A DNA stretch of 64,000 nucleotides from an uncultured Prevotellaceae bacterium (GTDB taxonomy: Bacteria; Bacteroidota; Bacteroidia; Bacteroidales; Bacteroidaceae): NCBI GenBank assembly GCA_947167515.1, contig CAMVIM010000018.1, positions 1-64,000 on the forward strand. Direction: 5' to 3'. The notes below the pieces were generated by a model that had not been told where the DNA came from, did no database searches, and saw nothing but the letters and a program-made list of their open reading frames with translations. Below, piece by piece: positions 1 to 64,000 of the stretch (the stretch's first letter is position 1; every line of letters starts with the position of its first letter). Made by a program: the position numbers and the translations under genes.

Positions 1-799
1 TGAGTATAATCAGCATCACGGAAAGACCGAAACTGATGTAATGGAACACATGATTGGCGGATAATACATCCTCGTAATATCCTTCGGGCAGTTTCGCATA
101 AAGGGTGATGCCGTGCCGAGGCGGTATGTTCAGAGCTTTGCCCGTAATGACGTTACGCATAGCTTTGATGGTCAATCCTTCCACCGCATTGCGAGTATTG
201 CCATAGGCACCGCTATACACCTCCAATCGGTCTTGGAAATCATTTGGCAAAGGCTTCTCAAACTCCACCCTGAAACTGAAAGTGTCGATGCGTTCGTTGA
301 AATCTGTGCCTAAGACCGTGTGAAAAATGTAATCATAGTTCGGACGGCGGTCATCACGGTAGATGTACTTGTAATGAATCACATACCGATGGTCGCCCGT
401 CACTTCGTGCCATTCGCTGCCGATGCGGATGACGCAGTTGCTGTCATCGCTGTCTTCTGTGGTGTAGCCTCCACCTTCCACCTCAATGTCCTCCACTTCA
501 CTCCGATACTGGAACGTCCGCCAGTCCTGCACCACTTGTCCCTGAATCACTTTGGGTTCATTACCCTCATCCTGCGAAACGTCATGTTCCAAGGAAAAGG
601 AAATGGGTATGTAGCGATAGATGCCATGACGAGGTTCCTCAAAGCAAACATCGATGGTTTCGGTGATTTCCCACACGTTGTCGCGATGTACTACGGCATC
701 GACCCGAAAGTTCTTGTAGTAGAACCCGCCTCTGTCCGCTCTTGCCACAACGGTGGTGGCAAAAAGCATGATAAGCAATAAGAAAAAGCCCTTTTTCAT
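1..799 (-). CDS. DUF2207-type membrane protein, N-terminal part (3' end outside window)
   Basis: An open frame runs from an ATG at 799 to the window edge (266 codons) with no stop, so the gene is cut at its 3' end. The product starts with a signal peptide (lysines, then a hydrophobic run FFLLLIMLFATTVVA). A beta-rich extracytoplasmic region follows with motifs such as VWEITETIDV and HGIYRYIPI, and a hydrophobic segment begins near the edge. This is the usual build of DUF2207 membrane proteins, which commonly sit next to lemA. The start is 3 bases downstream of the lemA stop, so the two are almost certainly co-transcribed. The family has no firmly established function; a role at the envelope is inference. 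Confidence 0.75.
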   Translation of the reverse strand, partial: MKKGFFLLLIMLFATTVVARADRGGFYYKNFRVDAVVHRDNVWEITETIDVCFEEPRHGIYRYIPISFSLEHDVSQDEGNEPKVIQGQVVQDWRTFQYRSEVEDIEVEGGGYTTEDSDDSNCVIRIGSEWHEVTGDHRYVIHYKYIYRDDRRPNYDYIFHTVLGTDFNERIDTFSFRVEFEKPLPNDFQDRLEVYSGAYGNTRNAVEGLTIKAMRNVITGKALNIPPRHGITLYAKLPEGYYEDVLSANHVFHYISFGLSVMLIIL

Positions 800-802
800 A
801 TC

Positions 803-1360
803 TTATAATTTTACATCTACAGCCTTACGCTCCGTCTCGTTCTCAACGGCATACATGGGTAATACCTTATAGCCAAACATTCCAGCAACAAGGTTGAAGG
901 GAAACATTTGGCAAAGGTTGTTGTACCCCCTGACGCTGCCATTGTAGTAGCGTCGAGAGAAAGCGATTTCCTCTTCCATCTTCGACAGCCGTTCCTGCAA
1001 GTCCAGAAAGTTCGTGTTTGCTTTCAGGTCAGGATAGGCTTCAGCCACCACGAAAAGCGACTTCAGCGCATCCCCTATCTTCATTTCTCCATCAATCGCA
1101 TGAGACAAATCGCCGTTCTGTACATTTGCACGCATCTGGGTCGCTTTCTGCAAGGTGTCTGACTCATGCTCGGCATAACCCTTCACCACTTCTACGAGGT
1201 TGGGAATGAGTTCATAACGCTTTTTCAGATAAACATCCATTGTGGAGAATGCCTCCTTTACTTTGTTACGCGACTGCACCAAGTAATTATAGGTTATCAC
1301 GACAAAGAGAATAATGATGAAAATTGCGATTCCAATGATGAGTCCGATAGAGTTTGCCAT
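803..1360 (-). CDS. lemA: LemA family protein
   Basis: The 185-residue product has one N-terminal transmembrane helix (about residues 6-26). The LemA signature follows: NYLVQSRNKVKEAFSTMDVY, then KKRYELIPNLVEVVKGYAEHE. The rest is a helical bundle ending in FPFNLVAGMFGYK, typical of the family, and the length is normal. It is expected to be anchored in the inner membrane with the bundle exposed. Molecular function is poorly known. It lies 13 bases after ispG and 3 bases before the DUF2207-type gene on the same strand, suggesting an operon. The ATG at 1360 is the only start that keeps the membrane helix intact. Confidence 0.93.
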   Translation of the reverse strand: MANSIGLIIGIAIFIIILFVVITYNYLVQSRNKVKEAFSTMDVYLKKRYELIPNLVEVVKGYAEHESDTLQKATQMRANVQNGDLSHAIDGEMKIGDALKSLFVVAEAYPDLKANTNFLDLQERLSKMEEEIAFSRRYYNGSVRGYNNLCQMFPFNLVAGMFGYKVLPMYAVENETERKAVDVKL

Positions 1361-1373
1361 ATCCGTTCTGTTT

Positions 1374-2774
1374 TTAAGAAGTTAAATCATTTTCAATAAA
1401 CTGAATCAGTCGTTCCACAGCCTCAGTCTCTGGGATGTTCTTCTCCACGCAGACTTTCTGTTTGTAGAGCGACACCTTGCCAACACCTGCTCCTACATAG
1501 CCATAATCAGCATCAGCCATCTCACCTGGTCCATTCACGATGCAGCCCATGATGCCGATTTTCAGCGTGGCAAATCGTTTGTCCATTTTGGCACGTTGAC
1601 TTACCGCTGCACGAATCTTTGCGATGGTCTCTTCCAAGTTGTAGAGTGTGCGCCCGCAACCCGGACAGCTGATATATTCAGTTTTCGTGAATTTGATGCG
1701 GGCGGCTTGTAAGATGGCGTCAGCCAGTTCGGTCAGTTTTTCTTCGGTAAAGCCGTCGTTTTTGATAATCAATTGATGCGCCAACTGATCAATGAAAAGG
1801 GCGCCCACCGTCATGGAAGCCTTCAGTTGCAACGTTTCCCAATCCGTCTCATGGAACTCCACCGTTACCGTATCGTTGGCGATGGAAGCCTTTGCTTCTT
1901 CCCTCCGCAGCGCACATTCTCCGATGGAATCGACCAGTTTCTTTGCCACAGGTATCTCCCCCTCTGGAGCTTCAGACAAAGAGACACGGATGGTGTCGCC
2001 GATGCCCTCGCAGAGCAAAGCCCCGATTCCAACGGCACTCTTGATGCGTCCGTCCTCACCTTCACCAGCCTCTGTCACGCCGAGATGCAGGGGGAATGCC
2101 ATGCCCTCCTTCTCCATCTCCTTCACCAGCAGGCGCACTGTGCGCACCATCACCACCGTGTTGCTCGCTTTGATAGAGATGACCACATCCTTGAATTGCT
2201 CCCGTACACAGATGCGCAGAAACTCCATGCACGACTCCACCATACCTTCAGGCGTATCGCCATAGCGCGACATGATGCGGTCACTCAGCGAACCATGATT
2301 CACACCGATGCGGATGGCGGTGTGATGCTCTTTGCAGATGTTGAGGAACGGTACGAAACGTTCGTCTATTTTCTTGATTTCATCGGCATATTCAGCATCG
2401 GTATATTCCAACTTCTTGAATGTGCGGGCAGGATCTACATAGTTGCCGGGATTGATGCGCACTTTTTCGCAGATGGTGGCAGCCGTGTCCGCCACAGCGG
2501 CGTTGAAGTGTACATCAGCCACCAAAGGTACGGAATAGCCATCGGTGCGTAATGCCTCGCTGATGTTGCGCATATTTAGGGCTTCGCGTTGTCCTTGAGT
2601 GGTGAAACGAACGATTTCACCGCCTGCATCCACGATGCGCTTCGCCTGTGCCACCGAACCCTCCGTATCCATTGTTGATGTGTTTGCCATCGACTGCACA
2701 CGGATGGGGTGCGCACTGCCCAGCAGCACGTTGCCCACCTTCACTTCGGTCGTTTTTCTTCTCTGATAAGCCAT
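1374..2774 (-). CDS. ispG: 4-hydroxy-3-methylbut-2-en-1-yl diphosphate synthase, shortened insert form
   Basis: This enzyme of the methylerythritol phosphate isoprenoid pathway converts ME-cPP to HMBPP. The N-terminal TIM barrel (about residues 1-290) has IRVQSMANTSTMDT and VRINPGNY. The C-terminal iron-sulfur domain has CPGCGRTLYNLEE and GCIVNGPGE, which supply the cysteines and glutamate that bind the [4Fe-4S] cluster. At 466 residues it lies between the short enterobacterial form (about 370) and the long plant/Bacteroidota form (about 600 or more). The middle insert is reduced to roughly 80 residues. It needs reduced flavodoxin or ferredoxin. It sits in a minus-strand run between purE and lemA. 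Confidence 0.93.
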   Translation of the reverse strand: MAYQRRKTTEVKVGNVLLGSAHPIRVQSMANTSTMDTEGSVAQAKRIVDAGGEIVRFTTQGQREALNMRNISEALRTDGYSVPLVADVHFNAAVADTAATICEKVRINPGNYVDPARTFKKLEYTDAEYADEIKKIDERFVPFLNICKEHHTAIRIGVNHGSLSDRIMSRYGDTPEGMVESCMEFLRICVREQFKDVVISIKASNTVVMVRTVRLLVKEMEKEGMAFPLHLGVTEAGEGEDGRIKSAVGIGALLCEGIGDTIRVSLSEAPEGEIPVAKKLVDSIGECALRREEAKASIANDTVTVEFHETDWETLQLKASMTVGALFIDQLAHQLIIKNDGFTEEKLTELADAILQAARIKFTKTEYISCPGCGRTLYNLEETIAKIRAAVSQRAKMDKRFATLKIGIMGCIVNGPGEMADADYGYVGAGVGKVSLYKQKVCVEKNIPETEAVERLIQFIENDLTS

Positions 2775-2842
2775 AAGAAAGTGATTCGGAATTTTTTAAT
2801 GTGATTCAGATCCTTTTTTTAGAGTGTGATTCGGATTGTTTT

Positions 2843-3355
2843 TCAGTTGCATTTGTAGGCAAACTTCACCTCTTTCAGTTCAGCGTTAGCCTTTTCAATT
2901 TTCTGGCGCAAGCCGTTCTTGTAGGCAGCAAACTTTTCTGCCAAAGCCTCGTCAGAAAGTGCCAGCATCTGCACTGCCAAGATTCCTGCATTGAGGGCAC
3001 CGTTGATGGCAACCGTTGCCACCGGAATGCCCGGAGGCATCTGCAGCATCGAATAGACTGCATCGACACCATCCAGCACACTTCCCTTCACGGGCACCCC
3101 GATGACGGGCAGTGTGGTGCTGGCGGCAATTACGCCCGGCAGAGCGGCAGCCATGCCTGCACCTGCGATGATGACCTTGATGCCACGCTCCTTGGCCCCC
3201 TTGGCAAACGCCTCCACGGCATCGGGAGTGCGGTGGGCTGAAAGCGCGTTGATTTCAAACGGAATCTCCATTTCATCGAAGAACTTGGCAGCCTTTTCCA
3301 TCACAGGGAGGTCAGAGGTGCTGCCCATAATGATTGACACGATTGGTTTCATCAT
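2843..3355 (-). CDS. purE: N5-carboxyaminoimidazole ribonucleotide mutase (class I PurE)
   Basis: This purine biosynthesis enzyme moves the carboxyl group of N5-CAIR to give CAIR. The 170-residue product shows the PurE nucleotide-binding loop MGSTSDLPVM near the start, SAHRTPD around residue 40 (the catalytic histidine region), and the glycine/alanine-rich AGAGMAAALPGVIA. It is a stand-alone class I enzyme and is probably fed by a PurK encoded elsewhere. Two adjacent ATG codons (3355 and 3352) could serve as the start. Its neighbours ispG and a membrane protein are unrelated in pathway, so the run looks like a housekeeping gene string. Confidence 0.95.
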   Translation of the reverse strand: MMKPIVSIIMGSTSDLPVMEKAAKFFDEMEIPFEINALSAHRTPDAVEAFAKGAKERGIKVIIAGAGMAAALPGVIAASTTLPVIGVPVKGSVLDGVDAVYSMLQMPPGIPVATVAINGALNAGILAVQMLALSDEALAEKFAAYKNGLRQKIEKANAELKEVKFAYKCN

Positions 3356-3442
3356 TTTATTGGTTTTTTGATGATTTACTATTTATAATTAGGGTCATTG
3401 AACTATTAGCGATTGACTGATTGGGTTGTTCATCTCGGTTCG

Positions 3443-4066
3443 TCACATCCAGCTGATGAGGATGAACGTCATGGTACACAGATAGCCGATGGCGAAGCCA
3501 ACCAACACCTGCGCCAGACTGTGCTGACGGAGAATGATGCGGCTGGTGCCCAGTGCGCCCGAAAGCAGCAGGAGGGCGCAGAACGGCCACACGGGATTGT
3601 AGAAGAACAAGATGCTGAATGCGTTGAGCGCACCGACCAATCCGCCCATGCCCACCATGTGGGTGCTCACCTTCCACCACGCGTTGATTGTCACGCACAC
3701 AATCTGGCAAATCAGCGCCGACATGACGATTCCGCGGAAGAACATCGCCGTGTTCATCTTGGTCATGAGCACCAGACAGGCACCGTAGCTCAGCAGGGTG
3801 ACGATGTAGGGCATGTGACGGTGTTCGCGGTGGCTGAGTTCGAGGTGTGTCCACCGCTTGAACAGACGGAAAGCCTGAATGCCCATTGTCGGCACGAACA
3901 CCGTGAAGAGATAGACAATGGCGATGATGAACAGCTTGTAGCCCCACGGCAGCATCTTCAGGTAACTGAACAGGAACAGGCCGAAGAACACCCACAAGGG
4001 GGCGTACAACGGCATGAACAGCGATGAGATAATCTTCGCCACCTTTATCAGTTTCTTATTATCCAT
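3443..4066 (-). CDS. PAP2-like integral membrane protein
   Basis: The 207-residue protein has about six hydrophobic segments. It ends with the PAP2 phosphatase-like motif SR-x5-H (SRIILRQH), preceded by STHMVGMGG where PAP2 enzymes usually have PSGH. The last acidic residue of the motif, normally an aspartate four residues after the histidine, is replaced by glutamine (HSLAQ), and the central motif is also altered. It may be an inactive or divergent lipid phosphatase homologue. The start at the ATG 4066 (MDNKKLIKV) is preferred to an upstream GTG at 4105, which would overlap the end of rpoN. Substrate unknown. Confidence 0.7.
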   Translation of the reverse strand: MDNKKLIKVAKIISSLFMPLYAPLWVFFGLFLFSYLKMLPWGYKLFIIAIVYLFTVFVPTMGIQAFRLFKRWTHLELSHREHRHMPYIVTLLSYGACLVLMTKMNTAMFFRGIVMSALICQIVCVTINAWWKVSTHMVGMGGLVGALNAFSILFFYNPVWPFCALLLLSGALGTSRIILRQHSLAQVLVGFAIGYLCTMTFILISWM

Positions 4067-4097
4067 ACAATGCCTTTTTCTTACTTTTCTTTGCCCA

Positions 4098-5612
4098 TTA
4101 TCCACGGCGATTTCCCACGGCGGGAATGCCCAGTTCTGTCCGATATTTTGCGATGGTGCGACGAGCCAGCGTCACCCCCTTCTGCTTCATCAAATCCACG
4201 ATTCTATCGTCGGAATAGGGGTTCTTCTTGTCCTCCCCATCGACGATTTCACGGAGCATTTCCTTCACCAGCCGCCCGTCGATTTCCTCTCCGGCGGAGT
4301 TCTTGCGGGTCAGTTTGAAAAACTCCGATAACGGGTAGATGCGTCCGTCGAGCAGCGCACACTTGGAACTGCACACACGCGAGATGGTCGATACGTCGTA
4401 GCCCGTGCGCTTGGCCACATCGTCGAGCACCAGCCGCACCTTGTCTTCCTCGTCCTTCGTCAGGAAGAATGTGCGCTGCAAGTCGATGATGGCCTGCATC
4501 GTCTCGTAGAGGGTGCGTCGCCGTTGCTTCACCGATTCGATGAACATTTGTGCCGCGTCAATCTTCTGTCGCGTGTAGAGCATCCCCTCCTTCTCGCTTC
4601 GGGTCATCTTGCCAGGATTGGTCTGAAAAGTCTTCAGTTGGCGCAGATATTCTCCGCCCACATGCAGTCGGGGCACTTCGCCACTGTTCAGCCGCATCTC
4701 AATGGTGCCGTCAGGGTCAGTTTTTACGATGAAATCGGGTATTTGTGTCTGCACCCGATCCGCTGCCGACTCGCTCAGCGCAAAGCCTGGATTGACGTTC
4801 AGTTTCTTGATGTCCTGAAACAGTGCCTCCACCTGCTGAGCCGAGAGATTCAGCTTGCTCTTCAGTCGCTCGATGTTACGGTTGATGAACAGGTCATAGT
4901 GTTCACCCACCAGTTTCTTCTCCAGCAGCAGCACTTTCCGCTTCAGCGCAGACACCGGCATGTCTTGGCTGAGCAGTTGACGGTCAATCTGCAGGAGCAG
5001 ACATTCTTGGGTGGAGCGCGCCCCGATTCCGGCTGGGTCGAAACTCTGGAGAACCTTCAGCACACGTTCCACATCCTTTTCCGTCACATACAGATATTCC
5101 TTGAATGCCAACTCATCGGTGAGCACTGCCAGTGGGCGGTCGATGAAACCGCGATTGTCGAGCGAACCAATCAGGTAGCGCAGAATTTTCTCGTCGTCCT
5201 CGCTCAGGTCGTAGTTGATGATTTGCCCTTCCAGATAGTCGATGAACGAACCGCTGTCGCCCACCATCCACTCACGGCGGTTCTCTTCGCCGTTGCTGGG
5301 TGCATAGACGGGCAGGTCATCGTCGCTATAGACCGACACATCGGTCATTCCCTCGCTTTCCGCATCGCCATATTCGTCCACGCCTGTATCGTTCGCCTCG
5401 TTTTCATCGATGGAATCGCCTTTTTCCTCCTCATCACCTCTGTCTGGCGCCCCCTCCTCCAGGGCGGGGTTCTCCATCAGTTCCTTCTTCACCTGCTGCT
5501 CAAACTCCGCAATCGGCATCTCCAGCATCCGCACCAGTTGCAGTTGCTGCTGCGACAGACGCAGTTGCTGCTCTGTCCGTTGCGTTTGGGTTTGTGTGAG
5601 AGTTTGAGCCAT
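4098..5612 (-). CDS. rpoN: RNA polymerase sigma-54 factor
   Basis: The 504-residue product begins with the glutamine-rich region I (QQLRLSQQQLQLVRMLEMP), which contacts activators. A strongly acidic region II follows (about residues 45-105). The core-binding region and DNA-binding C-terminus come next, ending with the RpoN box as ARRTIAKYR. It directs RNA polymerase to -24/-12 promoters and needs an AAA+ enhancer-binding protein, none of which is in the window. The ATG at 5612 is chosen because a -7 box (TACCTTTG, minus strand, 5634-5641) lies just upstream, so an in-frame TTG at 5636 would fall inside the promoter. It appears to head the minus-strand run down to position 1. Confidence 0.95.
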   Translation of the reverse strand: MAQTLTQTQTQRTEQQLRLSQQQLQLVRMLEMPIAEFEQQVKKELMENPALEEGAPDRGDEEEKGDSIDENEANDTGVDEYGDAESEGMTDVSVYSDDDLPVYAPSNGEENRREWMVGDSGSFIDYLEGQIINYDLSEDDEKILRYLIGSLDNRGFIDRPLAVLTDELAFKEYLYVTEKDVERVLKVLQSFDPAGIGARSTQECLLLQIDRQLLSQDMPVSALKRKVLLLEKKLVGEHYDLFINRNIERLKSKLNLSAQQVEALFQDIKKLNVNPGFALSESAADRVQTQIPDFIVKTDPDGTIEMRLNSGEVPRLHVGGEYLRQLKTFQTNPGKMTRSEKEGMLYTRQKIDAAQMFIESVKQRRRTLYETMQAIIDLQRTFFLTKDEEDKVRLVLDDVAKRTGYDVSTISRVCSSKCALLDGRIYPLSEFFKLTRKNSAGEEIDGRLVKEMLREIVDGEDKKNPYSDDRIVDLMKQKGVTLARRTIAKYRTELGIPAVGNRRG

Positions 5613-5633
5613 GAAGCAATCAATTTTCCGTTG

Positions 5634-5641
5634 CAAAGGTA
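5634..5641 (-). promoter_or_regulatory. -7 box of the rpoN promoter
   Basis: The minus strand reads TACCTTTG, matching the Bacteroidota -7 consensus TAnnTTTG, 22 bases before the rpoN ATG. No clear TTTG -33 element is seen at the usual spacing, so the upstream half is weak. Its position decides the rpoN start. Confidence 0.6.
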
Positions 5642-5759
5642 GTGCAAAAAGAGATAAAAATAAAATAAAACCGACTCTTTTTGTGCCCTGAAAGAGGCAT
5701 CTTCCTTAAACTTCTATAAAAACACGCACGAAAAGGCAATGAGAATGAAAAAAAAACAT

Positions 5760-5767
5760 TACATTTG
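5760..5767 (+). promoter_or_regulatory. -7 box, candidate dnaE promoter
   Basis: TACATTTG matches TAnnTTTG. A transcript starting here would run through the palindromic element at 5855-5955 before reaching dnaE at 6052, giving a leader of about 280 bases. The -33 half is not obvious, so the call is tentative. Confidence 0.45.
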
Positions 5768-5854
5768 CAAAATCAAACCACCCGAAACGCACTGCCTCAA
5801 AAGACGTGCTTCCAGTGCCCAAACGGTCGGCATGACGGGAACCGAAAAAAGGCT

Positions 5855-5955
5855 CTTTCAGTGCCTCGAAATCGGTCTGAGTCACACCCCTACCATAGGT
5901 GTGAGTCACACCTATACCTTCGGTTTGAGTCACACCGATTTTGAGGCACTGAAAG
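5855..5955. repeat. 101-bp palindromic array element, copy A
   Basis: The whole 101 bp reads nearly the same on both strands: the left arm CTTTCAGTGCCTCGAAATCG is matched by the reverse complement of the right arm with one mismatch. Inside are three short palindromes of the form GTGTGAGTCACACC starting at 5875, 5899 and 5923, exactly 24 bases apart, joined by linkers such as CCTACCATAG. It lies in the 439-base gap between rpoN and dnaE, which otherwise holds only the two divergent promoters and no gene I can support. Related copies are at 34598 and 49166. Confidence 0.9.
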
Positions 5956-6051
5956 GTGCGAAAATGAGGTGCTGCCATCCCCCTTCTCGCAACAGTGCCG
6001 AAAAGGGCGGTGGACAACTGAAACGATACACGAAAAGCGATATAGGAAACG

Positions 6052-9000
6052 ATGGAAGACTTCGTACATCTGCACGTACATACACAATACAGCATCCTCG
6101 ACGGACAGGCTGCCATTCCGAAGTTGGTGGATAAGGCCATCAAGAACGGAATGAAAGGCATGGCTGTGACCGACCACGGCAATATGTTCGGCATCAAGGA
6201 ATTTTTCAACTACTGCAACGGGGTGAACAAGGGCAAGCCGGAGGAGGAAAAGTTTAAGCCTATCTTCGGTTGCGAGGTGTATTGTGCGCGGCGTGACCTG
6301 CACTCTAAAGAGAACAACAACATCGACAAGAGCGGCTGGCACCTTATCTTGTTGGCAAAGAACGAGGTGGGCTACCACAACCTCGTCAAGATAGTGAGCG
6401 AAGCCTGGGTGGATGGCTACTATCACCGCCCCCGTACTGACCATCACTCCATCGAAAAGTATCACGAGGGACTGATTGCCTCGTCGGCTTGTCTGGCGGG
6501 AGAGATTCCGCGCTATGTGAAGAATGGACAAATCGCTGAGGCTGAGAAGTCTATCGAATGGTTCAAGAGCATCTTTGGCGATGATTTCTACATCGAACTG
6601 ATGCGCCACGAGGTGAAAGACCCCTTGCAGCGGGCGAATCGCGACACCTACAAAGAACAGAAAGCCATTGAGCCGACGCTGATAGAGCTGGCACGAAAGC
6701 ATGGGGTGAAACTCATCTGCACCAACGACTCCCACTTTGTGGATGAAGACAATGCCGAGGCGCACGACCGGCTGTTGTGCCTCTCCACCGGAAAGGACTT
6801 GGACGACCCCAACCGAATGCTCTACAGCAAGCAGGAGTGGTTCAAGACCCGAGAGGAGATGAATGAGGTGTTCAAGGACATTCCCGAAGCCTTGAGCAAC
6901 ACGCTGGAGATTCTCGACAAGGTGGAGACCTACAGCATAGACCACGCACCCATTATGCCCTTCTTTGCCATTCCTGAAGAGTTTGGCACCGAAGCGGAAT
7001 GGCGGCAGAAATTCACCGATGAGGACATCTTCAACGAGTTCACGCGCGACGAGAACGGACAAGTGGTGCTCACGCAGGAAGAGGCGGAAAAAAAGATTAA
7101 AAAGCTCGGTGGAATCGACAAATTATACCGAATCAAATTCGAGGCGGACTATCTGAAAAAGATTACCTACGACGGCGCCAAACGACTCTACGGCGACCCG
7201 ATTCCCGACCATGTGAAGACCCTGCTCGACTTTGAACTGCACGTGATGAAAACGATGGGTTTCCCTGGCTATTTCCTCATTGTGCAGGACTTCATCAACT
7301 CGGCCCGAAAGGAGCTGGGCGTGTGGGTCGGCCCCGGACGTGGTTCAGCTGCGGGTAGTGCGGTGGCCTACTGTCTGGGCATCACTAAGATAGACCCCAT
7401 CAAATACGACCTGCTGTTTGAGCGTTTCCTCAATCCCGACCGTATCTCTCTGCCCGATATCGATACCGACTTCGACGATGACGGGCGAGGCAAGGTGCTG
7501 CAATGGGTGACAGAGAAGTATGGTGCCGAGAAGGTGGCACACATCATCACCTATGGCACGATGGCGACCAAACTCGCTATCAAGGATGTGGCGCGTGTGC
7601 AGAAAGTGCCTCTGGCAGTGGTGAATGCGCTCTGCAAGGCCATCCCCGACCGACTGCCCAACGGCAAGAAGATGAATCTGGCCAATGCCATCGAGTGTGT
7701 GCCTGAACTGAAGGATGCCGCCACATCGCCCGACCCGTTGTTGCGCGATACGATGCGCTTTGCACAGATGCTGGAAAACAATGTCCGCAACACGGGTGTG
7801 CATGCCTGCGGCACCATCATCTGCCGCGATGCCATCGACGATTGGGTGCCAGTGAGCACCGCCGACGATAAGGAAACGGGCGAAAAACTGCGATGCACCC
7901 AATATGATGGCCATGTCATCGAGGAAACGGGTCTCATCAAAATGGACTTCCTCGGACTGAAGACGCTCTCGCAGCTGAAAGAGGCCGTGGCCAATGTCAA
8001 GGAGAGTCTGGGCATTGACATCGACGTGGATAAATTCGACATTACTGACCCCGCCACCTACCAGCTCTATTGCGACGGACGCACGGTGGGCACCTTCCAG
8101 TTTGAGTCGGCGGGTATGCAGAAATATCTGCGCGAGTTGCAACCCACGGTGTTTGAGGATTTGATTGCCATGAACGCCCTCTACCGACCTGGCCCAATGG
8201 ACTATATCCCCGATTTCATCGATAGAAAACAGGGCAGGAAGCCTATCGAATACGACATTCCCTGCATGGAGAAATACCTGAAGGACACCTACGGCATTAC
8301 GGTCTATCAGGAGCAGGTGATGTTGCTCTCCCGTCAGTTGGCAGACTTCACCCGTGGCGAAAGCGATGCCTTGCGTAAGGCGATGGGTAAGAAGAAGAAG
8401 GACATCGTCGATAAGATGAAACCCAAGTTCATCGAAGGCGGTGTGAAGAATGGGCACGACCCCAAAATTCTGGACAAGATTTGGGGCGACTGGGAGAAGT
8501 TCGCTTCATACGCATTCAACAAGTCACACGCCACATGCTACTCGTGGGTGGCCTATCAGACGGCTTACCTCAAGGCGAACTTCCCTGCACAGTTCATGGC
8601 AGGTGTGATGAGCCGATCGCTCGACAACATTACCGAAATCAGTAAACTGATGGACGAGTGCAAGCAGATGGGCATCAACACGTTGGGACCCGATGTCAAC
8701 GAGTCGCGCCATAAGTTCTCAGTCAACTTTGAAGGCAATATCCGTTTCGGCATGGCTGCCGTGAAGGGAGTGGGCGAGTCGGCAGTGCAGGCCGTCATTG
8801 AAGAACGTGAAAAGAATGGCCCCTACAAGTCACCTTTCGACTTTTTCGAGCGAGTGAACCTCTCGCAGTGTAATAAGAAGAATATAGAAAACCTGATTGT
8901 TTCCGGTGCTTTCGACTGCTTTAAGGATGTGTCTCGAGAGACTTACTTTGCTTCAGGCGGAAAGCAGGGCGAAACCTTCCTTGACGTGCTGGTCAAGTAC

Positions 9001-9756
9001 GGCAATAGCTATCAGCAGGACAAGTTCAGGGCACAGACCTCTCTCTTCGGTGGAATGGACATTTCTGTCACTCATCCCGCCCTGCCGAAGAATGTGCCGG
9101 CATGGGGAAACCTCGAACGCTTGAACAAAGAACGCGACTTGGTGGGCATCTATCTGTCGGCTCACCCGCTGGACGAGTATTTCATCATCCTCAACTATGT
9201 GTGCAACACGAAACTGAACCAACTGGAGGAGCAGAGGGAAGAATTGGCGAAGATAGAAGAGGTGACGGTGGGCGGTATCGTGACAGGGGTGCGCACAGGT
9301 GAGAGCAAGAACGGCAAACCCTACGGCATCGTGAAAATGGAGGACTTCGCTGGTAACGGCGAAATCCCGCTGTTCGGCACCGACTGGGTCACTTACCGCA
9401 ACTTCTTCACCGAAGGAACTTCGCTGTTTATTCGCCTGAAGTTCGAGCCGAGCCGCTTCCGCCCAGGCACTTTCAACATGAACGTCAAAGGGGTGGAACT
9501 CATGTCGGAGATGAAGGAAAACGCTGTACAGAAAATCACGCTCGATGTGCCTCTGGATGTGTTGACGACTGAAATGGTGGCTGACTTGGCTGAGATTGTG
9601 AAGGAAAACCCTGGTAAGACCGACCTTGTGTTCAACATCCACACGTCGGACAGCAACAAGGTGTCGCTCATGGCGCGCAAGGTGAAACTGAATGTGACCA
9701 GACAATTGCTTCTTTTCCTCCAAGAACACGATGGAATCGGCATCAGCGTGAACTGA
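6052..9756 (+). CDS. dnaE: DNA polymerase III subunit alpha
   Basis: This is the replicative polymerase, 1234 residues. The N-terminal PHP domain starts FVHLHVHTQYSILDG, with TDHGNMFG at about residue 41. The family C palm carries GPGRGSAAGS near residue 427 and PDIDTDF near 468, supplying catalytic aspartates. The fingers region has RPGPMDYIPDFIDRK. A helix-hairpin-helix segment follows, then a C-terminal OB-fold that begins around VTVGGIVTGVRT. Length and order are normal for Bacteroidota DnaE. The ATG at 6052 directly precedes the PHP motif. The upstream gap carries repeat element A, and trxA follows after 123 bases. Confidence 0.98.
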   Translation: MEDFVHLHVHTQYSILDGQAAIPKLVDKAIKNGMKGMAVTDHGNMFGIKEFFNYCNGVNKGKPEEEKFKPIFGCEVYCARRDLHSKENNNIDKSGWHLILLAKNEVGYHNLVKIVSEAWVDGYYHRPRTDHHSIEKYHEGLIASSACLAGEIPRYVKNGQIAEAEKSIEWFKSIFGDDFYIELMRHEVKDPLQRANRDTYKEQKAIEPTLIELARKHGVKLICTNDSHFVDEDNAEAHDRLLCLSTGKDLDDPNRMLYSKQEWFKTREEMNEVFKDIPEALSNTLEILDKVETYSIDHAPIMPFFAIPEEFGTEAEWRQKFTDEDIFNEFTRDENGQVVLTQEEAEKKIKKLGGIDKLYRIKFEADYLKKITYDGAKRLYGDPIPDHVKTLLDFELHVMKTMGFPGYFLIVQDFINSARKELGVWVGPGRGSAAGSAVAYCLGITKIDPIKYDLLFERFLNPDRISLPDIDTDFDDDGRGKVLQWVTEKYGAEKVAHIITYGTMATKLAIKDVARVQKVPLAVVNALCKAIPDRLPNGKKMNLANAIECVPELKDAATSPDPLLRDTMRFAQMLENNVRNTGVHACGTIICRDAIDDWVPVSTADDKETGEKLRCTQYDGHVIEETGLIKMDFLGLKTLSQLKEAVANVKESLGIDIDVDKFDITDPATYQLYCDGRTVGTFQFESAGMQKYLRELQPTVFEDLIAMNALYRPGPMDYIPDFIDRKQGRKPIEYDIPCMEKYLKDTYGITVYQEQVMLLSRQLADFTRGESDALRKAMGKKKKDIVDKMKPKFIEGGVKNGHDPKILDKIWGDWEKFASYAFNKSHATCYSWVAYQTAYLKANFPAQFMAGVMSRSLDNITEISKLMDECKQMGINTLGPDVNESRHKFSVNFEGNIRFGMAAVKGVGESAVQAVIEEREKNGPYKSPFDFFERVNLSQCNKKNIENLIVSGAFDCFKDVSRETYFASGGKQGETFLDVLVKYGNSYQQDKFRAQTSLFGGMDISVTHPALPKNVPAWGNLERLNKERDLVGIYLSAHPLDEYFIILNYVCNTKLNQLEEQREELAKIEEVTVGGIVTGVRTGESKNGKPYGIVKMEDFAGNGEIPLFGTDWVTYRNFFTEGTSLFIRLKFEPSRFRPGTFNMNVKGVELMSEMKENAVQKITLDVPLDVLTTEMVADLAEIVKENPGKTDLVFNIHTSDSNKVSLMARKVKLNVTRQLLLFLQEHDGIGISVN

Positions 9757-9879
9757 CCGACCTGTCCATGCGCAGGACGAACTTTTTGAAAGATGATTCC
9801 CGAACGGAACGCTTCCATCGTGCCACTCAAACGAAACAACCCAATTAACATATTATTAACTCAAAAAAACTAAACAACT

Positions 9880-10191
9880 ATGGTAATTAACGATTCAAAC
9901 TACGGCGAAGTGTTGGCACAAAACAAGCCAATGGTGTTAGACTTCTGGGCAACTTGGTGTGGCCCCTGCAGAATGGTAGGTCCCTTCATTCAGGAACTGG
10001 CCGACCAGTATGAAGGTCAGGTGAATGTGGGAAAAGTGAATATTGAGGAAGATGCCGATGATCTCGTGGCGCAATTCGGCATCCGCAACATCCCCACCAT
10101 CATCTTCATGAAGAACGGTGAAATCGTCGATAAAATCGTCGGTGCTGCACCCAAGAACACGATTGAAGAGAAAATCAAGGCACTCTTGTAA
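9880..10191 (+). CDS. trxA: Thioredoxin
   Basis: The 103-residue protein is a canonical thioredoxin with the redox motif WCGPC at residues 26-30, the cis-proline loop NIPTIIF, and the C-terminal helix EKIKALL. It reduces disulfides in cytoplasmic partners such as ribonucleotide reductase, and is itself reduced by thioredoxin reductase encoded elsewhere. There is no signal peptide. The next gene starts 5 bases after its stop, so the two are probably one transcript. The 123 bases between dnaE and trxA show no clear promoter. Confidence 0.97.
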   Translation: MVINDSNYGEVLAQNKPMVLDFWATWCGPCRMVGPFIQELADQYEGQVNVGKVNIEEDADDLVAQFGIRNIPTIIFMKNGEIVDKIVGAAPKNTIEEKIKALL

Positions 10192-10196
10192 GACCT

Positions 10197-10523
10197 ATGG
10201 GAGCCATTGATGATGAAATCCTTCGTGGTGCGGCTGACGATGCCAAGGAGGTTGCCTTCATCCAGAACTACATGGGCGTGGAAAACCGCGAACTGTTCTC
10301 AGAAGAAGACATCTATTACTGCCTCGATGTTCTGCTGGAGTATTTGGACAAACTGAACGACAATGCCGATGAAGAAGGCTATATCGACATCGACACCGAA
10401 GAGATTGCCAAGCACATCCAGAAGAAGGCAAAAAAAGAGGGCATGGGTCCCTACGAACTCGATGCCCTCATCCTTCTGATTGATGCGGAACTGGAATATA
10501 ACGAACAGCTTCCGGAAGAGTGA
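10197..10523 (+). CDS. Conserved hypothetical acidic protein
   Basis: I do not recognise a named family. The 108-residue product is strongly acidic and predicted to be mainly helical, with no signal peptide or membrane segment and no cysteine pairs. Regions such as EEDIYYCLDVLLEYLDKLN and IDTEEIAKHIQKKAKKEG suggest a small helical bundle. It follows trxA by 5 bases and converges on tsaE 14 bases away. Co-transcription with trxA suggests a cytoplasmic role, but nothing in the sequence names one. Confidence 0.75.
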   Translation: MGAIDDEILRGAADDAKEVAFIQNYMGVENRELFSEEDIYYCLDVLLEYLDKLNDNADEEGYIDIDTEEIAKHIQKKAKKEGMGPYELDALILLIDAELEYNEQLPEE

Positions 10524-10537
10524 AAACTGCAGTTCTC

Positions 10538-10951
10538 TCACTCTACATGCACACTTCTTCCTCCCTTTTCATCCTCCTCGATGGTGACCTTCACGGCATC
10601 GTCGGGGAGGATGCTTTCTATCAGTTCGGGCCACTCCATGAAGCACACATGGCCTGAATACACATAGTCTTCATAGCCAATGTCCATCGCCTCCTGCAGG
10701 TTCTTGATGCGGTAAAAGTCGAAGTGGAAGATAGGCTCACCCTCTCTATCCACATACTCATTCACAATGGCAAATGTGGGCGAGTTGATGACATCCTCCA
10801 CGCCCAGTTCCTCACACACCGCCTTGATGAAGGTGGTCTTTCCTGCCCCCATCTTTCCGTAGAAGGCAAACACCTTCCTGTCGCCCATCGCAGCCACAAA
10901 CTCCCGAGCCGCTTGTCCTATCTCTTCTAATGAATTGATTTTGATTTCCAT
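10538..10951 (-). CDS. tsaE: tRNA threonylcarbamoyladenosine biosynthesis ATPase TsaE
   Basis: TsaE is the ATPase that works with TsaB and TsaD to make the t6A modification at position 37 of ANN-decoding tRNAs. The 137-residue product has the Walker A motif GKMGAGKTT (residues 32-40), the SPTF switch, HFDFYRI, and the C-terminal MEWPE, all family hallmarks. The ATG at 10951 is preferred because a -7 box (TAACTTTG on the minus strand, 10978-10985) occupies the longer alternative's TTG. It is divergent from porP and has no visible partner nearby. Confidence 0.95.
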
Positions 10952-10977
10952 GTCCGTTCCTTTCTCGTTTGAGCGCA

Positions 10978-10985
10978 CAAAGTTA
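10978..10985 (-). promoter_or_regulatory. -7 box of the tsaE promoter
   Basis: The minus strand reads TAACTTTG, a full match to TAnnTTTG, 26 bases before the tsaE ATG at 10951. A TTG-containing -33 candidate lies about 19 bases upstream. The box rules out a start further upstream. Confidence 0.65.
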
Positions 10986-11122
10986 CGCTTTTATCGACAA
11001 ACACACAAGAACAGTCAAGAAAAACCCTTCCATCTCACACAAAATATGCCCAGAGGGTTGGAGGTGACAAATATTTGAGGTGTTGCACAATAAAAAGAGG
11101 AAAAAGGAGTTATTGAATAGTG

Positions 11123-12064
11123 ATGAATAGGCGACTTTTCGTGTTGTTGGCACTCCTGACGGCGATGATGCTGGAGGTGAGGGCACAGTGGGATGTGCAG
11201 TTTTCGGACTACACAACCCTCAAGTCGTTTTATAACCCTGCCGTTTCAGGTACGGACGGGCTGCTGAATGTCAGCGCCACCTATTCGATGCAGAAATCGG
11301 GCTATAAGCATGCCCCTTCCACGCTGTATGTGGGGGCTGATATGCCCATCTATTTCTTGAGTCCCCGTCATGGTGTGGGAGCGAGTTTCCTGAGCGACCA
11401 TGTGGGCATCTTCACCACCACGAAAATCAGCCTGCAATATGCCTACAACCTGAAGATTGGCAAGCGTGGCAGACTTGCTATCGGTGTGCAGGGCGGCATG
11501 TTGCAGGAGAAAATCAGCAAGAGCGGCATCGAACTGGAGGACAACAGCGACCCGGCGTTCCCCTCGTCGGAGCAGAACGGCAACAGGGTGGATCTCGGTG
11601 CTGGTCTCTTCTTCTACCATCCCAAAGTGTGGCTGGGCGCATCGAGTCAGCATCTTTTGGCACCGACTATCAAGATAGCGGAAACCAACGAGGTGAACAT
11701 CCGACGGATGTATTATTTAATGGGTGGATACAATATTAAAATAAAAAATTCGTTAATTACTTTACAACCCTCTTTCCTTGTGCAGTCCGACTTTGAGGTG
11801 TGGCGCGAGGATGTGCAGTGCAAAGCGTACTTTGAACGGAATGGCAGGAAGTTCTATGGCGGGGTGGGGTACAGCCCCGGCAAATCGGTCACATTCCTTG
11901 CTGGAGGCGTGTTCCAAGGCATCTGCCTGGGCTACAGTTACCAGATGTACACATCGGGTGTCGGCATAGGAAATGGCAGCCATGAGGTTGTGCTCAACTA
12001 CCAGACAGACCTCGACCTGTTCAAGAAGGGACGCAACAAGCACCAAAGTGTGAGGTGGCTGTGA
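11123..12064 (+). CDS. porP: Type IX secretion outer-membrane protein, PorP/SprF family
   Basis: The 313-residue product has a signal peptide (FVLLALLTAMMLEVRAQ) followed by WDVQFSDYTTLKSFYNPAVSG, the typical opening of PorP/SprF proteins. It continues as a beta barrel of alternating strands and ends with GSHEVVLNYQTDLDLF. Members are outer-membrane components of the T9SS that associate with the PorK/N ring and type B sorting. It stands first in the order porP-K-L-M-N, the conserved T9SS core locus. The ATG at 11123 is chosen over the adjacent GTG at 11120. A 133-base spacer without a recognisable gene separates it from porK. Confidence 0.93.
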   Translation: MNRRLFVLLALLTAMMLEVRAQWDVQFSDYTTLKSFYNPAVSGTDGLLNVSATYSMQKSGYKHAPSTLYVGADMPIYFLSPRHGVGASFLSDHVGIFTTTKISLQYAYNLKIGKRGRLAIGVQGGMLQEKISKSGIELEDNSDPAFPSSEQNGNRVDLGAGLFFYHPKVWLGASSQHLLAPTIKIAETNEVNIRRMYYLMGGYNIKIKNSLITLQPSFLVQSDFEVWREDVQCKAYFERNGRKFYGGVGYSPGKSVTFLAGGVFQGICLGYSYQMYTSGVGIGNGSHEVVLNYQTDLDLFKKGRNKHQSVRWL

Positions 12065-12197
12065 ATACCCTCTCTAACTTCCCCTGTGAGGTGGAGAATG
12101 CCATCCGGCGGCATTTGCTCTCCCCATCGCAGGGTATGGGCTGGGAGGTAGTCTGATGGAGTCTGATTGAGAATATATATATAATATAAGTATAAAG

Positions 12198-13664
12198 ATG
12201 AAGAAATTATTGTTTGCTATATGTGCAGTGGTCTTGACCTTGGCCGTAGCGTCGTGCTTCTCCAGCAAGGGAGGTTCGAGTGCATCGGGTGGTGAGGTCA
12301 CTGGCGTTAGTGGCACTTCGATGGCGGAACCGGCACCCTATGGCATGGTGCTGGTGAGGCGAGGCAGTCTCAAGATGGGAACTGAAAAGACCGACAGTCT
12401 TTGGGGTAAAGATGTGCCCACCAGGGACATCAGTGTGGATGCCTTCTGGATGGACGAGAAAGAAGTGACGAACTCCATGTATCGTCAGTTTGTCTATTGG
12501 GTGCGCGACTCCATCATCCGTGAGCGTTTGGCTGACCCTGCCTATGGTGGCGACGAGAGCTACAAGATTGAGGAAGACAAGTATGGCGAGCCTGTCACAC
12601 CGCACCTGAACTGGAATAAGGCTTTCCCGCGCAATCCCGATGAAGATCAGGAACGTGCCATGGAGAGTGTCTATACCTTCCACCCCGTGACGGGTGAGAA
12701 GATGCTCGATGTGAGTCAGTTGAACTACCGCTATGAGGTGTTCGACTATGCGATGGCGGCTCAGCGCAAGTACCGTCTGAAGACAGGTGGCGACCGTGGT
12801 TTTGGTGCTTCTCCACTCGAAGAACGCAACCTCAACACCGACTTCGAGAACGACCCCAACGAGGTGGTGATGATTTCGAAGGATACTGCCTATGTGGATG
12901 ATGACGGCATCATCCATCGTGAGACCATCACACGTCCGCTCAGCAGCATGTGGGATTTTGTCAACACCTATATCGTCAATGTATATCCCGACACGACCTG
13001 TTGGATTAACGACTTCCAGAATGCCGAGAACGAGGTGTATATGCGCCTTTACTTCACCCACTCCAACTACAACGAATATCCCGTGGTGGGTGTGAACTGG
13101 GAACAGGCCAATGCGTTCTGCAACTGGCGCACGGACTTCCTCCTGAAAGGCTTAGGCCCACAGGCTAAGTTTGTGCAGCGTTACCGTCTGCCTACCGAGG
13201 CAGAATGGGAGTTTGCCGCTCGTGGAAAGGATGGCAACGAACTGCCTTGGCAACAGGACGGGGTGGCAAGCGACAAGGGCTGCTACTATGCCAACTTCAA
13301 GCCCGACCGAGGCAACTACACCAAGGATGGCAACCTCATCACTTCCCGAACGGGCATCTACAGTGCCAATTCCAACGGTCTCTACGACATGGCGGGCAAC
13401 GTGGCAGAGTGGACAGCCAACGTCTATACCGAGGCAGGTGTGCTTTCCATGAGCGACATGAACCCGACGCTGAACTACAATGCCGCCAAGGAAGACCCCT
13501 ATGCGCTGAAGAAGAAGAGTGTGCGCGGCGGTTCATGGAAAGACCCCGAGAGCTTCATCAAGAGCGCTTGGCGTTCGTATGAGTATCAGAATGTGGGACG
13601 CTCCTTCATCGGCTTCCGTTGCGTGAGGTCACAGTTGGGCACGGCCTCGAAAGTGAAAAAATAA
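12198..13664 (+). CDS. porK: Type IX secretion lipoprotein PorK/GldK
   Basis: The 488-residue lipoprotein has a lipobox (LAVASC, cysteine about residue 20) and a formylglycine-generating-enzyme-like fold recognisable by MGTEKTDSLWGKDVPT, WMDEKEVTNSMYRQF, RLPTEAEWEFAARG and SVRGGSWKDPESFIKSAWR. PorK forms, with PorN, the periplasmic ring attached to the outer membrane in the T9SS. It is not expected to be a sulfatase modifier despite the fold. It follows porP on the same strand. The 135-base gap to porL contains two GC-rich palindromic repeats. Confidence 0.95.
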   Translation: MKKLLFAICAVVLTLAVASCFSSKGGSSASGGEVTGVSGTSMAEPAPYGMVLVRRGSLKMGTEKTDSLWGKDVPTRDISVDAFWMDEKEVTNSMYRQFVYWVRDSIIRERLADPAYGGDESYKIEEDKYGEPVTPHLNWNKAFPRNPDEDQERAMESVYTFHPVTGEKMLDVSQLNYRYEVFDYAMAAQRKYRLKTGGDRGFGASPLEERNLNTDFENDPNEVVMISKDTAYVDDDGIIHRETITRPLSSMWDFVNTYIVNVYPDTTCWINDFQNAENEVYMRLYFTHSNYNEYPVVGVNWEQANAFCNWRTDFLLKGLGPQAKFVQRYRLPTEAEWEFAARGKDGNELPWQQDGVASDKGCYYANFKPDRGNYTKDGNLITSRTGIYSANSNGLYDMAGNVAEWTANVYTEAGVLSMSDMNPTLNYNAAKEDPYALKKKSVRGGSWKDPESFIKSAWRSYEYQNVGRSFIGFRCVRSQLGTASKVKK

Positions 13665-13670
13665 ACAGAC

Positions 13671-13799
13671 CCTCCCCTCACCCTCCCAGCGAGGAAGGGG
13701 GTGGTTACTCTTAACAATAGAATTATATACTAATATAGTAGAATCTCCCCCACAAACATTCTACTCCTCCCATTCAGGGGAGGCGGGGGATGGGGCTTT
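13671..13799. repeat. Two GC-rich palindromes flanking an AT-rich core, porK-porL spacer
   Basis: The spacer begins with a CCCTCCC...GAGGAAGGGGG type palindrome and ends with CTCCTCCCATTCAGGGGAGG followed by a G run, with about 60 AT-rich bases between. The second looks like an inverted copy of the first. The organisation resembles paired intergenic palindromes (BIME-like). Whether they act as processing or pausing sites within the por transcript is unknown. Confidence 0.65.
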
Positions 13800-14645
13800 A
13801 TGGCAACACAGCAATATACAGGCATACAGAAGTGGCTCCGCACCAAGCGCGGTCAGACGTTCTTGAATTATGCATACAGTTGGGGTGCATCCGTCGTGAT
13901 TGCAGGTGCCCTCTTCAAGCTCACCCACATGGATGGGGCAGACATCATGCTTTGGCTCGGTATGGGCACTGAGGTCATTGTGTTCTTCCTGGCAGGTTTT
14001 GAACCACAGGAGAGCATGGATGCACAGGAATTGGCAGAGGAAGTGGCTGAGAATGCAGCCATCGCAGCACAGACCAACGCATCCCTTTCTGAGGAGACCG
14101 TGGCTGCTTTAGCCAATGCAGCTACAGGCATGGCCAATGCGCCCATCGGAGGCGGCACTGTTGTTGTGGGTGGCGGAGTGCCAGCAGGTGGCACCATTGT
14201 CATCAATGGCGGCTCTGGCACTGCAGGTCTTTCCGGTTCTTCCAGCCCAGCATCTTCCGAGTCGGCTCCCATTGATGCAGCTCAGTTGGCAGAGAACATC
14301 TCTTCCGCTCCTGTCTTCCGTTCAGCCCAGTTCCAGAGCATGGCACCCGAGATGCAGGAGGCTACAAAGGCATACGTGGAGCAGTTGACCGAACTGACCG
14401 ACACGCTCAAGCAGGTGGCAGAGCAGAGCGCACGTCTCACTCGCGACTCCGAGGAGATGGAGAACATGAACCGCACGCTCACAGGCATCAACCGCTTCTA
14501 CGAGATGCAGCTCAAGAGCGTGGGCACACAGTCTGCCACTATCGACGAGGTGAACGAGCAGACACGCAAGCTCGCAGCTCAGTTGCAAGAGCTTAACGAA
14601 GTGTATTTCAAGATGGTTGAAGCACTCAAAATGAAGATTGCATGA
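13800..14645 (+). CDS. porL: Type IX secretion inner-membrane motor protein PorL/GldL
   Basis: The 281-residue protein has two transmembrane helices near the N-terminus (about residues 25-42 and 48-65), with the charged residue of GTEVIVFFLAGFEP in the second. This is the arrangement by which PorL/GldL, with PorM, forms the proton-driven T9SS motor. The cytoplasmic part has a glycine/serine-rich stretch (about residues 112-160) that looks like a linker, then a coiled coil (TRDSEEMENMNRTLTGINRF). It overlaps porM by four bases (ATGA), so translation is probably coupled. Confidence 0.94.
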   Translation: MATQQYTGIQKWLRTKRGQTFLNYAYSWGASVVIAGALFKLTHMDGADIMLWLGMGTEVIVFFLAGFEPQESMDAQELAEEVAENAAIAAQTNASLSEETVAALANAATGMANAPIGGGTVVVGGGVPAGGTIVINGGSGTAGLSGSSSPASSESAPIDAAQLAENISSAPVFRSAQFQSMAPEMQEATKAYVEQLTELTDTLKQVAEQSARLTRDSEEMENMNRTLTGINRFYEMQLKSVGTQSATIDEVNEQTRKLAAQLQELNEVYFKMVEALKMKIA

Positions 14646-16201
14646 TACGAAAGAAGTTAAGTCCGCGACAGAAGATGATCAATCTGATGTACGTTGTGCT
14701 CATGGCCATGCTGGCGCTCAACGTCTCATCCGATGTGCTTGAAGGCTTCTCGCTTGTGGACGAAGGCCTGAATCGCACAAAGGCCACCTCTATCACCCAA
14801 AACGCAGCTCTCTACAAGGAACTGGACGAAGCCATGAAGCGGAATCCCGAGAAGACCCGTCCTTGGCATGCGAGAGCGCAGAAGGTGCGCGCCATGTCCG
14901 ATTCGCTCTACAACTTGGCAGAGAACCTGAAGTGGGAGATTGTGCGTGAAGCCGATGGCGACGATGCCGACCTCAACAATATAGAAGGTCGTGACAACCT
15001 GGAGGCTGCCACCCATGTGATGCTGGCATCGGCAGGTGGAAAAGGCTCTCAGCTGAAACTCGCCATCGAAGCCTATCGCAATGGCATCACCGCCATGATT
15101 AACGACGAGAACCAGAAGAACATCATCAAGAAGAACCTCTCCACCGACGTGCCCAAGAAGGCCAAGCAGCAAGGCAAGAACTGGCAGGAGTATATGTTTG
15201 AGAACACCCCAGTGGCAGCGGCTGTCACCCTGCTCACCAAACTGCAGACCGATGTGCGTCATGCCGAGGGCGAGATGCTCCACCAGCTGGTGGCCAACAT
15301 CGACGTGAAGGATGTGCGTGTGAACCAAATCAACGCCTATGTCATTCCCAACGCTCAGACCGTGGTGCGAGGCGGCAAGTTCTCCGCTCAAATCATCATG
15401 GCGGCTGTCGATACCACTCAGCGGCCAGAGATTTATGTGGGCAACACCCTCCTGAAGTCGGAGAACGGACGTTACGAGACCATCTGCGGCTCCACGGGCG
15501 ACTTCACCCTCAAGGGCTACATGGTGATGAGGAATGGCAATGGCGAGACCATCCGTCGTGAGTTCTCGCAGCCTTACACCGTCGTGGAACCTTCAGCGAC
15601 CGTGAGTGCCACGATGATGAACATGCTCTATGCAGGCTATCAGAACCCCATCAGCGTCAGTGTGCCGGGGGTGCCCACCAACAAGATAAGCCTCTCCATG
15701 ACCAACGGCAACCTCACCCACAAAGACGGCGGCAACTATGTGGCAGTGCCTTCCAAGGTGGGTGAAGATGTCACCTTCACCGTTTCTGCCCAGAACGAAG
15801 GCCGTCAGCAGGAAATGGGCAAGTTCACCTTCCATGTGCGTAAACTGCCCGACCCGACAGGCTATCTGCAATATACCGATGCAAAGGGCAACAGCACCCG
15901 TTTCAAGGGTGGTCGCATCAGCAAGCAAGCCATTGTGGCAGCAGGAGGCATCGGAGCCGCCATCGACGACGGTCTGCTTGACATTTCCTTCCGAGTGCTG
16001 GGCTTCGAGACCCTCTTCGTCGATAACATGGGCAACGTGGTGCCCGAAGTTAGCAACTCCGCTTCCTTCACCGCCAACCAGCTCAACCGCATCCGTTCCC
16101 TTACACGTGGCAAACTCTTCAACATCAGCCGCATCCGAGTGGTCGGTCCTGACGGCATTGAACGAACACTAACTTCACCCGTTGAAGTCATCATAAACTA
16201 A
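14642..16201 (+). CDS. porM: Type IX secretion motor/periplasmic protein PorM/GldM
   Basis: The 519-residue protein opens with the GldM signature SPRQKMINLMYVVLMAMLAL, a single transmembrane helix that inserts in the PorL bundle. A helical periplasmic domain and several beta-sandwich domains follow, up to PDGIERTLTSPVEVIIN. PorM spans the periplasm and transmits motor movement to the PorK/N ring. Length is normal. It starts inside the last codons of porL; porN follows after 65 bases that contain a CCAGCCCACGCGCTGGGCGA palindrome. Confidence 0.96.
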   Translation: MIRKKLSPRQKMINLMYVVLMAMLALNVSSDVLEGFSLVDEGLNRTKATSITQNAALYKELDEAMKRNPEKTRPWHARAQKVRAMSDSLYNLAENLKWEIVREADGDDADLNNIEGRDNLEAATHVMLASAGGKGSQLKLAIEAYRNGITAMINDENQKNIIKKNLSTDVPKKAKQQGKNWQEYMFENTPVAAAVTLLTKLQTDVRHAEGEMLHQLVANIDVKDVRVNQINAYVIPNAQTVVRGGKFSAQIIMAAVDTTQRPEIYVGNTLLKSENGRYETICGSTGDFTLKGYMVMRNGNGETIRREFSQPYTVVEPSATVSATMMNMLYAGYQNPISVSVPGVPTNKISLSMTNGNLTHKDGGNYVAVPSKVGEDVTFTVSAQNEGRQQEMGKFTFHVRKLPDPTGYLQYTDAKGNSTRFKGGRISKQAIVAAGGIGAAIDDGLLDISFRVLGFETLFVDNMGNVVPEVSNSASFTANQLNRIRSLTRGKLFNISRIRVVGPDGIERTLTSPVEVIIN

Positions 16202-16222
16202 CCAGCCCACGCGCTGGGCGAT
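16201..16222. repeat. Short palindromic repeat shared with priA
   Basis: CCAGCCCACGCGCTGGGCGA just after the porM stop differs at only two positions from CCAGCCCATGCGCTGGGTGA at about 47883 inside priA. The core CCAGC...GCTGG is palindromic. Two copies, one between genes and one in a coding frame, suggest a dispersed small repeat. Confidence 0.65.
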
Positions 16223-16266
16223 TTTCACTTTGCCCTGTAAATGGCTCGATAAAATAAACACAGATT

Positions 16267-17370
16267 ATGAAAAGAATAAACCTCATAGCCTTGCTCATCG
16301 CTGTCAATTGTCAACTGTCAATTGTCAACTGCTACGCTCAGCCCCAGAAGAGCCGAGTGCAGAATGCCCGCACCGCTGCAGCAAGAAATAATACCACAGC
16401 TTTGGGCAATGACCGTGCCAGTCTCATGTTCCCTACTGCTGTCGATGTGCCAGAAGACCCCAGCTGGCGGCGCGACATCTACCGCTCCATCGACCTCACC
16501 AAGGACGAGAACGCTGCGCTTTACTATCCAGTGGAGCCGCAAGGAAGCGATATGAACCTCTTCACCCTGCTCTTCCGTCTGCTCAACACAGGCAAGATTC
16601 CTGCCTACGAGTACCAGTTGGATGGTGTGGAGAACTTCCAGCAGAGCAACCGCATGCACTTCAAGGACCTGCTCGAACGTCAAGACATCTTCTACGAGGT
16701 GGATGGCAACACCATTCGTGTGGCACAGGCAGACATTCCTTCTGCCGAGGTGCTCAGCTACTATGTGAAGGAAAGCTCCTACTACGACCAGAACACCGCC
16801 ACCTATCACAGCCGCATCGTGGCACTCTGCCCAGTGCTTCATCGTGCAGCCGACGAGTTCTCCTATGGTGGCGACGTGCAGAAGCGTCCCCTCTTCTGGG
16901 TCAAGTACGACGATGTGAAGACCTACCTCAGCGGTCAGAACGTCATGATCAGCAACCTCAACAATGCCGCCCGTATGTCGATGGACGATTTCTTCTCCAC
17001 CAATCACTACAAGGGCGAAATCTACATGACCACCAACATGCAGAACCGTTCCCTCCAGCAGTACTGCGCCACCGACTCCCTCCTGAAGAAAGAGCAGAAC
17101 CGCATCGAGAAGCAGATGACCGACTTCGAGGAGCACATCTGGAACACCCCCGTCGATTCCGTCGAGCAGGCACGTCGCGACTCCATTGCAGCCGCCTCCG
17201 TCAAGGGCAAGAAAGGGGCAAAGAGTGCAGAAGGCAAAGCCTCGTCCTCCTCACAGCGTTCCAGCCGTCGTGGCGGGTCAGCCTCTTCAGGCAAGCGAGA
17301 AAAGTCTGGTGGTTCATCCAGCGGTTCCTCGGGTGCCCCACGTGTGTCTGTGAGAAGACAGAGACATTAA
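16267..17370 (+). CDS. porN: Type IX secretion ring protein PorN/GldN
   Basis: The 367-residue periplasmic protein has the GldN features DVPEDPSWRRDIYRSIDL and NAALYYPVEPQGSDMNLFTLLFRLL and closes the T9SS core locus. With PorK it forms the outer-membrane-associated ring. Its signal peptide is odd: the hydrophobic core (LIALLIAVNCQLSIVNCYAQ) is encoded by four tandem 7-base repeats TGTCAAT/TGTCAAC at 16302-16329. The C-terminus (from about residue 300) is a lysine/serine/arginine-rich low-complexity tail not needed for the fold. A strong hairpin terminator follows the stop. Confidence 0.94.
   Translation: MKRINLIALLIAVNCQLSIVNCYAQPQKSRVQNARTAAARNNTTALGNDRASLMFPTAVDVPEDPSWRRDIYRSIDLTKDENAALYYPVEPQGSDMNLFTLLFRLLNTGKIPAYEYQLDGVENFQQSNRMHFKDLLERQDIFYEVDGNTIRVAQADIPSAEVLSYYVKESSYYDQNTATYHSRIVALCPVLHRAADEFSYGGDVQKRPLFWVKYDDVKTYLSGQNVMISNLNNAARMSMDDFFSTNHYKGEIYMTTNMQNRSLQQYCATDSLLKKEQNRIEKQMTDFEEHIWNTPVDSVEQARRDSIAAASVKGKKGAKSAEGKASSSSQRSSRRGGSASSGKREKSGGSSSGSSGAPRVSVRRQRH
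16302..16329 (+). repeat. Heptanucleotide repeat in the porN signal peptide
   Basis: Four tandem 7-mers alternate TGTCAAT and TGTCAAC, giving 28 bases that encode part of the signal-peptide hydrophobic core. Gain or loss of one 7-mer, or of the 14-base double unit, would shift the reading frame of porN. Confidence 0.85.
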
Positions 17371-17390
17371 GAAAGTGAAAAATGAAAAGT

Positions 17391-17453
17391 AAAAAAATGC
17401 TACCGCACGGGTAGGTCAACTGAATGACCGACTGCAGCGGTAGCATTTTTTTT
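17391..17453. terminator. Bidirectional terminator between porN and the GH30 gene
   Basis: ATGCTACCGC pairs with GCGGTAGCAT, preceded by an A run and followed by eight T residues. An inner stem (GGTCA/TGACC) lies inside the loop. The inverted repeat extends through the A/T flanks for over 30 bases, so it can end transcription from both convergent genes. Confidence 0.9.
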
Positions 17454-17479
17454 ACTTTTCACTTTTTTACGATGACCTT

Positions 17480-19987
17480 TTACTTCACCGCTATTTTCTT
17501 TCCGTTCATGATGTAGATGCCCTTAGCCAAACCAGACGTTCCCTTGGTGGCATCTGCCACTCGTCGTCCAGAGAGGTCATAGATGCTAGCGTCGTTAGCC
17601 TTTTGCCCCTCGCTCTTTGTCACTTCGATTTCCTCAATGCCGTCAGGCACTTGTGGAGCGGTGAGAGGGAAGAGCATCCATTGACGATGGGTGGGAGTGG
17701 TGTTGCCGTCAGCATACGTCCATGTGCCAACGGTGGTGCCAGCATCGGACGATGTGTTCGAGAGGTCGAAGGCATAAGTGGGGTAGTTGGCAACCAGAAT
17801 CTTGTAGTTGGCAAAGTCGATAGGCACGATGCGGAACGCCTGTTCGCTGGCTTGCGTCTTCTGAGCCGTGAGCGAAGCGCTGTTGGTGCTTCGGTGAGAA
17901 GTCAACTTGAGTCCTAATGCGTTTTGGAAACTGTAGGTGCCATTTCCCAAGTCTTTCACCGTCCAGCGTTGAGCATCCCCATAATCAATGTCCTCCAGCG
18001 TCACCTTGCTGTCGGTTGCCGAGATGGCTCTGGTGGTTTCCTGACGTGGAATGATGAGGCACTCGTCCCCATTGTTGGGCATCGCCATCGGCTCCACATT
18101 CACAGCATGGGCAGGGATGACCAGCGTGGTGATGCTTTGGGCAGGCATGCTCAGAGTGAGCACGTTTCCGTTCAGCTTCACGCTGCTGCTGACATTGGTA
18201 AGGTTCTCGCTCTCCGACGTGCGGTAGGCACGGATGTTCGAGCGCAGAGGCAGCTCATGGAAGAGCGAAAGATCGATGTAGTGAGTGGATGGCGAACCTT
18301 CGTTGAGAGCCACAATCACCACGGTGTCGCGTGCCGCATTCACGGCAGCTAAAGATTGGGCACACGGCGAAGCGATGATGTCATATCCGCGTTTGATGAA
18401 ACGCGAGCACTGTTGTCTCACGTAGTAATTCTTCACCTTGTAGTAAGTCTGGTCGGCAAAACTGCCACGGATGGTGCACCACTGGTCATTTGCCTCCTCC
18501 ATGTATTGCCAGTCAATCCAGGCATCGGGTTGAATGTAGCGCATATCGTCGAAGAGCCTTTGTGTCATGCTCAGGTTGCCGCCGATGCCATTGCCGCCAG
18601 AACCCGTTTCGCTCATCCACAAGTCCTTGCCCGTCTCGTGTGCCAGTTGGCTGAAACGTGCCCTATCTACATTGCTGCCCGAATAGGTGTGCGTGTTCCA
18701 TTGTCCCACATATTGGTCGGCATCAGCCTTGATGAACTGCTTGAAGCCCTCCACGGCCAGCCCCACGTTCGTCTCGTCGGCAGCAGAAATGACCGTGTTG
18801 AGGCCCGAAGCCTTGAGTATAGGTGCCAACACACGCACAAACTTGATTTGCGACTCATAGTCGAAGTGGCAACCCTCCTGTGCTCCGTTGGCATACCAGA
18901 AGCCCGTCACCGACTCGTTGAACGGTTCGAGCGTCTTGAATTCGATGCCATACTCGTCCTTATAGTGCTTGCAGACATCCACCAGATAGTGGGCAAACTC
19001 CTCATAGTATTCAGGACGCAAGTTGTCGGAACCTCCATCCACGCTGCCGCTCACACATCCACTGTAGGTCATGTAGTAGGGGCATGAATTGCTGAACGCC
19101 TCAAACACGGCATCGGGACGCTTCTCCTTAATCTTCAGCATAATCTTTCGCTGGGCGGCATCGCGGTCCCAATGATAGGAGTCTTCGCTCGAATCCTTGA
19201 AGCCCTCCATCTCAGCCCTCAAGCCCTTTCCGCGTCCCATGTGGTGGAGGTCGCAATGGGTGTTGTTGGGGTCATCGCCACCACCTATGTTGTAGCGGAA
19301 ATGGCTGTAGTTAAGCCCCGTAGGACTGACCAGCCACGTGATGATTTCGTCCATCTTCCTGTCCGACCACTTGCCACACTGTCCTGCCCACCAGCAGAGC
19401 GACACGCCCCATCCGTCGAAGTGTTGACGCACCACCAGCGGATTGACCACATAGTGGAAGTCGCTGGCAGGAGGAGCGTCGTTCACCTTGCTGCCAAAAT
19501 ACCATTGGTGCTTGAGGTCTGAGCCGTTCTTGTCGGTGAACACCTTCACATGAGCGTCGTTGCTGTCTGTGCCTAAATATTTGTTGTTCGCCTTGCAGCG
19601 CAGTTTCACGAACTGTCCCGTAGCAGGCTCAATGGCAAACTTCGCCTCGTCACCCGAAGCATCGCTGATGAACTTCGAGTTCCAAGGGCTGGCAAACGAG
19701 AGGTACTGTTGCTCCTCGCCTACCCGAATGTTGTAGTAGCCCTGTCCATCGGGGATGAACGTCATCTGCTGGGCATTGCTCTTCGTGGGCGACTCGATCC
19801 ATCCCCCCTCGTCAGTGCCTCTCTCCAGATGGTTGCCGCTGCTGTGCATCAAGAACACCTTTGTCGCCTCTGTGAAACTGGTTTGTCCCCAAAGGGTCAC
19901 GCTCATCAGGCAGGCCACCAGCAAGCCGCCCATGCGTTGAGGCAGATTCGCCTCCTTCACTCTGTACAAAAAATCCATTGTTATCAT
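17480..19987 (-). CDS. GH30-type glycoside hydrolase with lectin-like domains and T9SS sorting domain
   Basis: The 835-residue secreted enzyme has a signal peptide (about residues 16-36), an N-terminal ricin-like domain (about 40-170), then a GH30 catalytic domain starting HFDGWGVSLCWWAGQ. The acid/base is E358 in LEPFNES and the nucleophile E460 in WMSETGSGG. A beta-sandwich follows, then a second ricin-like domain (about 650-780). The C-terminal Por sorting domain ends in YDLSGRRV and KGIYIMNGKKIAVK. The SLCWWA opening resembles endo-beta-1,6-galactanase-like members; beta-1,6-glucan is an alternative substrate. It converges on porN, whose secretion system it should use. A promoter lies about 110 bases upstream. 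Confidence 0.88.
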   Translation of the reverse strand: MITMDFLYRVKEANLPQRMGGLLVACLMSVTLWGQTSFTEATKVFLMHSSGNHLERGTDEGGWIESPTKSNAQQMTFIPDGQGYYNIRVGEEQQYLSFASPWNSKFISDASGDEAKFAIEPATGQFVKLRCKANNKYLGTDSNDAHVKVFTDKNGSDLKHQWYFGSKVNDAPPASDFHYVVNPLVVRQHFDGWGVSLCWWAGQCGKWSDRKMDEIITWLVSPTGLNYSHFRYNIGGGDDPNNTHCDLHHMGRGKGLRAEMEGFKDSSEDSYHWDRDAAQRKIMLKIKEKRPDAVFEAFSNSCPYYMTYSGCVSGSVDGGSDNLRPEYYEEFAHYLVDVCKHYKDEYGIEFKTLEPFNESVTGFWYANGAQEGCHFDYESQIKFVRVLAPILKASGLNTVISAADETNVGLAVEGFKQFIKADADQYVGQWNTHTYSGSNVDRARFSQLAHETGKDLWMSETGSGGNGIGGNLSMTQRLFDDMRYIQPDAWIDWQYMEEANDQWCTIRGSFADQTYYKVKNYYVRQQCSRFIKRGYDIIASPCAQSLAAVNAARDTVVIVALNEGSPSTHYIDLSLFHELPLRSNIRAYRTSESENLTNVSSSVKLNGNVLTLSMPAQSITTLVIPAHAVNVEPMAMPNNGDECLIIPRQETTRAISATDSKVTLEDIDYGDAQRWTVKDLGNGTYSFQNALGLKLTSHRSTNSASLTAQKTQASEQAFRIVPIDFANYKILVANYPTYAFDLSNTSSDAGTTVGTWTYADGNTTPTHRQWMLFPLTAPQVPDGIEEIEVTKSEGQKANDASIYDLSGRRVADATKGTSGLAKGIYIMNGKKIAVK

Positions 19988-20097
19988 TCTCCTTTCTTTT
20001 AATAATGCCTTGTCGGTGAAAACTGAAATTTAGAGAAGTTTCCGCATGAAGGTGGCAACCCGCATGGTCACTCACCGCTCAATCCCAAATCTCGGGA

Positions 20098-20132
20098 CAA
20101 AGATACAAAGGATTTTTTGTATTACAGACAAA
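20098..20132 (-). promoter_or_regulatory. Promoter of the GH30 gene
   Basis: On the minus strand TATCTTTG (20098-20105) matches TAnnTTTG, and a TTTG (20129-20132) lies 23 bases upstream, slightly longer than the usual 19-21. It would give a leader of about 100 bases before the ATG at 19987. The 700-base gap 19988-20687 holds this promoter, a minisatellite, a palindrome array and the promoter at 20629. I see no gene in it. Confidence 0.55.
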
Positions 20133-20220
20133 TCCACACAGTTTTATTTCATTTGCTTGCTCAAAGAGAGCATCGTGCCCCTCGTTTGAAAGGAGAACAT
20201 TCCAGCGGCACATGGTCACT

Positions 20221-20290
20221 CCACGCTCCTCCACACTCCTCCACGCTCCTCCACACTCCTCCACGCTCCTCCACACTCCTCCACTCTCTC
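20221..20290. repeat. 20-bp minisatellite
   Basis: Three perfect tandem copies of the 20-mer CCACGCTCCTCCACACTCCT occupy 20221-20280, with a degenerate continuation to about 20290. Each copy is itself two related 10-mers. The strand is almost free of G. It lies upstream of the GH30 promoter in a gene-free stretch. Confidence 0.9.
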
Positions 20291-20351
20291 CACCATAGCC
20301 ACCCCACTTCCTCTTTATGGGCTTTGTCATAGCAATCTTAGATTCATACTA

Positions 20352-20430
20352 TGAATTATATAATTCAAAGAATGGATTGTGCAATTCATAGTGTGGATTA
20401 TACAATCCATAGAATGAATCGTAATTCAGA
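20352..20430. repeat. Palindrome array with 21-base period
   Basis: Three palindromes, TGAATTATATAATTCA, TGGATTGTGCAATTCA and TGGATTATACAATCCA, start at 20352, 20373 and 20394, with a partial fourth at 20415; the period is exactly 21. Each is a 16-base inverted repeat. The design matches the 24-base-period elements at 5855, 34598 and 49166 but the sequence is unrelated. Confidence 0.85.
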
Positions 20431-20628
20431 ACGAGTGTTCCTGTCAAGCCTTTGTGTCGTTGCTGTTGGAACGATAACGGGCTTTCTTGCAGAGGTGCTT
20501 GATAGTCTGTCTTTCTTTTCCCCCTTCGTTCTTATTATCATCGAATGTGGTCATTGGGAAGTGGTTGTGGGGAAAGAGGATGAGGAATAAAGGAGAGGAA
20601 GATGCCCGGAAAAAACATTCTCTTTTAT

Positions 20629-20659
20629 TTTGTATTGTGATGACTTATTCGTACCTTTG
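20629..20659 (+). promoter_or_regulatory. Strong Bacteroidota promoter before the TnpB-like fragment
   Basis: TTTG (20629-20632), a 19-base spacer and TACCTTTG (20652-20659) fit the -33/-7 consensus fully. The start codon at 20688 is 28 bases downstream. It probably also drives the flavodoxin-fold gene at 20908. Confidence 0.8.
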
Positions 20660-20687
20660 CGATTGAAAACAAAAACCTAAGAATAAG

Positions 20688-20915
20688 ATGGCACAAGAGA
20701 CATTCGTATTGGAGCTTCCTTTGAAGGTCGAGAAATGGCAGGCAGACATTCTCGACAAGCGATACGAATATCTTCGCCAAATATACAACATAGTACAGCA
20801 GAAGTTGGTGCGTCAGTACATTTATTTCTCGCAACAGAAAGCCTACAGGGACTGTAAGAACCATATAAATGATTGCGGACTTGAAATAAAATACAATACA
20901 AAGAATTATGAGTAA
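20688..20915 (+). pseudogene. N-terminal fragment of a TnpB-like (IS200/IS605 OrfB) protein
   Basis: The 75-residue frame opens FVLELPLKVEKWQADILDKR followed by YEYLRQIYNIVQQKLVRQYI. This resembles the N-terminus of TnpB-type transposon proteins of Bacteroidota and Clostridia. None of the later parts (RuvC aspartates, zinc finger) are present, so it is a remnant or a short domesticated derivative. It has a consensus promoter and a clean ATG, and its stop overlaps the start of the next gene by 8 bases (ATGAGTAA). That suggests the fragment now serves as leader for the flavodoxin-fold gene. The family call is from memory of the motif and is moderately sure. Confidence 0.5.
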
Positions 20916-21534
20916 AGTGCTTTTAGTGAATGCGGGTCCTCATAAGGAGGGCAACACGATGGCTGCATTGAGTGAGGTGGCCAAGCAGTTGGAAAAGAAT
21001 GGCGTGGAGGCTGAGATTGTGCAGGTGGGTGTGAAGCCTGTGCGCAGTTGCATCGCGTGTGGACAATGTCGTGCGAAGAGTTTGGGACGTTGTGCTTTCG
21101 ATGATGATGTGTGCAACCGCATTGTGGAGAAGATGGCAACGTGTGATGCCTTCATCATTGGTTCACCTGTGTATTATGGACAACCAACGGGTGCTGCCTT
21201 ATCGCTGGTGCAGCGTCTGTTCTTCTCGGCAGGTCCGTTGTTTGTGAACAAACCCGCTGCAGCCATTGCTGTGTGTCGTCGTGGTGGTGCTACGGCAGCT
21301 TTCCAGACGATGAACATGCCCTTCATGATGATGAACATGCCTGTGGTGACATCGCAGTATTGGAACATCGCTTATGGGCGTGATCCTGGCGAGGCAGCAC
21401 AGGATGCAGAAGGCATGCAAACCATGCGCACCTTGGCAGATAATATGGCTTTCCTGTTGAGGAAACTCCATGCCGAGGGCGCACCTCAGTATCCTGAAAG
21501 GGAAGCGTGGAATCCGATGAATTTCATCAGGTAG
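20908..21534 (+). CDS. Flavodoxin-fold NAD(P)H-dependent oxidoreductase
   Basis: The 208-residue protein starts KVLLVNAGPHKEGNTMAALS, the FMN phosphate-binding loop of the flavodoxin/NADPH-FMN-reductase superfamily. It has GSPVYYGQPTGAALSLVQRL as the second flavin loop. The cysteine cluster CIACGQCRAKSLGRC (about residues 50-64) is of the kind found in iron-sulfur flavoproteins, although some flavodoxin-fold reductases keep similar cysteines without a cluster. Substrate is unknown. It overlaps the TnpB-like fragment upstream and ends at a hairpin terminator, so it looks like a single-gene unit between two unrelated operons. Confidence 0.85.
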   Translation: MSKVLLVNAGPHKEGNTMAALSEVAKQLEKNGVEAEIVQVGVKPVRSCIACGQCRAKSLGRCAFDDDVCNRIVEKMATCDAFIIGSPVYYGQPTGAALSLVQRLFFSAGPLFVNKPAAAIAVCRRGGATAAFQTMNMPFMMMNMPVVTSQYWNIAYGRDPGEAAQDAEGMQTMRTLADNMAFLLRKLHAEGAPQYPEREAWNPMNFIR

Positions 21535-21607
21535 GAAAAGATGCAGACGCCCCTCAACCCTCCATGATTTGTGAGGGTGAAAAGTCAAAAATCCTTCCAA
21601 ACAAGTG

Positions 21608-21648
21608 AAAAGCCTTGAAGTCCAAACGACTTTAGGGCTTTTTCTTTT
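21608..21648 (+). terminator. Terminator after the flavodoxin-fold gene
   Basis: AAGCC and AAGTC pair with GACTT and GGGCTT around the loop CAAAC, followed by a run of T. The thrA promoter begins at 21646, so the two units are cleanly separated. Confidence 0.75.
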
Positions 21649-21676
21649 GTCACACGGTGAAAAAGTAGTAACTTTG
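21646..21676 (+). promoter_or_regulatory. Promoter of the thrA operon
   Basis: TTTG (21646-21649), exactly 19 bases, then TAACTTTG (21669-21676) is a full -33/-7 match. The leader to the GTG at 21803 is about 120 bases and can form stems such as GCAGA/TCTGC and GCGT/ACGC. No threonine/isoleucine-rich leader peptide is evident. Confidence 0.85.
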
Positions 21677-21802
21677 TGCCCGATTTTTGAGGTGTGCGCG
21701 ATGGCATGGTGCGTAACATGTCACGCAGATGTTGTATGTCTGCCTACGTGCCAAGTGCCTGCATGCTTCGTTTAGTAACAATTTTAACTTGTATTTTTCA
21801 TC

Positions 21803-24295
21803 GTGAAAGTATTAAAGTTTGGCGGAACATCCGTAGGTTCCGTGGAGAGTATTCTCAATTTGAAGAAGATTGTGGAAGGACAGCAGGAGCCTGTTGTTGT
21901 GGTGGTGTCAGCATTGGGTGGCATCACTGACAAGTTGATTAACACATCGAAGTTGGCGGTGGAGGGCGACGAGGCGTACCTTGCAGCATACAATGAGATG
22001 GTGGAGCGTCACCACCAGATGATTGACGCGATTATCACAGACACAAAGAAGAAGGACACTTTGCTGGCTACGGTGGATGATTTGCTGGGTCAGCTGAAGA
22101 GCATCTATCAGGGTGTGTATCTGATTGGCGACCTGAGCGAGAAGACGAGCAACGTGATTGTTTCGTATGGGGAGCGCATCAGCAGCAATATTGTGGCTGC
22201 GCTGATTGAGGGTGCAAAGTGGTATAACTCCCTGGAGTTCATCAAGACGAAGAAAAAGCAGGGCAGAAACCTGTTCAGCAATTCCATCAGTTCACCCCTG
22301 ATTAAGGAAGTGTTCAAGGACTTTCTTCAACTGTCAACTGTCAACTGTCAACTGTCAACTGGTGTCTGTGGTGGCTTCATCTCAACGGACTGTGTGACGG
22401 GCGAGGTGACGAACCTGGGACGTGGCGGTTCGGACTATACGGCTGCCATCTTGGCGGCTGCGCTGGATGCCGAGGTGCTGGAGATTTGGACAGACGTGAG
22501 TGGCTTCATGACGGCTGACCCACGTGTCATCAACACGGCTTATCCGATTGAGCGCCTGTCGTATGTGGAGGCTACGGAACTTTGCAACTTCGGTGCAAAG
22601 GTGGTGTATCCTCCCACGATTTACCCCGTGTGCATCAAGAACATTCCTATCCTGATTAAGAATACGTTCCGCCCAGAGGACAAGGGCACCATCATCACCA
22701 ATCTGGTGGAGGAAGATGAGGGACGTGCCATCAAGGGCATCTCAAGCATCAACAACACAAGCCTGATTACGGTGAGTGGCTTGTCAATGGTGGGTGTGAT
22801 AGGTGTGAATCGCCGCATCTTCACCACGTTGGCAGAGAATGGCATCAGCGTGTTCATGGTGAGTCAGGCAAGTTCGGAGAACAGTACCTCTATCGGTGTG
22901 ACAGATGCGGATGCTGACCGTGCCTGTGAGGTGCTGAACAAGGAGTTTGCCAAGGAGATTGAGATGGGTGCCATGTACAAGATGAAGCTGGAGCGCGATT
23001 TGGCTACTGTGGCTATCGTGGGTGAGAACATGAAGCATACACCTGGTATTGCGGGTAAACTCTTCGGTACGTTGGGAAGGAATGGTATCAGCGTGATTGC
23101 CTGTGCGCAAGGTGCGAGCGAGACGAACATTTCGTTTGTGGTGGAGCGGAAGAGCCTCCGCAAGAGCTTGAACGTGATTCACGACTCGTTCTTTCTGTCG
23201 GAGTATCAGGTGCTGAACGTGTTCCTGTGTGGTGTCGGTACGGTGGGCGGTAGCCTGCTGGAGCAGATTGCCGGACAGCGTCAGAAGTTGATGAAGGAGC
23301 GTAACCTGCAAATCAATGTGGTGGGTATCGCCAGCGGACACAATGCCATGTTCGACAGGAACGGCATCAGCCTTTCACAGTGGGAGGAGGATGGCAAGTT
23401 CTCTGTGGCTAAGTTGCGTGAGGGTTTGAAAGGCGCCGAGGCGAGCAATCTGGAGCGCTTGAAGGATGAGGTGATTGGCATGAACATCTTCAACAGCGTG
23501 TTTGTGGATTGCACCGCCAGCGCAGAGGTGGCAGGGCTGTATGAGGCTTTCCTGAGCAATAACATCTCGGTGGTGGCTGCCAACAAGGTGGCTGCATCGA
23601 GCGACTACGATAACTATGCACGTCTGAAGGCTACGGCACGGAAACGTGGGGTGAAGTACCTCTTCGAGACGAATGTGGGTGCAGGTCTTCCGATCATCAA
23701 CACCATCAATGACCTCATCAATTCGGGTGACAAGATCCTGAAGCTGGAGGCTGTGCTGAGTGGTACGTTGAACTTCATCTTCAACACGATTTCGGAGAAT
23801 GTGCCTTTCAGCGAGACAGTGCGCCGTGCGAAGGAAGAGGGTTATGCTGAGCCTGACCCACGTGTGGATTTGAGTGGTAAGGATGTGATTCGCAAGTTGG
23901 TCATCCTCTCCCGTGAGGCTGGCTACAAGATGAATCAGGAGGATGTGGAGAAGCATCTGTTCATTCCACAGTCCTTCTTCGATGGCTCGTTGGAGGACTT
24001 CTGGAAAAACTTGCCTTCGCTCGATGCCCAGTTTGAGGCAGAGCGCAAGGAAGTGGAGGCTGCTCATCAGCATTGGCGCTTCGTGGCGAAGCTGGAGAAC
24101 GGCAAGGGTTCTGTGTCTTTGGAAAGAGTGGGGGAACGTCATCCGTTCTACGACCTCGAAGGTTCCAACAACATCATCCTCATCACCACCGAACGCTACA
24201 ACCAGTATCCCATGCTCATTCAGGGATATGGTGCTGGTGCTTCCGTCACGGCAGCAGGTGTGTTCGCGGATATTATGAGTATCGCGAATATATAA
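21803..24295 (+). CDS. thrA: Bifunctional aspartate kinase / homoserine dehydrogenase
   Basis: The 830-residue enzyme catalyses the first and third steps from aspartate to homoserine. The kinase half starts MKVLKFGGTSVGS and has GGFISTD and NLGRGGSDYTA. ACT regulatory domains (about residues 315-460) with FMVSQASSENSTSIGV suggest feedback control. The homoserine dehydrogenase half starts VFLCGVGTVGGSLLEQI, with ETNVGAGLPIINT and GTLNFIFN. The start is GTG at 21803, directly before the kinase motif. A five-copy 7-base repeat inserts QLSTVNCQLST at about residue 175, just before the GGFIS strand. It is followed by apgM (22 bases) and thrC. Confidence 0.97.
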   Translation: MKVLKFGGTSVGSVESILNLKKIVEGQQEPVVVVVSALGGITDKLINTSKLAVEGDEAYLAAYNEMVERHHQMIDAIITDTKKKDTLLATVDDLLGQLKSIYQGVYLIGDLSEKTSNVIVSYGERISSNIVAALIEGAKWYNSLEFIKTKKKQGRNLFSNSISSPLIKEVFKDFLQLSTVNCQLSTGVCGGFISTDCVTGEVTNLGRGGSDYTAAILAAALDAEVLEIWTDVSGFMTADPRVINTAYPIERLSYVEATELCNFGAKVVYPPTIYPVCIKNIPILIKNTFRPEDKGTIITNLVEEDEGRAIKGISSINNTSLITVSGLSMVGVIGVNRRIFTTLAENGISVFMVSQASSENSTSIGVTDADADRACEVLNKEFAKEIEMGAMYKMKLERDLATVAIVGENMKHTPGIAGKLFGTLGRNGISVIACAQGASETNISFVVERKSLRKSLNVIHDSFFLSEYQVLNVFLCGVGTVGGSLLEQIAGQRQKLMKERNLQINVVGIASGHNAMFDRNGISLSQWEEDGKFSVAKLREGLKGAEASNLERLKDEVIGMNIFNSVFVDCTASAEVAGLYEAFLSNNISVVAANKVAASSDYDNYARLKATARKRGVKYLFETNVGAGLPIINTINDLINSGDKILKLEAVLSGTLNFIFNTISENVPFSETVRRAKEEGYAEPDPRVDLSGKDVIRKLVILSREAGYKMNQEDVEKHLFIPQSFFDGSLEDFWKNLPSLDAQFEAERKEVEAAHQHWRFVAKLENGKGSVSLERVGERHPFYDLEGSNNIILITTERYNQYPMLIQGYGAGASVTAAGVFADIMSIANI
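22327..22361 (+). repeat. (TCAACTG)5 heptanucleotide repeat inside thrA
   Basis: Five perfect tandem copies of TCAACTG lie in the aspartate kinase part of thrA. Because 7 is not a multiple of 3, any change of one or two copies shifts the frame. The encoded residues replace a loop before a conserved strand. Confidence 0.95.
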
Positions 24296-24317
24296 AGGAG
24301 TTAAGGGAGTTAAGAAA

Positions 24318-25553
24318 ATGAAACATATCATCATATTGGGCGACGGAATGGCTGACTGGCCTGTGGAGTCGCTGGGAAATAAGACGTTGCTGCAATATGC
24401 CAACATTCCCTATATGGATAAGTTGGCAAAAATGGGACGTTGCGGCATGCTGAAGACGGTGCAGGATGGTTTTCATCCTGGCAGCGAGGTGGCGAACAGC
24501 AGCATTCTCGGTTATGACCAGAATGAGGTGTATGAGGGCCGTGGCCCATTGGAGGCCGCCAGCATCGGTGTGGACTTGGCTCCCGACGATATGGCCATCC
24601 GTTGCAACATCATCACGTTGGAGGACGGAAACATCGTCACGCACAATGGGGGCAACTTGCAGACAGAGGATGCAAGGGTGCTGATTGACTACCTCAACGA
24701 GCATCTTGCTACAGAGAGTGTGAAGTTCTATTGTGGCGTACAATACCGTCATCTGCTGGTCATTAAGGGTGGCAACAAGCATGTGATATGCCAGCCGCCA
24801 CACGACCATCCGGGCGAGCCTTGGAAACCACTGCTTGTAGCCCCCTCCGACTCCCCCAAGGGGGAGAGTGAGGAGGATCGAATGACGCCTCAGGAGACGG
24901 CAGACTTGCTGAATGACTTGATTCTCCGTTCGCAGGAGTTGTTGGCCAAGCATCCTTACAACGTGGAGAAGGCAAAGCGTGGTGAGCGTCAGGCAAACAG
25001 CATCTGGCCTTGGGCAGGAGGGTATCGTCCCCACATGGTGCCACTCACCAAGACGTTCCCGCAGATTAAGCGAGGAGCAGTCATCACGGCAGTGGATTTG
25101 ATTCGTGGCATCGGCACCTTGGCAGGATTGCGGGTGATTGATGTGCCTGGAGCCACAGGCTTGTGGGACACGAACTACGAAGGCAAGGCACAGGCTGCCA
25201 TCAAGGCACTGGAGACAGACGACTTCGTCTATGTGCATGTGGAGGCTTCGGATGAGGCTGGACATGACGGTGACTTGGAACTGAAACTGAAGACCATTGA
25301 GGACTTGGACAGCCGTGTCATAGGGCCTGTCTATGAGGCCGTGAAGGACAAGGACGTGGCTATCGCAGTATTGCCCGACCATCCGACCCCTGTGGCACAT
25401 CGTACCCATACGAACGAGCCTGTCCCCTTCCTCATCTATGCTCCAGGCATCGAGGCCGACAGCGTGGAAACTTTCGATGAGGTGGCTTGCAAGCAGGGCC
25501 GTTATGGGCAGTTGGAGAAGGATGGATTTATCAAGGAATTAATGAAAATATAG
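24318..25553 (+). CDS. apgM: ApgM-family phosphoglycerate mutase homologue, probable homoserine kinase
   Basis: The 411-residue protein belongs to the alkaline-phosphatase superfamily group annotated as cofactor-independent phosphoglycerate mutase. ILGDGMADWP holds the first metal aspartate, GSEVANSSILGYDQ the nucleophile serine region, and HVEASDEAGHDGD and VLPDHPTPVAHRTHTN late metal ligands. It sits between thrA and thrC where thrB is missing, and this family has been proposed to act as homoserine kinase in such operons. That role is therefore likelier here than glycolysis. Residues about 174-189 (APSDSPKGESEEDR) are encoded by a CTCCCCCAAGGGGGAG palindrome inserted in frame. Confidence 0.9.
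   Translation: MKHIIILGDGMADWPVESLGNKTLLQYANIPYMDKLAKMGRCGMLKTVQDGFHPGSEVANSSILGYDQNEVYEGRGPLEAASIGVDLAPDDMAIRCNIITLEDGNIVTHNGGNLQTEDARVLIDYLNEHLATESVKFYCGVQYRHLLVIKGGNKHVICQPPHDHPGEPWKPLLVAPSDSPKGESEEDRMTPQETADLLNDLILRSQELLAKHPYNVEKAKRGERQANSIWPWAGGYRPHMVPLTKTFPQIKRGAVITAVDLIRGIGTLAGLRVIDVPGATGLWDTNYEGKAQAAIKALETDDFVYVHVEASDEAGHDGDLELKLKTIEDLDSRVIGPVYEAVKDKDVAIAVLPDHPTPVAHRTHTNEPVPFLIYAPGIEADSVETFDEVACKQGRYGQLEKDGFIKELMKI
24841..24875. repeat. GC-rich palindromic repeat inserted in apgM
   Basis: CTCCCCCAAGGGGGAG, flanked by CCCCTCCGA and AGTGAGGAGG, stands out from the surrounding codon usage and resembles the GC-rich palindromes in the porK-porL spacer. It is read in frame as SDSPKGESEE. 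Confidence 0.75.
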
Positions 25554-25690
25554 GGAAGTAAAAGGGAAGTTAAAAGGAAGTAAAAGGGAAGTTATAGGGA
25601 CGATACTCATGACAATTGAGAATAACATACGTCACCATAACTCCGCCATAACTTCTCTATAAATTCCCCATAACTCCTCAAATAAAAAGA
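25554..25690. repeat. Imperfect palindrome built of 11-12 base repeats, apgM-thrC spacer
   Basis: The left half holds four tandem units of the type AAGTAAAAGGG / AAGTTATAGGG. The right half holds the complementary pattern CCATAACTCC / CCATAACTTCTC / CCCCATAACTCC, around a centre CTCATGACAATTGAG. The whole spacer could fold into one long hairpin within the thr transcript. No gene is present. Confidence 0.7.
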
Positions 25691-25696
25691 AAAAGA

Positions 25697-26998
25697 ATGA
25701 AATTTTACAGTACGAACGGAAAAGCCCCTATCGCCACACTGGAGAAGGCAGTGGTGAAGGGATTGGCAGAGGACAAGGGCTTGTATATGCCTGAGCGCAT
25801 CAAGGCTTTGCCCAAGGAGTTTTTTGACAACATAGAGAATCTCTCATTTCAGGAGATTGCTTACACCGTGGCAGATGCCTTCTTCGGTGAGGATGTGCCT
25901 GCTGAGGACTTGAAGAAGATTGTGTATGACACACTGGCCTTTGATTGTCCTTGTGTGAAGGTGACAGACACCATCTACTCACTGGAGCTCTTTCATGGGC
26001 CTACCTTGGCCTTCAAGGATGTGGGTGCAAGGTTCATGGCAAGACTCTTGCAATACTTCCTCAAGAAAGAGGGGGCAGGACAGGTGAATGTATTGGTGGC
26101 CACCTCGGGAGATACAGGTTCGGCAGTGGCCAATGGCTTCCTGGGTGTGGAAGGCATCCACGTGTATGTGCTCTATCCGAAGGGCAAGGTCAGCCCTATC
26201 CAGGAGTGCCAGTTCACGACATTGGGACAGAATATCACGGCCGTGGAGGTGGATGGTGTGTTTGATGATTGCCAGGCACTGGTGAAGAACTCCTTTATGG
26301 ATGCTGACCTGAATGCTCACATGAAGCTGACTTCGGCCAACTCTATCAATGTGGCTCGTTTCTTGCCCCAGGCTTTCTACTACTTCTATGCCTACGCACA
26401 GATGAAGAAGATGGGCTTGGCTGATGAGCTTGTGGTGTGTGTGCCGTCGGGCAACTTCGGCAACATCTGTTCGGCACTCTTTGGCAAGAAGATGGGACTG
26501 CCCATCAAACGTTTCATCGCTGCCAACAATGCCAACGACATCTTCTTCAAATACTTGCAGACAGGCAAGTATGAGCCGAAAGCCTCAGTGCAGACCATTG
26601 CCAACGCGATGGATGTGGGTGACCCCAGCAACTTTGCTCGTGTCTATGACCTCTATGGCAAGAGCCACGAGGCCATTTGTGCCGACATCAGCGGTGCGAC
26701 TTACACTAACGAACAGATTGCCGAGACCATCAAGGAGGTGAAAGCCGAGACTGGCTATGTGTGCGACCCTCACGGTGCTTGCGGCTATCGTGCCTTGAAG
26801 GAAGGACTGAAAGCAGGAGAGGTGGGCGTGTTCCTGGAGACTGCACATCCTGCCAAGTTCAAAGATACGGTTGACCGCATCTTGGGGACAGACATCGAGA
26901 TTCCTGCCAAGTTGCAAGCTTTCATGCAGGGCAAGAAGCAGAGTGTGCCCATGAGCAAGGACTTTGCTGGTTTCAAGCAGTTCCTCTTGGGCGAATAG
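25697..26998 (+). CDS. thrC: Threonine synthase
   Basis: The 433-residue pyridoxal-phosphate enzyme converts O-phosphohomoserine to threonine. It opens MKFYSTNGKAPIATLEKAVVKG. The PLP lysine is in GPTLAFKDVGARF, the phosphate-binding loop is ATSGDTGSAVANGF, and PSGNFGNICSALFGKKMG is typical of the class. Length and ends are normal. It completes the thrA-apgM-thrC pathway from aspartate to threonine. The spacer before it carries a large imperfect palindrome, which might tune expression relative to thrA and apgM. pgpH follows 33 bases later. Confidence 0.97.
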   Translation: MKFYSTNGKAPIATLEKAVVKGLAEDKGLYMPERIKALPKEFFDNIENLSFQEIAYTVADAFFGEDVPAEDLKKIVYDTLAFDCPCVKVTDTIYSLELFHGPTLAFKDVGARFMARLLQYFLKKEGAGQVNVLVATSGDTGSAVANGFLGVEGIHVYVLYPKGKVSPIQECQFTTLGQNITAVEVDGVFDDCQALVKNSFMDADLNAHMKLTSANSINVARFLPQAFYYFYAYAQMKKMGLADELVVCVPSGNFGNICSALFGKKMGLPIKRFIAANNANDIFFKYLQTGKYEPKASVQTIANAMDVGDPSNFARVYDLYGKSHEAICADISGATYTNEQIAETIKEVKAETGYVCDPHGACGYRALKEGLKAGEVGVFLETAHPAKFKDTVDRILGTDIEIPAKLQAFMQGKKQSVPMSKDFAGFKQFLLGE

Positions 26999-27031
26999 GG
27001 ATTGTAGGGGTTATAAAAAAGGAAACGGAAC

Positions 27032-29101
27032 ATGAAAACGACGAAGCAACAAAAACGTACCAATCTCACTCGCTTCCTGATGAAGTCCATGTTGGTGATG
27101 GTTTCTACGGCGCTGATAGTGTATTTCATGCCGCAAGGAGACGAGTTTGGGTACAAGTATGAGTTGGACAGGCCATGGAACTATGGTCTGCTGATAGCCA
27201 ACACGAAGTTCCCAATTCTGAAAAACGACTCGACCATCCGTTTGGAACAGGAGAACACCAAACGTGCTTTCCAACCCTACTATAACTATGACAAGCGTGT
27301 GAGGGACAGGATGATAGACCGCCTCTACAATACCGCATCCGAAGATTGGAAAGGGCAGAATGCCGTGATGTATGTCCATCACATAGGCGTTTTGCTCGAC
27401 ACCATCTATCAGCATGGCGTCATCTCCCTTGACGATTATACCCGTCTGAATGAAGAGGAGCATCACAAGTTTATCCGCATCGTCAATGACAATGTGGCCA
27501 CTCCGGTGCCGCTGAGTTCGCTGTTCACTCCCCGTTCGGCCTACAACTACATCATGACTCAAGACTCTGACAAGTATTCACGGCTGGTGCTGCAGGAGTA
27601 CAACATCAACGAACTGATTCAGCAGAACCTCACCTACGATGCCGTGAAGTCGAATGCCGAACTCGAAGAGGACTTGCAGGGCATCTCCAGCTACAATGGT
27701 TTTGTGCAGGCGGGTCAGAAGATTGTGGACCGTGGCGAAACCGTGACCGAGGAAGTCTATGACATCCTTCATTCTTATGAGAAAGAGTATGAGCGTCGTA
27801 ACACGGTCGATACTCAGATTCCCTTCAGGACCATTGGAGAAGCCATTTTTGTCTTCGTCATCTTCTTGGTGCTGACTTTCTATCTGACTCTGTTCCGTGC
27901 CGACTACTTCGAGAATGTGCGTAACGTGACCCTGCTCTTTGCCTTGCCAGTCGTGATGTGCATCATCTCCTCGCTCATGGTCTCGCACCGCATTCTCAAT
28001 GTCTTCATGTTGCCCTGTTGTCTGGTGCCCATCGTCATTCGTGTCTTCATGGACTCCCGCACCGCCTTCATGTTCCACTGCGGCATGGTGCTCATCATTT
28101 CCCTCATGCTGAACAACGATTACGAGTTCGTCCTTGTACAGCTCATAGCTGGCATGGTCGCCATTCAGACCCTGCGCGAACTCTCCCAACGCTCCCAGAT
28201 TGTCCGCACCGCTTTCATCATCTTCTTGGTCTATGTGGTTTTCTACACAGGCTATTCCTTCTACCATGAAAACGGCATCAACATGGACAACTGGATCTAT
28301 ATCTGCTTCACCGTCAACTGTGTCATGTTGCTCTTCACCTATCCGCTCCTGTGGATGCTGGAGAAAGTCTTTGGTTTCACCAGCGATGTTACCCTTGTAG
28401 AACTCAGCAACGTACACAATCCACTCTTGCAGCGCATGACCGAAGTGGCACCAGGCACCTTCCAGCACTCCATGCAGGTGGCCAACCTCTGTGCCGAAGT
28501 GGCCAATAAGATTGATGCTAAGGCACAGTTGGTGCGTACAGGCGCACTCTATCACGACATCGGCAAGATGGAACGTCCCGTTTTCTTCACCGAAAACCAG
28601 AACGGCATCTCTCCCCACAAGCATCTGACTCCCCTCAAGAGTGCCGAGGTCATCATCGCCCATGTGAAGAACGGCGTCATCCTCGCCGACAAGAACCACA
28701 TCCCCGATTCCATCAAGCGGTTCATCACCACCCACCACGGGAAGGGAAAGGCCAAATACTTCTATATCAACTACAAGAACGAGCACCCCGACGAGGAAGT
28801 GGATGAGGCTGCCTTCACCTATCCAGGCCCCAATCCGAGCACCAAGGAGGAAGCCATCCTCATGATGTGCGATGCCACCGAAGCCGCCTCACGCTCCTTG
28901 CCAGAATATACGGAGGACAGCATCAACCAATTGGTCGATAAAATCATAGACGGTCAGGTGGCTGAAGGCTTCTTCAACGAGTGCTCCATCACCTTCAAGG
29001 ACATCTCCGTGGCAAAGGCAGTGCTGAAAGAGAAGCTCAAGACCATCTACCACACCCGCATTTCCTATCCGGAACTCAATAACGAAGAATCAACCCAATA
29101 G
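27032..29101 (+). CDS. pgpH: 7TM-HD family phosphohydrolase (PgpH-like cyclic-di-AMP phosphodiesterase)
   Basis: The 689-residue membrane protein has an N-terminal helix, an extracytoplasmic 7TMR-HDED domain (about residues 50-270), seven transmembrane helices (about 275-460) and a cytoplasmic HD domain. The HD domain shows PGTFQHSMQVANLCAEVANK and ALYHDIGKMERP, providing the metal-binding histidines and aspartate. PgpH enzymes degrade c-di-AMP to pApA, tying turgor and cell-wall state to signalling. No c-di-AMP cyclase is visible in the window. It lies between thrC and the envelope acylation genes with gaps of about 33 bases. Confidence 0.93.
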   Translation: MKTTKQQKRTNLTRFLMKSMLVMVSTALIVYFMPQGDEFGYKYELDRPWNYGLLIANTKFPILKNDSTIRLEQENTKRAFQPYYNYDKRVRDRMIDRLYNTASEDWKGQNAVMYVHHIGVLLDTIYQHGVISLDDYTRLNEEEHHKFIRIVNDNVATPVPLSSLFTPRSAYNYIMTQDSDKYSRLVLQEYNINELIQQNLTYDAVKSNAELEEDLQGISSYNGFVQAGQKIVDRGETVTEEVYDILHSYEKEYERRNTVDTQIPFRTIGEAIFVFVIFLVLTFYLTLFRADYFENVRNVTLLFALPVVMCIISSLMVSHRILNVFMLPCCLVPIVIRVFMDSRTAFMFHCGMVLIISLMLNNDYEFVLVQLIAGMVAIQTLRELSQRSQIVRTAFIIFLVYVVFYTGYSFYHENGINMDNWIYICFTVNCVMLLFTYPLLWMLEKVFGFTSDVTLVELSNVHNPLLQRMTEVAPGTFQHSMQVANLCAEVANKIDAKAQLVRTGALYHDIGKMERPVFFTENQNGISPHKHLTPLKSAEVIIAHVKNGVILADKNHIPDSIKRFITTHHGKGKAKYFYINYKNEHPDEEVDEAAFTYPGPNPSTKEEAILMMCDATEAASRSLPEYTEDSINQLVDKIIDGQVAEGFFNECSITFKDISVAKAVLKEKLKTIYHTRISYPELNNEESTQ

Positions 29102-29135
29102 CGAAAACAGACTCAATAGCGAAGAATTAACTCTA

Positions 29136-30647
29136 ATGAAAAATAAACTTTGGCAAACATTTCTCCTCGTGTTCATCGTAGTCGCCATCCTCTTAGCCCT
29201 TTTCTTTCTGCCCCGCATGTCGGTGGCAGGGGAAGACTTGCGACGGGTCAACATTCTGAGCGATGTGCAGACACGTGACGAGGAGGGCAAGGTCATCGCT
29301 GAGGTGAAAGCCGATGCCGCCGATGGCTATGTGGAGAAAGGCGTGGATTCGGCAGCCATTCAGGTGAAACGTGCCGCCTATGTCGATACCGTACCTAAAG
29401 GCATGACTGCCATCGAGGACTTCTCGACCAACAGTGCCCAGCGCGAGATGGACAAGTTTTACGCTGCTCTGGGACAGTCACGCCAACGCCCCGTGCGCAT
29501 TGCTTACTTCGGCGATTCCTACATCGAGGGCGACATCCTCACCATGGATCTTCGTGGTCTCTTGCAGCAGAAATTTGGTGGCAAGGGCGTAGGCTTTGTA
29601 GAGATAGCCTGCGTGTCGTCTGACTTCCGACGTTCTGCACCCACCAGCCGAAAGGGGTGGACACGCTACCATGCCAACGAGAGAGGACGAGGCTTTAAGG
29701 CCAGTCTTCAAGGTCCAGCAGGCAGTTATTTCATCCCTTCTGGCACCGCCACCTACGAACTGCGGGGTCAGAAGAATGTCTATGCCAACCTGCTCGACAC
29801 CGCCGAGGTCGCCACCGTCTTCTTCACTCCAGGCAGTGGGCTTAACATCTCCTGCGCCCTCAACGGCGGCACCTCCCAGTCGCTCTTTTCCAATGGCGTG
29901 GCAGCCGAACCAGTCACCTACGACGAAGTGGTCGAAGTGCGCGACTCCGACTCCACCGTCCACTATAAGACTGTCACGCGCACCGTCGCCCCCACAGCCG
30001 TCCAGCAAGAGGGCGGTCACATCGTGGCCAAGACCGTCAGTGGGCGCATCGGGCGTTTCAGCATGACCGTCACAGGCGGACAAGGCTCCCGATTCTACGG
30101 CGTGGCACTCGATGCTCACAATGGTGTGGCAGTTGATAACTTCAGCATGCGAGGCAGCGGCGGTCAGCACCTTGGAGGCATCCCGATGGAAACCCTGCGC
30201 ACTTTCGCATCCTTGCGTCCCTACGACCTTATCATCCTTCACTACGGACTCAACGTGGCCAACGAGAAGCAGAAAGACTACGGAGGCTACACCAACCAGC
30301 TTGGCAAGGTCATCGACCAGATGAAAGCAGCCTATCCCCATGCCAGCATTCTGGTGGTCAGCATGGGCGACCGCGACAAACGAGGCACCGACGGTCAGAT
30401 GCACACCATGGGCGGCGTGAAGGAGATGGTGTCCTACGAGCGCAAGATGGCAAGCGACCACCACGTGGCATTCTGGAACCTCTACGAGGCCATGGGTGGA
30501 GATGGCAGTCTGGCCCGCATGACCGAGAAGAAACAAGCCAACCTCGACTATACACACATCAACTTTGCAGGTGGCCGTCACCTCGCTGGCCTCCTCTTCG
30601 ATGTGCTCATCAATGGAAAGGAAAACTACGAGAACCGTGTACGCTAA
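29136..30647 (+). CDS. Membrane-anchored SGNH hydrolase-type esterase
   Basis: The 503-residue protein has one N-terminal transmembrane helix (about residues 7-25), so the rest is likely periplasmic. SGNH blocks are present: block I YFGDSYIEGD (catalytic serine), a glycine in the middle region, YGLNVANE as the asparagine block, and DYTHINFAG as the Asp-x-x-His pair. A beta-rich insert of about 150 residues lies between block I and the rest. It is the first of two SGNH genes followed by an MBOAT gene, a setting typical of O-acetylation of cell-wall or exopolysaccharide sugars. It overlaps the next gene by 35 bases. Confidence 0.87.
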   Translation: MKNKLWQTFLLVFIVVAILLALFFLPRMSVAGEDLRRVNILSDVQTRDEEGKVIAEVKADAADGYVEKGVDSAAIQVKRAAYVDTVPKGMTAIEDFSTNSAQREMDKFYAALGQSRQRPVRIAYFGDSYIEGDILTMDLRGLLQQKFGGKGVGFVEIACVSSDFRRSAPTSRKGWTRYHANERGRGFKASLQGPAGSYFIPSGTATYELRGQKNVYANLLDTAEVATVFFTPGSGLNISCALNGGTSQSLFSNGVAAEPVTYDEVVEVRDSDSTVHYKTVTRTVAPTAVQQEGGHIVAKTVSGRIGRFSMTVTGGQGSRFYGVALDAHNGVAVDNFSMRGSGGQHLGGIPMETLRTFASLRPYDLIILHYGLNVANEKQKDYGGYTNQLGKVIDQMKAAYPHASILVVSMGDRDKRGTDGQMHTMGGVKEMVSYERKMASDHHVAFWNLYEAMGGDGSLARMTEKKQANLDYTHINFAGGRHLAGLLFDVLINGKENYENRVR

Positions 30648-31500
30648 AAACAGACATACCCTTCTCTTGGCACTCTGCTTCCTCTTCATCTTCGCCGTCG
30701 GCGCAGGTGAAGCCACTGCTCAGTCCCTCATGACACCCTTCCCGTCCAGTTTCCGCAACACGCGCACCAACGAACTCACCGACGGTTCCACACTGGCTCC
30801 CGTCTTTCGGAAGATACGGCAGCGTAAGCACGTCAAGGTCATGCAGATAGGTGACTCCCATGTCCGTGGAAACATTCTTCCCCGCACCCTTGGCAGCACC
30901 CTTCAGCGCTACTTTCCACAGATGGAATTTGCCTACTACGGCATCAACGGAGCTTGGGCGCGTCGATTCTACGAGCAGGACATGATCAACCGTGTGGCAT
31001 CCGAGCATCCCGACCTCGTCATCATCTCCTTCGGCACCAACGAAGCCCATGCCGCACGGCTCGACGAGGTTTCCCATGCACAGACCATGCAGACCCTCAC
31101 CGACCGCATCCGTCAGCGATGCCCCGACGTCTGCTTCCTCTTCACCACGCCGCCTGGCTCCTACATCAAGCAGCGCGCCGGAAACAAGGTGCCCAACCAG
31201 ACCACTGCCGAAGTGGCCCGAAGCATCGTCAACTTCTGCCGTGCCCACCGCATGGCGGTGTGGGACATCTACACCATTGCAGGAGGCCCTTCGGCCATCA
31301 CCAACTGGCGCAACGCCGGACTTCTCAACACCGACCTTATCCACTATCTCGGACAAGGCTACACCCTTCAGGGAAAACTCCTCGGCGAAGCCATCTACAG
31401 AGCTTACAATACCACAGCCGTTTCAGGCAGCCAGACACGCATGATGCACGGCTCCACACCCAAAGAACAACGACCCTACACATCGGTAAAAGGATTTTAA
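30613..31500 (+). CDS. Secreted SGNH/GDSL hydrolase
   Basis: The 295-residue protein has a signal peptide (HTLLLALCFLFIFAVGAG...ATAQ). SGNH blocks are VMQIGDSHVRGNIL (serine), IISFGTNEAH (glycine/asparagine) and DLIHYLGQGY (Asp and His). It lacks the large insert of its upstream neighbour. The ATG at 30613 is preferred because it directly precedes the signal peptide; a frame-consistent upstream ATG at 30565 would extend deep into the previous gene. With its neighbours it probably transfers or removes acyl groups on envelope glycans. The next gene begins 3 bases after the stop. Confidence 0.87.
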   Translation: MERKTTRTVYAKNRHTLLLALCFLFIFAVGAGEATAQSLMTPFPSSFRNTRTNELTDGSTLAPVFRKIRQRKHVKVMQIGDSHVRGNILPRTLGSTLQRYFPQMEFAYYGINGAWARRFYEQDMINRVASEHPDLVIISFGTNEAHAARLDEVSHAQTMQTLTDRIRQRCPDVCFLFTTPPGSYIKQRAGNKVPNQTTAEVARSIVNFCRAHRMAVWDIYTIAGGPSAITNWRNAGLLNTDLIHYLGQGYTLQGKLLGEAIYRAYNTTAVSGSQTRMMHGSTPKEQRPYTSVKGF

Positions 31501-31503
31501 TTC

Positions 31504-33105
31504 ATGTTCGACATAGACCCATCACTACTCATCCAGCAGTTGAGCTACCAGCCCGACTCCCCCATGATATTCTCATCGGGCATCTTTCTCTTTCTCTTTT
31601 TAGGATTCACGCTCATCTACTGTCTTCTTGCCACGGCGGAAGCACGCCGCAATGGGGAAAACGCCCAGCGCATGGGCTGGCGCATCCTGTTCGTCACCCT
31701 CTTCTCCTATTACTTCTATTATAAAAGCAGCGGACTCTTCTTTTGGCTCTTGGCACTTGTCACCACCTCCGACTACTTCATAGCCAAGGCTATAGCCCAA
31801 GTGAAAGAGAAGGGTGGGGCAGCCAAGACCCTCGTCGTCCTTTCTCTCATCTTGGACCTCGGTCTCCTCGTCTTCTTCAAGTACACCAACTTTCTGGGTG
31901 AAAGCATTTGCACCCTCCTCACCGACTGCGGCATTCATGTGCCCTCTGCCATCAGTGGCTCCTACCTTCAGGAAGTGGTGTGGCAGCCGCGCGACATCTT
32001 CCTGCCCGTCGGCATTTCCTTCTTCACCTTCCAGTCGCTCAGTTACACCATCGATGTCTATCGAGGCAACATACGCCCCCTCAACCGCCTGCTCGACTAC
32101 GCCTTCTACGTCAGTTTCTTCCCCCAACTCGTGGCAGGTCCCATCGTCCGTGCCCGCGACTTCATCCCCCAGATACGCCGTCCCCTCGTCGTCACCGAGC
32201 AGATGTTCGGCACAGGCGTCTTCTTCATTTTGGCAGGACTCTTCAAGAAGGCCGTCATCAGTGATTATATCTCCATCAATTTTGTGGAACGTATATTTGA
32301 CCAGCCAGACCTCTACAGCGGACTCGAAAACCTCCTTGCCGTCTATGGCTACACGCTCCAGATTTACTGCGACTTCTCTGGTTACTCTGACATGGCAATA
32401 GGTATTGCCCTCTTGCTTGGATTCCAATTCCCTAAGAACTTCGACAGCCCATACAAGTCAGCCTCCATTACTGAGTTCTGGCGTCGTTGGCATATCAGTC
32501 TTTCTTCATGGCTGAAAGACTATCTTTATATCTCTCTTGGCGGTAACCGTCACGGTAAAATCCGTCAATATTTCAACTTGCTGATGACGATGCTCTTGGG
32601 TGGTCTTTGGCATGGCGCTTCCCTCAACTTTATCTTGTGGGGTGGCATTCACGGTGTGCTCCTATGTCTTGACAAGATGTGGCATTCCGTCTGCAAGGTG
32701 CTCAGCCCGTTGACCTATTTGCCGAGCAAGCACAATCCCAATCCGACCAAGAACTGGTTTGTGGTACTGACGGGTGGACTCATCACCTTCCACCTTGTAG
32801 CAGCCTGTTGGGTGCTATTCCGTGCCTCCTCATTTGGCATTGCTGAACAAGTGTTCCACCAGATATTCTATAAGTTCGAACCACAGATTTTCCTTCAGTG
32901 GTGTACTTCCTACAAGGCAGTCGCCCTTCTTATGCTGGTGGGTTATGTGCTACACTTCATGCCAGAGTTCCTCTCGGTCAAAGCAAAAGATTTTGTGACT
33001 CGTTGCCCGCTGGTGGTCAAGGCACTCCTCATTGTCATTCTCGTTTGGATTGTCATTCAAATCAAATCCAGCGATGTGCAGCCTTTCATTTATTTCCAGT
33101 TCTAA
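31504..33105 (+). CDS. MBOAT family O-acyltransferase
   Basis: The 533-residue polytopic protein (about ten or more transmembrane helices) belongs to the AlgI/DltB/PatA group. Signatures are FLPVGISFFTFQSLSYTIDVY, FFPQLVAGPIVRARDFIPQI, FWRRWHISLSSWLKDYLYIS, and GGLWHGASLNFILWGGIHG, which contains the conserved histidines. It would bring acyl groups across the inner membrane for transfer to a glycan by the SGNH partners encoded immediately upstream. The three genes overlap or nearly touch, so they form one functional unit. The substrate (peptidoglycan, exopolysaccharide or another glycan) cannot be told from the sequence. Confidence 0.93.
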   Translation: MFDIDPSLLIQQLSYQPDSPMIFSSGIFLFLFLGFTLIYCLLATAEARRNGENAQRMGWRILFVTLFSYYFYYKSSGLFFWLLALVTTSDYFIAKAIAQVKEKGGAAKTLVVLSLILDLGLLVFFKYTNFLGESICTLLTDCGIHVPSAISGSYLQEVVWQPRDIFLPVGISFFTFQSLSYTIDVYRGNIRPLNRLLDYAFYVSFFPQLVAGPIVRARDFIPQIRRPLVVTEQMFGTGVFFILAGLFKKAVISDYISINFVERIFDQPDLYSGLENLLAVYGYTLQIYCDFSGYSDMAIGIALLLGFQFPKNFDSPYKSASITEFWRRWHISLSSWLKDYLYISLGGNRHGKIRQYFNLLMTMLLGGLWHGASLNFILWGGIHGVLLCLDKMWHSVCKVLSPLTYLPSKHNPNPTKNWFVVLTGGLITFHLVAACWVLFRASSFGIAEQVFHQIFYKFEPQIFLQWCTSYKAVALLMLVGYVLHFMPEFLSVKAKDFVTRCPLVVKALLIVILVWIVIQIKSSDVQPFIYFQF

Positions 33106-33111
33106 CAAAGA

Positions 33112-33873
33112 GTGGAGGCAGTCAACGTGAAAGACAGAAGCCGTACAGACACAAGCTCTCCTCTGCGCCACATCGGTGAAGGACTGCGCGATGGCACTCC
33201 CATCGCCCTCGGCTACTTTGCCGTCGCCTTCTCTTTGGGCATCATCGCCAAGAAGGCAGGACTTACCGCCCCTTTAGGCTTTTTCAGCAGTTTCTTCACC
33301 CGCGCCTCTGCAGGTGAGTATGGTGTTTACACCCTTGTGGCTATCCATGCCACCTACGTGGAACTCATCGCCATGTGTCTCGTCACCAATCTTCGGTATA
33401 TGCTCATGAGTGCAGCCCTCTCGCAGAAGCTTGCACCCGCCACCTCGTGGTTCCACCGCCTGCTCATGGCATGCTGCATCACCGACGAAATCTTTGGCAT
33501 CTCCGTCAGTCGCACAGGCTACACGCCTCCTGCCTACACTTATTCGGCGGCCCTCATCTCCTCCCTGTTTTGGGCATCTGGCTGCGCTATCGGTATTGTG
33601 GCAGGTGGAATGCTGCCCACATCTATCGTTTCAGCCCTCAGCGTCGCCCTCTATGGCATGTTCCTTGCCATCATTGTGCCTCCTGCCCGTCGCGACCGCA
33701 ATGTGCTCTATGCCCTCATTGCCAGTTTCTTCCTGAGCGGCATCTGTGCTGTCGCTCCTATTGTCAGTCAATGGAGCAGGGGCACACGCACCATCCTGCT
33801 CACCATTCTTATTTCATCTGTCGTGGCATGGCTTCGACCTGTCAAAAAACGCGAATCCAATGGAACAGAATAG
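33112..33873 (+). CDS. azlC: AzlC family branched-chain amino acid exporter, large subunit
   Basis: The 253-residue membrane protein has the AzlC opening GLRDGTPIALGYFAVAFSLG and about seven to eight transmembrane helices, with NLRYMLMSAALSQKL conserved. With AzlD it forms an exporter of branched-chain amino acids or related compounds. The start is uncertain: GTG at 33112 or GTG at 33127 (the second gives KDRSRTDTSS), and no ATG is available before the conserved part. It follows the MBOAT gene by 6 bases and overlaps azlD by 14 bases. Confidence 0.9.
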   Translation: MEAVNVKDRSRTDTSSPLRHIGEGLRDGTPIALGYFAVAFSLGIIAKKAGLTAPLGFFSSFFTRASAGEYGVYTLVAIHATYVELIAMCLVTNLRYMLMSAALSQKLAPATSWFHRLLMACCITDEIFGISVSRTGYTPPAYTYSAALISSLFWASGCAIGIVAGGMLPTSIVSALSVALYGMFLAIIVPPARRDRNVLYALIASFFLSGICAVAPIVSQWSRGTRTILLTILISSVVAWLRPVKKRESNGTE

Positions 33874-34177
33874 CCCCATTCTTTATATCCTATTGGCGAT
33901 TCTGGTCACGAACCTGATTCGTGTCCTGCCCATGATGCTTATCAAGGGTCCTATCCGCAACACCTTCCTGCGCAGTTTTCTCTATTACGTCCCTTACGTC
34001 ACCCTTGCTGTGATGACCTTCCCTGCCATCATCGAGACCACTCTCACCCCTCTTGCAGGAGTCATCGCCCTTGTGGTCGGTCTCATTGCCGCATGGTATG
34101 GGTTGGGTCTCTTTCCTGTCGCCCTCATCTGCTGCATCATTGTCTATCTCATCGACACCCTCCTGCCGATGCTCTGA
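33860..34177 (+). CDS. azlD: AzlD family branched-chain amino acid exporter, small subunit
   Basis: The 105-residue protein has four hydrophobic segments and the AzlD pattern LLAILVTNLIRVLPMMLIKG and YVPYVTLAVMTFPAII. It partners AzlC. The ATG at 33860 lies inside the last codons of azlC, indicating coupled translation. The stop is 7 bases from the convergent end of the HU-like gene at 34185; no strong terminator is visible in that short gap. Confidence 0.92.
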   Translation: MEQNSPILYILLAILVTNLIRVLPMMLIKGPIRNTFLRSFLYYVPYVTLAVMTFPAIIETTLTPLAGVIALVVGLIAAWYGLGLFPVALICCIIVYLIDTLLPML

Positions 34178-34184
34178 CTCCCTC

Positions 34185-34586
34185 TTATTTGTCATCCAGT
34201 TCCGGCTGGTACTCGTACCCGTTCTCTGCAATCGCCTGCTGCAAGGGCTGGTGCGGATAGAATCGCAGTTTCACCCCCTTGATGCTGATTTCTGGGGTGT
34301 CCAGCTCCTCGGCCGTGGCGGCAGATTCCGAACTGATGACCGGCTTGAGCGTGCCGATACCGTCAATGCGAACTGAACGCCCGATTTTCAGATAATGCGC
34401 AATGCGATCCATCAGCGCGGCGACCACACCCGTCGTCTTGCTGGGATGCTCACCACACGATTCGGCACACTCCTTCACCACGTCCTTGAACGCGATGAGC
34501 GGCAGGGCGGGTGACTGATACACCCACGCTTCGTGCAGCCCGTCAGGCCGCACGATTTTCTTCTTTGCTTTCCTTACGATTAACAT
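34185..34586 (-). CDS. HU-like DNA-binding protein
   Basis: The 133-residue protein resembles the Bacteroidota HU/IHF-related family: basic N-terminus (MLIVRKAKKKIVRP), a helical dimerisation region, the beta-arm part KIGRSVRIDGIGTLKPVIS and a C-terminal tail. It should bind DNA as a dimer. The ATG at 34586 is chosen because the promoter's -7 box lies at 34716-34723 and everything between it and the ATG is the palindromic element B. The reading frame stays open through that element, which could mislead annotation into adding 44 residues. It converges on azlD. Confidence 0.85.
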   Translation of the reverse strand: MLIVRKAKKKIVRPDGLHEAWVYQSPALPLIAFKDVVKECAESCGEHPSKTTGVVAALMDRIAHYLKIGRSVRIDGIGTLKPVISSESAATAEELDTPEISIKGVKLRFYPHQPLQQAIAENGYEYQPELDDK

Positions 34587-34597
34587 GTCTTTCCTTT

Positions 34598-34720
34598 CTT
34601 TAAGTACCTCAAAAGGGGTGAGACTCTCACCTGTACCACACGTGAGACTCTCACCTATACCACACGTGAGACTCTGACCTATACCATAGGTGAGACTCTC
34701 ACCCCTTTTGAGGTACAAAG
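34598..34720. repeat. Palindromic array element, copy B (four units), in the HU-like gene leader
   Basis: Outer arms AAGTACCTCAAAAGGGGTGA and its reverse complement enclose four palindromes GTGAGACTCTCACC starting at 34618, 34642, 34666 and 34690, exactly 24 bases apart, with linkers like TATACCACAC. It matches copies A and C in outer-arm pattern and linker but has one extra 24-base unit. It occupies the whole 5' leader of the HU-like gene. Confidence 0.9.
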
Positions 34721-34747
34721 ATAGGCATTCGGCAGGACATTCGCAAA
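34716..34747 (-). promoter_or_regulatory. Promoter of the HU-like gene
   Basis: On the minus strand TTTG (34744-34747), a 20-base spacer and TATCTTTG (34716-34723) match the consensus fully. Transcription would start at about 34709, at the edge of element B. Confidence 0.85.
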
Positions 34748-34869
34748 CAGAAAGAGGGGAAACGTCACTTCCTCTTCACTCTTTCCCCTTTTTTCTTTCC
34801 CTCCGTATCAAAACAGGCCTCCTCTATCCTCATAAATCCACTTTTTTTACAAAAACTCCTCCCAACCTT

Positions 34870-34899
34870 TTTGGCTTTTCTTTTTTTTCCGTACTTTTG
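34870..34899 (+). promoter_or_regulatory. Promoter and structured leader of the restriction-modification genes
   Basis: TTTG (34870-34873) and TACTTTTG (34892-34899) are 18 bases apart. The leader to the methyltransferase ATG at 35073 is about 165 bases. It can form hairpins CGGCAT/ATGCCG (34914-34928), TTGAAT/ATTCAA (34954-34971) and GGAGG/CCTTCC just before the start. I see no gene in it; a small RNA or regulatory leader is possible but unproven. Confidence 0.55.
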
Positions 34900-35072
34900 C
34901 CCTTGCAAGCGTTCGGCATCCCATGCCGTCCGTGCGCAGACATTGTGGGCATATTGAATCATCGTATTCAATTCTGAAGGTTCTACGTTCAAAAATAGTC
35001 CGACCAGACACTACTACGAACCGGAGGAACGGGATACGTTTATGTCCGATAGTCCTTCCTTAAATAGAAAAC

Positions 35073-36380
35073 ATGGCTAAAAAGAAAATAGACGAAAAAC
35101 TGACACTTCAAGCCCATCCTGAAGAGATAACCGAGGACGGCTTGAAAATTTATGGCGAAACATCATATGAGAATCAGATGGCGGTGCTGAGCCAGTATCT
35201 GCACAACGGAGGGATTGAGGGCAATGACATTGATGCAAGGGTGAGACGCAAGGAAATAATGATGGCTATTCATGACTTTCTTGATACGAAAAAGGTAATT
35301 GGGGGTGTAGAGGAAATCGACGAAGAATATGCTTGTCGAGTGGCTGAAAGCCCATTGGATTATCCACTTTTTGCAGACTTCTTCGATGTTCCTTTCCCCG
35401 ATCCCAACCCTGCGAACTTCACTTTTATTGACCTTTTTGCAGGTATGGGTGGTTTCCGCTTGGCTATGCAGGCACAGGGTGGCAAGTGCGTTTTCTCGTC
35501 GGAATGGAACAAATACGCTCAGAAAACATATTTCGCCAACTTTGGTGAAATGCCTTTCGGCGACATTACAAAGGAATCGACCAAAGGCTATATTCCGGAG
35601 CACTTCGACATACTCTGCGCTGGCTTCCCCTGTCAACCGTTCTCAATCGCAGGTGTGTCGAAAAAGAAAAGTCTTGGCCGAGAGACTGGCTTTAAGGACA
35701 AGACGCAGGGAACTCTCTTTTTCGATGTGGCCGACATCATCAGTCGTCACCGCCCCAAGGCCTTCTATCTGGAGAACGTGAAGAACCTAACTTCACACGA
35801 CAAAGGTAACACTTTCCGCATTATTCGTGAGACATTGGAAGAATTGAACTATTCCATCCATTATCGGGTAATGGACGGTCAAACCTATGTTCCGCAACAC
35901 CGCGAGCGCATAATGATTGTAGGCTTCGACCGCGTACGCTATCATGGCGAAGAGGAATTCAACTTTCCCGAACAGCATGAAGCTACAAGGACCATTGGTG
36001 AAATTCTTGACCCCAACATAGACCCGAAATATACACTTAGCGACAAACTTTGGAAATACTTGCAAGCATATGCTGAGAAACATCGTGCTAAAGGCAACGG
36101 CTTTGGCTATGGGCTTGTTGACCTCAATGGTATTAGCCGTACACTCAGTGCGCGTTACTATAAGGACGGCTCAGAAATCCTCATCCCGCAGGGTGACGAC
36201 ATAAACCCTCGCAAACTCTCGCCTCGTGAGTGTGCCCGTCTGATGGGCTATCCCGACACATACCGTCTTGACCAAGTTTCCGACGTGCAGGCTTATCGTC
36301 AATGTGGAAACTCTGTCATTGTACCACTCATTACTGCTGTATCAGAACAAATCATTCAAACCATCAACGACTATGAGTGA
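35073..36380 (+). CDS. DNA cytosine-5 methyltransferase (Dcm/M.EcoRII-like)
   Basis: The 435-residue enzyme has all C5-methyltransferase motifs in order: FIDLFAGMGGF (I, AdoMet), GFPCQPFSIAG (IV, catalytic cysteine), YLENVKNL (VI), QHRERIMIVGF (VIII) and QCGNSVIVPL (X). An N-terminal extension of about 115 residues precedes motif I, as in M.EcoRII and Dcm. It overlaps the downstream EcoRII-like endonuclease gene by 8 bases. It would protect host DNA, probably at CCWGG, but specificity is inferred only from the partner. Base composition is more AT-rich than the flanking genes, suggesting acquisition. Confidence 0.95.
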   Translation: MAKKKIDEKLTLQAHPEEITEDGLKIYGETSYENQMAVLSQYLHNGGIEGNDIDARVRRKEIMMAIHDFLDTKKVIGGVEEIDEEYACRVAESPLDYPLFADFFDVPFPDPNPANFTFIDLFAGMGGFRLAMQAQGGKCVFSSEWNKYAQKTYFANFGEMPFGDITKESTKGYIPEHFDILCAGFPCQPFSIAGVSKKKSLGRETGFKDKTQGTLFFDVADIISRHRPKAFYLENVKNLTSHDKGNTFRIIRETLEELNYSIHYRVMDGQTYVPQHRERIMIVGFDRVRYHGEEEFNFPEQHEATRTIGEILDPNIDPKYTLSDKLWKYLQAYAEKHRAKGNGFGYGLVDLNGISRTLSARYYKDGSEILIPQGDDINPRKLSPRECARLMGYPDTYRLDQVSDVQAYRQCGNSVIVPLITAVSEQIIQTINDYE

Positions 36381-37569
36381 AATATTAAACTTCGCAATTC
36401 GCAGCGTACAGCAATCTAAGGCTGCATGGTGCCGCTTCATCACAGGCAACGACACTGGAACCACGGGGAGTCATCAAGCAGGTTTTTACATTCCCAAGTG
36501 TGCTTCAGAACTACTCTTTGACGAGCCTGGGCGAAAGGGCGAGAACAAAGAAAAGACAGTCCTGATAAAATGGCAGAATGACTTCACGACCGAGAGTTGT
36601 ATGAAATATTATGGTCAAGGTACTCGCAATGAGTACCGAATTACACGCTTTGGTCGTGGATTCCCTTTCTTGCAAGATGACAACGTGGGGGACTTGCTCA
36701 TCATTGCCAAGTTTACTGAGGAGGATTACGCAGGTTATGTTTTGAACTTTGATGAGGACATCGACGAGTTTTTTGCTACGTTCAACCTTGCTCCAGACGA
36801 GACCAACCAACTAATTGATGTGGCTGGCATTGTGAAACCTGATGAGAAGATAGCCTTGTTACTCCAAGAGTTTACAGGCCGATTCAATAGTTTTCCAGAA
36901 ACTCGACAGATGGCACAGGGCGCACGTGATTGTTTCAACAAAGCCTATAACATTGCCGACAAAACACTAAAGGACAAACCAGATGAGATTTTATTGAGTT
37001 GGGTCGATACGGAATATCGTCTTTTTAAGTGTATGGAGGAAAAAGTCTATGCTGATGCCGTCAATCGTCCTTTCGGCAGCATAGATGCTTTTGTGCAGAT
37101 GGCTAACGAAGTGCTGAACCGTCGCAAGTCGCGTGCAGGAAAGTCTTTAGAGCATCACCTTGCCGACATTTTTGCCATAAACAAATTGGTTTTCGAAGAG
37201 CAAGCCGTTACCGAAGACAACAAGAAACCAGACTTTCTTTTCCCAAATGGTAAGTGCTATCATAACTTGCTGTTTCCAGCCGATAATTTGATAGTATTAG
37301 GCGCAAAAACTACTTGCAAAGACCGTTGGCGTCAAGTGTTGACCGAGGCTGATCGTGTGAACATTAAGTTTCTATTCACTTTACAGCAGGGAATCTCTAA
37401 GAATCAACTGAAAGAAATGCATGACTCTCATTTGAAACTTGTTGTTCCTCACAAATACATCACCAGTTTTCCGCAAGAATATCAGTCTGAGTTGTTCGAC
37501 CTTGCAGGCTTCATTCAAATGGTAAGAAAAAAGCAAGAGAATCTCCAAAAGTATTACATTCCCATGTAG
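36373..37569 (+). CDS. EcoRII-like type II restriction endonuclease
   Basis: The 398-residue protein is close to EcoRII in length (about 404) and in C-terminal motifs: RRKSRAGKSLEHHLADIF, NKKPDFLFPNG, GAKTTCKDRWRQVLTEADR, FTLQQGIS and LVVPH. The N-terminal half (TGNDTGTTGSHQAGFYIPK) matches the effector DNA-binding domain of that family. EcoRII (type IIE) cuts at CCWGG and needs two sites, and is paired with a C5 methyltransferase as here. The ATG at 36373 overlaps the methyltransferase stop; a longer frame from 36268 is rejected because it lies inside the methyltransferase gene. Confidence 0.92.
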   Translation: MSEILNFAIRSVQQSKAAWCRFITGNDTGTTGSHQAGFYIPKCASELLFDEPGRKGENKEKTVLIKWQNDFTTESCMKYYGQGTRNEYRITRFGRGFPFLQDDNVGDLLIIAKFTEEDYAGYVLNFDEDIDEFFATFNLAPDETNQLIDVAGIVKPDEKIALLLQEFTGRFNSFPETRQMAQGARDCFNKAYNIADKTLKDKPDEILLSWVDTEYRLFKCMEEKVYADAVNRPFGSIDAFVQMANEVLNRRKSRAGKSLEHHLADIFAINKLVFEEQAVTEDNKKPDFLFPNGKCYHNLLFPADNLIVLGAKTTCKDRWRQVLTEADRVNIKFLFTLQQGISKNQLKEMHDSHLKLVVPHKYITSFPQEYQSELFDLAGFIQMVRKKQENLQKYYIPM

Positions 37570-37706
37570 TTTGTCTAAACTGAAATAGTGGTTGTGAACA
37601 CCAGAAACCCCGCAATATCCTTGACCTTCTCCCCATTTGTTCTCAGCATAGTTTGTGGGCTTTCTTTCAAGAATTATCCTTTAAAGATTATCTTTTTTAG
37701 ATAAAA

Positions 37707-37738
37707 TTTGTAAGTTTGCAAACAAAGTGGTATTTTTG
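37707..37738 (+). promoter_or_regulatory. Promoter of the ATPase gene
   Basis: TTTG (37707-37710), a 20-base spacer and TATTTTTG (37731-37738) match the consensus fully. The AT-rich 187-base gap after the endonuclease gene holds this promoter and nothing else I can name. Confidence 0.8.
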
Positions 37739-37768
37739 TGGCGAAAATAACATTTAATGCTTGTGGTC

Positions 37769-38890
37769 ATGATAGAAAACCCTTTCATCACCTACGGATA
37801 TGAGTCGCCAGAATATTTCTGTGACCGTGAGGCTGAGGCGGAACAACTGATGTCTCTGCTTGTGAATGGCAATCATACAGCACTGATTTCTCCTCGCCGC
37901 ATGGGAAAGACGGGGCTGATTCGCCATTGTTTTGCCAATCCTCGTTTGAGTGAGCATTACTACACGTTCTTGATTGACATCTATGCAACCAAGACGTTGC
38001 AGGACATGGTGTATCAGTTGGGGCACGGCATCGTGAGGCGGCTGAAACCTCGTGGACAGGCGGCTATTGACAAGTTTTTGCAAGTGGTCACATCGTTGCG
38101 CACAGGCATTTCTTTTGATGGAAAGGGTAATGCCAGTTGGAATCTTGGCATTGGTGACATCAAATCTCCTGTTTTCACGCTGGAAGAGATTTTCAGTTAT
38201 CTTCAGTCAGCGGAGAGGCCATGTGTTGTGGCGATTGATGAGTTTCAGACCATCTCTCAATATCAGGAGAGCAATGTGGAGGCAATGCTCCGTACCTACG
38301 TTCAGCAGTGTCGTAATGCGGTCTTTGTCTTTTCGGGCTCACAACAAAGTATGATGAGTGAGATGTTTTCCTCTCCCGTTCGTCCTTTCTACCAGAGTGT
38401 GTCACTGATGTTTCTGAAACCAGTGCCGCTGGAAGCGTATGAGGTTTTTGCAAAGAAGCACTTCCTGGACTATGGGAAAGATGTGGCAGATGGAGTGGTC
38501 AGTACAATATACGAACGTTTTGACGGTATCACATGGTACATCCAGAAGATGCTCAATCAATTGTTTGCCATTACTCCGAAAGGTTATACCGTCTCACTTG
38601 CTGACATTGATAAGGCTGAGAGTCAAATCGTCCATCAGAATGAGGAAGCCTATAAGGATATGCTTTTCCAACTCACAACTAAGCAGCGTGACCTCTTCAT
38701 CGCTATCAGCAAGGAAGGGAAGGCAAGTCAGATCACTGGGTCTTCTTTCCTGAAACGTCATCACCTGCCTTCTGCCAGCAGTGTGCAGAAAGCAGCTTCT
38801 ATCCTTCTGACCAAGCAATTGCTGACTCACTATCAAGGAGTTTATGAACTTTATGATAAGTTCATGGCGACTTGGTTGAGAAGAAGTTGA
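37769..38890 (+). CDS. Archaeal-type P-loop ATPase (AAA family)
   Basis: The 373-residue protein opens MIENPFITYGYESPEYFCDR, then Walker A SPRRMGKTGL and Walker B CVVAIDEFQTISQY, with a sensor-like FSGSQQSMMSEMF. A winged-helix-like C-terminal part follows (LTTKQRDLFIAISKEGKASQ). This is the layout of the archaeal ATPase group often found as single genes in Bacteroidota; function is unknown. The second ATG (37769) is preferred to 37757 by family pattern. It lies between the EcoRII-like system and the etf operon and has its own promoter, so a defence link is only positional. Confidence 0.85.
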   Translation: MIENPFITYGYESPEYFCDREAEAEQLMSLLVNGNHTALISPRRMGKTGLIRHCFANPRLSEHYYTFLIDIYATKTLQDMVYQLGHGIVRRLKPRGQAAIDKFLQVVTSLRTGISFDGKGNASWNLGIGDIKSPVFTLEEIFSYLQSAERPCVVAIDEFQTISQYQESNVEAMLRTYVQQCRNAVFVFSGSQQSMMSEMFSSPVRPFYQSVSLMFLKPVPLEAYEVFAKKHFLDYGKDVADGVVSTIYERFDGITWYIQKMLNQLFAITPKGYTVSLADIDKAESQIVHQNEEAYKDMLFQLTTKQRDLFIAISKEGKASQITGSSFLKRHHLPSASSVQKAASILLTKQLLTHYQGVYELYDKFMATWLRRS

Positions 38891-38916
38891 TATGGACTTT
38901 GTTTTTTCTTTAGCAT

Positions 38917-38953
38917 AAAAAGGGCTGACTTCCTCGTCGGAGCCAGCCCTTTT
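38917..38953. terminator. Bidirectional terminator between the ATPase and acyl-CoA dehydrogenase genes
   Basis: AAAAGGGCTG pairs with CAGCCCTTTT around an imperfect stem-loop, with A and T runs on either side. It sits between two convergent genes. Confidence 0.9.
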
Positions 38954-38972
38954 ATTATAATATGTGTGTATC

Positions 38973-40682
38973 TTATTCTTGCACGTAGTTTGGCAACTGC
39001 TCAACATCGAGTGCGTTGATGTAGTTGCTGTGCTTTGCCACTTCGCTCTCAGCGTAGTTGATGAAGACGGTGAGCGACTTGCCAAAGAGTTCGGGAGCAC
39101 GCTGGGTGTCCTGCAGGAGCAGGTGGCTCATGATGACGTAGGCAGTCATCTCGTAGAGTTTGCGGGCACAGAGGTCGAGGAAGTCCTGGTTGCCAGGAGC
39201 CTTTGCTGCCTCAATGGCTGCGGTCAACTTCTCGTTCATTGCCTTGATGCGCTCTGCATAAGCAGCATACTCAGCAGCAACGGGTTCTGCTTCGAAGTCC
39301 TTGATGACACCTGCATAGAAACCAGAAGTGATGTAGCGGATGGCTGCAACCGTCTGGAGCTGTGTGGTACCCTCGTAGATGGACATGATGCGGGCATCGC
39401 GATAGACGCGCTGGCACTTGTACTCAAGCATGAAGCCTGATCCGCCATGCACCTGAATAGAGTCATAAGCGGATTCGTTGGCGAACTCGGAGTTCATACC
39501 CTTGGCGAGTGGCGTGAAGGCATCAGCGAGCTTGCTGTACTTCTTGAACTCGTCGCGCTCTTCTGGAGTGAGCTTGCGCTCCTTGCTGATGTCGTCGAGA
39601 GCCTTGTAGATGTCCACATAGCGGGCAGTCATGTAGAGGAGTGAACGACCTGCATCGAGCTTTGCCTTGATGCGAGCAATCATATCGTAAACGGCTGGGA
39701 AGTGGATGATTTCCTTGCCGAACTGCTTGCGGTCGCGAGCATAGTTGATGGCCTCTTCGTAAGCTGCCTGCTCTGCACCGACTGACTGAGAGGCGATGCC
39801 GAGACGGGCACCGTTCATCAGACCCATCACATACTTGATAAGGCCGAGTTTCTCAGAGCCGCAGAGTTCTGCCTTGGCGTTCTTGTAAACGAGTTCGCAA
39901 GTGGGGCTGCCGTGGATGCCGAGCTTGTTCTCGATGCGACGTACATTCACGCCACCGTTGCGCTTGTCGTAGATGAACATGGAGAGGCCGCGGCCGTCGC
40001 GAGTGCCTTCTACTGAACGTGCCAGCACGAGGTGGATGTCGGCGTCGCCGTTGGTGATGAATCGCTTCACTCCGTTGAGTCGCCAGCAGTTCTCCTTCTC
40101 GTCGAAGGTGGCCTTGAGCATCACAGACTGGAGGTCGGAACCTGCATCGGGCTCGGTGAGGTCCATTGACATGGTTTCGCCGGCACAAACACGGGGGATG
40201 TAGCGCTTGCGCTGATCTTCGTCACCGAACTCATAGAGCGTCTCGATACAATCCTGGAGTGACCAGATGTTTTCGAAACCAGCATCACCTTCAGCGATGA
40301 TTTCGTTGGCAGCAGTATAAACCACGTTAGGCAGATTGAGGCCGCCGTAACGACGTGGCATGGTCATGCCGCAGAGACCAGCCTTGATGGTGGCATCGAG
40401 GTTCTCGTAGGTCTTGGAGGCATAGCGCACGCGGCCGTTCTCGCAGTGAGGGCCTTCAGCATCGACATCCTCTGAATTGGGGCCGATGATGTTGGCGTTG
40501 ATGTCGCCTGTGATTTCGAGCAGGCTGTCATAGTTCTCCTGTGCATCCTCGTAGTCCTTGGGTGCATAGTCATACTGACCGTAGTCAGCATAGTTTCTCT
40601 CCTTCAACTCAACGATGCGTTTCATCAAAGGGTGTTCCATGTGGAATTTAATCTCAGGAACATCTGTATAGGAATTAGCCAT
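38973..40682 (-). CDS. Acyl-CoA dehydrogenase
   Basis: The 569-residue FAD enzyme has the family motifs SMDLTEPDAGSDLQ (flavin contact), NGVKRFITNGDAD, RDRKQFGKEI, and YDSIQVHGGSGFMLEY. Near the C-terminus SIYEGTTQLQ is the region of the usual catalytic glutamate. A C-terminal extension of about 120 residues follows, as in the larger acyl-CoA dehydrogenases. It removes two hydrogens from an acyl-CoA and passes electrons to the ETF encoded directly upstream by etfB and etfA. The acyl chain specificity cannot be told from the sequence. Confidence 0.95.
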   Translation of the reverse strand: MANSYTDVPEIKFHMEHPLMKRIVELKERNYADYGQYDYAPKDYEDAQENYDSLLEITGDINANIIGPNSEDVDAEGPHCENGRVRYASKTYENLDATIKAGLCGMTMPRRYGGLNLPNVVYTAANEIIAEGDAGFENIWSLQDCIETLYEFGDEDQRKRYIPRVCAGETMSMDLTEPDAGSDLQSVMLKATFDEKENCWRLNGVKRFITNGDADIHLVLARSVEGTRDGRGLSMFIYDKRNGGVNVRRIENKLGIHGSPTCELVYKNAKAELCGSEKLGLIKYVMGLMNGARLGIASQSVGAEQAAYEEAINYARDRKQFGKEIIHFPAVYDMIARIKAKLDAGRSLLYMTARYVDIYKALDDISKERKLTPEERDEFKKYSKLADAFTPLAKGMNSEFANESAYDSIQVHGGSGFMLEYKCQRVYRDARIMSIYEGTTQLQTVAAIRYITSGFYAGVIKDFEAEPVAAEYAAYAERIKAMNEKLTAAIEAAKAPGNQDFLDLCARKLYEMTAYVIMSHLLLQDTQRAPELFGKSLTVFINYAESEVAKHSNYINALDVEQLPNYVQE

Positions 40683-40688
40683 AATTCT

Positions 40689-41729
40689 TTACTTACTATT
40701 CTTCTTGTAATACTTAATGAGTTTTGGAACGACCTCCTCGATGGTTCCGTTGATGATGTAGTCGGCAATCTGGTTGATAGGAGCCTGTGGGTCGTTGTTG
40801 ATGGAGATGATGATACCAGACTCCTTCATGCCTGCCACGTGCTGGATAGCACCAGAGATACCGCAAGCGATATACACCTTAGGACGTACAGTGGTACCTG
40901 TCTGACCAATCTGACGGTCGTGGTCAATCCAACCTGCATCGACAGCAGCACGGCTGGCACCTACCTCTGCGTGAAGCTCCTTAGCGAGGTCGAAGAGGAG
41001 GTTGAATCCTTCAGGACCACCTACACCGTAACCACCTGCCACGATGATGGGAGCACCCTTGAGGTTGTGCTTTGCTTTCTCCACATGACGGTCGAGCACC
41101 TTCACCACGTAGTCGGTGGTGGGGATGTACTTGGCCACGTCGTGCTTCACCACTTCTGCCTTGTAGTTCTCGTCGAGGATTTCCTTCTTCATCACACCGT
41201 CACGAACGGTTGCCATCTGTGGGCGATGTTCGGGGTTGACGATGGTTGCGATGATGGAACCGCCGAAAGCTGGACGAATCTGGTAGAGCTGGTCTTCGTA
41301 GTGCTTATCGACCATATTGCCCTCAGCGTCCTTCACCTTCATGTCGAATGAGCCAATCTCCAACTGTGTGCAGTCAGCTGTCAAACCTGAATGGAGTGCA
41401 GAAGACACGCGAGGACCAAGGTCACGACCGATGACGGTAGCACCCAAAAGGCAAATCTGTGGCTTTTCTTCCTTGAAGAGGTTCACCACTGCAGAAGTGT
41501 GTGGAAGAGATGTGTATGGGAAAAGACCTTCAGCATCAAAGATGTGTACACGGTCAACACCGTAAGGAATCACTTGTTTTTCAACGCCATCGAGGTTGTA
41601 GCCTACGAGGACAGCCTCCAACTGTACACCAAGCTGGTTGGCGAGTTTGCGACCTTTGGTGCAAAGCTCCAAACTTACGTCAGCAACCTTGTTGCCTTCA
41701 AGTTCACAATATACAAATACGTTGTTCAT
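40689..41729 (-). CDS. etfA: Electron transfer flavoprotein subunit alpha
   Basis: The 346-residue protein has the ETF alpha C-terminal FAD-binding signature, including VGASRAAVDAGW, GQTGTTVRPKVYIACGISG and GAIQHVAGM. ISINNDPQAPINQIADYII closes the domain. With EtfB it carries electrons from the acyl-CoA dehydrogenase encoded 6 bases downstream. It follows etfB by 2 bases, so the three genes form one operon. Length is normal. Confidence 0.97.
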   Translation of the reverse strand: MNNVFVYCELEGNKVADVSLELCTKGRKLANQLGVQLEAVLVGYNLDGVEKQVIPYGVDRVHIFDAEGLFPYTSLPHTSAVVNLFKEEKPQICLLGATVIGRDLGPRVSSALHSGLTADCTQLEIGSFDMKVKDAEGNMVDKHYEDQLYQIRPAFGGSIIATIVNPEHRPQMATVRDGVMKKEILDENYKAEVVKHDVAKYIPTTDYVVKVLDRHVEKAKHNLKGAPIIVAGGYGVGGPEGFNLLFDLAKELHAEVGASRAAVDAGWIDHDRQIGQTGTTVRPKVYIACGISGAIQHVAGMKESGIIISINNDPQAPINQIADYIINGTIEEVVPKLIKYYKKNSK

Positions 41730-41731
41730 AT

Positions 41732-42541
41732 TTATCCGATGGTGTTGCTTTCCATGAGTTCAACAATCAGGCTCTCTACATCTGCATCAGAAGATGTGAG
41801 TGTCTTGTTTTCTTTCGCTTTGAAGACAATGCTCTTCACCGCCTTCACGTTGGTGGGAGAACCTGCCTTGCCAATCTGTGCTGGGTCAGCCTCGATGTCC
41901 GCAGCACCCCAAGTGGTGAACTCGCGGTTCTTGTTTGCCCATACACGCTTCACGTTGCGCACACGGCAAGGAGCAGCGCTTCCATTCACAGTCACAACGA
42001 TGGGGAGAGGACCTTCCACTGTTTCGACACCACCGTCGATGTGGCGCTTAGCCACAATCTTCTTGGCAGCCTTGTCGAGAGAGATAATCTCTTCGGTGTA
42101 AGTGATCTGTGTGAGACCCAACTTCTCAGCCACCTGTGGACCTACCTGTGCAGTGTCACCATCGATGGCCTGACGACCGCAAAGAATAATGTCGTAGTCG
42201 CCCACCTTCTTGATAGCCTGAGCCAGTGTGTAGGAAGTGGCAAGGGTGTCAGCACCGCCAAGAGGACGGTCAGAAATCAGGATGCCCTCATCTGCACCAC
42301 GGTAGATACCTTCCTTCAGCACCTCTGCAGCCTTGGGAAGACCCATGGTGAGCATGGTGATGGTAGAACCAGGGTTAGCGTCCTTCAGGCGCAGAGCCTG
42401 TTCAAGGGCGTTCAAGTCCTCGGGGTTGAACACGGCTGGCAATGCAGCACGGTTCACTGTACCCTCTGGAGTCATCGCATCAGGACCGACGTTGCGTGTG
42501 TCTGGCACCTGCTTAGCGAGTACAATGATTTTTAGACTCAT
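41732..42541 (-). CDS. etfB: Electron transfer flavoprotein subunit beta
   Basis: The 269-residue protein begins MSLKIIVLAKQVPDTRNVGP and has the AMP-binding region CGRQAIDGDTAQVGPQVAE, both typical of ETF beta. It pairs with EtfA. It is first in the etfB-etfA-acd operon. A -7 box on the minus strand at 42638-42645 lies about 97 bases upstream. The 225 bases to the GH128 gene hold that promoter and the terminator of the opposite unit. Confidence 0.97.
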   Translation of the reverse strand: MSLKIIVLAKQVPDTRNVGPDAMTPEGTVNRAALPAVFNPEDLNALEQALRLKDANPGSTITMLTMGLPKAAEVLKEGIYRGADEGILISDRPLGGADTLATSYTLAQAIKKVGDYDIILCGRQAIDGDTAQVGPQVAEKLGLTQITYTEEIISLDKAAKKIVAKRHIDGGVETVEGPLPIVVTVNGSAAPCRVRNVKRVWANKNREFTTWGAADIEADPAQIGKAGSPTNVKAVKSIVFKAKENKTLTSSDADVESLIVELMESNTIG

Positions 42542-42637
42542 AATGATTATTTAATTGTTTTGGTATGTTTTGTCTTCACTCTTTCTACGTTCAGTGGTCA
42601 GACTGTTTTTCGTCAGACCATACAGCCTAATGAGTTG

Positions 42638-42645
42638 CAAATGTA
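42638..42645 (-). promoter_or_regulatory. -7 box, etfB operon promoter
   Basis: The minus strand reads TACATTTG, a full TAnnTTTG match. The -33 half is poor. The leader of about 90 bases contains a small inverted repeat TGGTC/GACCA. Confidence 0.55.
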
Positions 42646-42711
42646 CGACATTTTTTCTGTATCACCATAAAATAAAGGTTTTTTAATGCTCAAAAGAGGC
42701 GAAAGAGTGCA

Positions 42712-42747
42712 AAAGGGGCGTAAAGTTCGCGAACTTCACGCCCCTTT
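42712..42747. terminator. Terminator after the GH128 gene
   Basis: AAAGGGGCGT and AAGTTC pair with GAACTT and ACGCCCCTTT in a nearly perfect 36-base hairpin, ending 20 bases past the GH128 stop at 42767. It also insulates the etfB promoter. Confidence 0.9.
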
Positions 42748-42766
42748 GTTGGTGGATGGATGTTTC

Positions 42767-45700
42767 TTAGCGGACAAGCACCTTACGGGTGGTGCCGTCG
42801 GCTTGACGGATGATATAGATGCCAGGAGTAGGTTTCCCACTCACTTTCCGCCCGTCGAGCGTGTAGGTCTCTGCCGCTTTTGCCTGTGGGGCATTGAGGT
42901 GGTTGATGGCATCGGGATCTTCGGAGAATGGGGCGTAGATGAGCTGGAAATGGTCAATGCTCCACCATGCTGTGGCAGGGAAGGAGGCTTCTGCTCCTAT
43001 GGTCAGCTGGTCGCCGTGCTGGAGGGTAAACGGTTCCAGTTCCACCTTCTGCCAGCCGTTTTTGTAGTCGCTGCCGCTCACGGTGGTGCTGCCGATGCCT
43101 GTGATGGCCTTGGCGTAAGTGGTGGCTTCACCGCCCACGGGCGTGTGGATGGCCTTCAGCGAGAAGGACTGTCCTGTAGAACCTCTCAACAGGGCACTGA
43201 GGATGTACTGACCTGCGGGCAGGCAGGTGATTTCTTGTGTCATTGAAGAGTTGTAAGCACCCGATTTCCAAATGTTAAAGTAGGGATTGTCTACATCGCC
43301 ATCATAACCTTCTTTAGTGGCGTAGCTCATGTTGGTGGTTGTCCAGAAGTCGAAGGTGAAGCGGCTACAGTCAGCATTGCCGATGAGTCGGGAAGCATCG
43401 CGTTGCTCGCCTTCCAGTATAGGGAAGCAGCTGGCGAGATGTAGGTCTGCTTCGCTCACCACAGCCTCGTAGGAAGGGGTGGGAACCTGCTTCTCTGTGC
43501 CTAAGTAGAGCAGTTCGAAATCGTCAGCTCCAGCCCATCGTCCAGCCATCGGGGCCACATTGCGGATACCGATGCGCATGCTGCCGTTGCGTACGATGAT
43601 GAAACTGATGGTGGTCTTGGAGTCGTAGTCAATCTCACTGTCGGTGGTCACGGGCTCGAAGTAGGTCACACCATCGGCTATGGCATAGAGTCCCATTTCT
43701 CCATTCACGGTGGCTCCTTCCACATGGTCGGAGGAGTTGAAGCATACGGCAGAGAGGCTATAGACACCGTTTGGGATGTCGGTAAGGTCCTGATAGTAGT
43801 TGAAGTCAATCGCCTCAGCGGTGCTGTTCCACACCTCCAGATAAGTGTCGCCCGAAGCAGCCTTGGTGAAACCGCTTGATGCGTTGCGCACACAGGTCCA
43901 GCCTGGCACACTCTCCTTCGAGGTGGTCGTGATGCCTGGGTTGACGATGAGGCCCGTGCCTTGCTCCTCGCTGGTGGCACTGTTGCCGTAGAGGTTGGTG
44001 CAGATGACACGGAAGATGTCCTTTTCGTGGTCAATCTCGTCGAGCGATACCTGATGGCTGACTTTGGTGCTCTCCAGCAGCGAACGGTCGGTCACGCTGT
44101 AGAAGTCTTGCCATTCGTCGCCCACCTTGCGTTGCAGGATGAGCTGGTCGGTGGCATCGCCGTTGGTGTTGCCAATCGAGAAGGTGATGGTGTTTTGAGC
44201 TGCGCTGATGGTGTAGTCGAGGGTAGGAGCTTTCATGCTGGGTGCCCACCATGTGGGTACTTTGGTGTATTGTGCATTATAGGCAAAGGTGGAGCGGTGG
44301 TCGCGATACACCTGTCCTGCCGGGGTGAGTCCCTTGGAGGGGTTGGCTTCGTAGAACATGTAGGTCTGCCACATGTCGGAGCCGTAGATGGCATAACGCT
44401 CAATCCAAGGGCATTCCTCTATCTTCTGGAGAAGGACTTGCAGATATTTTCTGTTCTGCTCATAGCTGGTCACTTTGTGAGAGTTCCATGAAGCGCTGAT
44501 TTCCATCTCGGTGAGCCACAGAGGGCGACCTGTGTTGTTCCACACACTCTTGCACTGCGTGTTGCAGAACCAGTTGGCATAGCTCGCCTCGTCGTAGCTT
44601 TCAAGATCCCAATAGGCATGGGTGACGGCGAAATCGCAGCGAGAAGACATGTTGTCAACGTGTTGACAGAAGTTGGTCAGATAGCTAAGGGCGGTGGGCT
44701 GAGGTGAGCCGATTCGTCCGCCAATAGGGAGAAAGTCTTTGTTGATGGTGTAGGCTGTCCATTCGTCAATAGTACCGCCACAGGAGCAGATCTTACTGGT
44801 ATGCTGTTCTGAGTGCTCTGGCTCGTTGAGCGAGAGGGAAGCGGAGGCGGTCTTGTTGTTCACATCGTTAGCACTGGGCCAGTAGAGGTGCTGGCGGCAC
44901 GGCACATACTCCAGGTCAGTAGTGGAACTATAGCCTGCACTCCACGACCAGAACCATGTGGCTCTCAATTGGTCAGCGCCACTCTTGCCGCCCGTGTTGC
45001 CCCATCCCTTTTTGGAGAGGTACTGCCACTGCTTCAGATAGACGGAGGTGACTCGCTTGGTCAAAGCCTTGGGCAGGGTGATTTCAAGGTCTGCATGGTC
45101 GGCCACATACACACGGCTGTATCCCTTTCCGCTGATACCCGTAGCGAGAGTGACCATGTGACCACGGCGCAGCACGAAGCTGGTCATGGCATTGCTGTTC
45201 TTGCTGAGGGTCGCGTAGTTGCCCACCGCAAGGGTGAACTCGCCCGTGGTTCCTTGGCATGTCATCGCGGCTTCGAGCTTGGGAATGATGGCGGCTCCGT
45301 TCAGGTAGATGGCCACGCGGCAGTTGGTACCGTTGACGGCAGTTTTGCCATTGATGGTCACGTATTTGAGGTAGGAGCTGATGACGGTGCTGGGCACGAT
45401 GTTGTCAATGATGAGCCAGGTGCGGTCGCTGCCCAGATTCACTTTCGTGGTGCCCGACATGGGGGTGTCGTTCGAGGTGATGTGAATGTCGATGGCATCG
45501 GAACGGTCAATGGTCTTGTCCTTGAGCTGGCAGTAGTCTATTTCTGTGACTCCCTGCGCATTGGTGTAAACCTCTGACTCGTAGGCTTGACGTGCCTCTG
45601 CCCATGTGTTGCCCACTATGGGGATGACAGAGAACTGGGAGTGGCTGCCTTTGGGCTTGTCGTAATAGACACTCACATAGTCCTTTCCTTTGTTTGCGCC

Positions 45701-46120
45701 ATCGATTCCAAGGTACTTGTTGTTTTTTTTGTTGATGAGGTAAGAGTAGGTTCCTTCATCTACCTTCCAGAGGTAGCGGTTGTCGTCGGGTGTCAGTCTT
45801 TCAAACGTGGTGCTATAGCTGTTGGAACTGCTGGCTGCGAGGTATAGGCTACTGCTCTTCTGACGGAGCAGTACATAGCCGTCGGTGCCAGAGGCTTCGG
45901 CCACAAAGATGTAGCTGTCCGTGTCGGCATTCTTGCCATAGGCGGAAATGGCGGGTGCAGAGCCATCCTCGTTGCTGCCGAGCAGTTTCTCGTAGATGTT
46001 GAGCCAGATGTAATACTCGGTGTTCTCTTTCAACGTGGCGTGTACACACAGGGATGAGAGGAGCAGGAGGCTGCAGAGGAACATTTTGGTCATGAAGGTA
46101 TTGGGGCGTGTAGTAAGCAT
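42767..46120 (-). CDS. GH128-type glycoside hydrolase with T9SS sorting domain
   Basis: The 1117-residue secreted protein has a signal peptide (FLCSLLLLSSLCVHA), N-terminal lectin-like and beta-sandwich domains (about 18-360), then a catalytic core with RATWFWSWSAGYSS. E433 in LNEPEHSEQ and E538 in LWLTEMEIS are the likely acid/base and nucleophile. This pattern fits the GH128 (glycosyl hydrolase catalytic core) beta-1,3-glucanase family. Fibronectin-like and carbohydrate-binding modules follow. The C-terminus YTLDGRKV...GIYIIRQADGTTRKVLVR is a Por sorting domain, so export by the T9SS is expected. Alternative starts are 46093 and 46084. Confidence 0.82.
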   Translation of the reverse strand: MLTTRPNTFMTKMFLCSLLLLSSLCVHATLKENTEYYIWLNIYEKLLGSNEDGSAPAISAYGKNADTDSYIFVAEASGTDGYVLLRQKSSSLYLAASSSNSYSTTFERLTPDDNRYLWKVDEGTYSYLINKKNNKYLGIDGANKGKDYVSVYYDKPKGSHSQFSVIPIVGNTWAEARQAYESEVYTNAQGVTEIDYCQLKDKTIDRSDAIDIHITSNDTPMSGTTKVNLGSDRTWLIIDNIVPSTVISSYLKYVTINGKTAVNGTNCRVAIYLNGAAIIPKLEAAMTCQGTTGEFTLAVGNYATLSKNSNAMTSFVLRRGHMVTLATGISGKGYSRVYVADHADLEITLPKALTKRVTSVYLKQWQYLSKKGWGNTGGKSGADQLRATWFWSWSAGYSSTTDLEYVPCRQHLYWPSANDVNNKTASASLSLNEPEHSEQHTSKICSCGGTIDEWTAYTINKDFLPIGGRIGSPQPTALSYLTNFCQHVDNMSSRCDFAVTHAYWDLESYDEASYANWFCNTQCKSVWNNTGRPLWLTEMEISASWNSHKVTSYEQNRKYLQVLLQKIEECPWIERYAIYGSDMWQTYMFYEANPSKGLTPAGQVYRDHRSTFAYNAQYTKVPTWWAPSMKAPTLDYTISAAQNTITFSIGNTNGDATDQLILQRKVGDEWQDFYSVTDRSLLESTKVSHQVSLDEIDHEKDIFRVICTNLYGNSATSEEQGTGLIVNPGITTTSKESVPGWTCVRNASSGFTKAASGDTYLEVWNSTAEAIDFNYYQDLTDIPNGVYSLSAVCFNSSDHVEGATVNGEMGLYAIADGVTYFEPVTTDSEIDYDSKTTISFIIVRNGSMRIGIRNVAPMAGRWAGADDFELLYLGTEKQVPTPSYEAVVSEADLHLASCFPILEGEQRDASRLIGNADCSRFTFDFWTTTNMSYATKEGYDGDVDNPYFNIWKSGAYNSSMTQEITCLPAGQYILSALLRGSTGQSFSLKAIHTPVGGEATTYAKAITGIGSTTVSGSDYKNGWQKVELEPFTLQHGDQLTIGAEASFPATAWWSIDHFQLIYAPFSEDPDAINHLNAPQAKAAETYTLDGRKVSGKPTPGIYIIRQADGTTRKVLVR

Positions 46121-46159
46121 AAAGATATATAAATGTAGTTAATAAGACAGATTTGGATG

Positions 46160-46167
46160 CAAAGGAA
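46160..46167 (-). promoter_or_regulatory. -7 box of the GH128 gene
   Basis: The minus strand reads TTCCTTTG, one mismatch to TAnnTTTG, about 40 bases before the ATG at 46120. The 100-base gap to priA holds nothing else. Confidence 0.45.
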
Positions 46168-46220
46168 CGAAAAAAAAGTGAAATAAAAGGAATTGTGGCA
46201 GACTTTTTTGCGGAAATGTT

Positions 46221-48278
46221 CTACAAAGGGTCCACATCGTAGTAGATATTGACACTCTTGGCAATGGGCATGGTCTGCATTTGCTGCTGGATGGCGGTGA
46301 GTGTCTGGCGCACTTTGTCGATGGGGGCTGTGAGTTCCATCTTGAGCATGATTTTCCGAATGTAGAGGGAGTGGATGCGGGCGACAGGGGGACGGTCGGG
46401 GCCTAACACGCGGTCGCCGAAGGCTGCGCGCAGTCGGGTTGCCATGTCGGTGGCGAGATGGTCGAGCAACTGGTCATCGCGGTGTCGCAGATAGACGTAG
46501 ATGAGGCGGTAGAAGGGAGGGTAGTGGAACAGCTGGCGTTCGGTCATCTGCTCGTAGAACATCTGCCAGTAGTCGTTGGAGGTGATGTGGCGGATGATGT
46601 CAGTGTCAGCCGAGCGCGTTTGCAGGATGACGTGTCCGGGGGTGTTGTTGCGCCCGGCGCGTCCTGCCACTTGGCTGAGTGTCTGGAAAGCCCGCTCGTA
46701 GCTGCGGAAGTCGGGCAGGTTGAGCATGGCATCGGCGTCGAGCACTCCCACGACGGACACACGGTCGAAGTCAAGTCCTTTGGTCACCATCTGGGTGCCG
46801 ATGAGGATGTCGGCCTTGTGTTGGGAGAAGTCGCTGATAATGCGTTCGTATTGGGCGCGTGTGGTGGCGGTGTCGAGATCCATGCGCAGGGTGGTGGCTC
46901 CGTCGAAAAGTTTGGGAATCTGTTCCTCAATGCGTTCGGTGCCGGCTCCGATGGATACGAAAGACTGTGCGGGCGAACCGCCCAGTGCCAGTTGGGAGGG
47001 AGGAGGGGAACAGGCGGGACAGCGGTCGGGGATGCGGGTGGTGTAGCCGCAGTAGTGGCAAGTGAGGGAGGCGGTTTTTTTGTGGAGAGTGAGGGTCACG
47101 TCGCAGTGGGGGCATCGGGGCACCCATCCGCAGGTCTTGCACTCGATGAAGGAAGAGAAGCCGCGGCGGTTCTGAAAGAGGATGATTTGCTCGTGGCGCA
47201 GCAGGGCGGCCTGCATCACTTCAATGAGGCGTGGGGAGAAAGCTCCTTTCATCAGCCGCTTGCGTTTGGCTTCTTTGGTATCGACCACCTCGATGGTGGG
47301 CAGTTGCATGTCGCGGTAGCGCTGGGTGAGCTGCACGTAGCCGTAGCGTCCCTTGCGCGCCAGATGATAGACCTCGAAAGAGGGGGTGGCGGTGCCGAGC
47401 AGGGTCTTGGCACCACACATGTGGGCGAGCATGATGGCGGCATTGCGCGCATGATAGCGAGGTGCCGGCTCTTGCTGTTTGTAGCTTTGTTCATGCTCCT
47501 CATCGACGATGACGAGACCCAGGTTTTGGAAGGGGAGGAAAATGCTGGAGCGTACCCCAAGGATGAGTTGGTGAGGTTTCGCTGAGGCTTGCCGTTTGTA
47601 GATGTCGAGCCGTTGGGTATCGGAGAATTTAGAGTGATAGACGCCCATGCGGTCACCGAAAAAGCGGCGGAGGCGTTCCGTTATCTGTGTGGTAAGGGCA
47701 ATCTCTGGCAGGAGATAGAGCACTTGTTTCCCCTGCGCCAGGTATTGAGCAATCAGGTGAATGTAGATTTCGGTCTTACCAGAAGAGGTGACTCCGTGCA
47801 GAAGGGTGACGTCTTGGTGGAGGAAAGAGGCTTCAATCTCGTCGAATGCCTTCTGCTGGGCAGGGTTGAGGGTTGAGAGCTGACCAGCCCATGCGCTGGG
47901 TGAAACATCACTTTTAACGGATTTCCTTTTGCGGGAAGACTCCTTGAGTGCCCTTTCGTCAGTGGGTTTCATGGCGCCAGGCAATCCTGCCTTCATCACA
48001 TCGCCGAGGGGGCAGAGGTAGTAGTTGGCTATCCATTGCCAGAAGGCGAACTGCTGCTCGTTCACGACAGGCTGTTCGTCCAGCACCTCGATGACGGGTT
48101 TCACCTCCACTCCCTGCGGGGCATGGTTGTGTGTGTTGAGCACCACACCCGTATATATCTTGTTTTTGCCAAGGGGCACAACAACTCGACAGCCTCGCAT
48201 CACTCGGGGCTCCATGTCAGGAGGTACGAGGTATGTGAAGCTGTCGAATGGTATAGGAAGTGTGATGTCAGCAAACAT
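46221..48278 (-). CDS. priA: Primosomal protein N' (PriA helicase), lacking the winged-helix domain
   Basis: PriA restarts stalled replication forks. The 685-residue product has the 3'-DNA-binding domain (residues 1-105), Walker A GVTSSGKTE (162-170), DEEH, the zinc-binding cysteines CKTCGWVPRCPHC and CHYCGY, and C-terminal helicase motifs (GTQMVTKGLDF, QVAGRAGR). The winged-helix domain that normally lies between the first domain and the helicase (Walker lysine near 230 in E. coli) is missing: only about 35 residues link them. That linker includes repeat-derived sequence (DVSPSAWAGQLSTLNP). A second insert, SPPPSQLALGGSPAQS, follows the last zinc cysteine. It starts 3 bases after the upstream barrel gene. 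Confidence 0.93.
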   Translation of the reverse strand: MFADITLPIPFDSFTYLVPPDMEPRVMRGCRVVVPLGKNKIYTGVVLNTHNHAPQGVEVKPVIEVLDEQPVVNEQQFAFWQWIANYYLCPLGDVMKAGLPGAMKPTDERALKESSRKRKSVKSDVSPSAWAGQLSTLNPAQQKAFDEIEASFLHQDVTLLHGVTSSGKTEIYIHLIAQYLAQGKQVLYLLPEIALTTQITERLRRFFGDRMGVYHSKFSDTQRLDIYKRQASAKPHQLILGVRSSIFLPFQNLGLVIVDEEHEQSYKQQEPAPRYHARNAAIMLAHMCGAKTLLGTATPSFEVYHLARKGRYGYVQLTQRYRDMQLPTIEVVDTKEAKRKRLMKGAFSPRLIEVMQAALLRHEQIILFQNRRGFSSFIECKTCGWVPRCPHCDVTLTLHKKTASLTCHYCGYTTRIPDRCPACSPPPSQLALGGSPAQSFVSIGAGTERIEEQIPKLFDGATTLRMDLDTATTRAQYERIISDFSQHKADILIGTQMVTKGLDFDRVSVVGVLDADAMLNLPDFRSYERAFQTLSQVAGRAGRNNTPGHVILQTRSADTDIIRHITSNDYWQMFYEQMTERQLFHYPPFYRLIYVYLRHRDDQLLDHLATDMATRLRAAFGDRVLGPDRPPVARIHSLYIRKIMLKMELTAPIDKVRQTLTAIQQQMQTMPIAKSVNIYYDVDPL
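46963..47020 (-). repeat. GC-rich insert in the zinc-binding part of priA
   Basis: On the minus strand CCCCTCCTCCCTCCCAACT followed by the hairpin GGGCG-gtt-CGCCC encodes SPPPSQLALGGSPAQS between the last zinc cysteine (CPAC) and the conserved GAGTERIEE. The sequence resembles intergenic CCCTCC repeats. Confidence 0.55.
47863..47911 (-). repeat. Repeat-derived junction in priA
   Basis: On the minus strand a TTTCACCCAGCGCATGGGCT palindrome is followed by CTCTCAACCCTCAACCCT, a short tandem repeat. Together they encode SPSAWAGQLSTLNP at the site where the winged-helix domain is expected. The palindrome also occurs after porM at 16202. Confidence 0.65.
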
Positions 48279-48281
48279 CCA

Positions 48282-48944
48282 TTAGAACAGGTAAGTCAGA
48301 GAAATCTGATGAGAGTTGTTCTTGAGCTTGCTCTTCGCAACACCAGGAATGCTCATCTCTGCTGTGTTGCCGAGTGCGATGTTGTAGTTGTAACCTACGC
48401 GTACGTGGCTCATTATAGTGGCACCGCAACCTACGTTCCAAGAGAATTGTGAGCTCTTCAGTTCCCAACCTTCCTGCCACTCTTCTACGTCGTCCATGCT
48501 TCCAGCTCCCCAGTGGCGGTCACCTACGTTCCAAGAGAACTGAGGGCCTGTAGCGAGATATACGCTGGCGATGCTGCTGAGGCCAACCGTGTACTTCACG
48601 TTGATAGGCAGTGAGATGTAGTGGAAAGTCTTGTGGGTCTTCTCGTATCCATCCTCAGCTTCATCGTCAAAATCAGCAGGATTCGCACCGAAGCCAATGC
48701 AGCGGTTGTCATATAACAATGATACGTCAGCACCCAGACCTGCGAGTGGAATAGTCACATCGGCAGTCACACCAGCAAAGAAACCATTACGGTTCTTCTT
48801 GTCCATAGCCACAGGAAGATTTTTTACGTTGAAACTGTTCACGTTCAGACCAGCCTTGATACCGAACTTAATTTGTGCCTGCGATGGCAGTGCGAAAGTG
48901 AATGCTGCTACGATGGCAGCGAGGACAAAGATGTTCTTTTTCAT
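48282..48944 (-). CDS. Outer-membrane beta-barrel protein (porin-like family)
   Basis: The 220-residue protein has a signal peptide (FVLAAIVAAFTFALPSQAQ) followed by IKFGIKAGLNVNSFNVKN and alternating amphipathic strands. It ends in a C-terminal aromatic residue (HQISLTYLF), as expected for a small barrel of the OMP_b-brl type. Function is unknown; such proteins are common in Bacteroidota. It is transcribed from a weak -7 match (TTACTTTG on the minus strand near 48990) and is followed 3 bases later by priA. Confidence 0.88.
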   Translation of the reverse strand: MKKNIFVLAAIVAAFTFALPSQAQIKFGIKAGLNVNSFNVKNLPVAMDKKNRNGFFAGVTADVTIPLAGLGADVSLLYDNRCIGFGANPADFDDEAEDGYEKTHKTFHYISLPINVKYTVGLSSIASVYLATGPQFSWNVGDRHWGAGSMDDVEEWQEGWELKSSQFSWNVGCGATIMSHVRVGYNYNIALGNTAEMSIPGVAKSKLKNNSHQISLTYLF

Positions 48945-49165
48945 GTTCTTTTGTTTTTAATGAAGATTGAATTTGGTTTTCTTTGGCAAAGTAAGCACTT
49001 TTTTCTTACATACGAAAATATTTCAGGATAAAAAATGCGCAGCTCCTATTTTTCCTGATGGAAAAGAGATTGAAAGCGACTCCTTATGTAGGAGTGCTTC
49101 CACGGCTGAAAAAGGACAAATGGAACAAGGAGAGGGTGGAAAGTGAAAAGCTGCCAGAAAGTCAC

Positions 49166-49266
49166 CTTCCGAAGCCCTAAAATCGGTGTGAGTCACACCT
49201 ATAGTAGGGGTCTGACTCACACCTATGGTAGGGGTGTGACTCAGACCGATTTGGAGGCACTGAAAG
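49166..49266. repeat. 101-bp palindromic array element, copy C
   Basis: The element is exactly the length of copy A, in opposite orientation. Its palindromes start at 49186, 49210 and 49234, 24 bases apart (GTGTGAGTCACACC and variants), with linkers TATAGTAGGG and TATGGTAGGG. One outer arm (CCGATTTGGAGGCACTGAAAG read from 49246) is well kept, the other has drifted. It lies in the 715-base gap between the divergent barrel gene and mraZ. That gap also holds an inverted TTATTAACA/TGTTGATAA pair (49516-49537) and the mraZ promoter region, but no gene I can support. Confidence 0.9.
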
Positions 49267-49564
49267 GGGTGTTTTTGTGGACATTCTGTCAGTCAGGAAG
49301 CGGCAACGCCTATGCGGATGAAGTGGGGGCGAATGGTGGAATGAACCGGAAGGTCTGAAATGACTTTTGAGGGGGGCGAAGAGGTGGAGATGGAAGGAAA
49401 AGTGGGGCGCTGAAAATGAAAAATGCCTCTATTGTAAACTCCGGTTTTACAAAACGCCATTTCCCCCACCAAAATGAGAAAAATTTATATTGCTATAAAT
49501 CAGTTGATTATGCACTTATTAACAGATGTGTTGATAACTTTTCTAAAAAAATTTTTATAAAAAG

Positions 49565-49595
49565 TGGGGAATTGTGGGGGAAATGTGTATATTTG
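49565..49595 (+). promoter_or_regulatory. mraZ promoter with two MraZ-type operator repeats
   Basis: TATATTTG (49588-49595) is a full -7 match. Just upstream TGGGG (49565-49569), AATTG and TGGGG (49575-49579) form two direct TGGGN repeats with a 5-base spacer, the arrangement described for MraZ binding sites. They lie where the -33 region should be, so MraZ binding would block the promoter. This suggests autoregulation of the dcw cluster. Confidence 0.7.
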
Positions 49596-49659
49596 CACAT
49601 TCTTTTGAAAAAGAACAAATTCGAGAGGTTATAAACAACAGTCATTAACAACGAAAAAG

Positions 49660-50115
49660 ATGATGAGGTTCATCGGTGATTATCCGGCAAAGACCGATGC
49701 CAAAGGGAGGGTTTTCTTGCCAGCGGCATTCAGGAAGATACTCGATGCAGAAGGCGAGCAGGGACTCGTGCTGCGCAACGATGTTTTCCAGAAGTGTCTG
49801 GTGCTCTATCCCGAGTCGGTTTGGAACACGCAGCTTGACGGTCTGCGGGCTCAGGTGAACCAGTGGAACAGCAAGCAACAGATGATGTTGCGTATGTTTG
49901 AGGCTGATGCTGAACCGATTGAACTGGACGCTCAGGGGCGATTGCTCATTTCGAGACGAAAGTTGCAATATGCAGGCATCGAGGGCGATGTGCGTTTCCT
50001 GGCGATGGTGGACAGAATTGAGATCTGGAGTAAGAAGGCGCTGGAGGAGGTGATGAATGCGAGCGGCGATTTAGGCAGCCAGATGGAGCAGATGTTTGGG
50101 CAATCACCTTCGTGA
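49660..50115 (+). CDS. mraZ: Transcriptional regulator/division protein MraZ
   Basis: The 151-residue protein has two AbrB-like SpoVT repeats. The first has FIGDYPAKTDAKGRVFLPAAFR, the second EPIELDAQGRLLISRRKL; both show the family's D-x-K/Q-G-R pattern. MraZ is the first gene of the dcw cluster and represses it by binding TGGGN repeats, two of which lie in its own promoter here. Two ATG codons (49660, 49663) are adjacent. The stop is 28 bases before rsmH. Confidence 0.96.
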   Translation: MMRFIGDYPAKTDAKGRVFLPAAFRKILDAEGEQGLVLRNDVFQKCLVLYPESVWNTQLDGLRAQVNQWNSKQQMMLRMFEADAEPIELDAQGRLLISRRKLQYAGIEGDVRFLAMVDRIEIWSKKALEEVMNASGDLGSQMEQMFGQSPS

Positions 50116-50143
50116 AGCAACGGAATCAGAAAGGAGGGCGACA

Positions 50144-51064
50144 ATGACTGAACCGAGTTTTGTGTATCATGTGCCGGTGCTGCTGAAGGAGAGTGTGGAT
50201 GGGCTGAACATAGGAGAGGGCGGTCGCTTTGTGGATGTGACGTTTGGCGGCGGAGGACACAGCAGGGAAATCCTGTCGAGGATGGATGGCAAAGGACATC
50301 TTTATGGCTTTGACCAGGATGCCGATGCCGAGAAGAATGCCGAGGGGATGGATGAAAAGCGCTTTACTTTCGTGAGAAGCAATTTCCGCTTTTTGAAGAA
50401 CTTCCTGAAATACTATGGCGAAGAACAGATAGACGGGTTGTTGGCTGACCTTGGAGTCAGTTCACATCACTTCGACGACAGCGAGCGCGGGTTCTCGTTC
50501 CGCTTTGATGGAAAACTTGATATGCGGATGAATCAGCGGGCTGGAAAAACAGCGGCGGATGTGGTGAACTCGTATGATGAAAAGCAGTTGGCGGATATTC
50601 TTTATCTGTATGGCGAGCTGAAACAGAGCCGAAAGATTGCAGCTGCCATTGTGAAGGCAAGGCAGACCAAGCAGATAGAGACAATCGGCGATTTTCTGGA
50701 ACTGGTGAAGCCCTTCTTTCGCAGCGAACGCGAGAAGAAAGACTTGGCAAAGGTGTTTCAAGCACTCCGAATCGAGGTGAATCATGAGATGGATGCCTTG
50801 AGGGAAATGCTGAAAGCGGCGACGGACATGCTGAGGCCTGGCGGGCGGCTGGTCGTCATCACCTATCACTCGCTGGAGGATCGCATCGTGAAGAACTTGA
50901 TGAAGACGGGCAATGTGGAGGGGCATGAGGACAAGGACTTCTTCGGAAAAGTGAACACGCCTTTCCGTCTGGTGAACCGTCAGGTGATTGTGCCGAGTGA
51001 CGAGGAGATGGCCCGCAACCCCAGAAGCCGTAGCGCAAAGTTGAGGATTGCCGAGAAGATTTAG
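50144..51064 (+). CDS. rsmH: 16S rRNA (cytosine-1402-N4)-methyltransferase
   Basis: The 306-residue enzyme methylates C1402 in the ribosomal P-site. It shows YHVPVLLKESVDGLNI, the AdoMet motif FVDVTFGGGGHSREIL, GLLADLGVSSHHFDDSERGF, and the C-terminal ITYHSLEDRIVKN, all characteristic. The ATG at 50144 is preferred because an upstream frame from 50096 would overlap the end of mraZ and add 16 residues without family match. It is the second gene of the cluster; a 131-base spacer precedes ftsL. Confidence 0.96.
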   Translation: MTEPSFVYHVPVLLKESVDGLNIGEGGRFVDVTFGGGGHSREILSRMDGKGHLYGFDQDADAEKNAEGMDEKRFTFVRSNFRFLKNFLKYYGEEQIDGLLADLGVSSHHFDDSERGFSFRFDGKLDMRMNQRAGKTAADVVNSYDEKQLADILYLYGELKQSRKIAAAIVKARQTKQIETIGDFLELVKPFFRSEREKKDLAKVFQALRIEVNHEMDALREMLKAATDMLRPGGRLVVITYHSLEDRIVKNLMKTGNVEGHEDKDFFGKVNTPFRLVNRQVIVPSDEEMARNPRSRSAKLRIAEKI

Positions 51065-51195
51065 TTGGTGGCTTTCTGTCTGTAGAACCTTGGAGAAGAG
51101 AAATTTTTGTTATCCACGCCTTTGAGGCGATAAAGTGAGTTACACATTATTATATTTAATGGGAATTGGCCAAAGAAAGGCCGAGATTGAAAATT

Positions 51196-51978
51196 ATGGT
51201 GAAGAAGGAAGAAAAATGGAATGGTCAAGAGGAAGAGTTGCAGACAACTCCTCCAGAAGATGTTGGGGCAGAAATCGAAACCATGAAAGAAGAACGGGAA
51301 GCCATTGAGGCTATCCGCAAATTTACCGACGAGGATGGGGATGACTTGGGTGAGATTTCAGTCAAGTCCATTCTCGGTGGTGATTTCCTGATGAGCCGCT
51401 TCATGATTAAGCAGATTGTGTTCGTGATGTTCTGCGTCTTGCTGATGATTCTTTATACGGGTAACCGCTATGATAGTCAGCAAGATGCTATCCTCATTGA
51501 TAGCCTGCGCGGAGCCTTGCAGGATGTGAAGTACAATGTGCTCACGCAGTCGAGTGAGCTGATGAACCTGACGCGACAGTCAAATGTGGAGAAGATGTTG
51601 AGTAACACGCCTGACAGTCTGCTGCACAATTCCATCACTCCCCCTTTCCTCATTAAACGGGGCGACCATTCGGAGAACGCCGACGAGAATAAGGTGGAAG
51701 AAGTGCTGGTCGGTGCGGATGCTGTGGATGAGATGGAAGAAGAGGATAAAGAAAAGGAAAAGGAGAATGAGAAGAAAGAGGAAGCGGCAAAGCCAAGTAA
51801 GGACGGGCAGGCAAAACAGCCGGAAGACCCCGCAAAGGCTGAGATGGATGCAACGAAACAAGCGGCTGATGAGGCGGTGAAGAAGAGCGATGAAGAGCCG
51901 AAGAAGACAGGTGGAGGTGAGACTGGGAAAGAGATGGAAACCAATAAGTTGAACGCTGAAAAGAACAAAGGACAATGA
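51196..51978 (+). CDS. ftsL: FtsL-like division protein with a long charged tail
   Basis: The position between rsmH and ftsI and the single transmembrane helix (IVFVMFCVLLMILYTGNRY, about residues 75-93) followed by a coiled-coil segment (LRGALQDVKYNVLTQSSELM) mark the Bacteroidota FtsL-like protein, which helps recruit FtsI/FtsW. The 260-residue length is unusual: after PPFLIKR (about residue 153) comes a tail of roughly 105 residues rich in Glu, Lys and Ala (EEEDKEKEKENEKKEEA and onward). The ATG at 51196 is preferred to a TTG at 51166. It overlaps ftsI by 4 bases. Confidence 0.85.
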   Translation: MVKKEEKWNGQEEELQTTPPEDVGAEIETMKEEREAIEAIRKFTDEDGDDLGEISVKSILGGDFLMSRFMIKQIVFVMFCVLLMILYTGNRYDSQQDAILIDSLRGALQDVKYNVLTQSSELMNLTRQSNVEKMLSNTPDSLLHNSITPPFLIKRGDHSENADENKVEEVLVGADAVDEMEEEDKEKEKENEKKEEAAKPSKDGQAKQPEDPAKAEMDATKQAADEAVKKSDEEPKKTGGGETGKEMETNKLNAEKNKGQ

Positions 51979-54179
51979 AATTTGACAAGAAATATATCAA
52001 CACCCGTATTACGGTGATTGTGGTGTTGGCGGCCCTTGCGATGATTGCCATCATTACAAGTGCCATTTTGACGGCTACGGTGCATAATGAGAAGTGGAAG
52101 AAGGTGGGTGCCGTCAGTGTGAGCGACACGATGATTCTGAAACCGAACCGAGGCAACATCTTGAGTGCTGACGGGCAATTGATGGCCAGCAGCCTTCCCG
52201 ACTATAAGGTGTATGTGGATTTTTTGGCGGGCATCGAATCGTGGTATGATTCCATCTCGACAGGCAAGAAGCAGAAGGTGTATGACCCGAAGCAGTTGGT
52301 GGAGAAGGACTCCATGTGGATGGTGAATATGGATACTATCTGCAGCGGCTTGGCTGAGATTTGTCCGCGCTATACCGCCGAAGAGTACAAGGCGCACCTG
52401 ATTGAGGGCTTGGAGAAGCGGAAGAGATACTGGGAAGTGTGTCCACGCACCATCTTGAATTTCATCCAGTTCAACCAGCTGGCGAAGTTGCCGATATTCA
52501 GCCTGAAGAACCGCAACCGCAGCGGTATGGTGGTGGAGGAGCGCAACAACCGAAACAAACCCTTTGGTTCGCTGGCTCGACGCACGTTGGGCGAGATGTA
52601 TGGTGCCAAAGACTCTGCACGTTCAGGCTTGGAACTGGCCTATGACTCCCTGCTTCGTGGCGAACCAGGCAAAGTGCATAACAAGAAAGTGCACTCCAAG
52701 TATTTGTCTATTATCGATAAGGAACCTGTGGATGGCTACGACCTCGTGAGCACGATTGATGTGAGCATGCAGGACATCTGTGAGAGTGCTTTGCGCGAGA
52801 AACTGCACGAATTGGATGCGTCGATGGGCGTGGTGATTCTGATGGAGGTGAAGACGGGCGATGTGAAGGCTATTGTGAATCTGATGCGTTATGATGACGG
52901 CGAGTATTATGAAGCAAGAAACTATGCGCTGGCTGCTTTGATGGAGCCAGGTTCAACTTTCAAGACTGCTTCCATTCTGGTGGCATTGGATGATGGCTAT
53001 ATCAAGACAACCGACTATGTGGAGACGGGAAGTGGTATCTGCAACATGTATGGGGCGATGATGAAAGACCACAACTGGCATCGAGGCGGTTACGGCACGA
53101 TTGATGTGCCGCACGTGTTGATGGTGTCGAGCAACGTGGGTGTGAGCAAACTCATCGACAAATACTATCACAACCAACCGGAGAAGTTTGTGGAGGGCTT
53201 GCGGCGTGTGGGCATCGGCACACCGCTGGGCTTGCCGTTTGATGGTGCAGCTGACCCGCGAATCCGAACCCCGCACAAGGACAGCAAGGGCGGTTACAGG
53301 ATGTCGGACAACTGGTCGGCTACGGCTTTGGCGTGGATGTCCATCGGTTATGAAACACAGATACCTCCTATCAGTACGGTCAGTTTCTACAACGCCATCG
53401 CCAACAACGGCAAGATGGTGCGCCCGCGTTTCGTGAAGGGCATTTCGAAGAAAGGCGAAATGGTGGAAGAGTTCCCAGTGGAGGTGATTAGACCCCAAAT
53501 CTGCAAGCAGAGTGCGCTGGATGACATTCGCAATATCCTCTATCGCGTGGTGAATGACAAGGACGGACTCGGAAAGCGTGCCGGCAATCCCTATTTCCAT
53601 GTGAGTGGCAAGACGGGTACGGCACAGGTGGCAACGGGTGGCGGCTATAAGGCTGGACACAACGAGCACCTTGTCAGCTTCTGCGGCTTCTATCCGTCGG
53701 AAGACCCCAAATATACTTGCATCGTGGCTATCCGCCATGCTTACTATGTGGCGAGTGGTGGTGGCCAGGCAGGTCCTGTGTTCTCGAAGATTGCACAGCG
53801 AATCTACTCGAAGAATGTGACTACCGACATCAATCTGGCTAAAGATTCGACGGCGGTGTTTGTGCCGGGTGTGAAGAATGGCAACGTGATAGCTGCTCAG
53901 TACGTGCTGGACAAACTTGGCGTGAAGTCGCAGGGTGGCAAGGGTTATGAGTGGGGCTTGGCTGCTGGTGGTGAGGAATGTGTGGTGTTTGAGCCAGTCA
54001 AAGTGAGTGATGACATCGTGCCCAATGTGCTTGGCATGGGAGCGCGTGATGCCGTTTGCGCCTTGAGCAATCGGGGAATGAAGGTGCGTATGACAGGAAG
54101 AGGAAAAGTGACGGCTCAGAGTGTGGCGAGTGGCAGTAAGGTGGTGAAAGGACAGATCGTGAATTTGGAACTAAAATAA
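51975..54179 (+). CDS. ftsI: Septal penicillin-binding protein (FtsI/PBP3)
   Basis: The 734-residue transpeptidase cross-links septal peptidoglycan. It has an N-terminal membrane anchor (about residues 11-34), a pedestal domain from PNRGNILSADGQLMA, and the penicillin-binding motifs STFK (327-330, serine nucleophile), SSN (in MVSSNVGVSK) and KTG (VSGKTGTAQVA). A single C-terminal PASTA domain (DIVPNVLGMGARDAVCAL) ends the protein, as in many Bacteroidota. It starts inside the ftsL stop, so translation is coupled, and works with FtsW encoded downstream. Confidence 0.97.
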   Translation: MKFDKKYINTRITVIVVLAALAMIAIITSAILTATVHNEKWKKVGAVSVSDTMILKPNRGNILSADGQLMASSLPDYKVYVDFLAGIESWYDSISTGKKQKVYDPKQLVEKDSMWMVNMDTICSGLAEICPRYTAEEYKAHLIEGLEKRKRYWEVCPRTILNFIQFNQLAKLPIFSLKNRNRSGMVVEERNNRNKPFGSLARRTLGEMYGAKDSARSGLELAYDSLLRGEPGKVHNKKVHSKYLSIIDKEPVDGYDLVSTIDVSMQDICESALREKLHELDASMGVVILMEVKTGDVKAIVNLMRYDDGEYYEARNYALAALMEPGSTFKTASILVALDDGYIKTTDYVETGSGICNMYGAMMKDHNWHRGGYGTIDVPHVLMVSSNVGVSKLIDKYYHNQPEKFVEGLRRVGIGTPLGLPFDGAADPRIRTPHKDSKGGYRMSDNWSATALAWMSIGYETQIPPISTVSFYNAIANNGKMVRPRFVKGISKKGEMVEEFPVEVIRPQICKQSALDDIRNILYRVVNDKDGLGKRAGNPYFHVSGKTGTAQVATGGGYKAGHNEHLVSFCGFYPSEDPKYTCIVAIRHAYYVASGGGQAGPVFSKIAQRIYSKNVTTDINLAKDSTAVFVPGVKNGNVIAAQYVLDKLGVKSQGGKGYEWGLAAGGEECVVFEPVKVSDDIVPNVLGMGARDAVCALSNRGMKVRMTGRGKVTAQSVASGSKVVKGQIVNLELK

Positions 54180-54190
54180 AAGCATAGACA

Positions 54191-55636
54191 ATGAAACTGA
54201 AAAATCTCGTAAGCGAACTCAATGTTCTGGAAGTGAGAGGTGACTTGGAACGCGACATTCGTGGTGTTCAGATAGACTCTCGCCAGATTGGTGAAGATAA
54301 CCTTTTTGTGGCAGTGAGAGGAACTGTGGCAGATGGTCACAACTATATTGGCAAGGCTTTGGAAAAGGGTGCTGTGGCGGTGCTGTGCGAAGAGTTTCCT
54401 GCAGATGAACGTGAGGGTGTGACCTATGTGAAGGTGGAGAATACGGAGCAGTCAGTGGGTCAGGTGGCTACGACTTTCTATGGCAATCCGACGAACAAGC
54501 TGAAGCTGGTGGGTGTGACGGGCACGAACGGAAAGACAACCATTGCGACTGTGCTTTATGAGATGTTCCGTTATATGGGGCACAAGGCTGGACTCCTTTC
54601 CACTGTGTGCAACTATATTGATGGCGAGGCGGTTCCGACGGAACACACTACGCCCGACCCCATCACGCTCAATGCGCTGTTGGCTCGCATGGTGGAGGCT
54701 GGCTGCGAATATGCTTTCATGGAGGTGAGCAGTCATAGTATCGTGCAGAACCGCATAGGAGGACTGAAGTTTGTGGGAGGCTTGTTCACGAACATCACGC
54801 GTGACCACCTCGACTATCATAAGACTTTTGAGAACTATATCAAAGCCAAGAAACTCTTCTTCGATAACCTTCCGGCGGATGCTTTTGCCATTACGAATGC
54901 CGATGACAAGAACGGTCTGGTGATGGTGCAGAACACGAAGGCGCTGGTAAAGACCTACTCGGTGCAGAGTCCTGCTGACTTCAGGGCAAAGATTATCGAG
55001 TGCCATTTTGAAGGCATGTATCTCAACATCAACGGGAAGGAAGTGGGTGTGCAGTTCATCGGCAAGTTCAATGTGAGCAACCTCTTGGCGGTCTATGGTG
55101 CAGCCGTCATGCTGGGCAAGGACGAACAGGAGGTTCTGGTGGCATTGAGTGCCATGAAGCCTGTCAATGGCCGTTTCGAGGCCTTGCGCTCTCCTTCTGG
55201 CTACACGGCGATTGTCGATTATGCCCACACGCCCGATGCCTTGGAGAATGTGCTGAATGCCATTCATGGCGTGCTTGAAGGAAAGGGTGAGGTCATCACT
55301 GTTTGTGGTGCAGGTGGAAATCGTGACAAAGGCAAGCGCCCGCTTATGGCTCGCGAAGCCGTCAAGCAAAGCGACCGTGTCATCATCACCAGTGACAACC
55401 CTCGTTTTGAAGAGCCGCAGGACATCATCAACGATATGCTGGCAGGGCTGGATGAAGAGCAGATGAAGAAGGTGATAGCCATTGTTGACCGTCGTCAGGC
55501 CATCAAGACTGCCTGCATGATGGCTAAGAGCGGCGATGTCATCCTCATAGCGGGAAAAGGTCACGAAGACTATCAAGACGTGAAGGGCGTGAAACATCAT
55601 TTCGACGATAAGGAAGAGGTGAGGGCTTGCTTCTGA
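54191..55636 (+). CDS. murE: UDP-MurNAc-tripeptide synthetase (meso-diaminopimelate-adding)
   Basis: The 481-residue ligase adds the third amino acid of the peptidoglycan stem. The ATP loop is GTNGKTT (111-117). The DNPR motif (402-405 in [10 protein letters not shown]) is the signature of enzymes that add meso-diaminopimelate instead of lysine, so this bacterium should have Dap-type peptidoglycan. [12 protein letters not shown] near the C-terminus fits. It follows ftsI by 11 bases; a 98-base spacer separates it from mraY. No murF lies between them, which is usual for Bacteroidota. Confidence 0.97.
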
Positions 55637-55734
55637 GCGGCTTTATGAGAGAATGACCTCTTTGGGGGCATCAGATATTCTCCCTTTGACATCAGACATT
55701 TAACACCAACATTTGACATCAAACAACTCAATTC

Positions 55735-56994
55735 ATGTTATATAACTTATTCAATTATTTAGACGGAGTAGATATTCCCGGAGCGGGAATGTTCGGCTAT
55801 GTGTCCTTCCGTGCATTGGCATCACTGATTCTCTCGCTGATTGTGTCGATGGTGGCGGGTGAGTATTTCATCAAATACATGCGTCGGAAGAAGCACATCG
55901 AAGAGGCGCGCGACGCCTCCATCGACCCGTATGGTGTGCAGAAGAAGGGCGTTCCCTCGATGGGCGGCGTGGTCATTTTGGCTGCTGTGCTGATACCAGC
56001 CCTGCTGTTTGGACGGCTCGACAACGTCTATGTGGTGCTGCTGATTGCTTCCATCTCCTTCTTTGGCGTGGTTGGTTTCATGGATGACATGATTAAGTTG
56101 CGTGGTAATAAGGATGGTCTTCCGCCTCGCTGGAAGTTGCTGGCACAGTTGTTGTTCGGCATTTGCGTGGGCTTGACTTTGTGGCTCAGCCCCGATGCCG
56201 TAGTGCGTGAGAATGTGGAACTTGAGTTGGGCGATAAGGTCGAGGTCTATCATAAGAGTGAGGCAAGAAAGAGCACGGTCACGACGGTGCCTTTTGTGAA
56301 GAGCAACAACATCGACTACTATGAGGTGTTTTCCTTTATTGAGAACGGTAAGGCGAAACGTGCCTGTGGATGGGTTCTCTTTGTGCTGGTCACCACGTTT
56401 GTCATTGCCGCTGTGAGCAATGGCGCAAACCTGAACGATGGTATGGACGGCATGTGTGCAGGCAACTCTGCTATCATTGGCGTGACACTGGGCATTCTTG
56501 CCTATGTGAGCGGTCACATCCGCTTTGCTGACTACCTCAATGTCATGTACATACCTGGCTCGGAAGAGGTGGTGGTGTTCCTTTGTGCCTTTGTGGGTGC
56601 GTTGGTCGGTTTCCTTTGGTACAATGCCTATCCAGCCAAAGTGTTCATGGGTGACACGGGAAGCCTCGCCATCGGTGGTGTGATAGGTGTCACAGCCGTC
56701 ATCATTCACAAAGAGCTGCTGCTGCCCATTCTTTGTGGCATCTTCCTGATGGAGAGCCTTTCGGTCATCTTGCAGGTGGCATACGCCAAGCGGGGCAACA
56801 AGCGTGGCGAAAAGTGGAGAGTGTTCAAACGCGCTCCCTTCCACGACCACTATCGGCACAGGATGGAAGATGGGGTGAAGTATCTCATCAAGCGTCCGCA
56901 CGGTTTGCTGTTCGAGTCGATGATCACGACGCGCTTCTGGATTGTCACCATCCTGCTTGCCGCCATCACGATTATTACATTGAAGATAAGATAA
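55735..56994 (+). CDS. mraY: Phospho-MurNAc-pentapeptide translocase
   Basis: The 419-residue polytopic enzyme makes lipid I on the inner membrane. It has KKGVPSMGGVVI, FMDDMIKLRGNKDGL, the NGANLNDGMDGM segment with active-site aspartates, YNAYPAKVFMGDTGSLA and APFHDHYR, all in order. A hydrophilic loop of about 60 residues (ELELGDKVEVYHKSEARKST region) after the fifth helix makes it longer than the enterobacterial enzyme (about 360). This is common in Bacteroidota. The ATG at 55735 matches the family start. Confidence 0.97.
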   Translation: MLYNLFNYLDGVDIPGAGMFGYVSFRALASLILSLIVSMVAGEYFIKYMRRKKHIEEARDASIDPYGVQKKGVPSMGGVVILAAVLIPALLFGRLDNVYVVLLIASISFFGVVGFMDDMIKLRGNKDGLPPRWKLLAQLLFGICVGLTLWLSPDAVVRENVELELGDKVEVYHKSEARKSTVTTVPFVKSNNIDYYEVFSFIENGKAKRACGWVLFVLVTTFVIAAVSNGANLNDGMDGMCAGNSAIIGVTLGILAYVSGHIRFADYLNVMYIPGSEEVVVFLCAFVGALVGFLWYNAYPAKVFMGDTGSLAIGGVIGVTAVIIHKELLLPILCGIFLMESLSVILQVAYAKRGNKRGEKWRVFKRAPFHDHYRHRMEDGVKYLIKRPHGLLFESMITTRFWIVTILLAAITIITLKIR

Positions 56995-57076
56995 AAACAG
57001 CTTGCGCAGGACTCCTTTTTGGCAGGAGTGCAGAGCGGGGTTTTGACATAATACATCAGAAAATCAACACAAAAAA

Positions 57077-58408
57077 ATGAAAAGAATTGTCATATTGGGT
57101 GCGGGCGAGAGTGGCGCAGGAGCCGCAGTCCTTGCGAAGAAAGAGGGTTTCGACGTGTTCGTGAGCGACATGTCAATGATTAAGGATAAGTACAAGAAAC
57201 TGCTCAATGACCACGAAATCATGTGGGAGGAAGGGCAGCACACGGAGTCGCTCATTCTGAATGCTGACGAAATCATCAAGAGTCCTGGCATTCCCGACAA
57301 TGCGCCAATGATTCAGAAGGTGAAGGAGAAGCAGATTCCTATCATCTCCGAGATTGAGTTTGCGGGTCGCTACACGCATGCCAAGATGATTTGTATCACG
57401 GGTAGTAATGGCAAGACCACTACCACCTCGCTCATCTATCACATCCTCAAGCATGCTGGTTATGACGTGGGATTGGCCGGCAACATCGGTAGCAGTCTTG
57501 CCTTGCAGGTGGCAGAGGAGAATCACGAATACTACGTCATCGAACTGAGCAGCTTCCAACTGGACAACATGTATGACTTCAAGGCCGACATCGCCGTGCT
57601 GATGAACATCACGCCCGACCACTTGGACCGCTACGATTTCAAGATGCAGAATTATGTCGATGCCAAGATGCGCATCATCCAGAATCAGACACCGCAGGAT
57701 GCGTTCGTTTTCTGGAACGATGATCCCATCGTGGCGGAAGAACTGAAGAAATACAACATCAAGGCACGTCTCTGCCCCTTCAGCGAGTTCAAGTCGGGCA
57801 GTGTGATTGGTTATGTGGATAAGGACGAATACGTGATTGAAGGCCCCACGCCTTTCAACATGGAGCAGGAAGAGCTGGCACTGCGTGGTAAGCACAACCT
57901 CTACAACTCTCTCGCTGCCGGCATCACGGCTGATTTGGCTGGTGTGAGCAATGAGAAGATTCGTGAGGGATTGAAGACTTTCGAGGGCGTTGAGCACCGC
58001 TTGGAAAAGGCTGGTCGTGTGCGTGGTGTGGAATTTATCAATGACTCGAAAGCCACCAACGTGAATGCTTGCTGGTATGCGCTGGATAGCATGCGCACCC
58101 CCGTGGTTCTTATTCTTGGAGGCAAGGACAAAGGCAATGACTACTCGGAAATCTTTGATCTTGTTCGGGAAAAGTGCATTGGCCTCGTCTTCCTTGGTGT
58201 CGATAACTCGAAACTCCATGCTGCATTTGACGGTTTTGGCATACCCATTGCCGACGTGAAGAGCATGAAAGACTGCGTGAATGAGTGCTACAAGATGGCC
58301 AAGCCGGGCAGCACCGTACTTCTCAGTCCTTGCTGTGCCAGCTTCGACCTCTTCAAGAACATGGAAGACCGGGGTGAGCAGTTCAAGGAGTGCGTGAAGA
58401 ACCTTTAG
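57077..58408 (+). CDS. murD: UDP-MurNAc-L-alanine--D-glutamate ligase
   Basis: The 443-residue cytoplasmic ligase adds D-glutamate. It has the N-terminal nucleotide-sugar fold (IVILGAGESGAGAAVLAKKE), the ATP loop GSNGKTTT (109-116), ELSSFQLDNM, and the C-terminal FINDSKATNVNACWYAL and LSPCCASFDLFKNMEDRG. It follows mraY by 82 bases. The 216-base gap to ftsW carries an array of AGTACT palindromes but no gene. Confidence 0.97.
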   Translation: MKRIVILGAGESGAGAAVLAKKEGFDVFVSDMSMIKDKYKKLLNDHEIMWEEGQHTESLILNADEIIKSPGIPDNAPMIQKVKEKQIPIISEIEFAGRYTHAKMICITGSNGKTTTTSLIYHILKHAGYDVGLAGNIGSSLALQVAEENHEYYVIELSSFQLDNMYDFKADIAVLMNITPDHLDRYDFKMQNYVDAKMRIIQNQTPQDAFVFWNDDPIVAEELKKYNIKARLCPFSEFKSGSVIGYVDKDEYVIEGPTPFNMEQEELALRGKHNLYNSLAAGITADLAGVSNEKIREGLKTFEGVEHRLEKAGRVRGVEFINDSKATNVNACWYALDSMRTPVVLILGGKDKGNDYSEIFDLVREKCIGLVFLGVDNSKLHAAFDGFGIPIADVKSMKDCVNECYKMAKPGSTVLLSPCCASFDLFKNMEDRGEQFKECVKNL

Positions 58409-58456
58409 TGAGGAGGAAAAACTCCCCTTAGTACTCCAAAATGGCACTTCTTTAAA

Positions 58457-58535
58457 AGTACTGAAGTACTTCCGTGGCAGTACTGGAGTACTTTCCAAGC
58501 AGTATTGTAGTACTTTCGAGGAAGTACTGAAGATT
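58457..58535. repeat. Palindrome array with 22-base period, murD-ftsW spacer
   Basis: Units of the type AGTACTGAAGTACTTCC start at 58457, 58479, 58501 and 58523, exactly 22 bases apart; each contains AGTACT-nn-AGTACT, a palindrome. Weak outer arms (ACTCCAAAATGGC and the complement of GCAGTTCTGGAGT) surround the array. The design matches the elements at 5855, 34598 and 49166 with a different sequence and period. It lies inside the dcw transcript. Confidence 0.85.
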
Positions 58536-58624
58536 GGGCGTAAGCAGTTCTGGAGTGGGGGTGACAAGGGAAAAATGGTGAAAAGGTGTGAGAAAAATGA
58601 GAACAATTAACGATTGAAAATGAT

Positions 58625-59953
58625 ATGGGAAAGTTTGTGAAAGATTTAATGGGCGGCAACCTCTTCAAGGGGGATAAGGGCGTGTGGATGATTTATTTCT
58701 TCCTCTGCATGATTTCGCTCGTGGAGGTGTATAGTGCTTCGAGCCGACTGACCTTTGACGGTGGTCATCACTGGGGGCCGATGGTCAGTCAGGCAGGATT
58801 TCTGCTGCTGGGACTGGTCATCATTCTTGTAGTGCACCGCATTCCTTGCAAGTGGTTCATGCTTTTCCCGTTCATTCTCTTTCCCGTGGCAGTGCTGCTG
58901 TTGCTGATGGCCGTATTGGGTGGAGGTGAAATCAACGGCACGAACCGTTGGCTCAGTATTGGCTCTATCAGTTTTCAACCTTCAGAGGTGGCAAAAGCGG
59001 CTTTGCTGATGACGACAGCTGTGGTGCTGGCTAAGACGCAGACGGAACGGGAGGATTTTGTGCGTGGCAAGAAACGGAAGGTGGTGGGTGCCATCAAGGG
59101 TAAGCGCTATTTGGCTTTTGCCATCGTGGGCGGTGCGGCTCTGCTGGTTTGCGGCCTGATTATCACGGATAACGTCTCGACAGCATTGATGCTGTTTTCG
59201 GTTGTCGTGGTGATGATGTTCTTGGGACAAGTGCCCAACGATCTTATGTTCAAGGGCTTGGCAGTACTGGCAACTGCTGGGGCTATCTTTGTGCTGACGG
59301 TCATTGCTGTGCCTGAAAGTACCTGGAACAATATACCTGGCTGTAAGCGTGTGGTGACGGTGAAGCACCGTATTGAGCGCAAGTGGAAAATAAACGATAA
59401 GTCAGACCTGAAGAAGGCGAGCAAGACCGCCACGCAAGTTTTGCTGGACGATGAGAACTCGCAGGAGACCTACGCCGCGATTGCCATTGCCAACTCCGAC
59501 GTGATAGGCTTGGGTCCTGGCAACTCCATCCAGCGCGATTTTCTGCAACATGCGGAGTCGGACTTTATCTATGCTATCATCATTGAGGAACTGGGCATCG
59601 GTGGTGCGCTTTTTGTGGCGTTCCTCTATCTGGCCTTGCTCATCCGTGTGGGGCGCATTGCACAAAAGTGTACGAGTTTCTTCCCAGCTTATCTGGTGTT
59701 GGGATTCGGCATCATGATGGTGCTGCAGGCTTTTGTCAACATGAGCGTGGCGGTCGGCATCGTGCCTGTGACGGGGCAGACATTGCCGCTCATCAGTAAG
59801 GGCGGAACCTCCATCCTCATCACGAGTTTCTACATTGGCGTGATACTCAGTGTGAGCCGATATGCAGAGAAAAAGGAGATGAAGGCACCGCTGGTGGAGG
59901 CTGCTCCGAATGGTGAAACCAGTGAGTATTACACGGACGGTGCCATGTCTTGA
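58625..59953 (+). CDS. ftsW: Septal peptidoglycan glycosyltransferase FtsW
   Basis: The 442-residue SEDS-family protein has about ten transmembrane helices. INGTNRWLSIGSISFQPSEV contains the conserved region before the catalytic loop, and the late motifs are AESDFIYAIIIEELG and VGIVPVTGQTLPLISKGGTS. It polymerises glycan strands with FtsI. A charged cytoplasmic loop (about residues 135-155) and another near 240-275 are longer than usual. The start ATG at 58625 follows the palindrome array; murG follows after a gap with its own -7 box. Confidence 0.96.
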   Translation: MGKFVKDLMGGNLFKGDKGVWMIYFFLCMISLVEVYSASSRLTFDGGHHWGPMVSQAGFLLLGLVIILVVHRIPCKWFMLFPFILFPVAVLLLLMAVLGGGEINGTNRWLSIGSISFQPSEVAKAALLMTTAVVLAKTQTEREDFVRGKKRKVVGAIKGKRYLAFAIVGGAALLVCGLIITDNVSTALMLFSVVVVMMFLGQVPNDLMFKGLAVLATAGAIFVLTVIAVPESTWNNIPGCKRVVTVKHRIERKWKINDKSDLKKASKTATQVLLDDENSQETYAAIAIANSDVIGLGPGNSIQRDFLQHAESDFIYAIIIEELGIGGALFVAFLYLALLIRVGRIAQKCTSFFPAYLVLGFGIMMVLQAFVNMSVAVGIVPVTGQTLPLISKGGTSILITSFYIGVILSVSRYAEKKEMKAPLVEAAPNGETSEYYTDGAMS

Positions 59954-60085
59954 GAAAGGAGGCTGTTGGGCACTGAAAAAAGTGAGTGTCCTGCGATAGA
60001 TGTAAAAAAGAACGTGGTGGCACTTTTTGAGGGTTAAATGAGTGATTTTAAGAATATTTATGGTGGGCAATTCGCGAATAATTTG

Positions 60086-60093
60086 TATATTTG
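60086..60093 (+). promoter_or_regulatory. -7 box, internal promoter before murG
   Basis: TATATTTG is a full match to TAnnTTTG, 39 bases before the murG ATG at 60133. The -33 half is weak. It overlaps a TTG that would be an alternative murG start, arguing against the longer protein. Confidence 0.6.
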
Positions 60094-60132
60094 CCCATTC
60101 ATTTTAACAACAGAGAAATAGCATTGCGGAAA

Positions 60133-61269
60133 ATGGAAGAAAAAGGACCTTTAAGAGTGATTGTGAGTGGCGGCGGAACCGGCGGTCACATCTTTCCTGC
60201 CGTGTCGATAGCCAATGCCATTAAAAGGCAACATCCCGAGGCGGAAATTCTGTTTGTGGGTGCGCAGGGACGTATGGAGATGCAACGTGTGCCTGCAGCC
60301 GGCTACAAGATTGAGGGTCTTCCTGTACGGGGTCTCGTGCGCCCATTGTGGAGTCCGAAGAATATAGGCGTGATGATGGACTTCATGAAGAGCAAGAAGA
60401 TGGTGAAGCAGATTATCCGCGACTTCAAGCCTCAGGTGGCAGTGGGTGTAGGAGGCTATGCCTCGGCTCCGACTCTGAATGCAGCTTATGCAATGGGTAT
60501 CCCCTGTTTGATTCAGGAGCAGAACTCCTATGCGGGTGTGACCAACAAGTCGCTGGCTAAGAAGGCTCAGAAGGTATGCGTGGCTTATAGCGGGATGGAA
60601 CGTTTCTTCCCCGCCGACAAAATTATCATGACGGGCAATCCAGTTCGTCAGAACCTGCTCGACAATCAAGTGACGAAAGAAAAGGCACGTGAGAGTTTCG
60701 GACTGGCTCCCGATAAGAAGACGGTGCTGATTATTGGGGGAAGTCTGGGTGCCAAGACGGTCAACGAGAGTGTGTTGGCTCATCTGGACGAAATCAGGAA
60801 CAGCAACGTGCAGCTGATTTGGCAGACAGGAAAGTACTATAGCCAAAGCATTGCCGAGGCGCTCAGTCAGACCGACGAGGTGCCCAACATGAAGGTGATG
60901 GACTTCATCAGCAGCATGGACAACGCATATGCGGCAGCCGACATTGTGGTGAGCCGTGCTGGGGCCAGCTCCATCTCGGAGTTGTGCCTGTTGGGAAAAC
61001 CCTGCATCTTGGTGCCTTCTCCCAACGTGGCAGAAGACCATCAGACCAAGAATGCAATGGCTCTTTCCACCAAAGATGCGGCCATCTTTATAGCTGACAA
61101 AGATGCACGTGAGCAGTTGATAGACGTGGCGCTGCAGACAGTGGAGGATGACGTAAAGTTGGCATCACTGAGCGAAAATGTGAAGAAATTGGCTTTTCAC
61201 AACTCGGCAGATGTCATAGCCGAAGAGGTGTATAAATTGGCAGTTGAATATAGAAAAAAGAATAACTAA
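60133..61269 (+). CDS. murG: Lipid II synthase (MurG GlcNAc transferase)
   Basis: The 378-residue peripheral membrane enzyme adds GlcNAc to lipid I. It has the glycine-rich loop GGGTGGH (13-19) at the start, VGVGGYASAPTLNAAY, LIQEQNSYAGVTNK, GNPVRQNL, GGSLGAKTVNE and SRAGASSISEL, the UDP-sugar site. The ATG at 60133 matches the family start; a TTG at 60091 lies in a -7 box and is rejected. Its stop overlaps the murC start by one base (TAATG), so the two are coupled. Confidence 0.97.
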   Translation: MEEKGPLRVIVSGGGTGGHIFPAVSIANAIKRQHPEAEILFVGAQGRMEMQRVPAAGYKIEGLPVRGLVRPLWSPKNIGVMMDFMKSKKMVKQIIRDFKPQVAVGVGGYASAPTLNAAYAMGIPCLIQEQNSYAGVTNKSLAKKAQKVCVAYSGMERFFPADKIIMTGNPVRQNLLDNQVTKEKARESFGLAPDKKTVLIIGGSLGAKTVNESVLAHLDEIRNSNVQLIWQTGKYYSQSIAEALSQTDEVPNMKVMDFISSMDNAYAAADIVVSRAGASSISELCLLGKPCILVPSPNVAEDHQTKNAMALSTKDAAIFIADKDAREQLIDVALQTVEDDVKLASLSENVKKLAFHNSADVIAEEVYKLAVEYRKKNN

Positions 61270-62639
61270 TGCAGACAAAAGATATAAAATCGGTTTATTT
61301 TGTGGGCGCTGGTGGCATAGGCATGAGCGCACTGGTGCGTTACTTCCTCACCAAAGGGTATCAGGTGGGTGGCTATGACAAGACCCCAAGCGAATTGACC
61401 GAGAAACTGATAGAAGAGGGGGCTAAGATTCACTATGAGGAGAATGTGGAGAGCATCGACGATTGCTTTAAGCAGAAGGAAAGTGTCTTGGTGGTCTATA
61501 CGCCTGCCATCCCTGCAGAACATAAAGAACTGACGTTCTTCCGTGAGAATGGTTTCGAGATTCAGAAAAGAGCGCAGGTGCTGGGTTTCCTGACCCAATC
61601 GCACAAGGGTCTTTGTGTGGCTGGTACACATGGCAAGACCACTACTTCGACAATGGCGGCACATCTGCTCCATCAGAGTACGGTGGACTGCAATGCCTTC
61701 TTGGGCGGCATCTCGAAGAACTACGGGACGAACTACATCCTTAGTGACAGTGACTATGTGGTGATTGAAGCCGATGAGTTCGACCGCTCTTTTCATTGGT
61801 TGCGTCCCTACATGACCGTGATTACCGCCACGGATCCCGACCATCTGGACATCTACGGAACGAAGGAGGCCTATCTGGAGAGCTTCCGCAAATATACCAC
61901 GCTCATTCAGCCAGGAGGTGCACTGATTATCCATAAGGGATTGGAAATGAAGGCTGATGTGCAGGATGGCGTGACGGTGTATGAGTATTCACGCGATGAA
62001 GGTGACTTCCATGCTGAGAATATCCGCATTGGCGGTGGCGAGATTGTGTTTGACTTTGTGCATCCCGAGGGAGTGGTGAAAGACATCCAGCTGGGTGTCC
62101 CCGTCAGCATCAACATTGACAATGGCATTGCCGCTATGGCATTGGCCATCCTTAATGGGGTGACGGATGACGACCTTCGCAATGGCATGAAGAGCTTCAA
62201 GGGGGTTGACCGCCGATTTGACTTCAAGGTGAAGAACGACAAGATGGTGTTTCTCAGTGACTATGCCCACCATCCGAACGAGATTGAGCAGAGTGTGAAG
62301 TCGGTGAGGGAACTGTATCAAGACAAGAAGATTGCGGCGATTTTCCAGCCCCATCTCTATACCCGAACCCGTGACTTCTACAAGGAATTTGCCGCTGCGC
62401 TCTCCTTGCTGGACACAGTCTATCTGTGTGATATTTATCCGGCACGTGAGTTGCCCATCCCTGGAGTGACGAGCAAACTGATTTATGACAATCTGCGTGA
62501 AGGCATAGAGAAGCATCTCATTCATAAGGAGGACATTCTTGACGTGGTGAAGCAGAGGAATTTTGATGTGCTGATGTCATTGGGTGCTGGCGATATAGAG
62601 AACTTCGTCCCTCAGATAACGGAGATTCTCTCCAAGTGA
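61269..62639 (+). CDS. murC: UDP-N-acetylmuramate--L-alanine ligase
   Basis: The 456-residue ligase adds the first stem amino acid. It has VYFVGAGGIGMSALVRYFL at the N-terminus, the ATP loop GTHGKTTT (119-126), EADEFDRSFHWL, DYAHHPNEIEQSV and FQPHLYTRTRDF. Length is normal. It is followed by a 58-base spacer and ftsQ. MurC, MurD and MurE are all present in this cluster, while MurF must be elsewhere. Confidence 0.97.
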   Translation: MQTKDIKSVYFVGAGGIGMSALVRYFLTKGYQVGGYDKTPSELTEKLIEEGAKIHYEENVESIDDCFKQKESVLVVYTPAIPAEHKELTFFRENGFEIQKRAQVLGFLTQSHKGLCVAGTHGKTTTSTMAAHLLHQSTVDCNAFLGGISKNYGTNYILSDSDYVVIEADEFDRSFHWLRPYMTVITATDPDHLDIYGTKEAYLESFRKYTTLIQPGGALIIHKGLEMKADVQDGVTVYEYSRDEGDFHAENIRIGGGEIVFDFVHPEGVVKDIQLGVPVSINIDNGIAAMALAILNGVTDDDLRNGMKSFKGVDRRFDFKVKNDKMVFLSDYAHHPNEIEQSVKSVRELYQDKKIAAIFQPHLYTRTRDFYKEFAAALSLLDTVYLCDIYPARELPIPGVTSKLIYDNLREGIEKHLIHKEDILDVVKQRNFDVLMSLGAGDIENFVPQITEILSK

Positions 62640-62697
62640 GAAAAATGGTGGAAGAAAAAGTGGGGATGATAGTAAGGACAAGAAAAAACAAAAGACT

Positions 62698-63459
62698 GTG
62701 AAAGTAGGAAAGATTGTAAAATTCTCGTTGGTGTCACTGCTCTTCTTGGGGCTGGTGGTCTATGTCGTGTATGCGATGATTTTCTTGTCGGGACCTGATG
62801 AGGACGAACGGTGCGCTATGGTGGAACTGGCCGTGAAGCAGGATGAGAAGTCCTTGTTTGTGAACGAGAAGGATTTGGAGGACATGCTGAAGAATGCCCA
62901 TGTGTATCCGAAGGGGATGCTGATGCGTGATGTTGATACGAAGAAAATCGAGGATGCCATCAAGAAAAACGAGTTCATCTCAAAGGTGGAGTGTTACAAG
63001 TCGGCGAATGGAAAACTCTGCATCGAGGTGGAACAGCGAATCCCTGTGATGCTGGTTTTGCCAGAAGGAAAAGAGAGCTACTTCGTGGATGCTCAAGGCA
63101 AGATTATCCCTAACAAGAACACCGCCACCAGTCTGGTGGTCGCTTCAGGCAACATCGACGAGAAGTTTGCCAGCACACGTTTGGCGGAATTTGGGCAGTT
63201 CTTGCAGACCAACGAATTTTGGAACAATCAGATAGAGCAGATATATGTGCTGAAGAACAGGAAAGGAGAGCGTGTGGTGGAACTCGTTCCCCGTGTGGGC
63301 GACCAGATCGTCTATCTGGGCTCAATGGACAACTTCCAGAAGAAACTTCAGAAGCTGGAACTCTTCTATGAAAAGGCGGTGAAGACGGTAGGCTGGGAAA
63401 AGTACGCAAGAGTGAACCTTGAGTATGAAAACCAGATTATCTGCACCAAACGCAAGTAG
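62698..63459 (+). CDS. ftsQ: Cell division protein FtsQ
   Basis: The 253-residue protein has an N-terminal membrane anchor (FSLVSLLFLGLVVYVVYAM), then a POTRA-like region (NEKDLEDMLKNAH...) and a beta domain (KVECYKSANGKLCIEVEQRI...VLPEGKESYFVDAQGKII). It links early and late division proteins. The start is a GTG at 62698, as no ATG lies before the helix. It sits between murC and ftsA as in other dcw clusters. The following 118 bases contain two direct copies of TTTAGAGA(C/T)AGATTGAAGA. Confidence 0.92.
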   Translation: MKVGKIVKFSLVSLLFLGLVVYVVYAMIFLSGPDEDERCAMVELAVKQDEKSLFVNEKDLEDMLKNAHVYPKGMLMRDVDTKKIEDAIKKNEFISKVECYKSANGKLCIEVEQRIPVMLVLPEGKESYFVDAQGKIIPNKNTATSLVVASGNIDEKFASTRLAEFGQFLQTNEFWNNQIEQIYVLKNRKGERVVELVPRVGDQIVYLGSMDNFQKKLQKLELFYEKAVKTVGWEKYARVNLEYENQIICTKRK

Positions 63460-63499
63460 GGACGAAGAGGAGGAGGAGATTGTTCATAGGCGATGGAAG

Positions 63500-63545
63500 T
63501 TTAGAGACAGATTGAAGATGATTTTTTAGAGATAGATTGAAGACG
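63500..63545 (+). repeat. Short direct repeat before ftsA
   Basis: TTTAGAGACAGATTGAAGATG and TTTAGAGATAGATTGAAGACG follow each other in the ftsQ-ftsA spacer with one or two differences. No clear promoter lies there. Confidence 0.6.
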
Positions 63546-63577
63546 GTATTATTAAGATAAATAAAAGTTTGCAGTAT

Positions 63578-64000
63578 ATGACAGGTTCGGATAAAGAATT
63601 CATCGTGGCGATAGAGCTTGGTTCATCCAAGATTTCGGGTATCGCCGGCAGGAAAAAGGATGGCACGATGCAGATTCTCGCCTATGCGGAGGAAAAGACC
63701 GCAGGGTGTGTGAAGCGTGGTGTTGTTTACAACATTGAGAAGACATATCAGAGTGTCAATAGCATCATCACAAAACTCGAGACCGTGCTTAAGGCCAAGA
63801 TATCTCGGGCGTATGTGGGACTGGGTGGCCAGTCTGTGCGCTCTTACAAGTGCGTAATCAAACGTAACTTGCTAACTCAGAGTTACATCACCAACGAGGC
63901 AATCGATGCCATTCGTCAAGAGAGTTATGAGATTCCTTTCAATGACTATGAGGTGTTGGAGAACTTCCCTCAGGAGTATCTCGTCGATTCAAACCTGATA
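63578..64000 (+). CDS. ftsA: Cell division protein FtsA, N-terminal part (cut by window edge)
   Basis: The open frame from the ATG at 63578 runs to the edge (141 codons). It starts MTGSDKEFIVAIELGSSKIS, an actin-fold phosphate-1 motif, and continues AYVGLGGQSVRSYKC and VLENFPQEYLVDSN, typical of FtsA. FtsA anchors FtsZ filaments to the membrane. It follows ftsQ by 118 bases; ftsZ is expected next, beyond the window. Confidence 0.92.
   Translation, partial: MTGSDKEFIVAIELGSSKISGIAGRKKDGTMQILAYAEEKTAGCVKRGVVYNIEKTYQSVNSIITKLETVLKAKISRAYVGLGGQSVRSYKCVIKRNLLTQSYITNEAIDAIRQESYEIPFNDYEVLENFPQEYLVDSNLI

Follow-up and report, generated by a model that had tools for sequence, protein, structure and literature searches.

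Palindromic 24-bp Arrays in a Prevotellaceae Genome as Candidate Binding Sites of a Diversifying Clade of HU-Family Proteins

Introduction

The window considered here, a stretch of 64,000 nucleotides from an uncultured Prevotellaceae bacterium, contains three elements in which short palindromes recur every 24 bp within a larger palindrome, and the question that they raise is what kind of element this is and which protein, if any, reads it. A sequence-only reading of the window had left both a MITE-like mobile repeat and a bistable RNA switch as candidates. Here we compare the arrays and their neighboring genes with those of related genomes.

Anatomy of the Arrays

The arrays of the window are the following.

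5855..5955, no strand: array A, type T, three units of GTSTGASTCASAC with a period of 24, upstream of dnaE and downstream of a −7-like box
34598..34720, no strand: array B, type B, four units of GTSAGASTCTSAC with a period of 24, in the promoter/leader of the HU-HIG gene
49166..49266, no strand: array C, type T, ∼415 bp upstream of mraZ
20347..20413, no strand: array D, AT-rich palindromes, units at 20359/20380/20401, period 21
58451..58535, no strand: array E, core AGTACTNNAGTACT, units at 58463/58485/58507, period 22

Arrays A, B and C lie where the sequence-only reading had placed them and comprise three, four and three palindromic units, respectively, with centers 24 bp apart at 5881/5905/5929 (A), 34624/34648/34672/34696 (B) and 49192/49216/49240 (C). 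That each copy is also palindromic as a whole was borne out, at 80 of 101 positions in A, 70 of 101 in C and 56 of 123 in B when no gap is allowed; B requires one. The A/C core is matched 17 times in the window (≤2 mismatches) against 2.41 expected and the B core 12 times against 2.05, with 0 of 100 shuffles as high in either case, while the reversed window is no control for palindrome arrays because reversal preserves palindromes. Arrays D and E share this design but have different cores. A HU-HIG paralogue on contig C6 has an upstream array whose core is similar to that of D; no cognate gene was found for E.

The search for further copies showed A and C to be two of at least 39 distinct A/C-type (T) arrays, with GTSTGASTCASAC units and a 24-bp period, counted among the loci of their own genome. 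B is the sole example found there of the second kind (GTSAGASTCTSAC), a kind that was found in 7 of 41 genomes from this genus; the three arrays are thus part of a set of triple sites that extends across the genus. Comparison of the A/C and B cores confirms the T-A to A-T swap noted earlier, but the swap is not a compensatory repair of the stem within one element. It distinguishes two subfamilies, each going with its own type of HU-HIG protein, and B belongs to the second of them instead of being a diverged copy of A/C. Unit number does vary, as had been anticipated, B having four units where the orthologous gene has three or two, and two species differing by exactly 48 bp, or two units, at one orthologous array. 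The remark that no such family had been described agrees with our searches, in which Rfam gave no match to the arrays at gathering scores and the literature searched contained nothing resembling the palindromic-array design.

The HU-HIG Gene and Its Upstream Array

Array B occupies the promoter/leader of a gene on the minus strand.

34188..34586, minus strand: HU-HIG gene (PF18291; 133 aa), proposed autoregulator that would bind array B, assigned from Pfam (E 1.6e-12), orthologues and the tree
34716..34723, minus strand: TATCTTTG, the −7 box for the HU-HIG gene, with the first unit 12 bp beyond it, assigned from sequence and spacing

We take TATCTTTG to be a −7 box of the Bacteroidetes type. 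The protein scores 48 bits against PF18291, above the cut-off of 26.2, which makes it a member of the HU/IHF superfamily; its matches to PF00216 and TIGR01201 are below cut-off, matches to HU in the PDB are weak (best E 0.019), and an AlphaFold model made with 6 sequences (pLDDT 50) was too poor for use. A cytosine methylase gene adjoins array B.

Upstream arrays of at least two units are found at 18 of the 20 close HU-HIG orthologues, G031 having one unit and G002 none. With a single detector and a limit of 450-460 bp the count is 17 of 20 compared with 22 of 291 background genes (Fisher 1e-14, a value that overstates because the relatives are not independent). In 17 of the 18 the first unit follows a TAnnTTTG-like box, starting 11-12 bp after it in eight genes and 33-35 bp after it in nine; in G022, whose HU-HIG gene has a T array although its genome gave only 4 pattern matches, the distance is 88. 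More distant HU-HIG genes are mostly without an array.

Core Type Follows Protein Type

Among 37 genomes, T or B arrays were found in 16 of the 18 that have a close HU-HIG orthologue and in 0 of the 19 that do not (Fisher 1.2e-8, again overstated by relatedness), the two misses, G024 (23-bp T array) and G031 (single unit), arising because the search patterns could not catch them. Paralogues of HU-HIG carry other cores upstream. The array-associated proteins form one clade (100*), with an array in 42 of 44 rows, and the core tracks the protein tree: 12 labels, none included, need 14 changes, compared with a mean of 42.8 for shuffled labels and 0 of 200 shuffles as low, a count that non-independence likewise inflates. 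Some labels were set by hand, either for arrays of one or two units (G031, G036, G018_C81) or ∼400 bp upstream (G014_C67b), or after a wrong start or array from the script (G000_C18, G026, G017, G003, G035, G061, G017_C53), or in order to name the core (G000_C42, G014_C67a, G000_C3a, G000_C6, G000_C1b); the low-complexity G061_C30 was labeled none, as were weak AT-rich hits at G003_C79 and the C4 pair. Three residues separate the T and B protein types without overlap; of these, position 85 alone is invariant within each type, as S in the B type and N in the T type.

Dispersed arrays match the HU-HIG-linked cores of their own genome. In 40 sampled stretches, 17 of the 19 GC-rich arrays that were kept (odd center, period 23-24, GC ≥ 0.4; 16 were dropped) do so at ≥11.5 of 13, a threshold reached in 33% of comparisons with the cores of other genomes (permutation p 5e-5, and likewise for 10 non-T arrays alone; p 2e-4 with several HU-HIG arrays missing from the set). 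Two of the stretches, L261 and L263, were chosen at positions of T arrays already listed and account for 3 of the 19 arrays, each of them T; several stretches are on contigs that also carry a HU-HIG gene at another position. None of the 10 non-T arrays was known in advance. No cognate HU-HIG was found for the TGTTACA and CGATGTGCCCCACATCG arrays of G010 or for the CGAYRTC arrays of G003, and in G000 the nearest of the latter kind (contig C3) is 811 bp from the gene. Arrays also occur in G016 and G027, which gave no HU-HIG match at E ≤ 1e-10. The centers of the dispersed CGAYRTC arrays listed for G013 are CCC/GGG, whereas those of the arrays at its HU-HIG paralogues are GTC/GAC. G033 has two T arrays with a 23-bp period, and the stretches fetched to look for dispersed 23-bp T arrays in genomes with 23-bp HU-HIG arrays contained no T array.

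Genomic Context and Orthologous Sites

The arrays are mostly intergenic (one, L201, is within a called ORF), present in dozens of copies and patchy among species. Contexts in the window's own genome, placed by a home-made gene caller that left two arrays at locus edges unplaced, are tandem for 21, divergent for 12 and convergent for 5 of 38 arrays, and with contexts so mixed we dropped a promoter-orientation rule. No T unit occurs in the dnaE upstream regions of 20 relatives. The search for empty sites in relatives yielded one near-precise case.

5802..5992, no strand: stretch holding array A, replaced by 11 bases at the orthologous site of G014 (BLAST anchors 1430/1442 in G014 versus 5801/5993 in the window)

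Similar CAGTGCC-AAA-GG flanks border this stretch on both sides in the window. The other orthologous arrays compared are present in both members of each pair, and array C has its orthologous array in G014. Upstream of mraZ in other relatives there are arrays with other cores; because flanks, judged by eye, are unaligned outside close pairs, independent arrival is as likely there as replacement of the core.

Sequence Constraint and Alternative Explanations

Across 11 orthologous arrays of close species, 0 of 396 core positions (12 per unit) have changed compared with 226 of 2023 flanking positions, and in a second set of 5 arrays the counts are 2 of 180 and 255 of 758, with the proviso that the constancy of the core is partly built in, T units having been seeded with TGASTCA and most G010/G011 loci found through the core pattern. 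These counts cover 16 of 25 orthologous pairs, T arrays of period 24 only, and leave out the empty A site (L220) and a pair with loss of two units (L148/L266). The three S positions change at about the rate of the flanks but only between G and C (27 of 27 changes), and may be read through the minor groove. Unit pair 3-11 is Watson-Crick in just 56 of 116 and 161 of 310 units, a lower share than the ∼0.58 expected of independent columns. Since S changes only exchange G and C and roughly half of the units have this stem pair broken, constraint acts on the DNA sequence and not on an RNA stem. The arrays are thus most improbable as a bistable RNA switch, or as RNA hairpins working in transcripts, even though the units are palindromic and sit in the probable leaders of the dnaE and HU-HIG genes: the C↔G transversions at pair 3-11 break pairs where stem-preserving covariation had been looked for, 5 of the 38 placed arrays lie between convergent genes and Rfam offers no match at gathering scores. 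We have rejected the switch on the pairing and the changes at 3-11.

It is also unlikely that the arrays are functionless MITE-like repeats moved in trans, transposon ends or leftovers for which HU-HIG genes are merely common insertion sites. Their arms are inverted repeats. The intergenic, multicopy and patchy distribution and the empty site at A would suit such an origin, as would the longer common ends of some copies, containing TTGGTCAWWWTGTACGA (all 13 genome matches are at arrays), and several hundred flanking bases common to three copies. Against it, orthologous copies conserve the core far more than the flanks, the register after the HU-HIG −7 box is fixed across species, HU-HIG subclades have different cores, and there is no Y1 transposase (PF01797 in 0 of 1 genome, 98.85% complete). 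The last result speaks against the RAYT partner envisaged earlier; the linked protein found is instead HU-HIG. MITE-like spread may still account for the way in which new copies arise. The link between HU-HIG and the arrays is a genomic association, many arrays are without a found cognate and a methylase gene does lie next to B, so that one might picture another regulator, or a DNA-modifying enzyme, with the arrays as its operators and HU-HIG genes simply as its most faithful targets. We regard this as quite unlikely, because a single outside regulator would not produce cores particular to each HU-HIG subclade together with dispersed cores that match the paralogues of the same genome.

Relation to Known Systems

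REP/BIME elements with RAYT (TnpA-REP) consist of palindromic units scattered between genes in small clusters, and have a cognate protein that diversifies. The arrays share the clustering and, on our proposal, the diversifying cognate, but they mostly have three units at a fixed 24-bp period, there is no Y1 transposase in the genome, and the proposed cognate is a HU-family protein whose own promoter carries an array. Sites of the MatP/matS and ParB/parS type are dispersed, chromosome-organizing palindromes of 13-16 bp read by one protein, as we propose here; the present system differs in its triple arrays, in having an array at the promoter of the protein that would read it, in comprising several protein-site pairs per genus and in the HU fold. 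HU-family proteins are textbook DNA packaging proteins with little sequence preference, HU being largely sequence-neutral and IHF a heterodimer that acts on single asymmetric sites. HU-HIG belongs to the same superfamily by its matches to PF18291 and, below cut-off, PF00216, whereas its arrays are phased dyad sites and its paralogues have different cores.

BrickBuilt, a minisatellite-MITE of Porphyromonas gingivalis reported in P. gingivalis and P. gulae, resembles the arrays in its tandem units, which are close to theirs in length (23 nt), lie between genes and form part of a larger repeat, in its predicted stem-loops and in its occurrence in Bacteroidales (PMC4596501). It has, however, 1 to 22.8 direct repeats, a leader, a tail and IS5-like ends, and the available part of the report describes no linked DNA-binding gene (PMC4596501). 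Terminal repeats like its GAGACCTTTGCA (Table 2 of PMC4596501; ≤2 mismatches, ≤300 bp) occur at 6 of 40 arrays of the window's own genome and in 10 of 195 random stretches, a slight excess that does not define an end. The PINSR repeat of Prevotella intermedia is likewise a high-copy intergenic repeat of the Prevotella lineage, but it is 188 bp long without terminal inverted repeats, and the accessible text mentions no palindromic-array design (PMC4755523). Neither name was adopted for the arrays (PMC4596501, PMC4755523).

Proposed Mechanism and Significance

The arrays are probably sites bound by a diversifying clade of sequence-specific HU proteins (HU-HIG, PF18291), some of the sites being autoregulatory and others dispersed, a conclusion drawn from comparative sequence analysis. 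Proteins of this clade would bind clustered sites, usually three dyads at 23-24 bp, and nearly every clade gene has an upstream array with the core typical of its subclade. Where the array comes just after the −7 box, as in close orthologues, binding would repress the gene's own transcription; at the dispersed, mostly intergenic arrays with the same core the protein might act as a local regulator or as a chromosome-organizing clamp. Core and protein would have diversified together to give several protein-array pairs per genome, and the presence of several array kinds, each before the gene of its own HU relative, suggests that proteins and sites evolved in parallel as matched pairs.

More tentatively, a HU clade that became sequence-specific may have given rise, in a single genus of rumen Bacteroidales, to many protein-array pairs that are orthogonal to one another. 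Each protein would be autoregulated and would read its phased triple sites, which may number in the tens, partly via the minor groove, with G:C required and its orientation ignored. Such pairs could be lineage-specific chromosome-organizing or silencing systems, or partly selfish modules that move between species together, as array B and its HU-HIG gene appear to have moved.

If the proposal is correct, a natural series of paralogues of HU, in which every protein has a DNA code of its own beside its gene and across the genome, would show how the HU fold gains and switches specificity, a question that the T/B pair, with three residues separating the two types, makes directly testable. The series would also offer candidate orthogonal protein-site pairs, and the arrays may explain many of the intergenic repeats of the genus.

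Palindrome arrays in the window and in related genomes

Inspection of the sequence bears out arrays A, B and C, with the coordinates and design of phased palindromes described in the sequence-only reading, and core matches in the window (GC content 51.5%) lie far above the shuffled expectation. A detector built to recognize three similar, evenly spaced palindromes located two further arrays, D and E; on one shuffled copy of the window the same detector found no array.

5855-5955: array A, core type T
20347-20413: array D, other core, period 21; resembles the array upstream of a HU-HIG gene on contig C6
34188-34586, minus strand: HU-HIG gene beside array B; PF18291 match, PF00216 match below cut-off
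34598-34720: array B, core type B
49166-49266: array C, core type T
58451-58535: array E, phased palindromes, other core, period 22

More copies had been anticipated in the genome, a 3.68-Mb draft in 74 contigs, and a search with A returned 75 match rows; the core pattern with one mismatch allowed gave 117 matches per strand, the reversed control 2 and 1. The fetched loci of this genome hold 39 distinct T arrays, 38 of three units and one of two, spaced by 24 bases in 73 of 77 gaps and by 23 in 4, and array B is the single place matched by the B pattern. In some arrays (for example G000:C3:13800 and C19:54367) the ends are extended and include a direct repeat, TTGGTCAWWWTGTACGA, observed at arrays only. 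Three arrays (L182, L184 and L190, on contigs C12, C3 and C7) have several hundred flanking bases in common, containing CACCCGTATCAACC-like short repeats, which suggests a larger duplicated unit.

Of the features that the same reading had proposed to test for, unit-number variation was found, and one near-precise empty site was seen. At the site of array A the nearest relative, G014 (DnaE 96% identical), has 11 bases and the window 191; array C is common to both. None of the 20 fetched relatives showed a T unit upstream of dnaE, where G020 carries an AT-rich 21-bp array. An exact 48-bp difference separates the three-unit copy of one array in G011 from the one-unit copy in G010, and B has four units, with arrays of three (G026, G017, G003) or two (G036) at the orthologous gene.

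Among the matches listed, the same arrays are carried by rumen and other gut Bacteroidales MAGs (among them RUG13218, RUG418, UBA4359, RGIG3223, Tb.RUG.104). A two-unit T pattern occurs in 12 of 61 genomes, which all belong to this genus; six of them (the window's own included) have 51-68 matches each and the remaining six 1-4. Of 41 genomes of the genus, 7 contain the B pattern. In relatives the detector picked out numerous arrays built in the same way but with other cores and with periods of 21-24, in an output that includes some low-scoring or low-complexity matches; 12 of 41 genomes have core CGAYRTCNNNGAYRTCG, period 23, for which the control gave zero matches. Upstream of mraZ (L240-L259) the detector found a phased palindrome array in 9 of 20 relatives, and four more were seen by eye, with widely differing cores; a hotspot, or an array role near cell-division genes, is possible.

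Association with HU-HIG genes

Apart from the gene pair at the mraZ site, the most recurrent neighbor of the arrays, in five of the eight genomes whose loci were compared, is a gene for HU-HIG, an HU/IHF-superfamily protein reportedly defined in a 2017 paper. With the window protein as query, 20 of 41 genomes of the genus gave matches; 19 genomes contain 20 close orthologues (73-100%), and there are many paralogues at greater distance. An array of at least two units lies upstream of 18 of the 20 close orthologues, the G031 gene having one unit and that of G002 arm-like remnants only; one common detector placed an array at 17 of the 20 vs 22 of 291 background genes from the window and 20 sampled stretches. 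In 17 of these 18 genes the distance from a TAnnTTTG-like box to the start of the first unit is 11-12 bp (8 genes) or 33-35 bp (9 genes), values that differ by approximately one unit; in G022 it is 88. Because this register past the -7 box is conserved between species, varying in steps of roughly one unit, the promoter array is most likely an autoregulatory operator cluster.

The core at close orthologues is T in thirteen and B in six. Residues 17, 85 and 99 separate T from B proteins with no overlap, residue 85 being Ser in 7/7 B-clade proteins (G002 included) and Asn in 13/13 T proteins; it would fall within the stretch expected to form the HU β-arm. The window protein is 99% identical to that of G026 and 98% to that of G017, and over 2.0 kb (33001-35045), stopping just short of a methylase gene, the DNA is 91% identical to both, as against ∼70% on the rpoN side and 84% at the dnaE start, so that array B and its gene appear to have been exchanged in recent time. 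A T-type copy is also present on contig C31. The C-5 cytosine methylase gene (35073-36380) and the HU-HIG gene diverge, with array B between them.

Paralogues at ∼38-48% identity have other-core arrays of period 23 upstream (CGACGTCGTCGACGTCG, GTACCCCTCGGGTAC, CGACGTGCCCCACGTCG, CGCGTTCGACGAACGCG, CGACCACGACGTGGTCG and GCACCCGTCGGGTAC-like). When 81 HU-HIG rows were placed in a tree, the proteins associated with arrays grouped in a single clade (100*) with an array in 42 of 44 rows, and twelve core labels (none included), some set by hand, need 14 changes, the shuffled mean being 42.8; the minor kinds M, XC and K form no clades of their own inside it. Outside, 34 of 37 rows are labelled none and the remaining three, all genes of this genome, have AT-rich 21-bp arrays, that of the contig C6 gene showing a D-like core. 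The 22 PF18291 matches of this genome include nine whose fetched loci contain an array at some position, a weak AT-rich one being shared by two of the nine.

Conservation within the units

The consensus over 116 units from this genome and 310 from relatives is GT-S-TGA-S-TCA-S-AC (S, G or C), the conservation of TGASTCA being partly built in through its use as array seed. At positions 3 and 11, just 2 and 3 of the 426 units deviate from G or C, and this pair is complementary in just 56/116 and 161/310 of them, so no stem is maintained there and the stem-preserving covariation suggested earlier is not borne out.

In two close pairs (G010/G011 and G013/G061, 11 orthologous arrays), with partner loci mostly found by core pattern, a bias towards conservation, changes amount to 0/396 at non-S positions (12 per 15-bp unit), 11/99 at S positions, 15/198 in linkers, 59/416 in arms and 226/2023 in flanks. 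For five arrays of G000 (this genome) and G014, whose partners were mostly found otherwise, the values are 2/180, 16/45, 33/90, 48/170 and 255/758. In this orthologous-array comparison, which left out two pairs, all 27 of the 27 S changes are C↔G. A requirement for G:C in either orientation is the expectation for minor-groove contact, and we infer that a protein may contact the S positions in this way. The arms vary in concert between species, AAAACAGG...CCTGTTTT in many G014 copies vs AAAATCGG...CCGATTTT in many G000 copies.

Dispersed arrays and the HU-HIG cores

From 40 sampled stretches of relatives 19 GC-rich arrays of period 23-24 were retained for comparison and a further 16 set aside; 3 of the 19, all T, sat at previously listed T places and are hence not blind, and a second set of stretches was picked before the arrays within them were known. 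Seventeen of the 19 match a core seen before an HU-HIG gene of the genome they come from at ≥11.5 of 13 positions (for example GACGTGGGGCACGTC in G007, GACCACGACGTGGTC in G020 and CACCCGTCGGGTG in G035), a level reached by 33% of comparisons with other genomes; the permutation p is 5e-5 (the floor), likewise for the 10 non-T arrays alone, such statistics being inflated by the relatedness of the genomes. Two arrays fall below this level, CGATGTGCCCCACATCG of G010 and one of G033 that scores 10.0. Of 37 genomes compared, the 18 that have a close orthologue include 16 with T or B arrays and the 19 that lack one include 0; G022 has few T arrays.

No cognate HU-HIG was found for array E, for two array kinds of G010, for the CGAYRTC arrays of G003 or for the G016 and G027 arrays; the listed dispersed CGAYRTC arrays of G013 differ in centre from its HU-HIG arrays. 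G016 and G027 (L274, L275) have 22-bp arrays, GAACATATGTTC, GAGTTAACTC and GCCTTTAGGC, though no HU-HIG match at E ≤ 1e-10, and another protein family may therefore play the same part there.

Interpretation

Our search of the open-access literature brought up no account of arrays like these or of HU-HIG proteins with sequence specificity. Judged from sequence, the arrays are probably autoregulatory and dispersed putative binding sites of diversifying, sequence-specific HU-HIG proteins. The dispersed copies, as further putative sites, could serve in the regulation of neighboring genes, in chromosome organization or in the silencing of foreign DNA, or could be selfishly spreading elements; the mixed gene contexts disfavor a promoter-only role. 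More tentatively, and with somewhat less than even confidence, the HU-HIG clade may have split into many orthogonal protein-array pairs, which would be chromosome-organizing or silencing systems or partly selfish modules.
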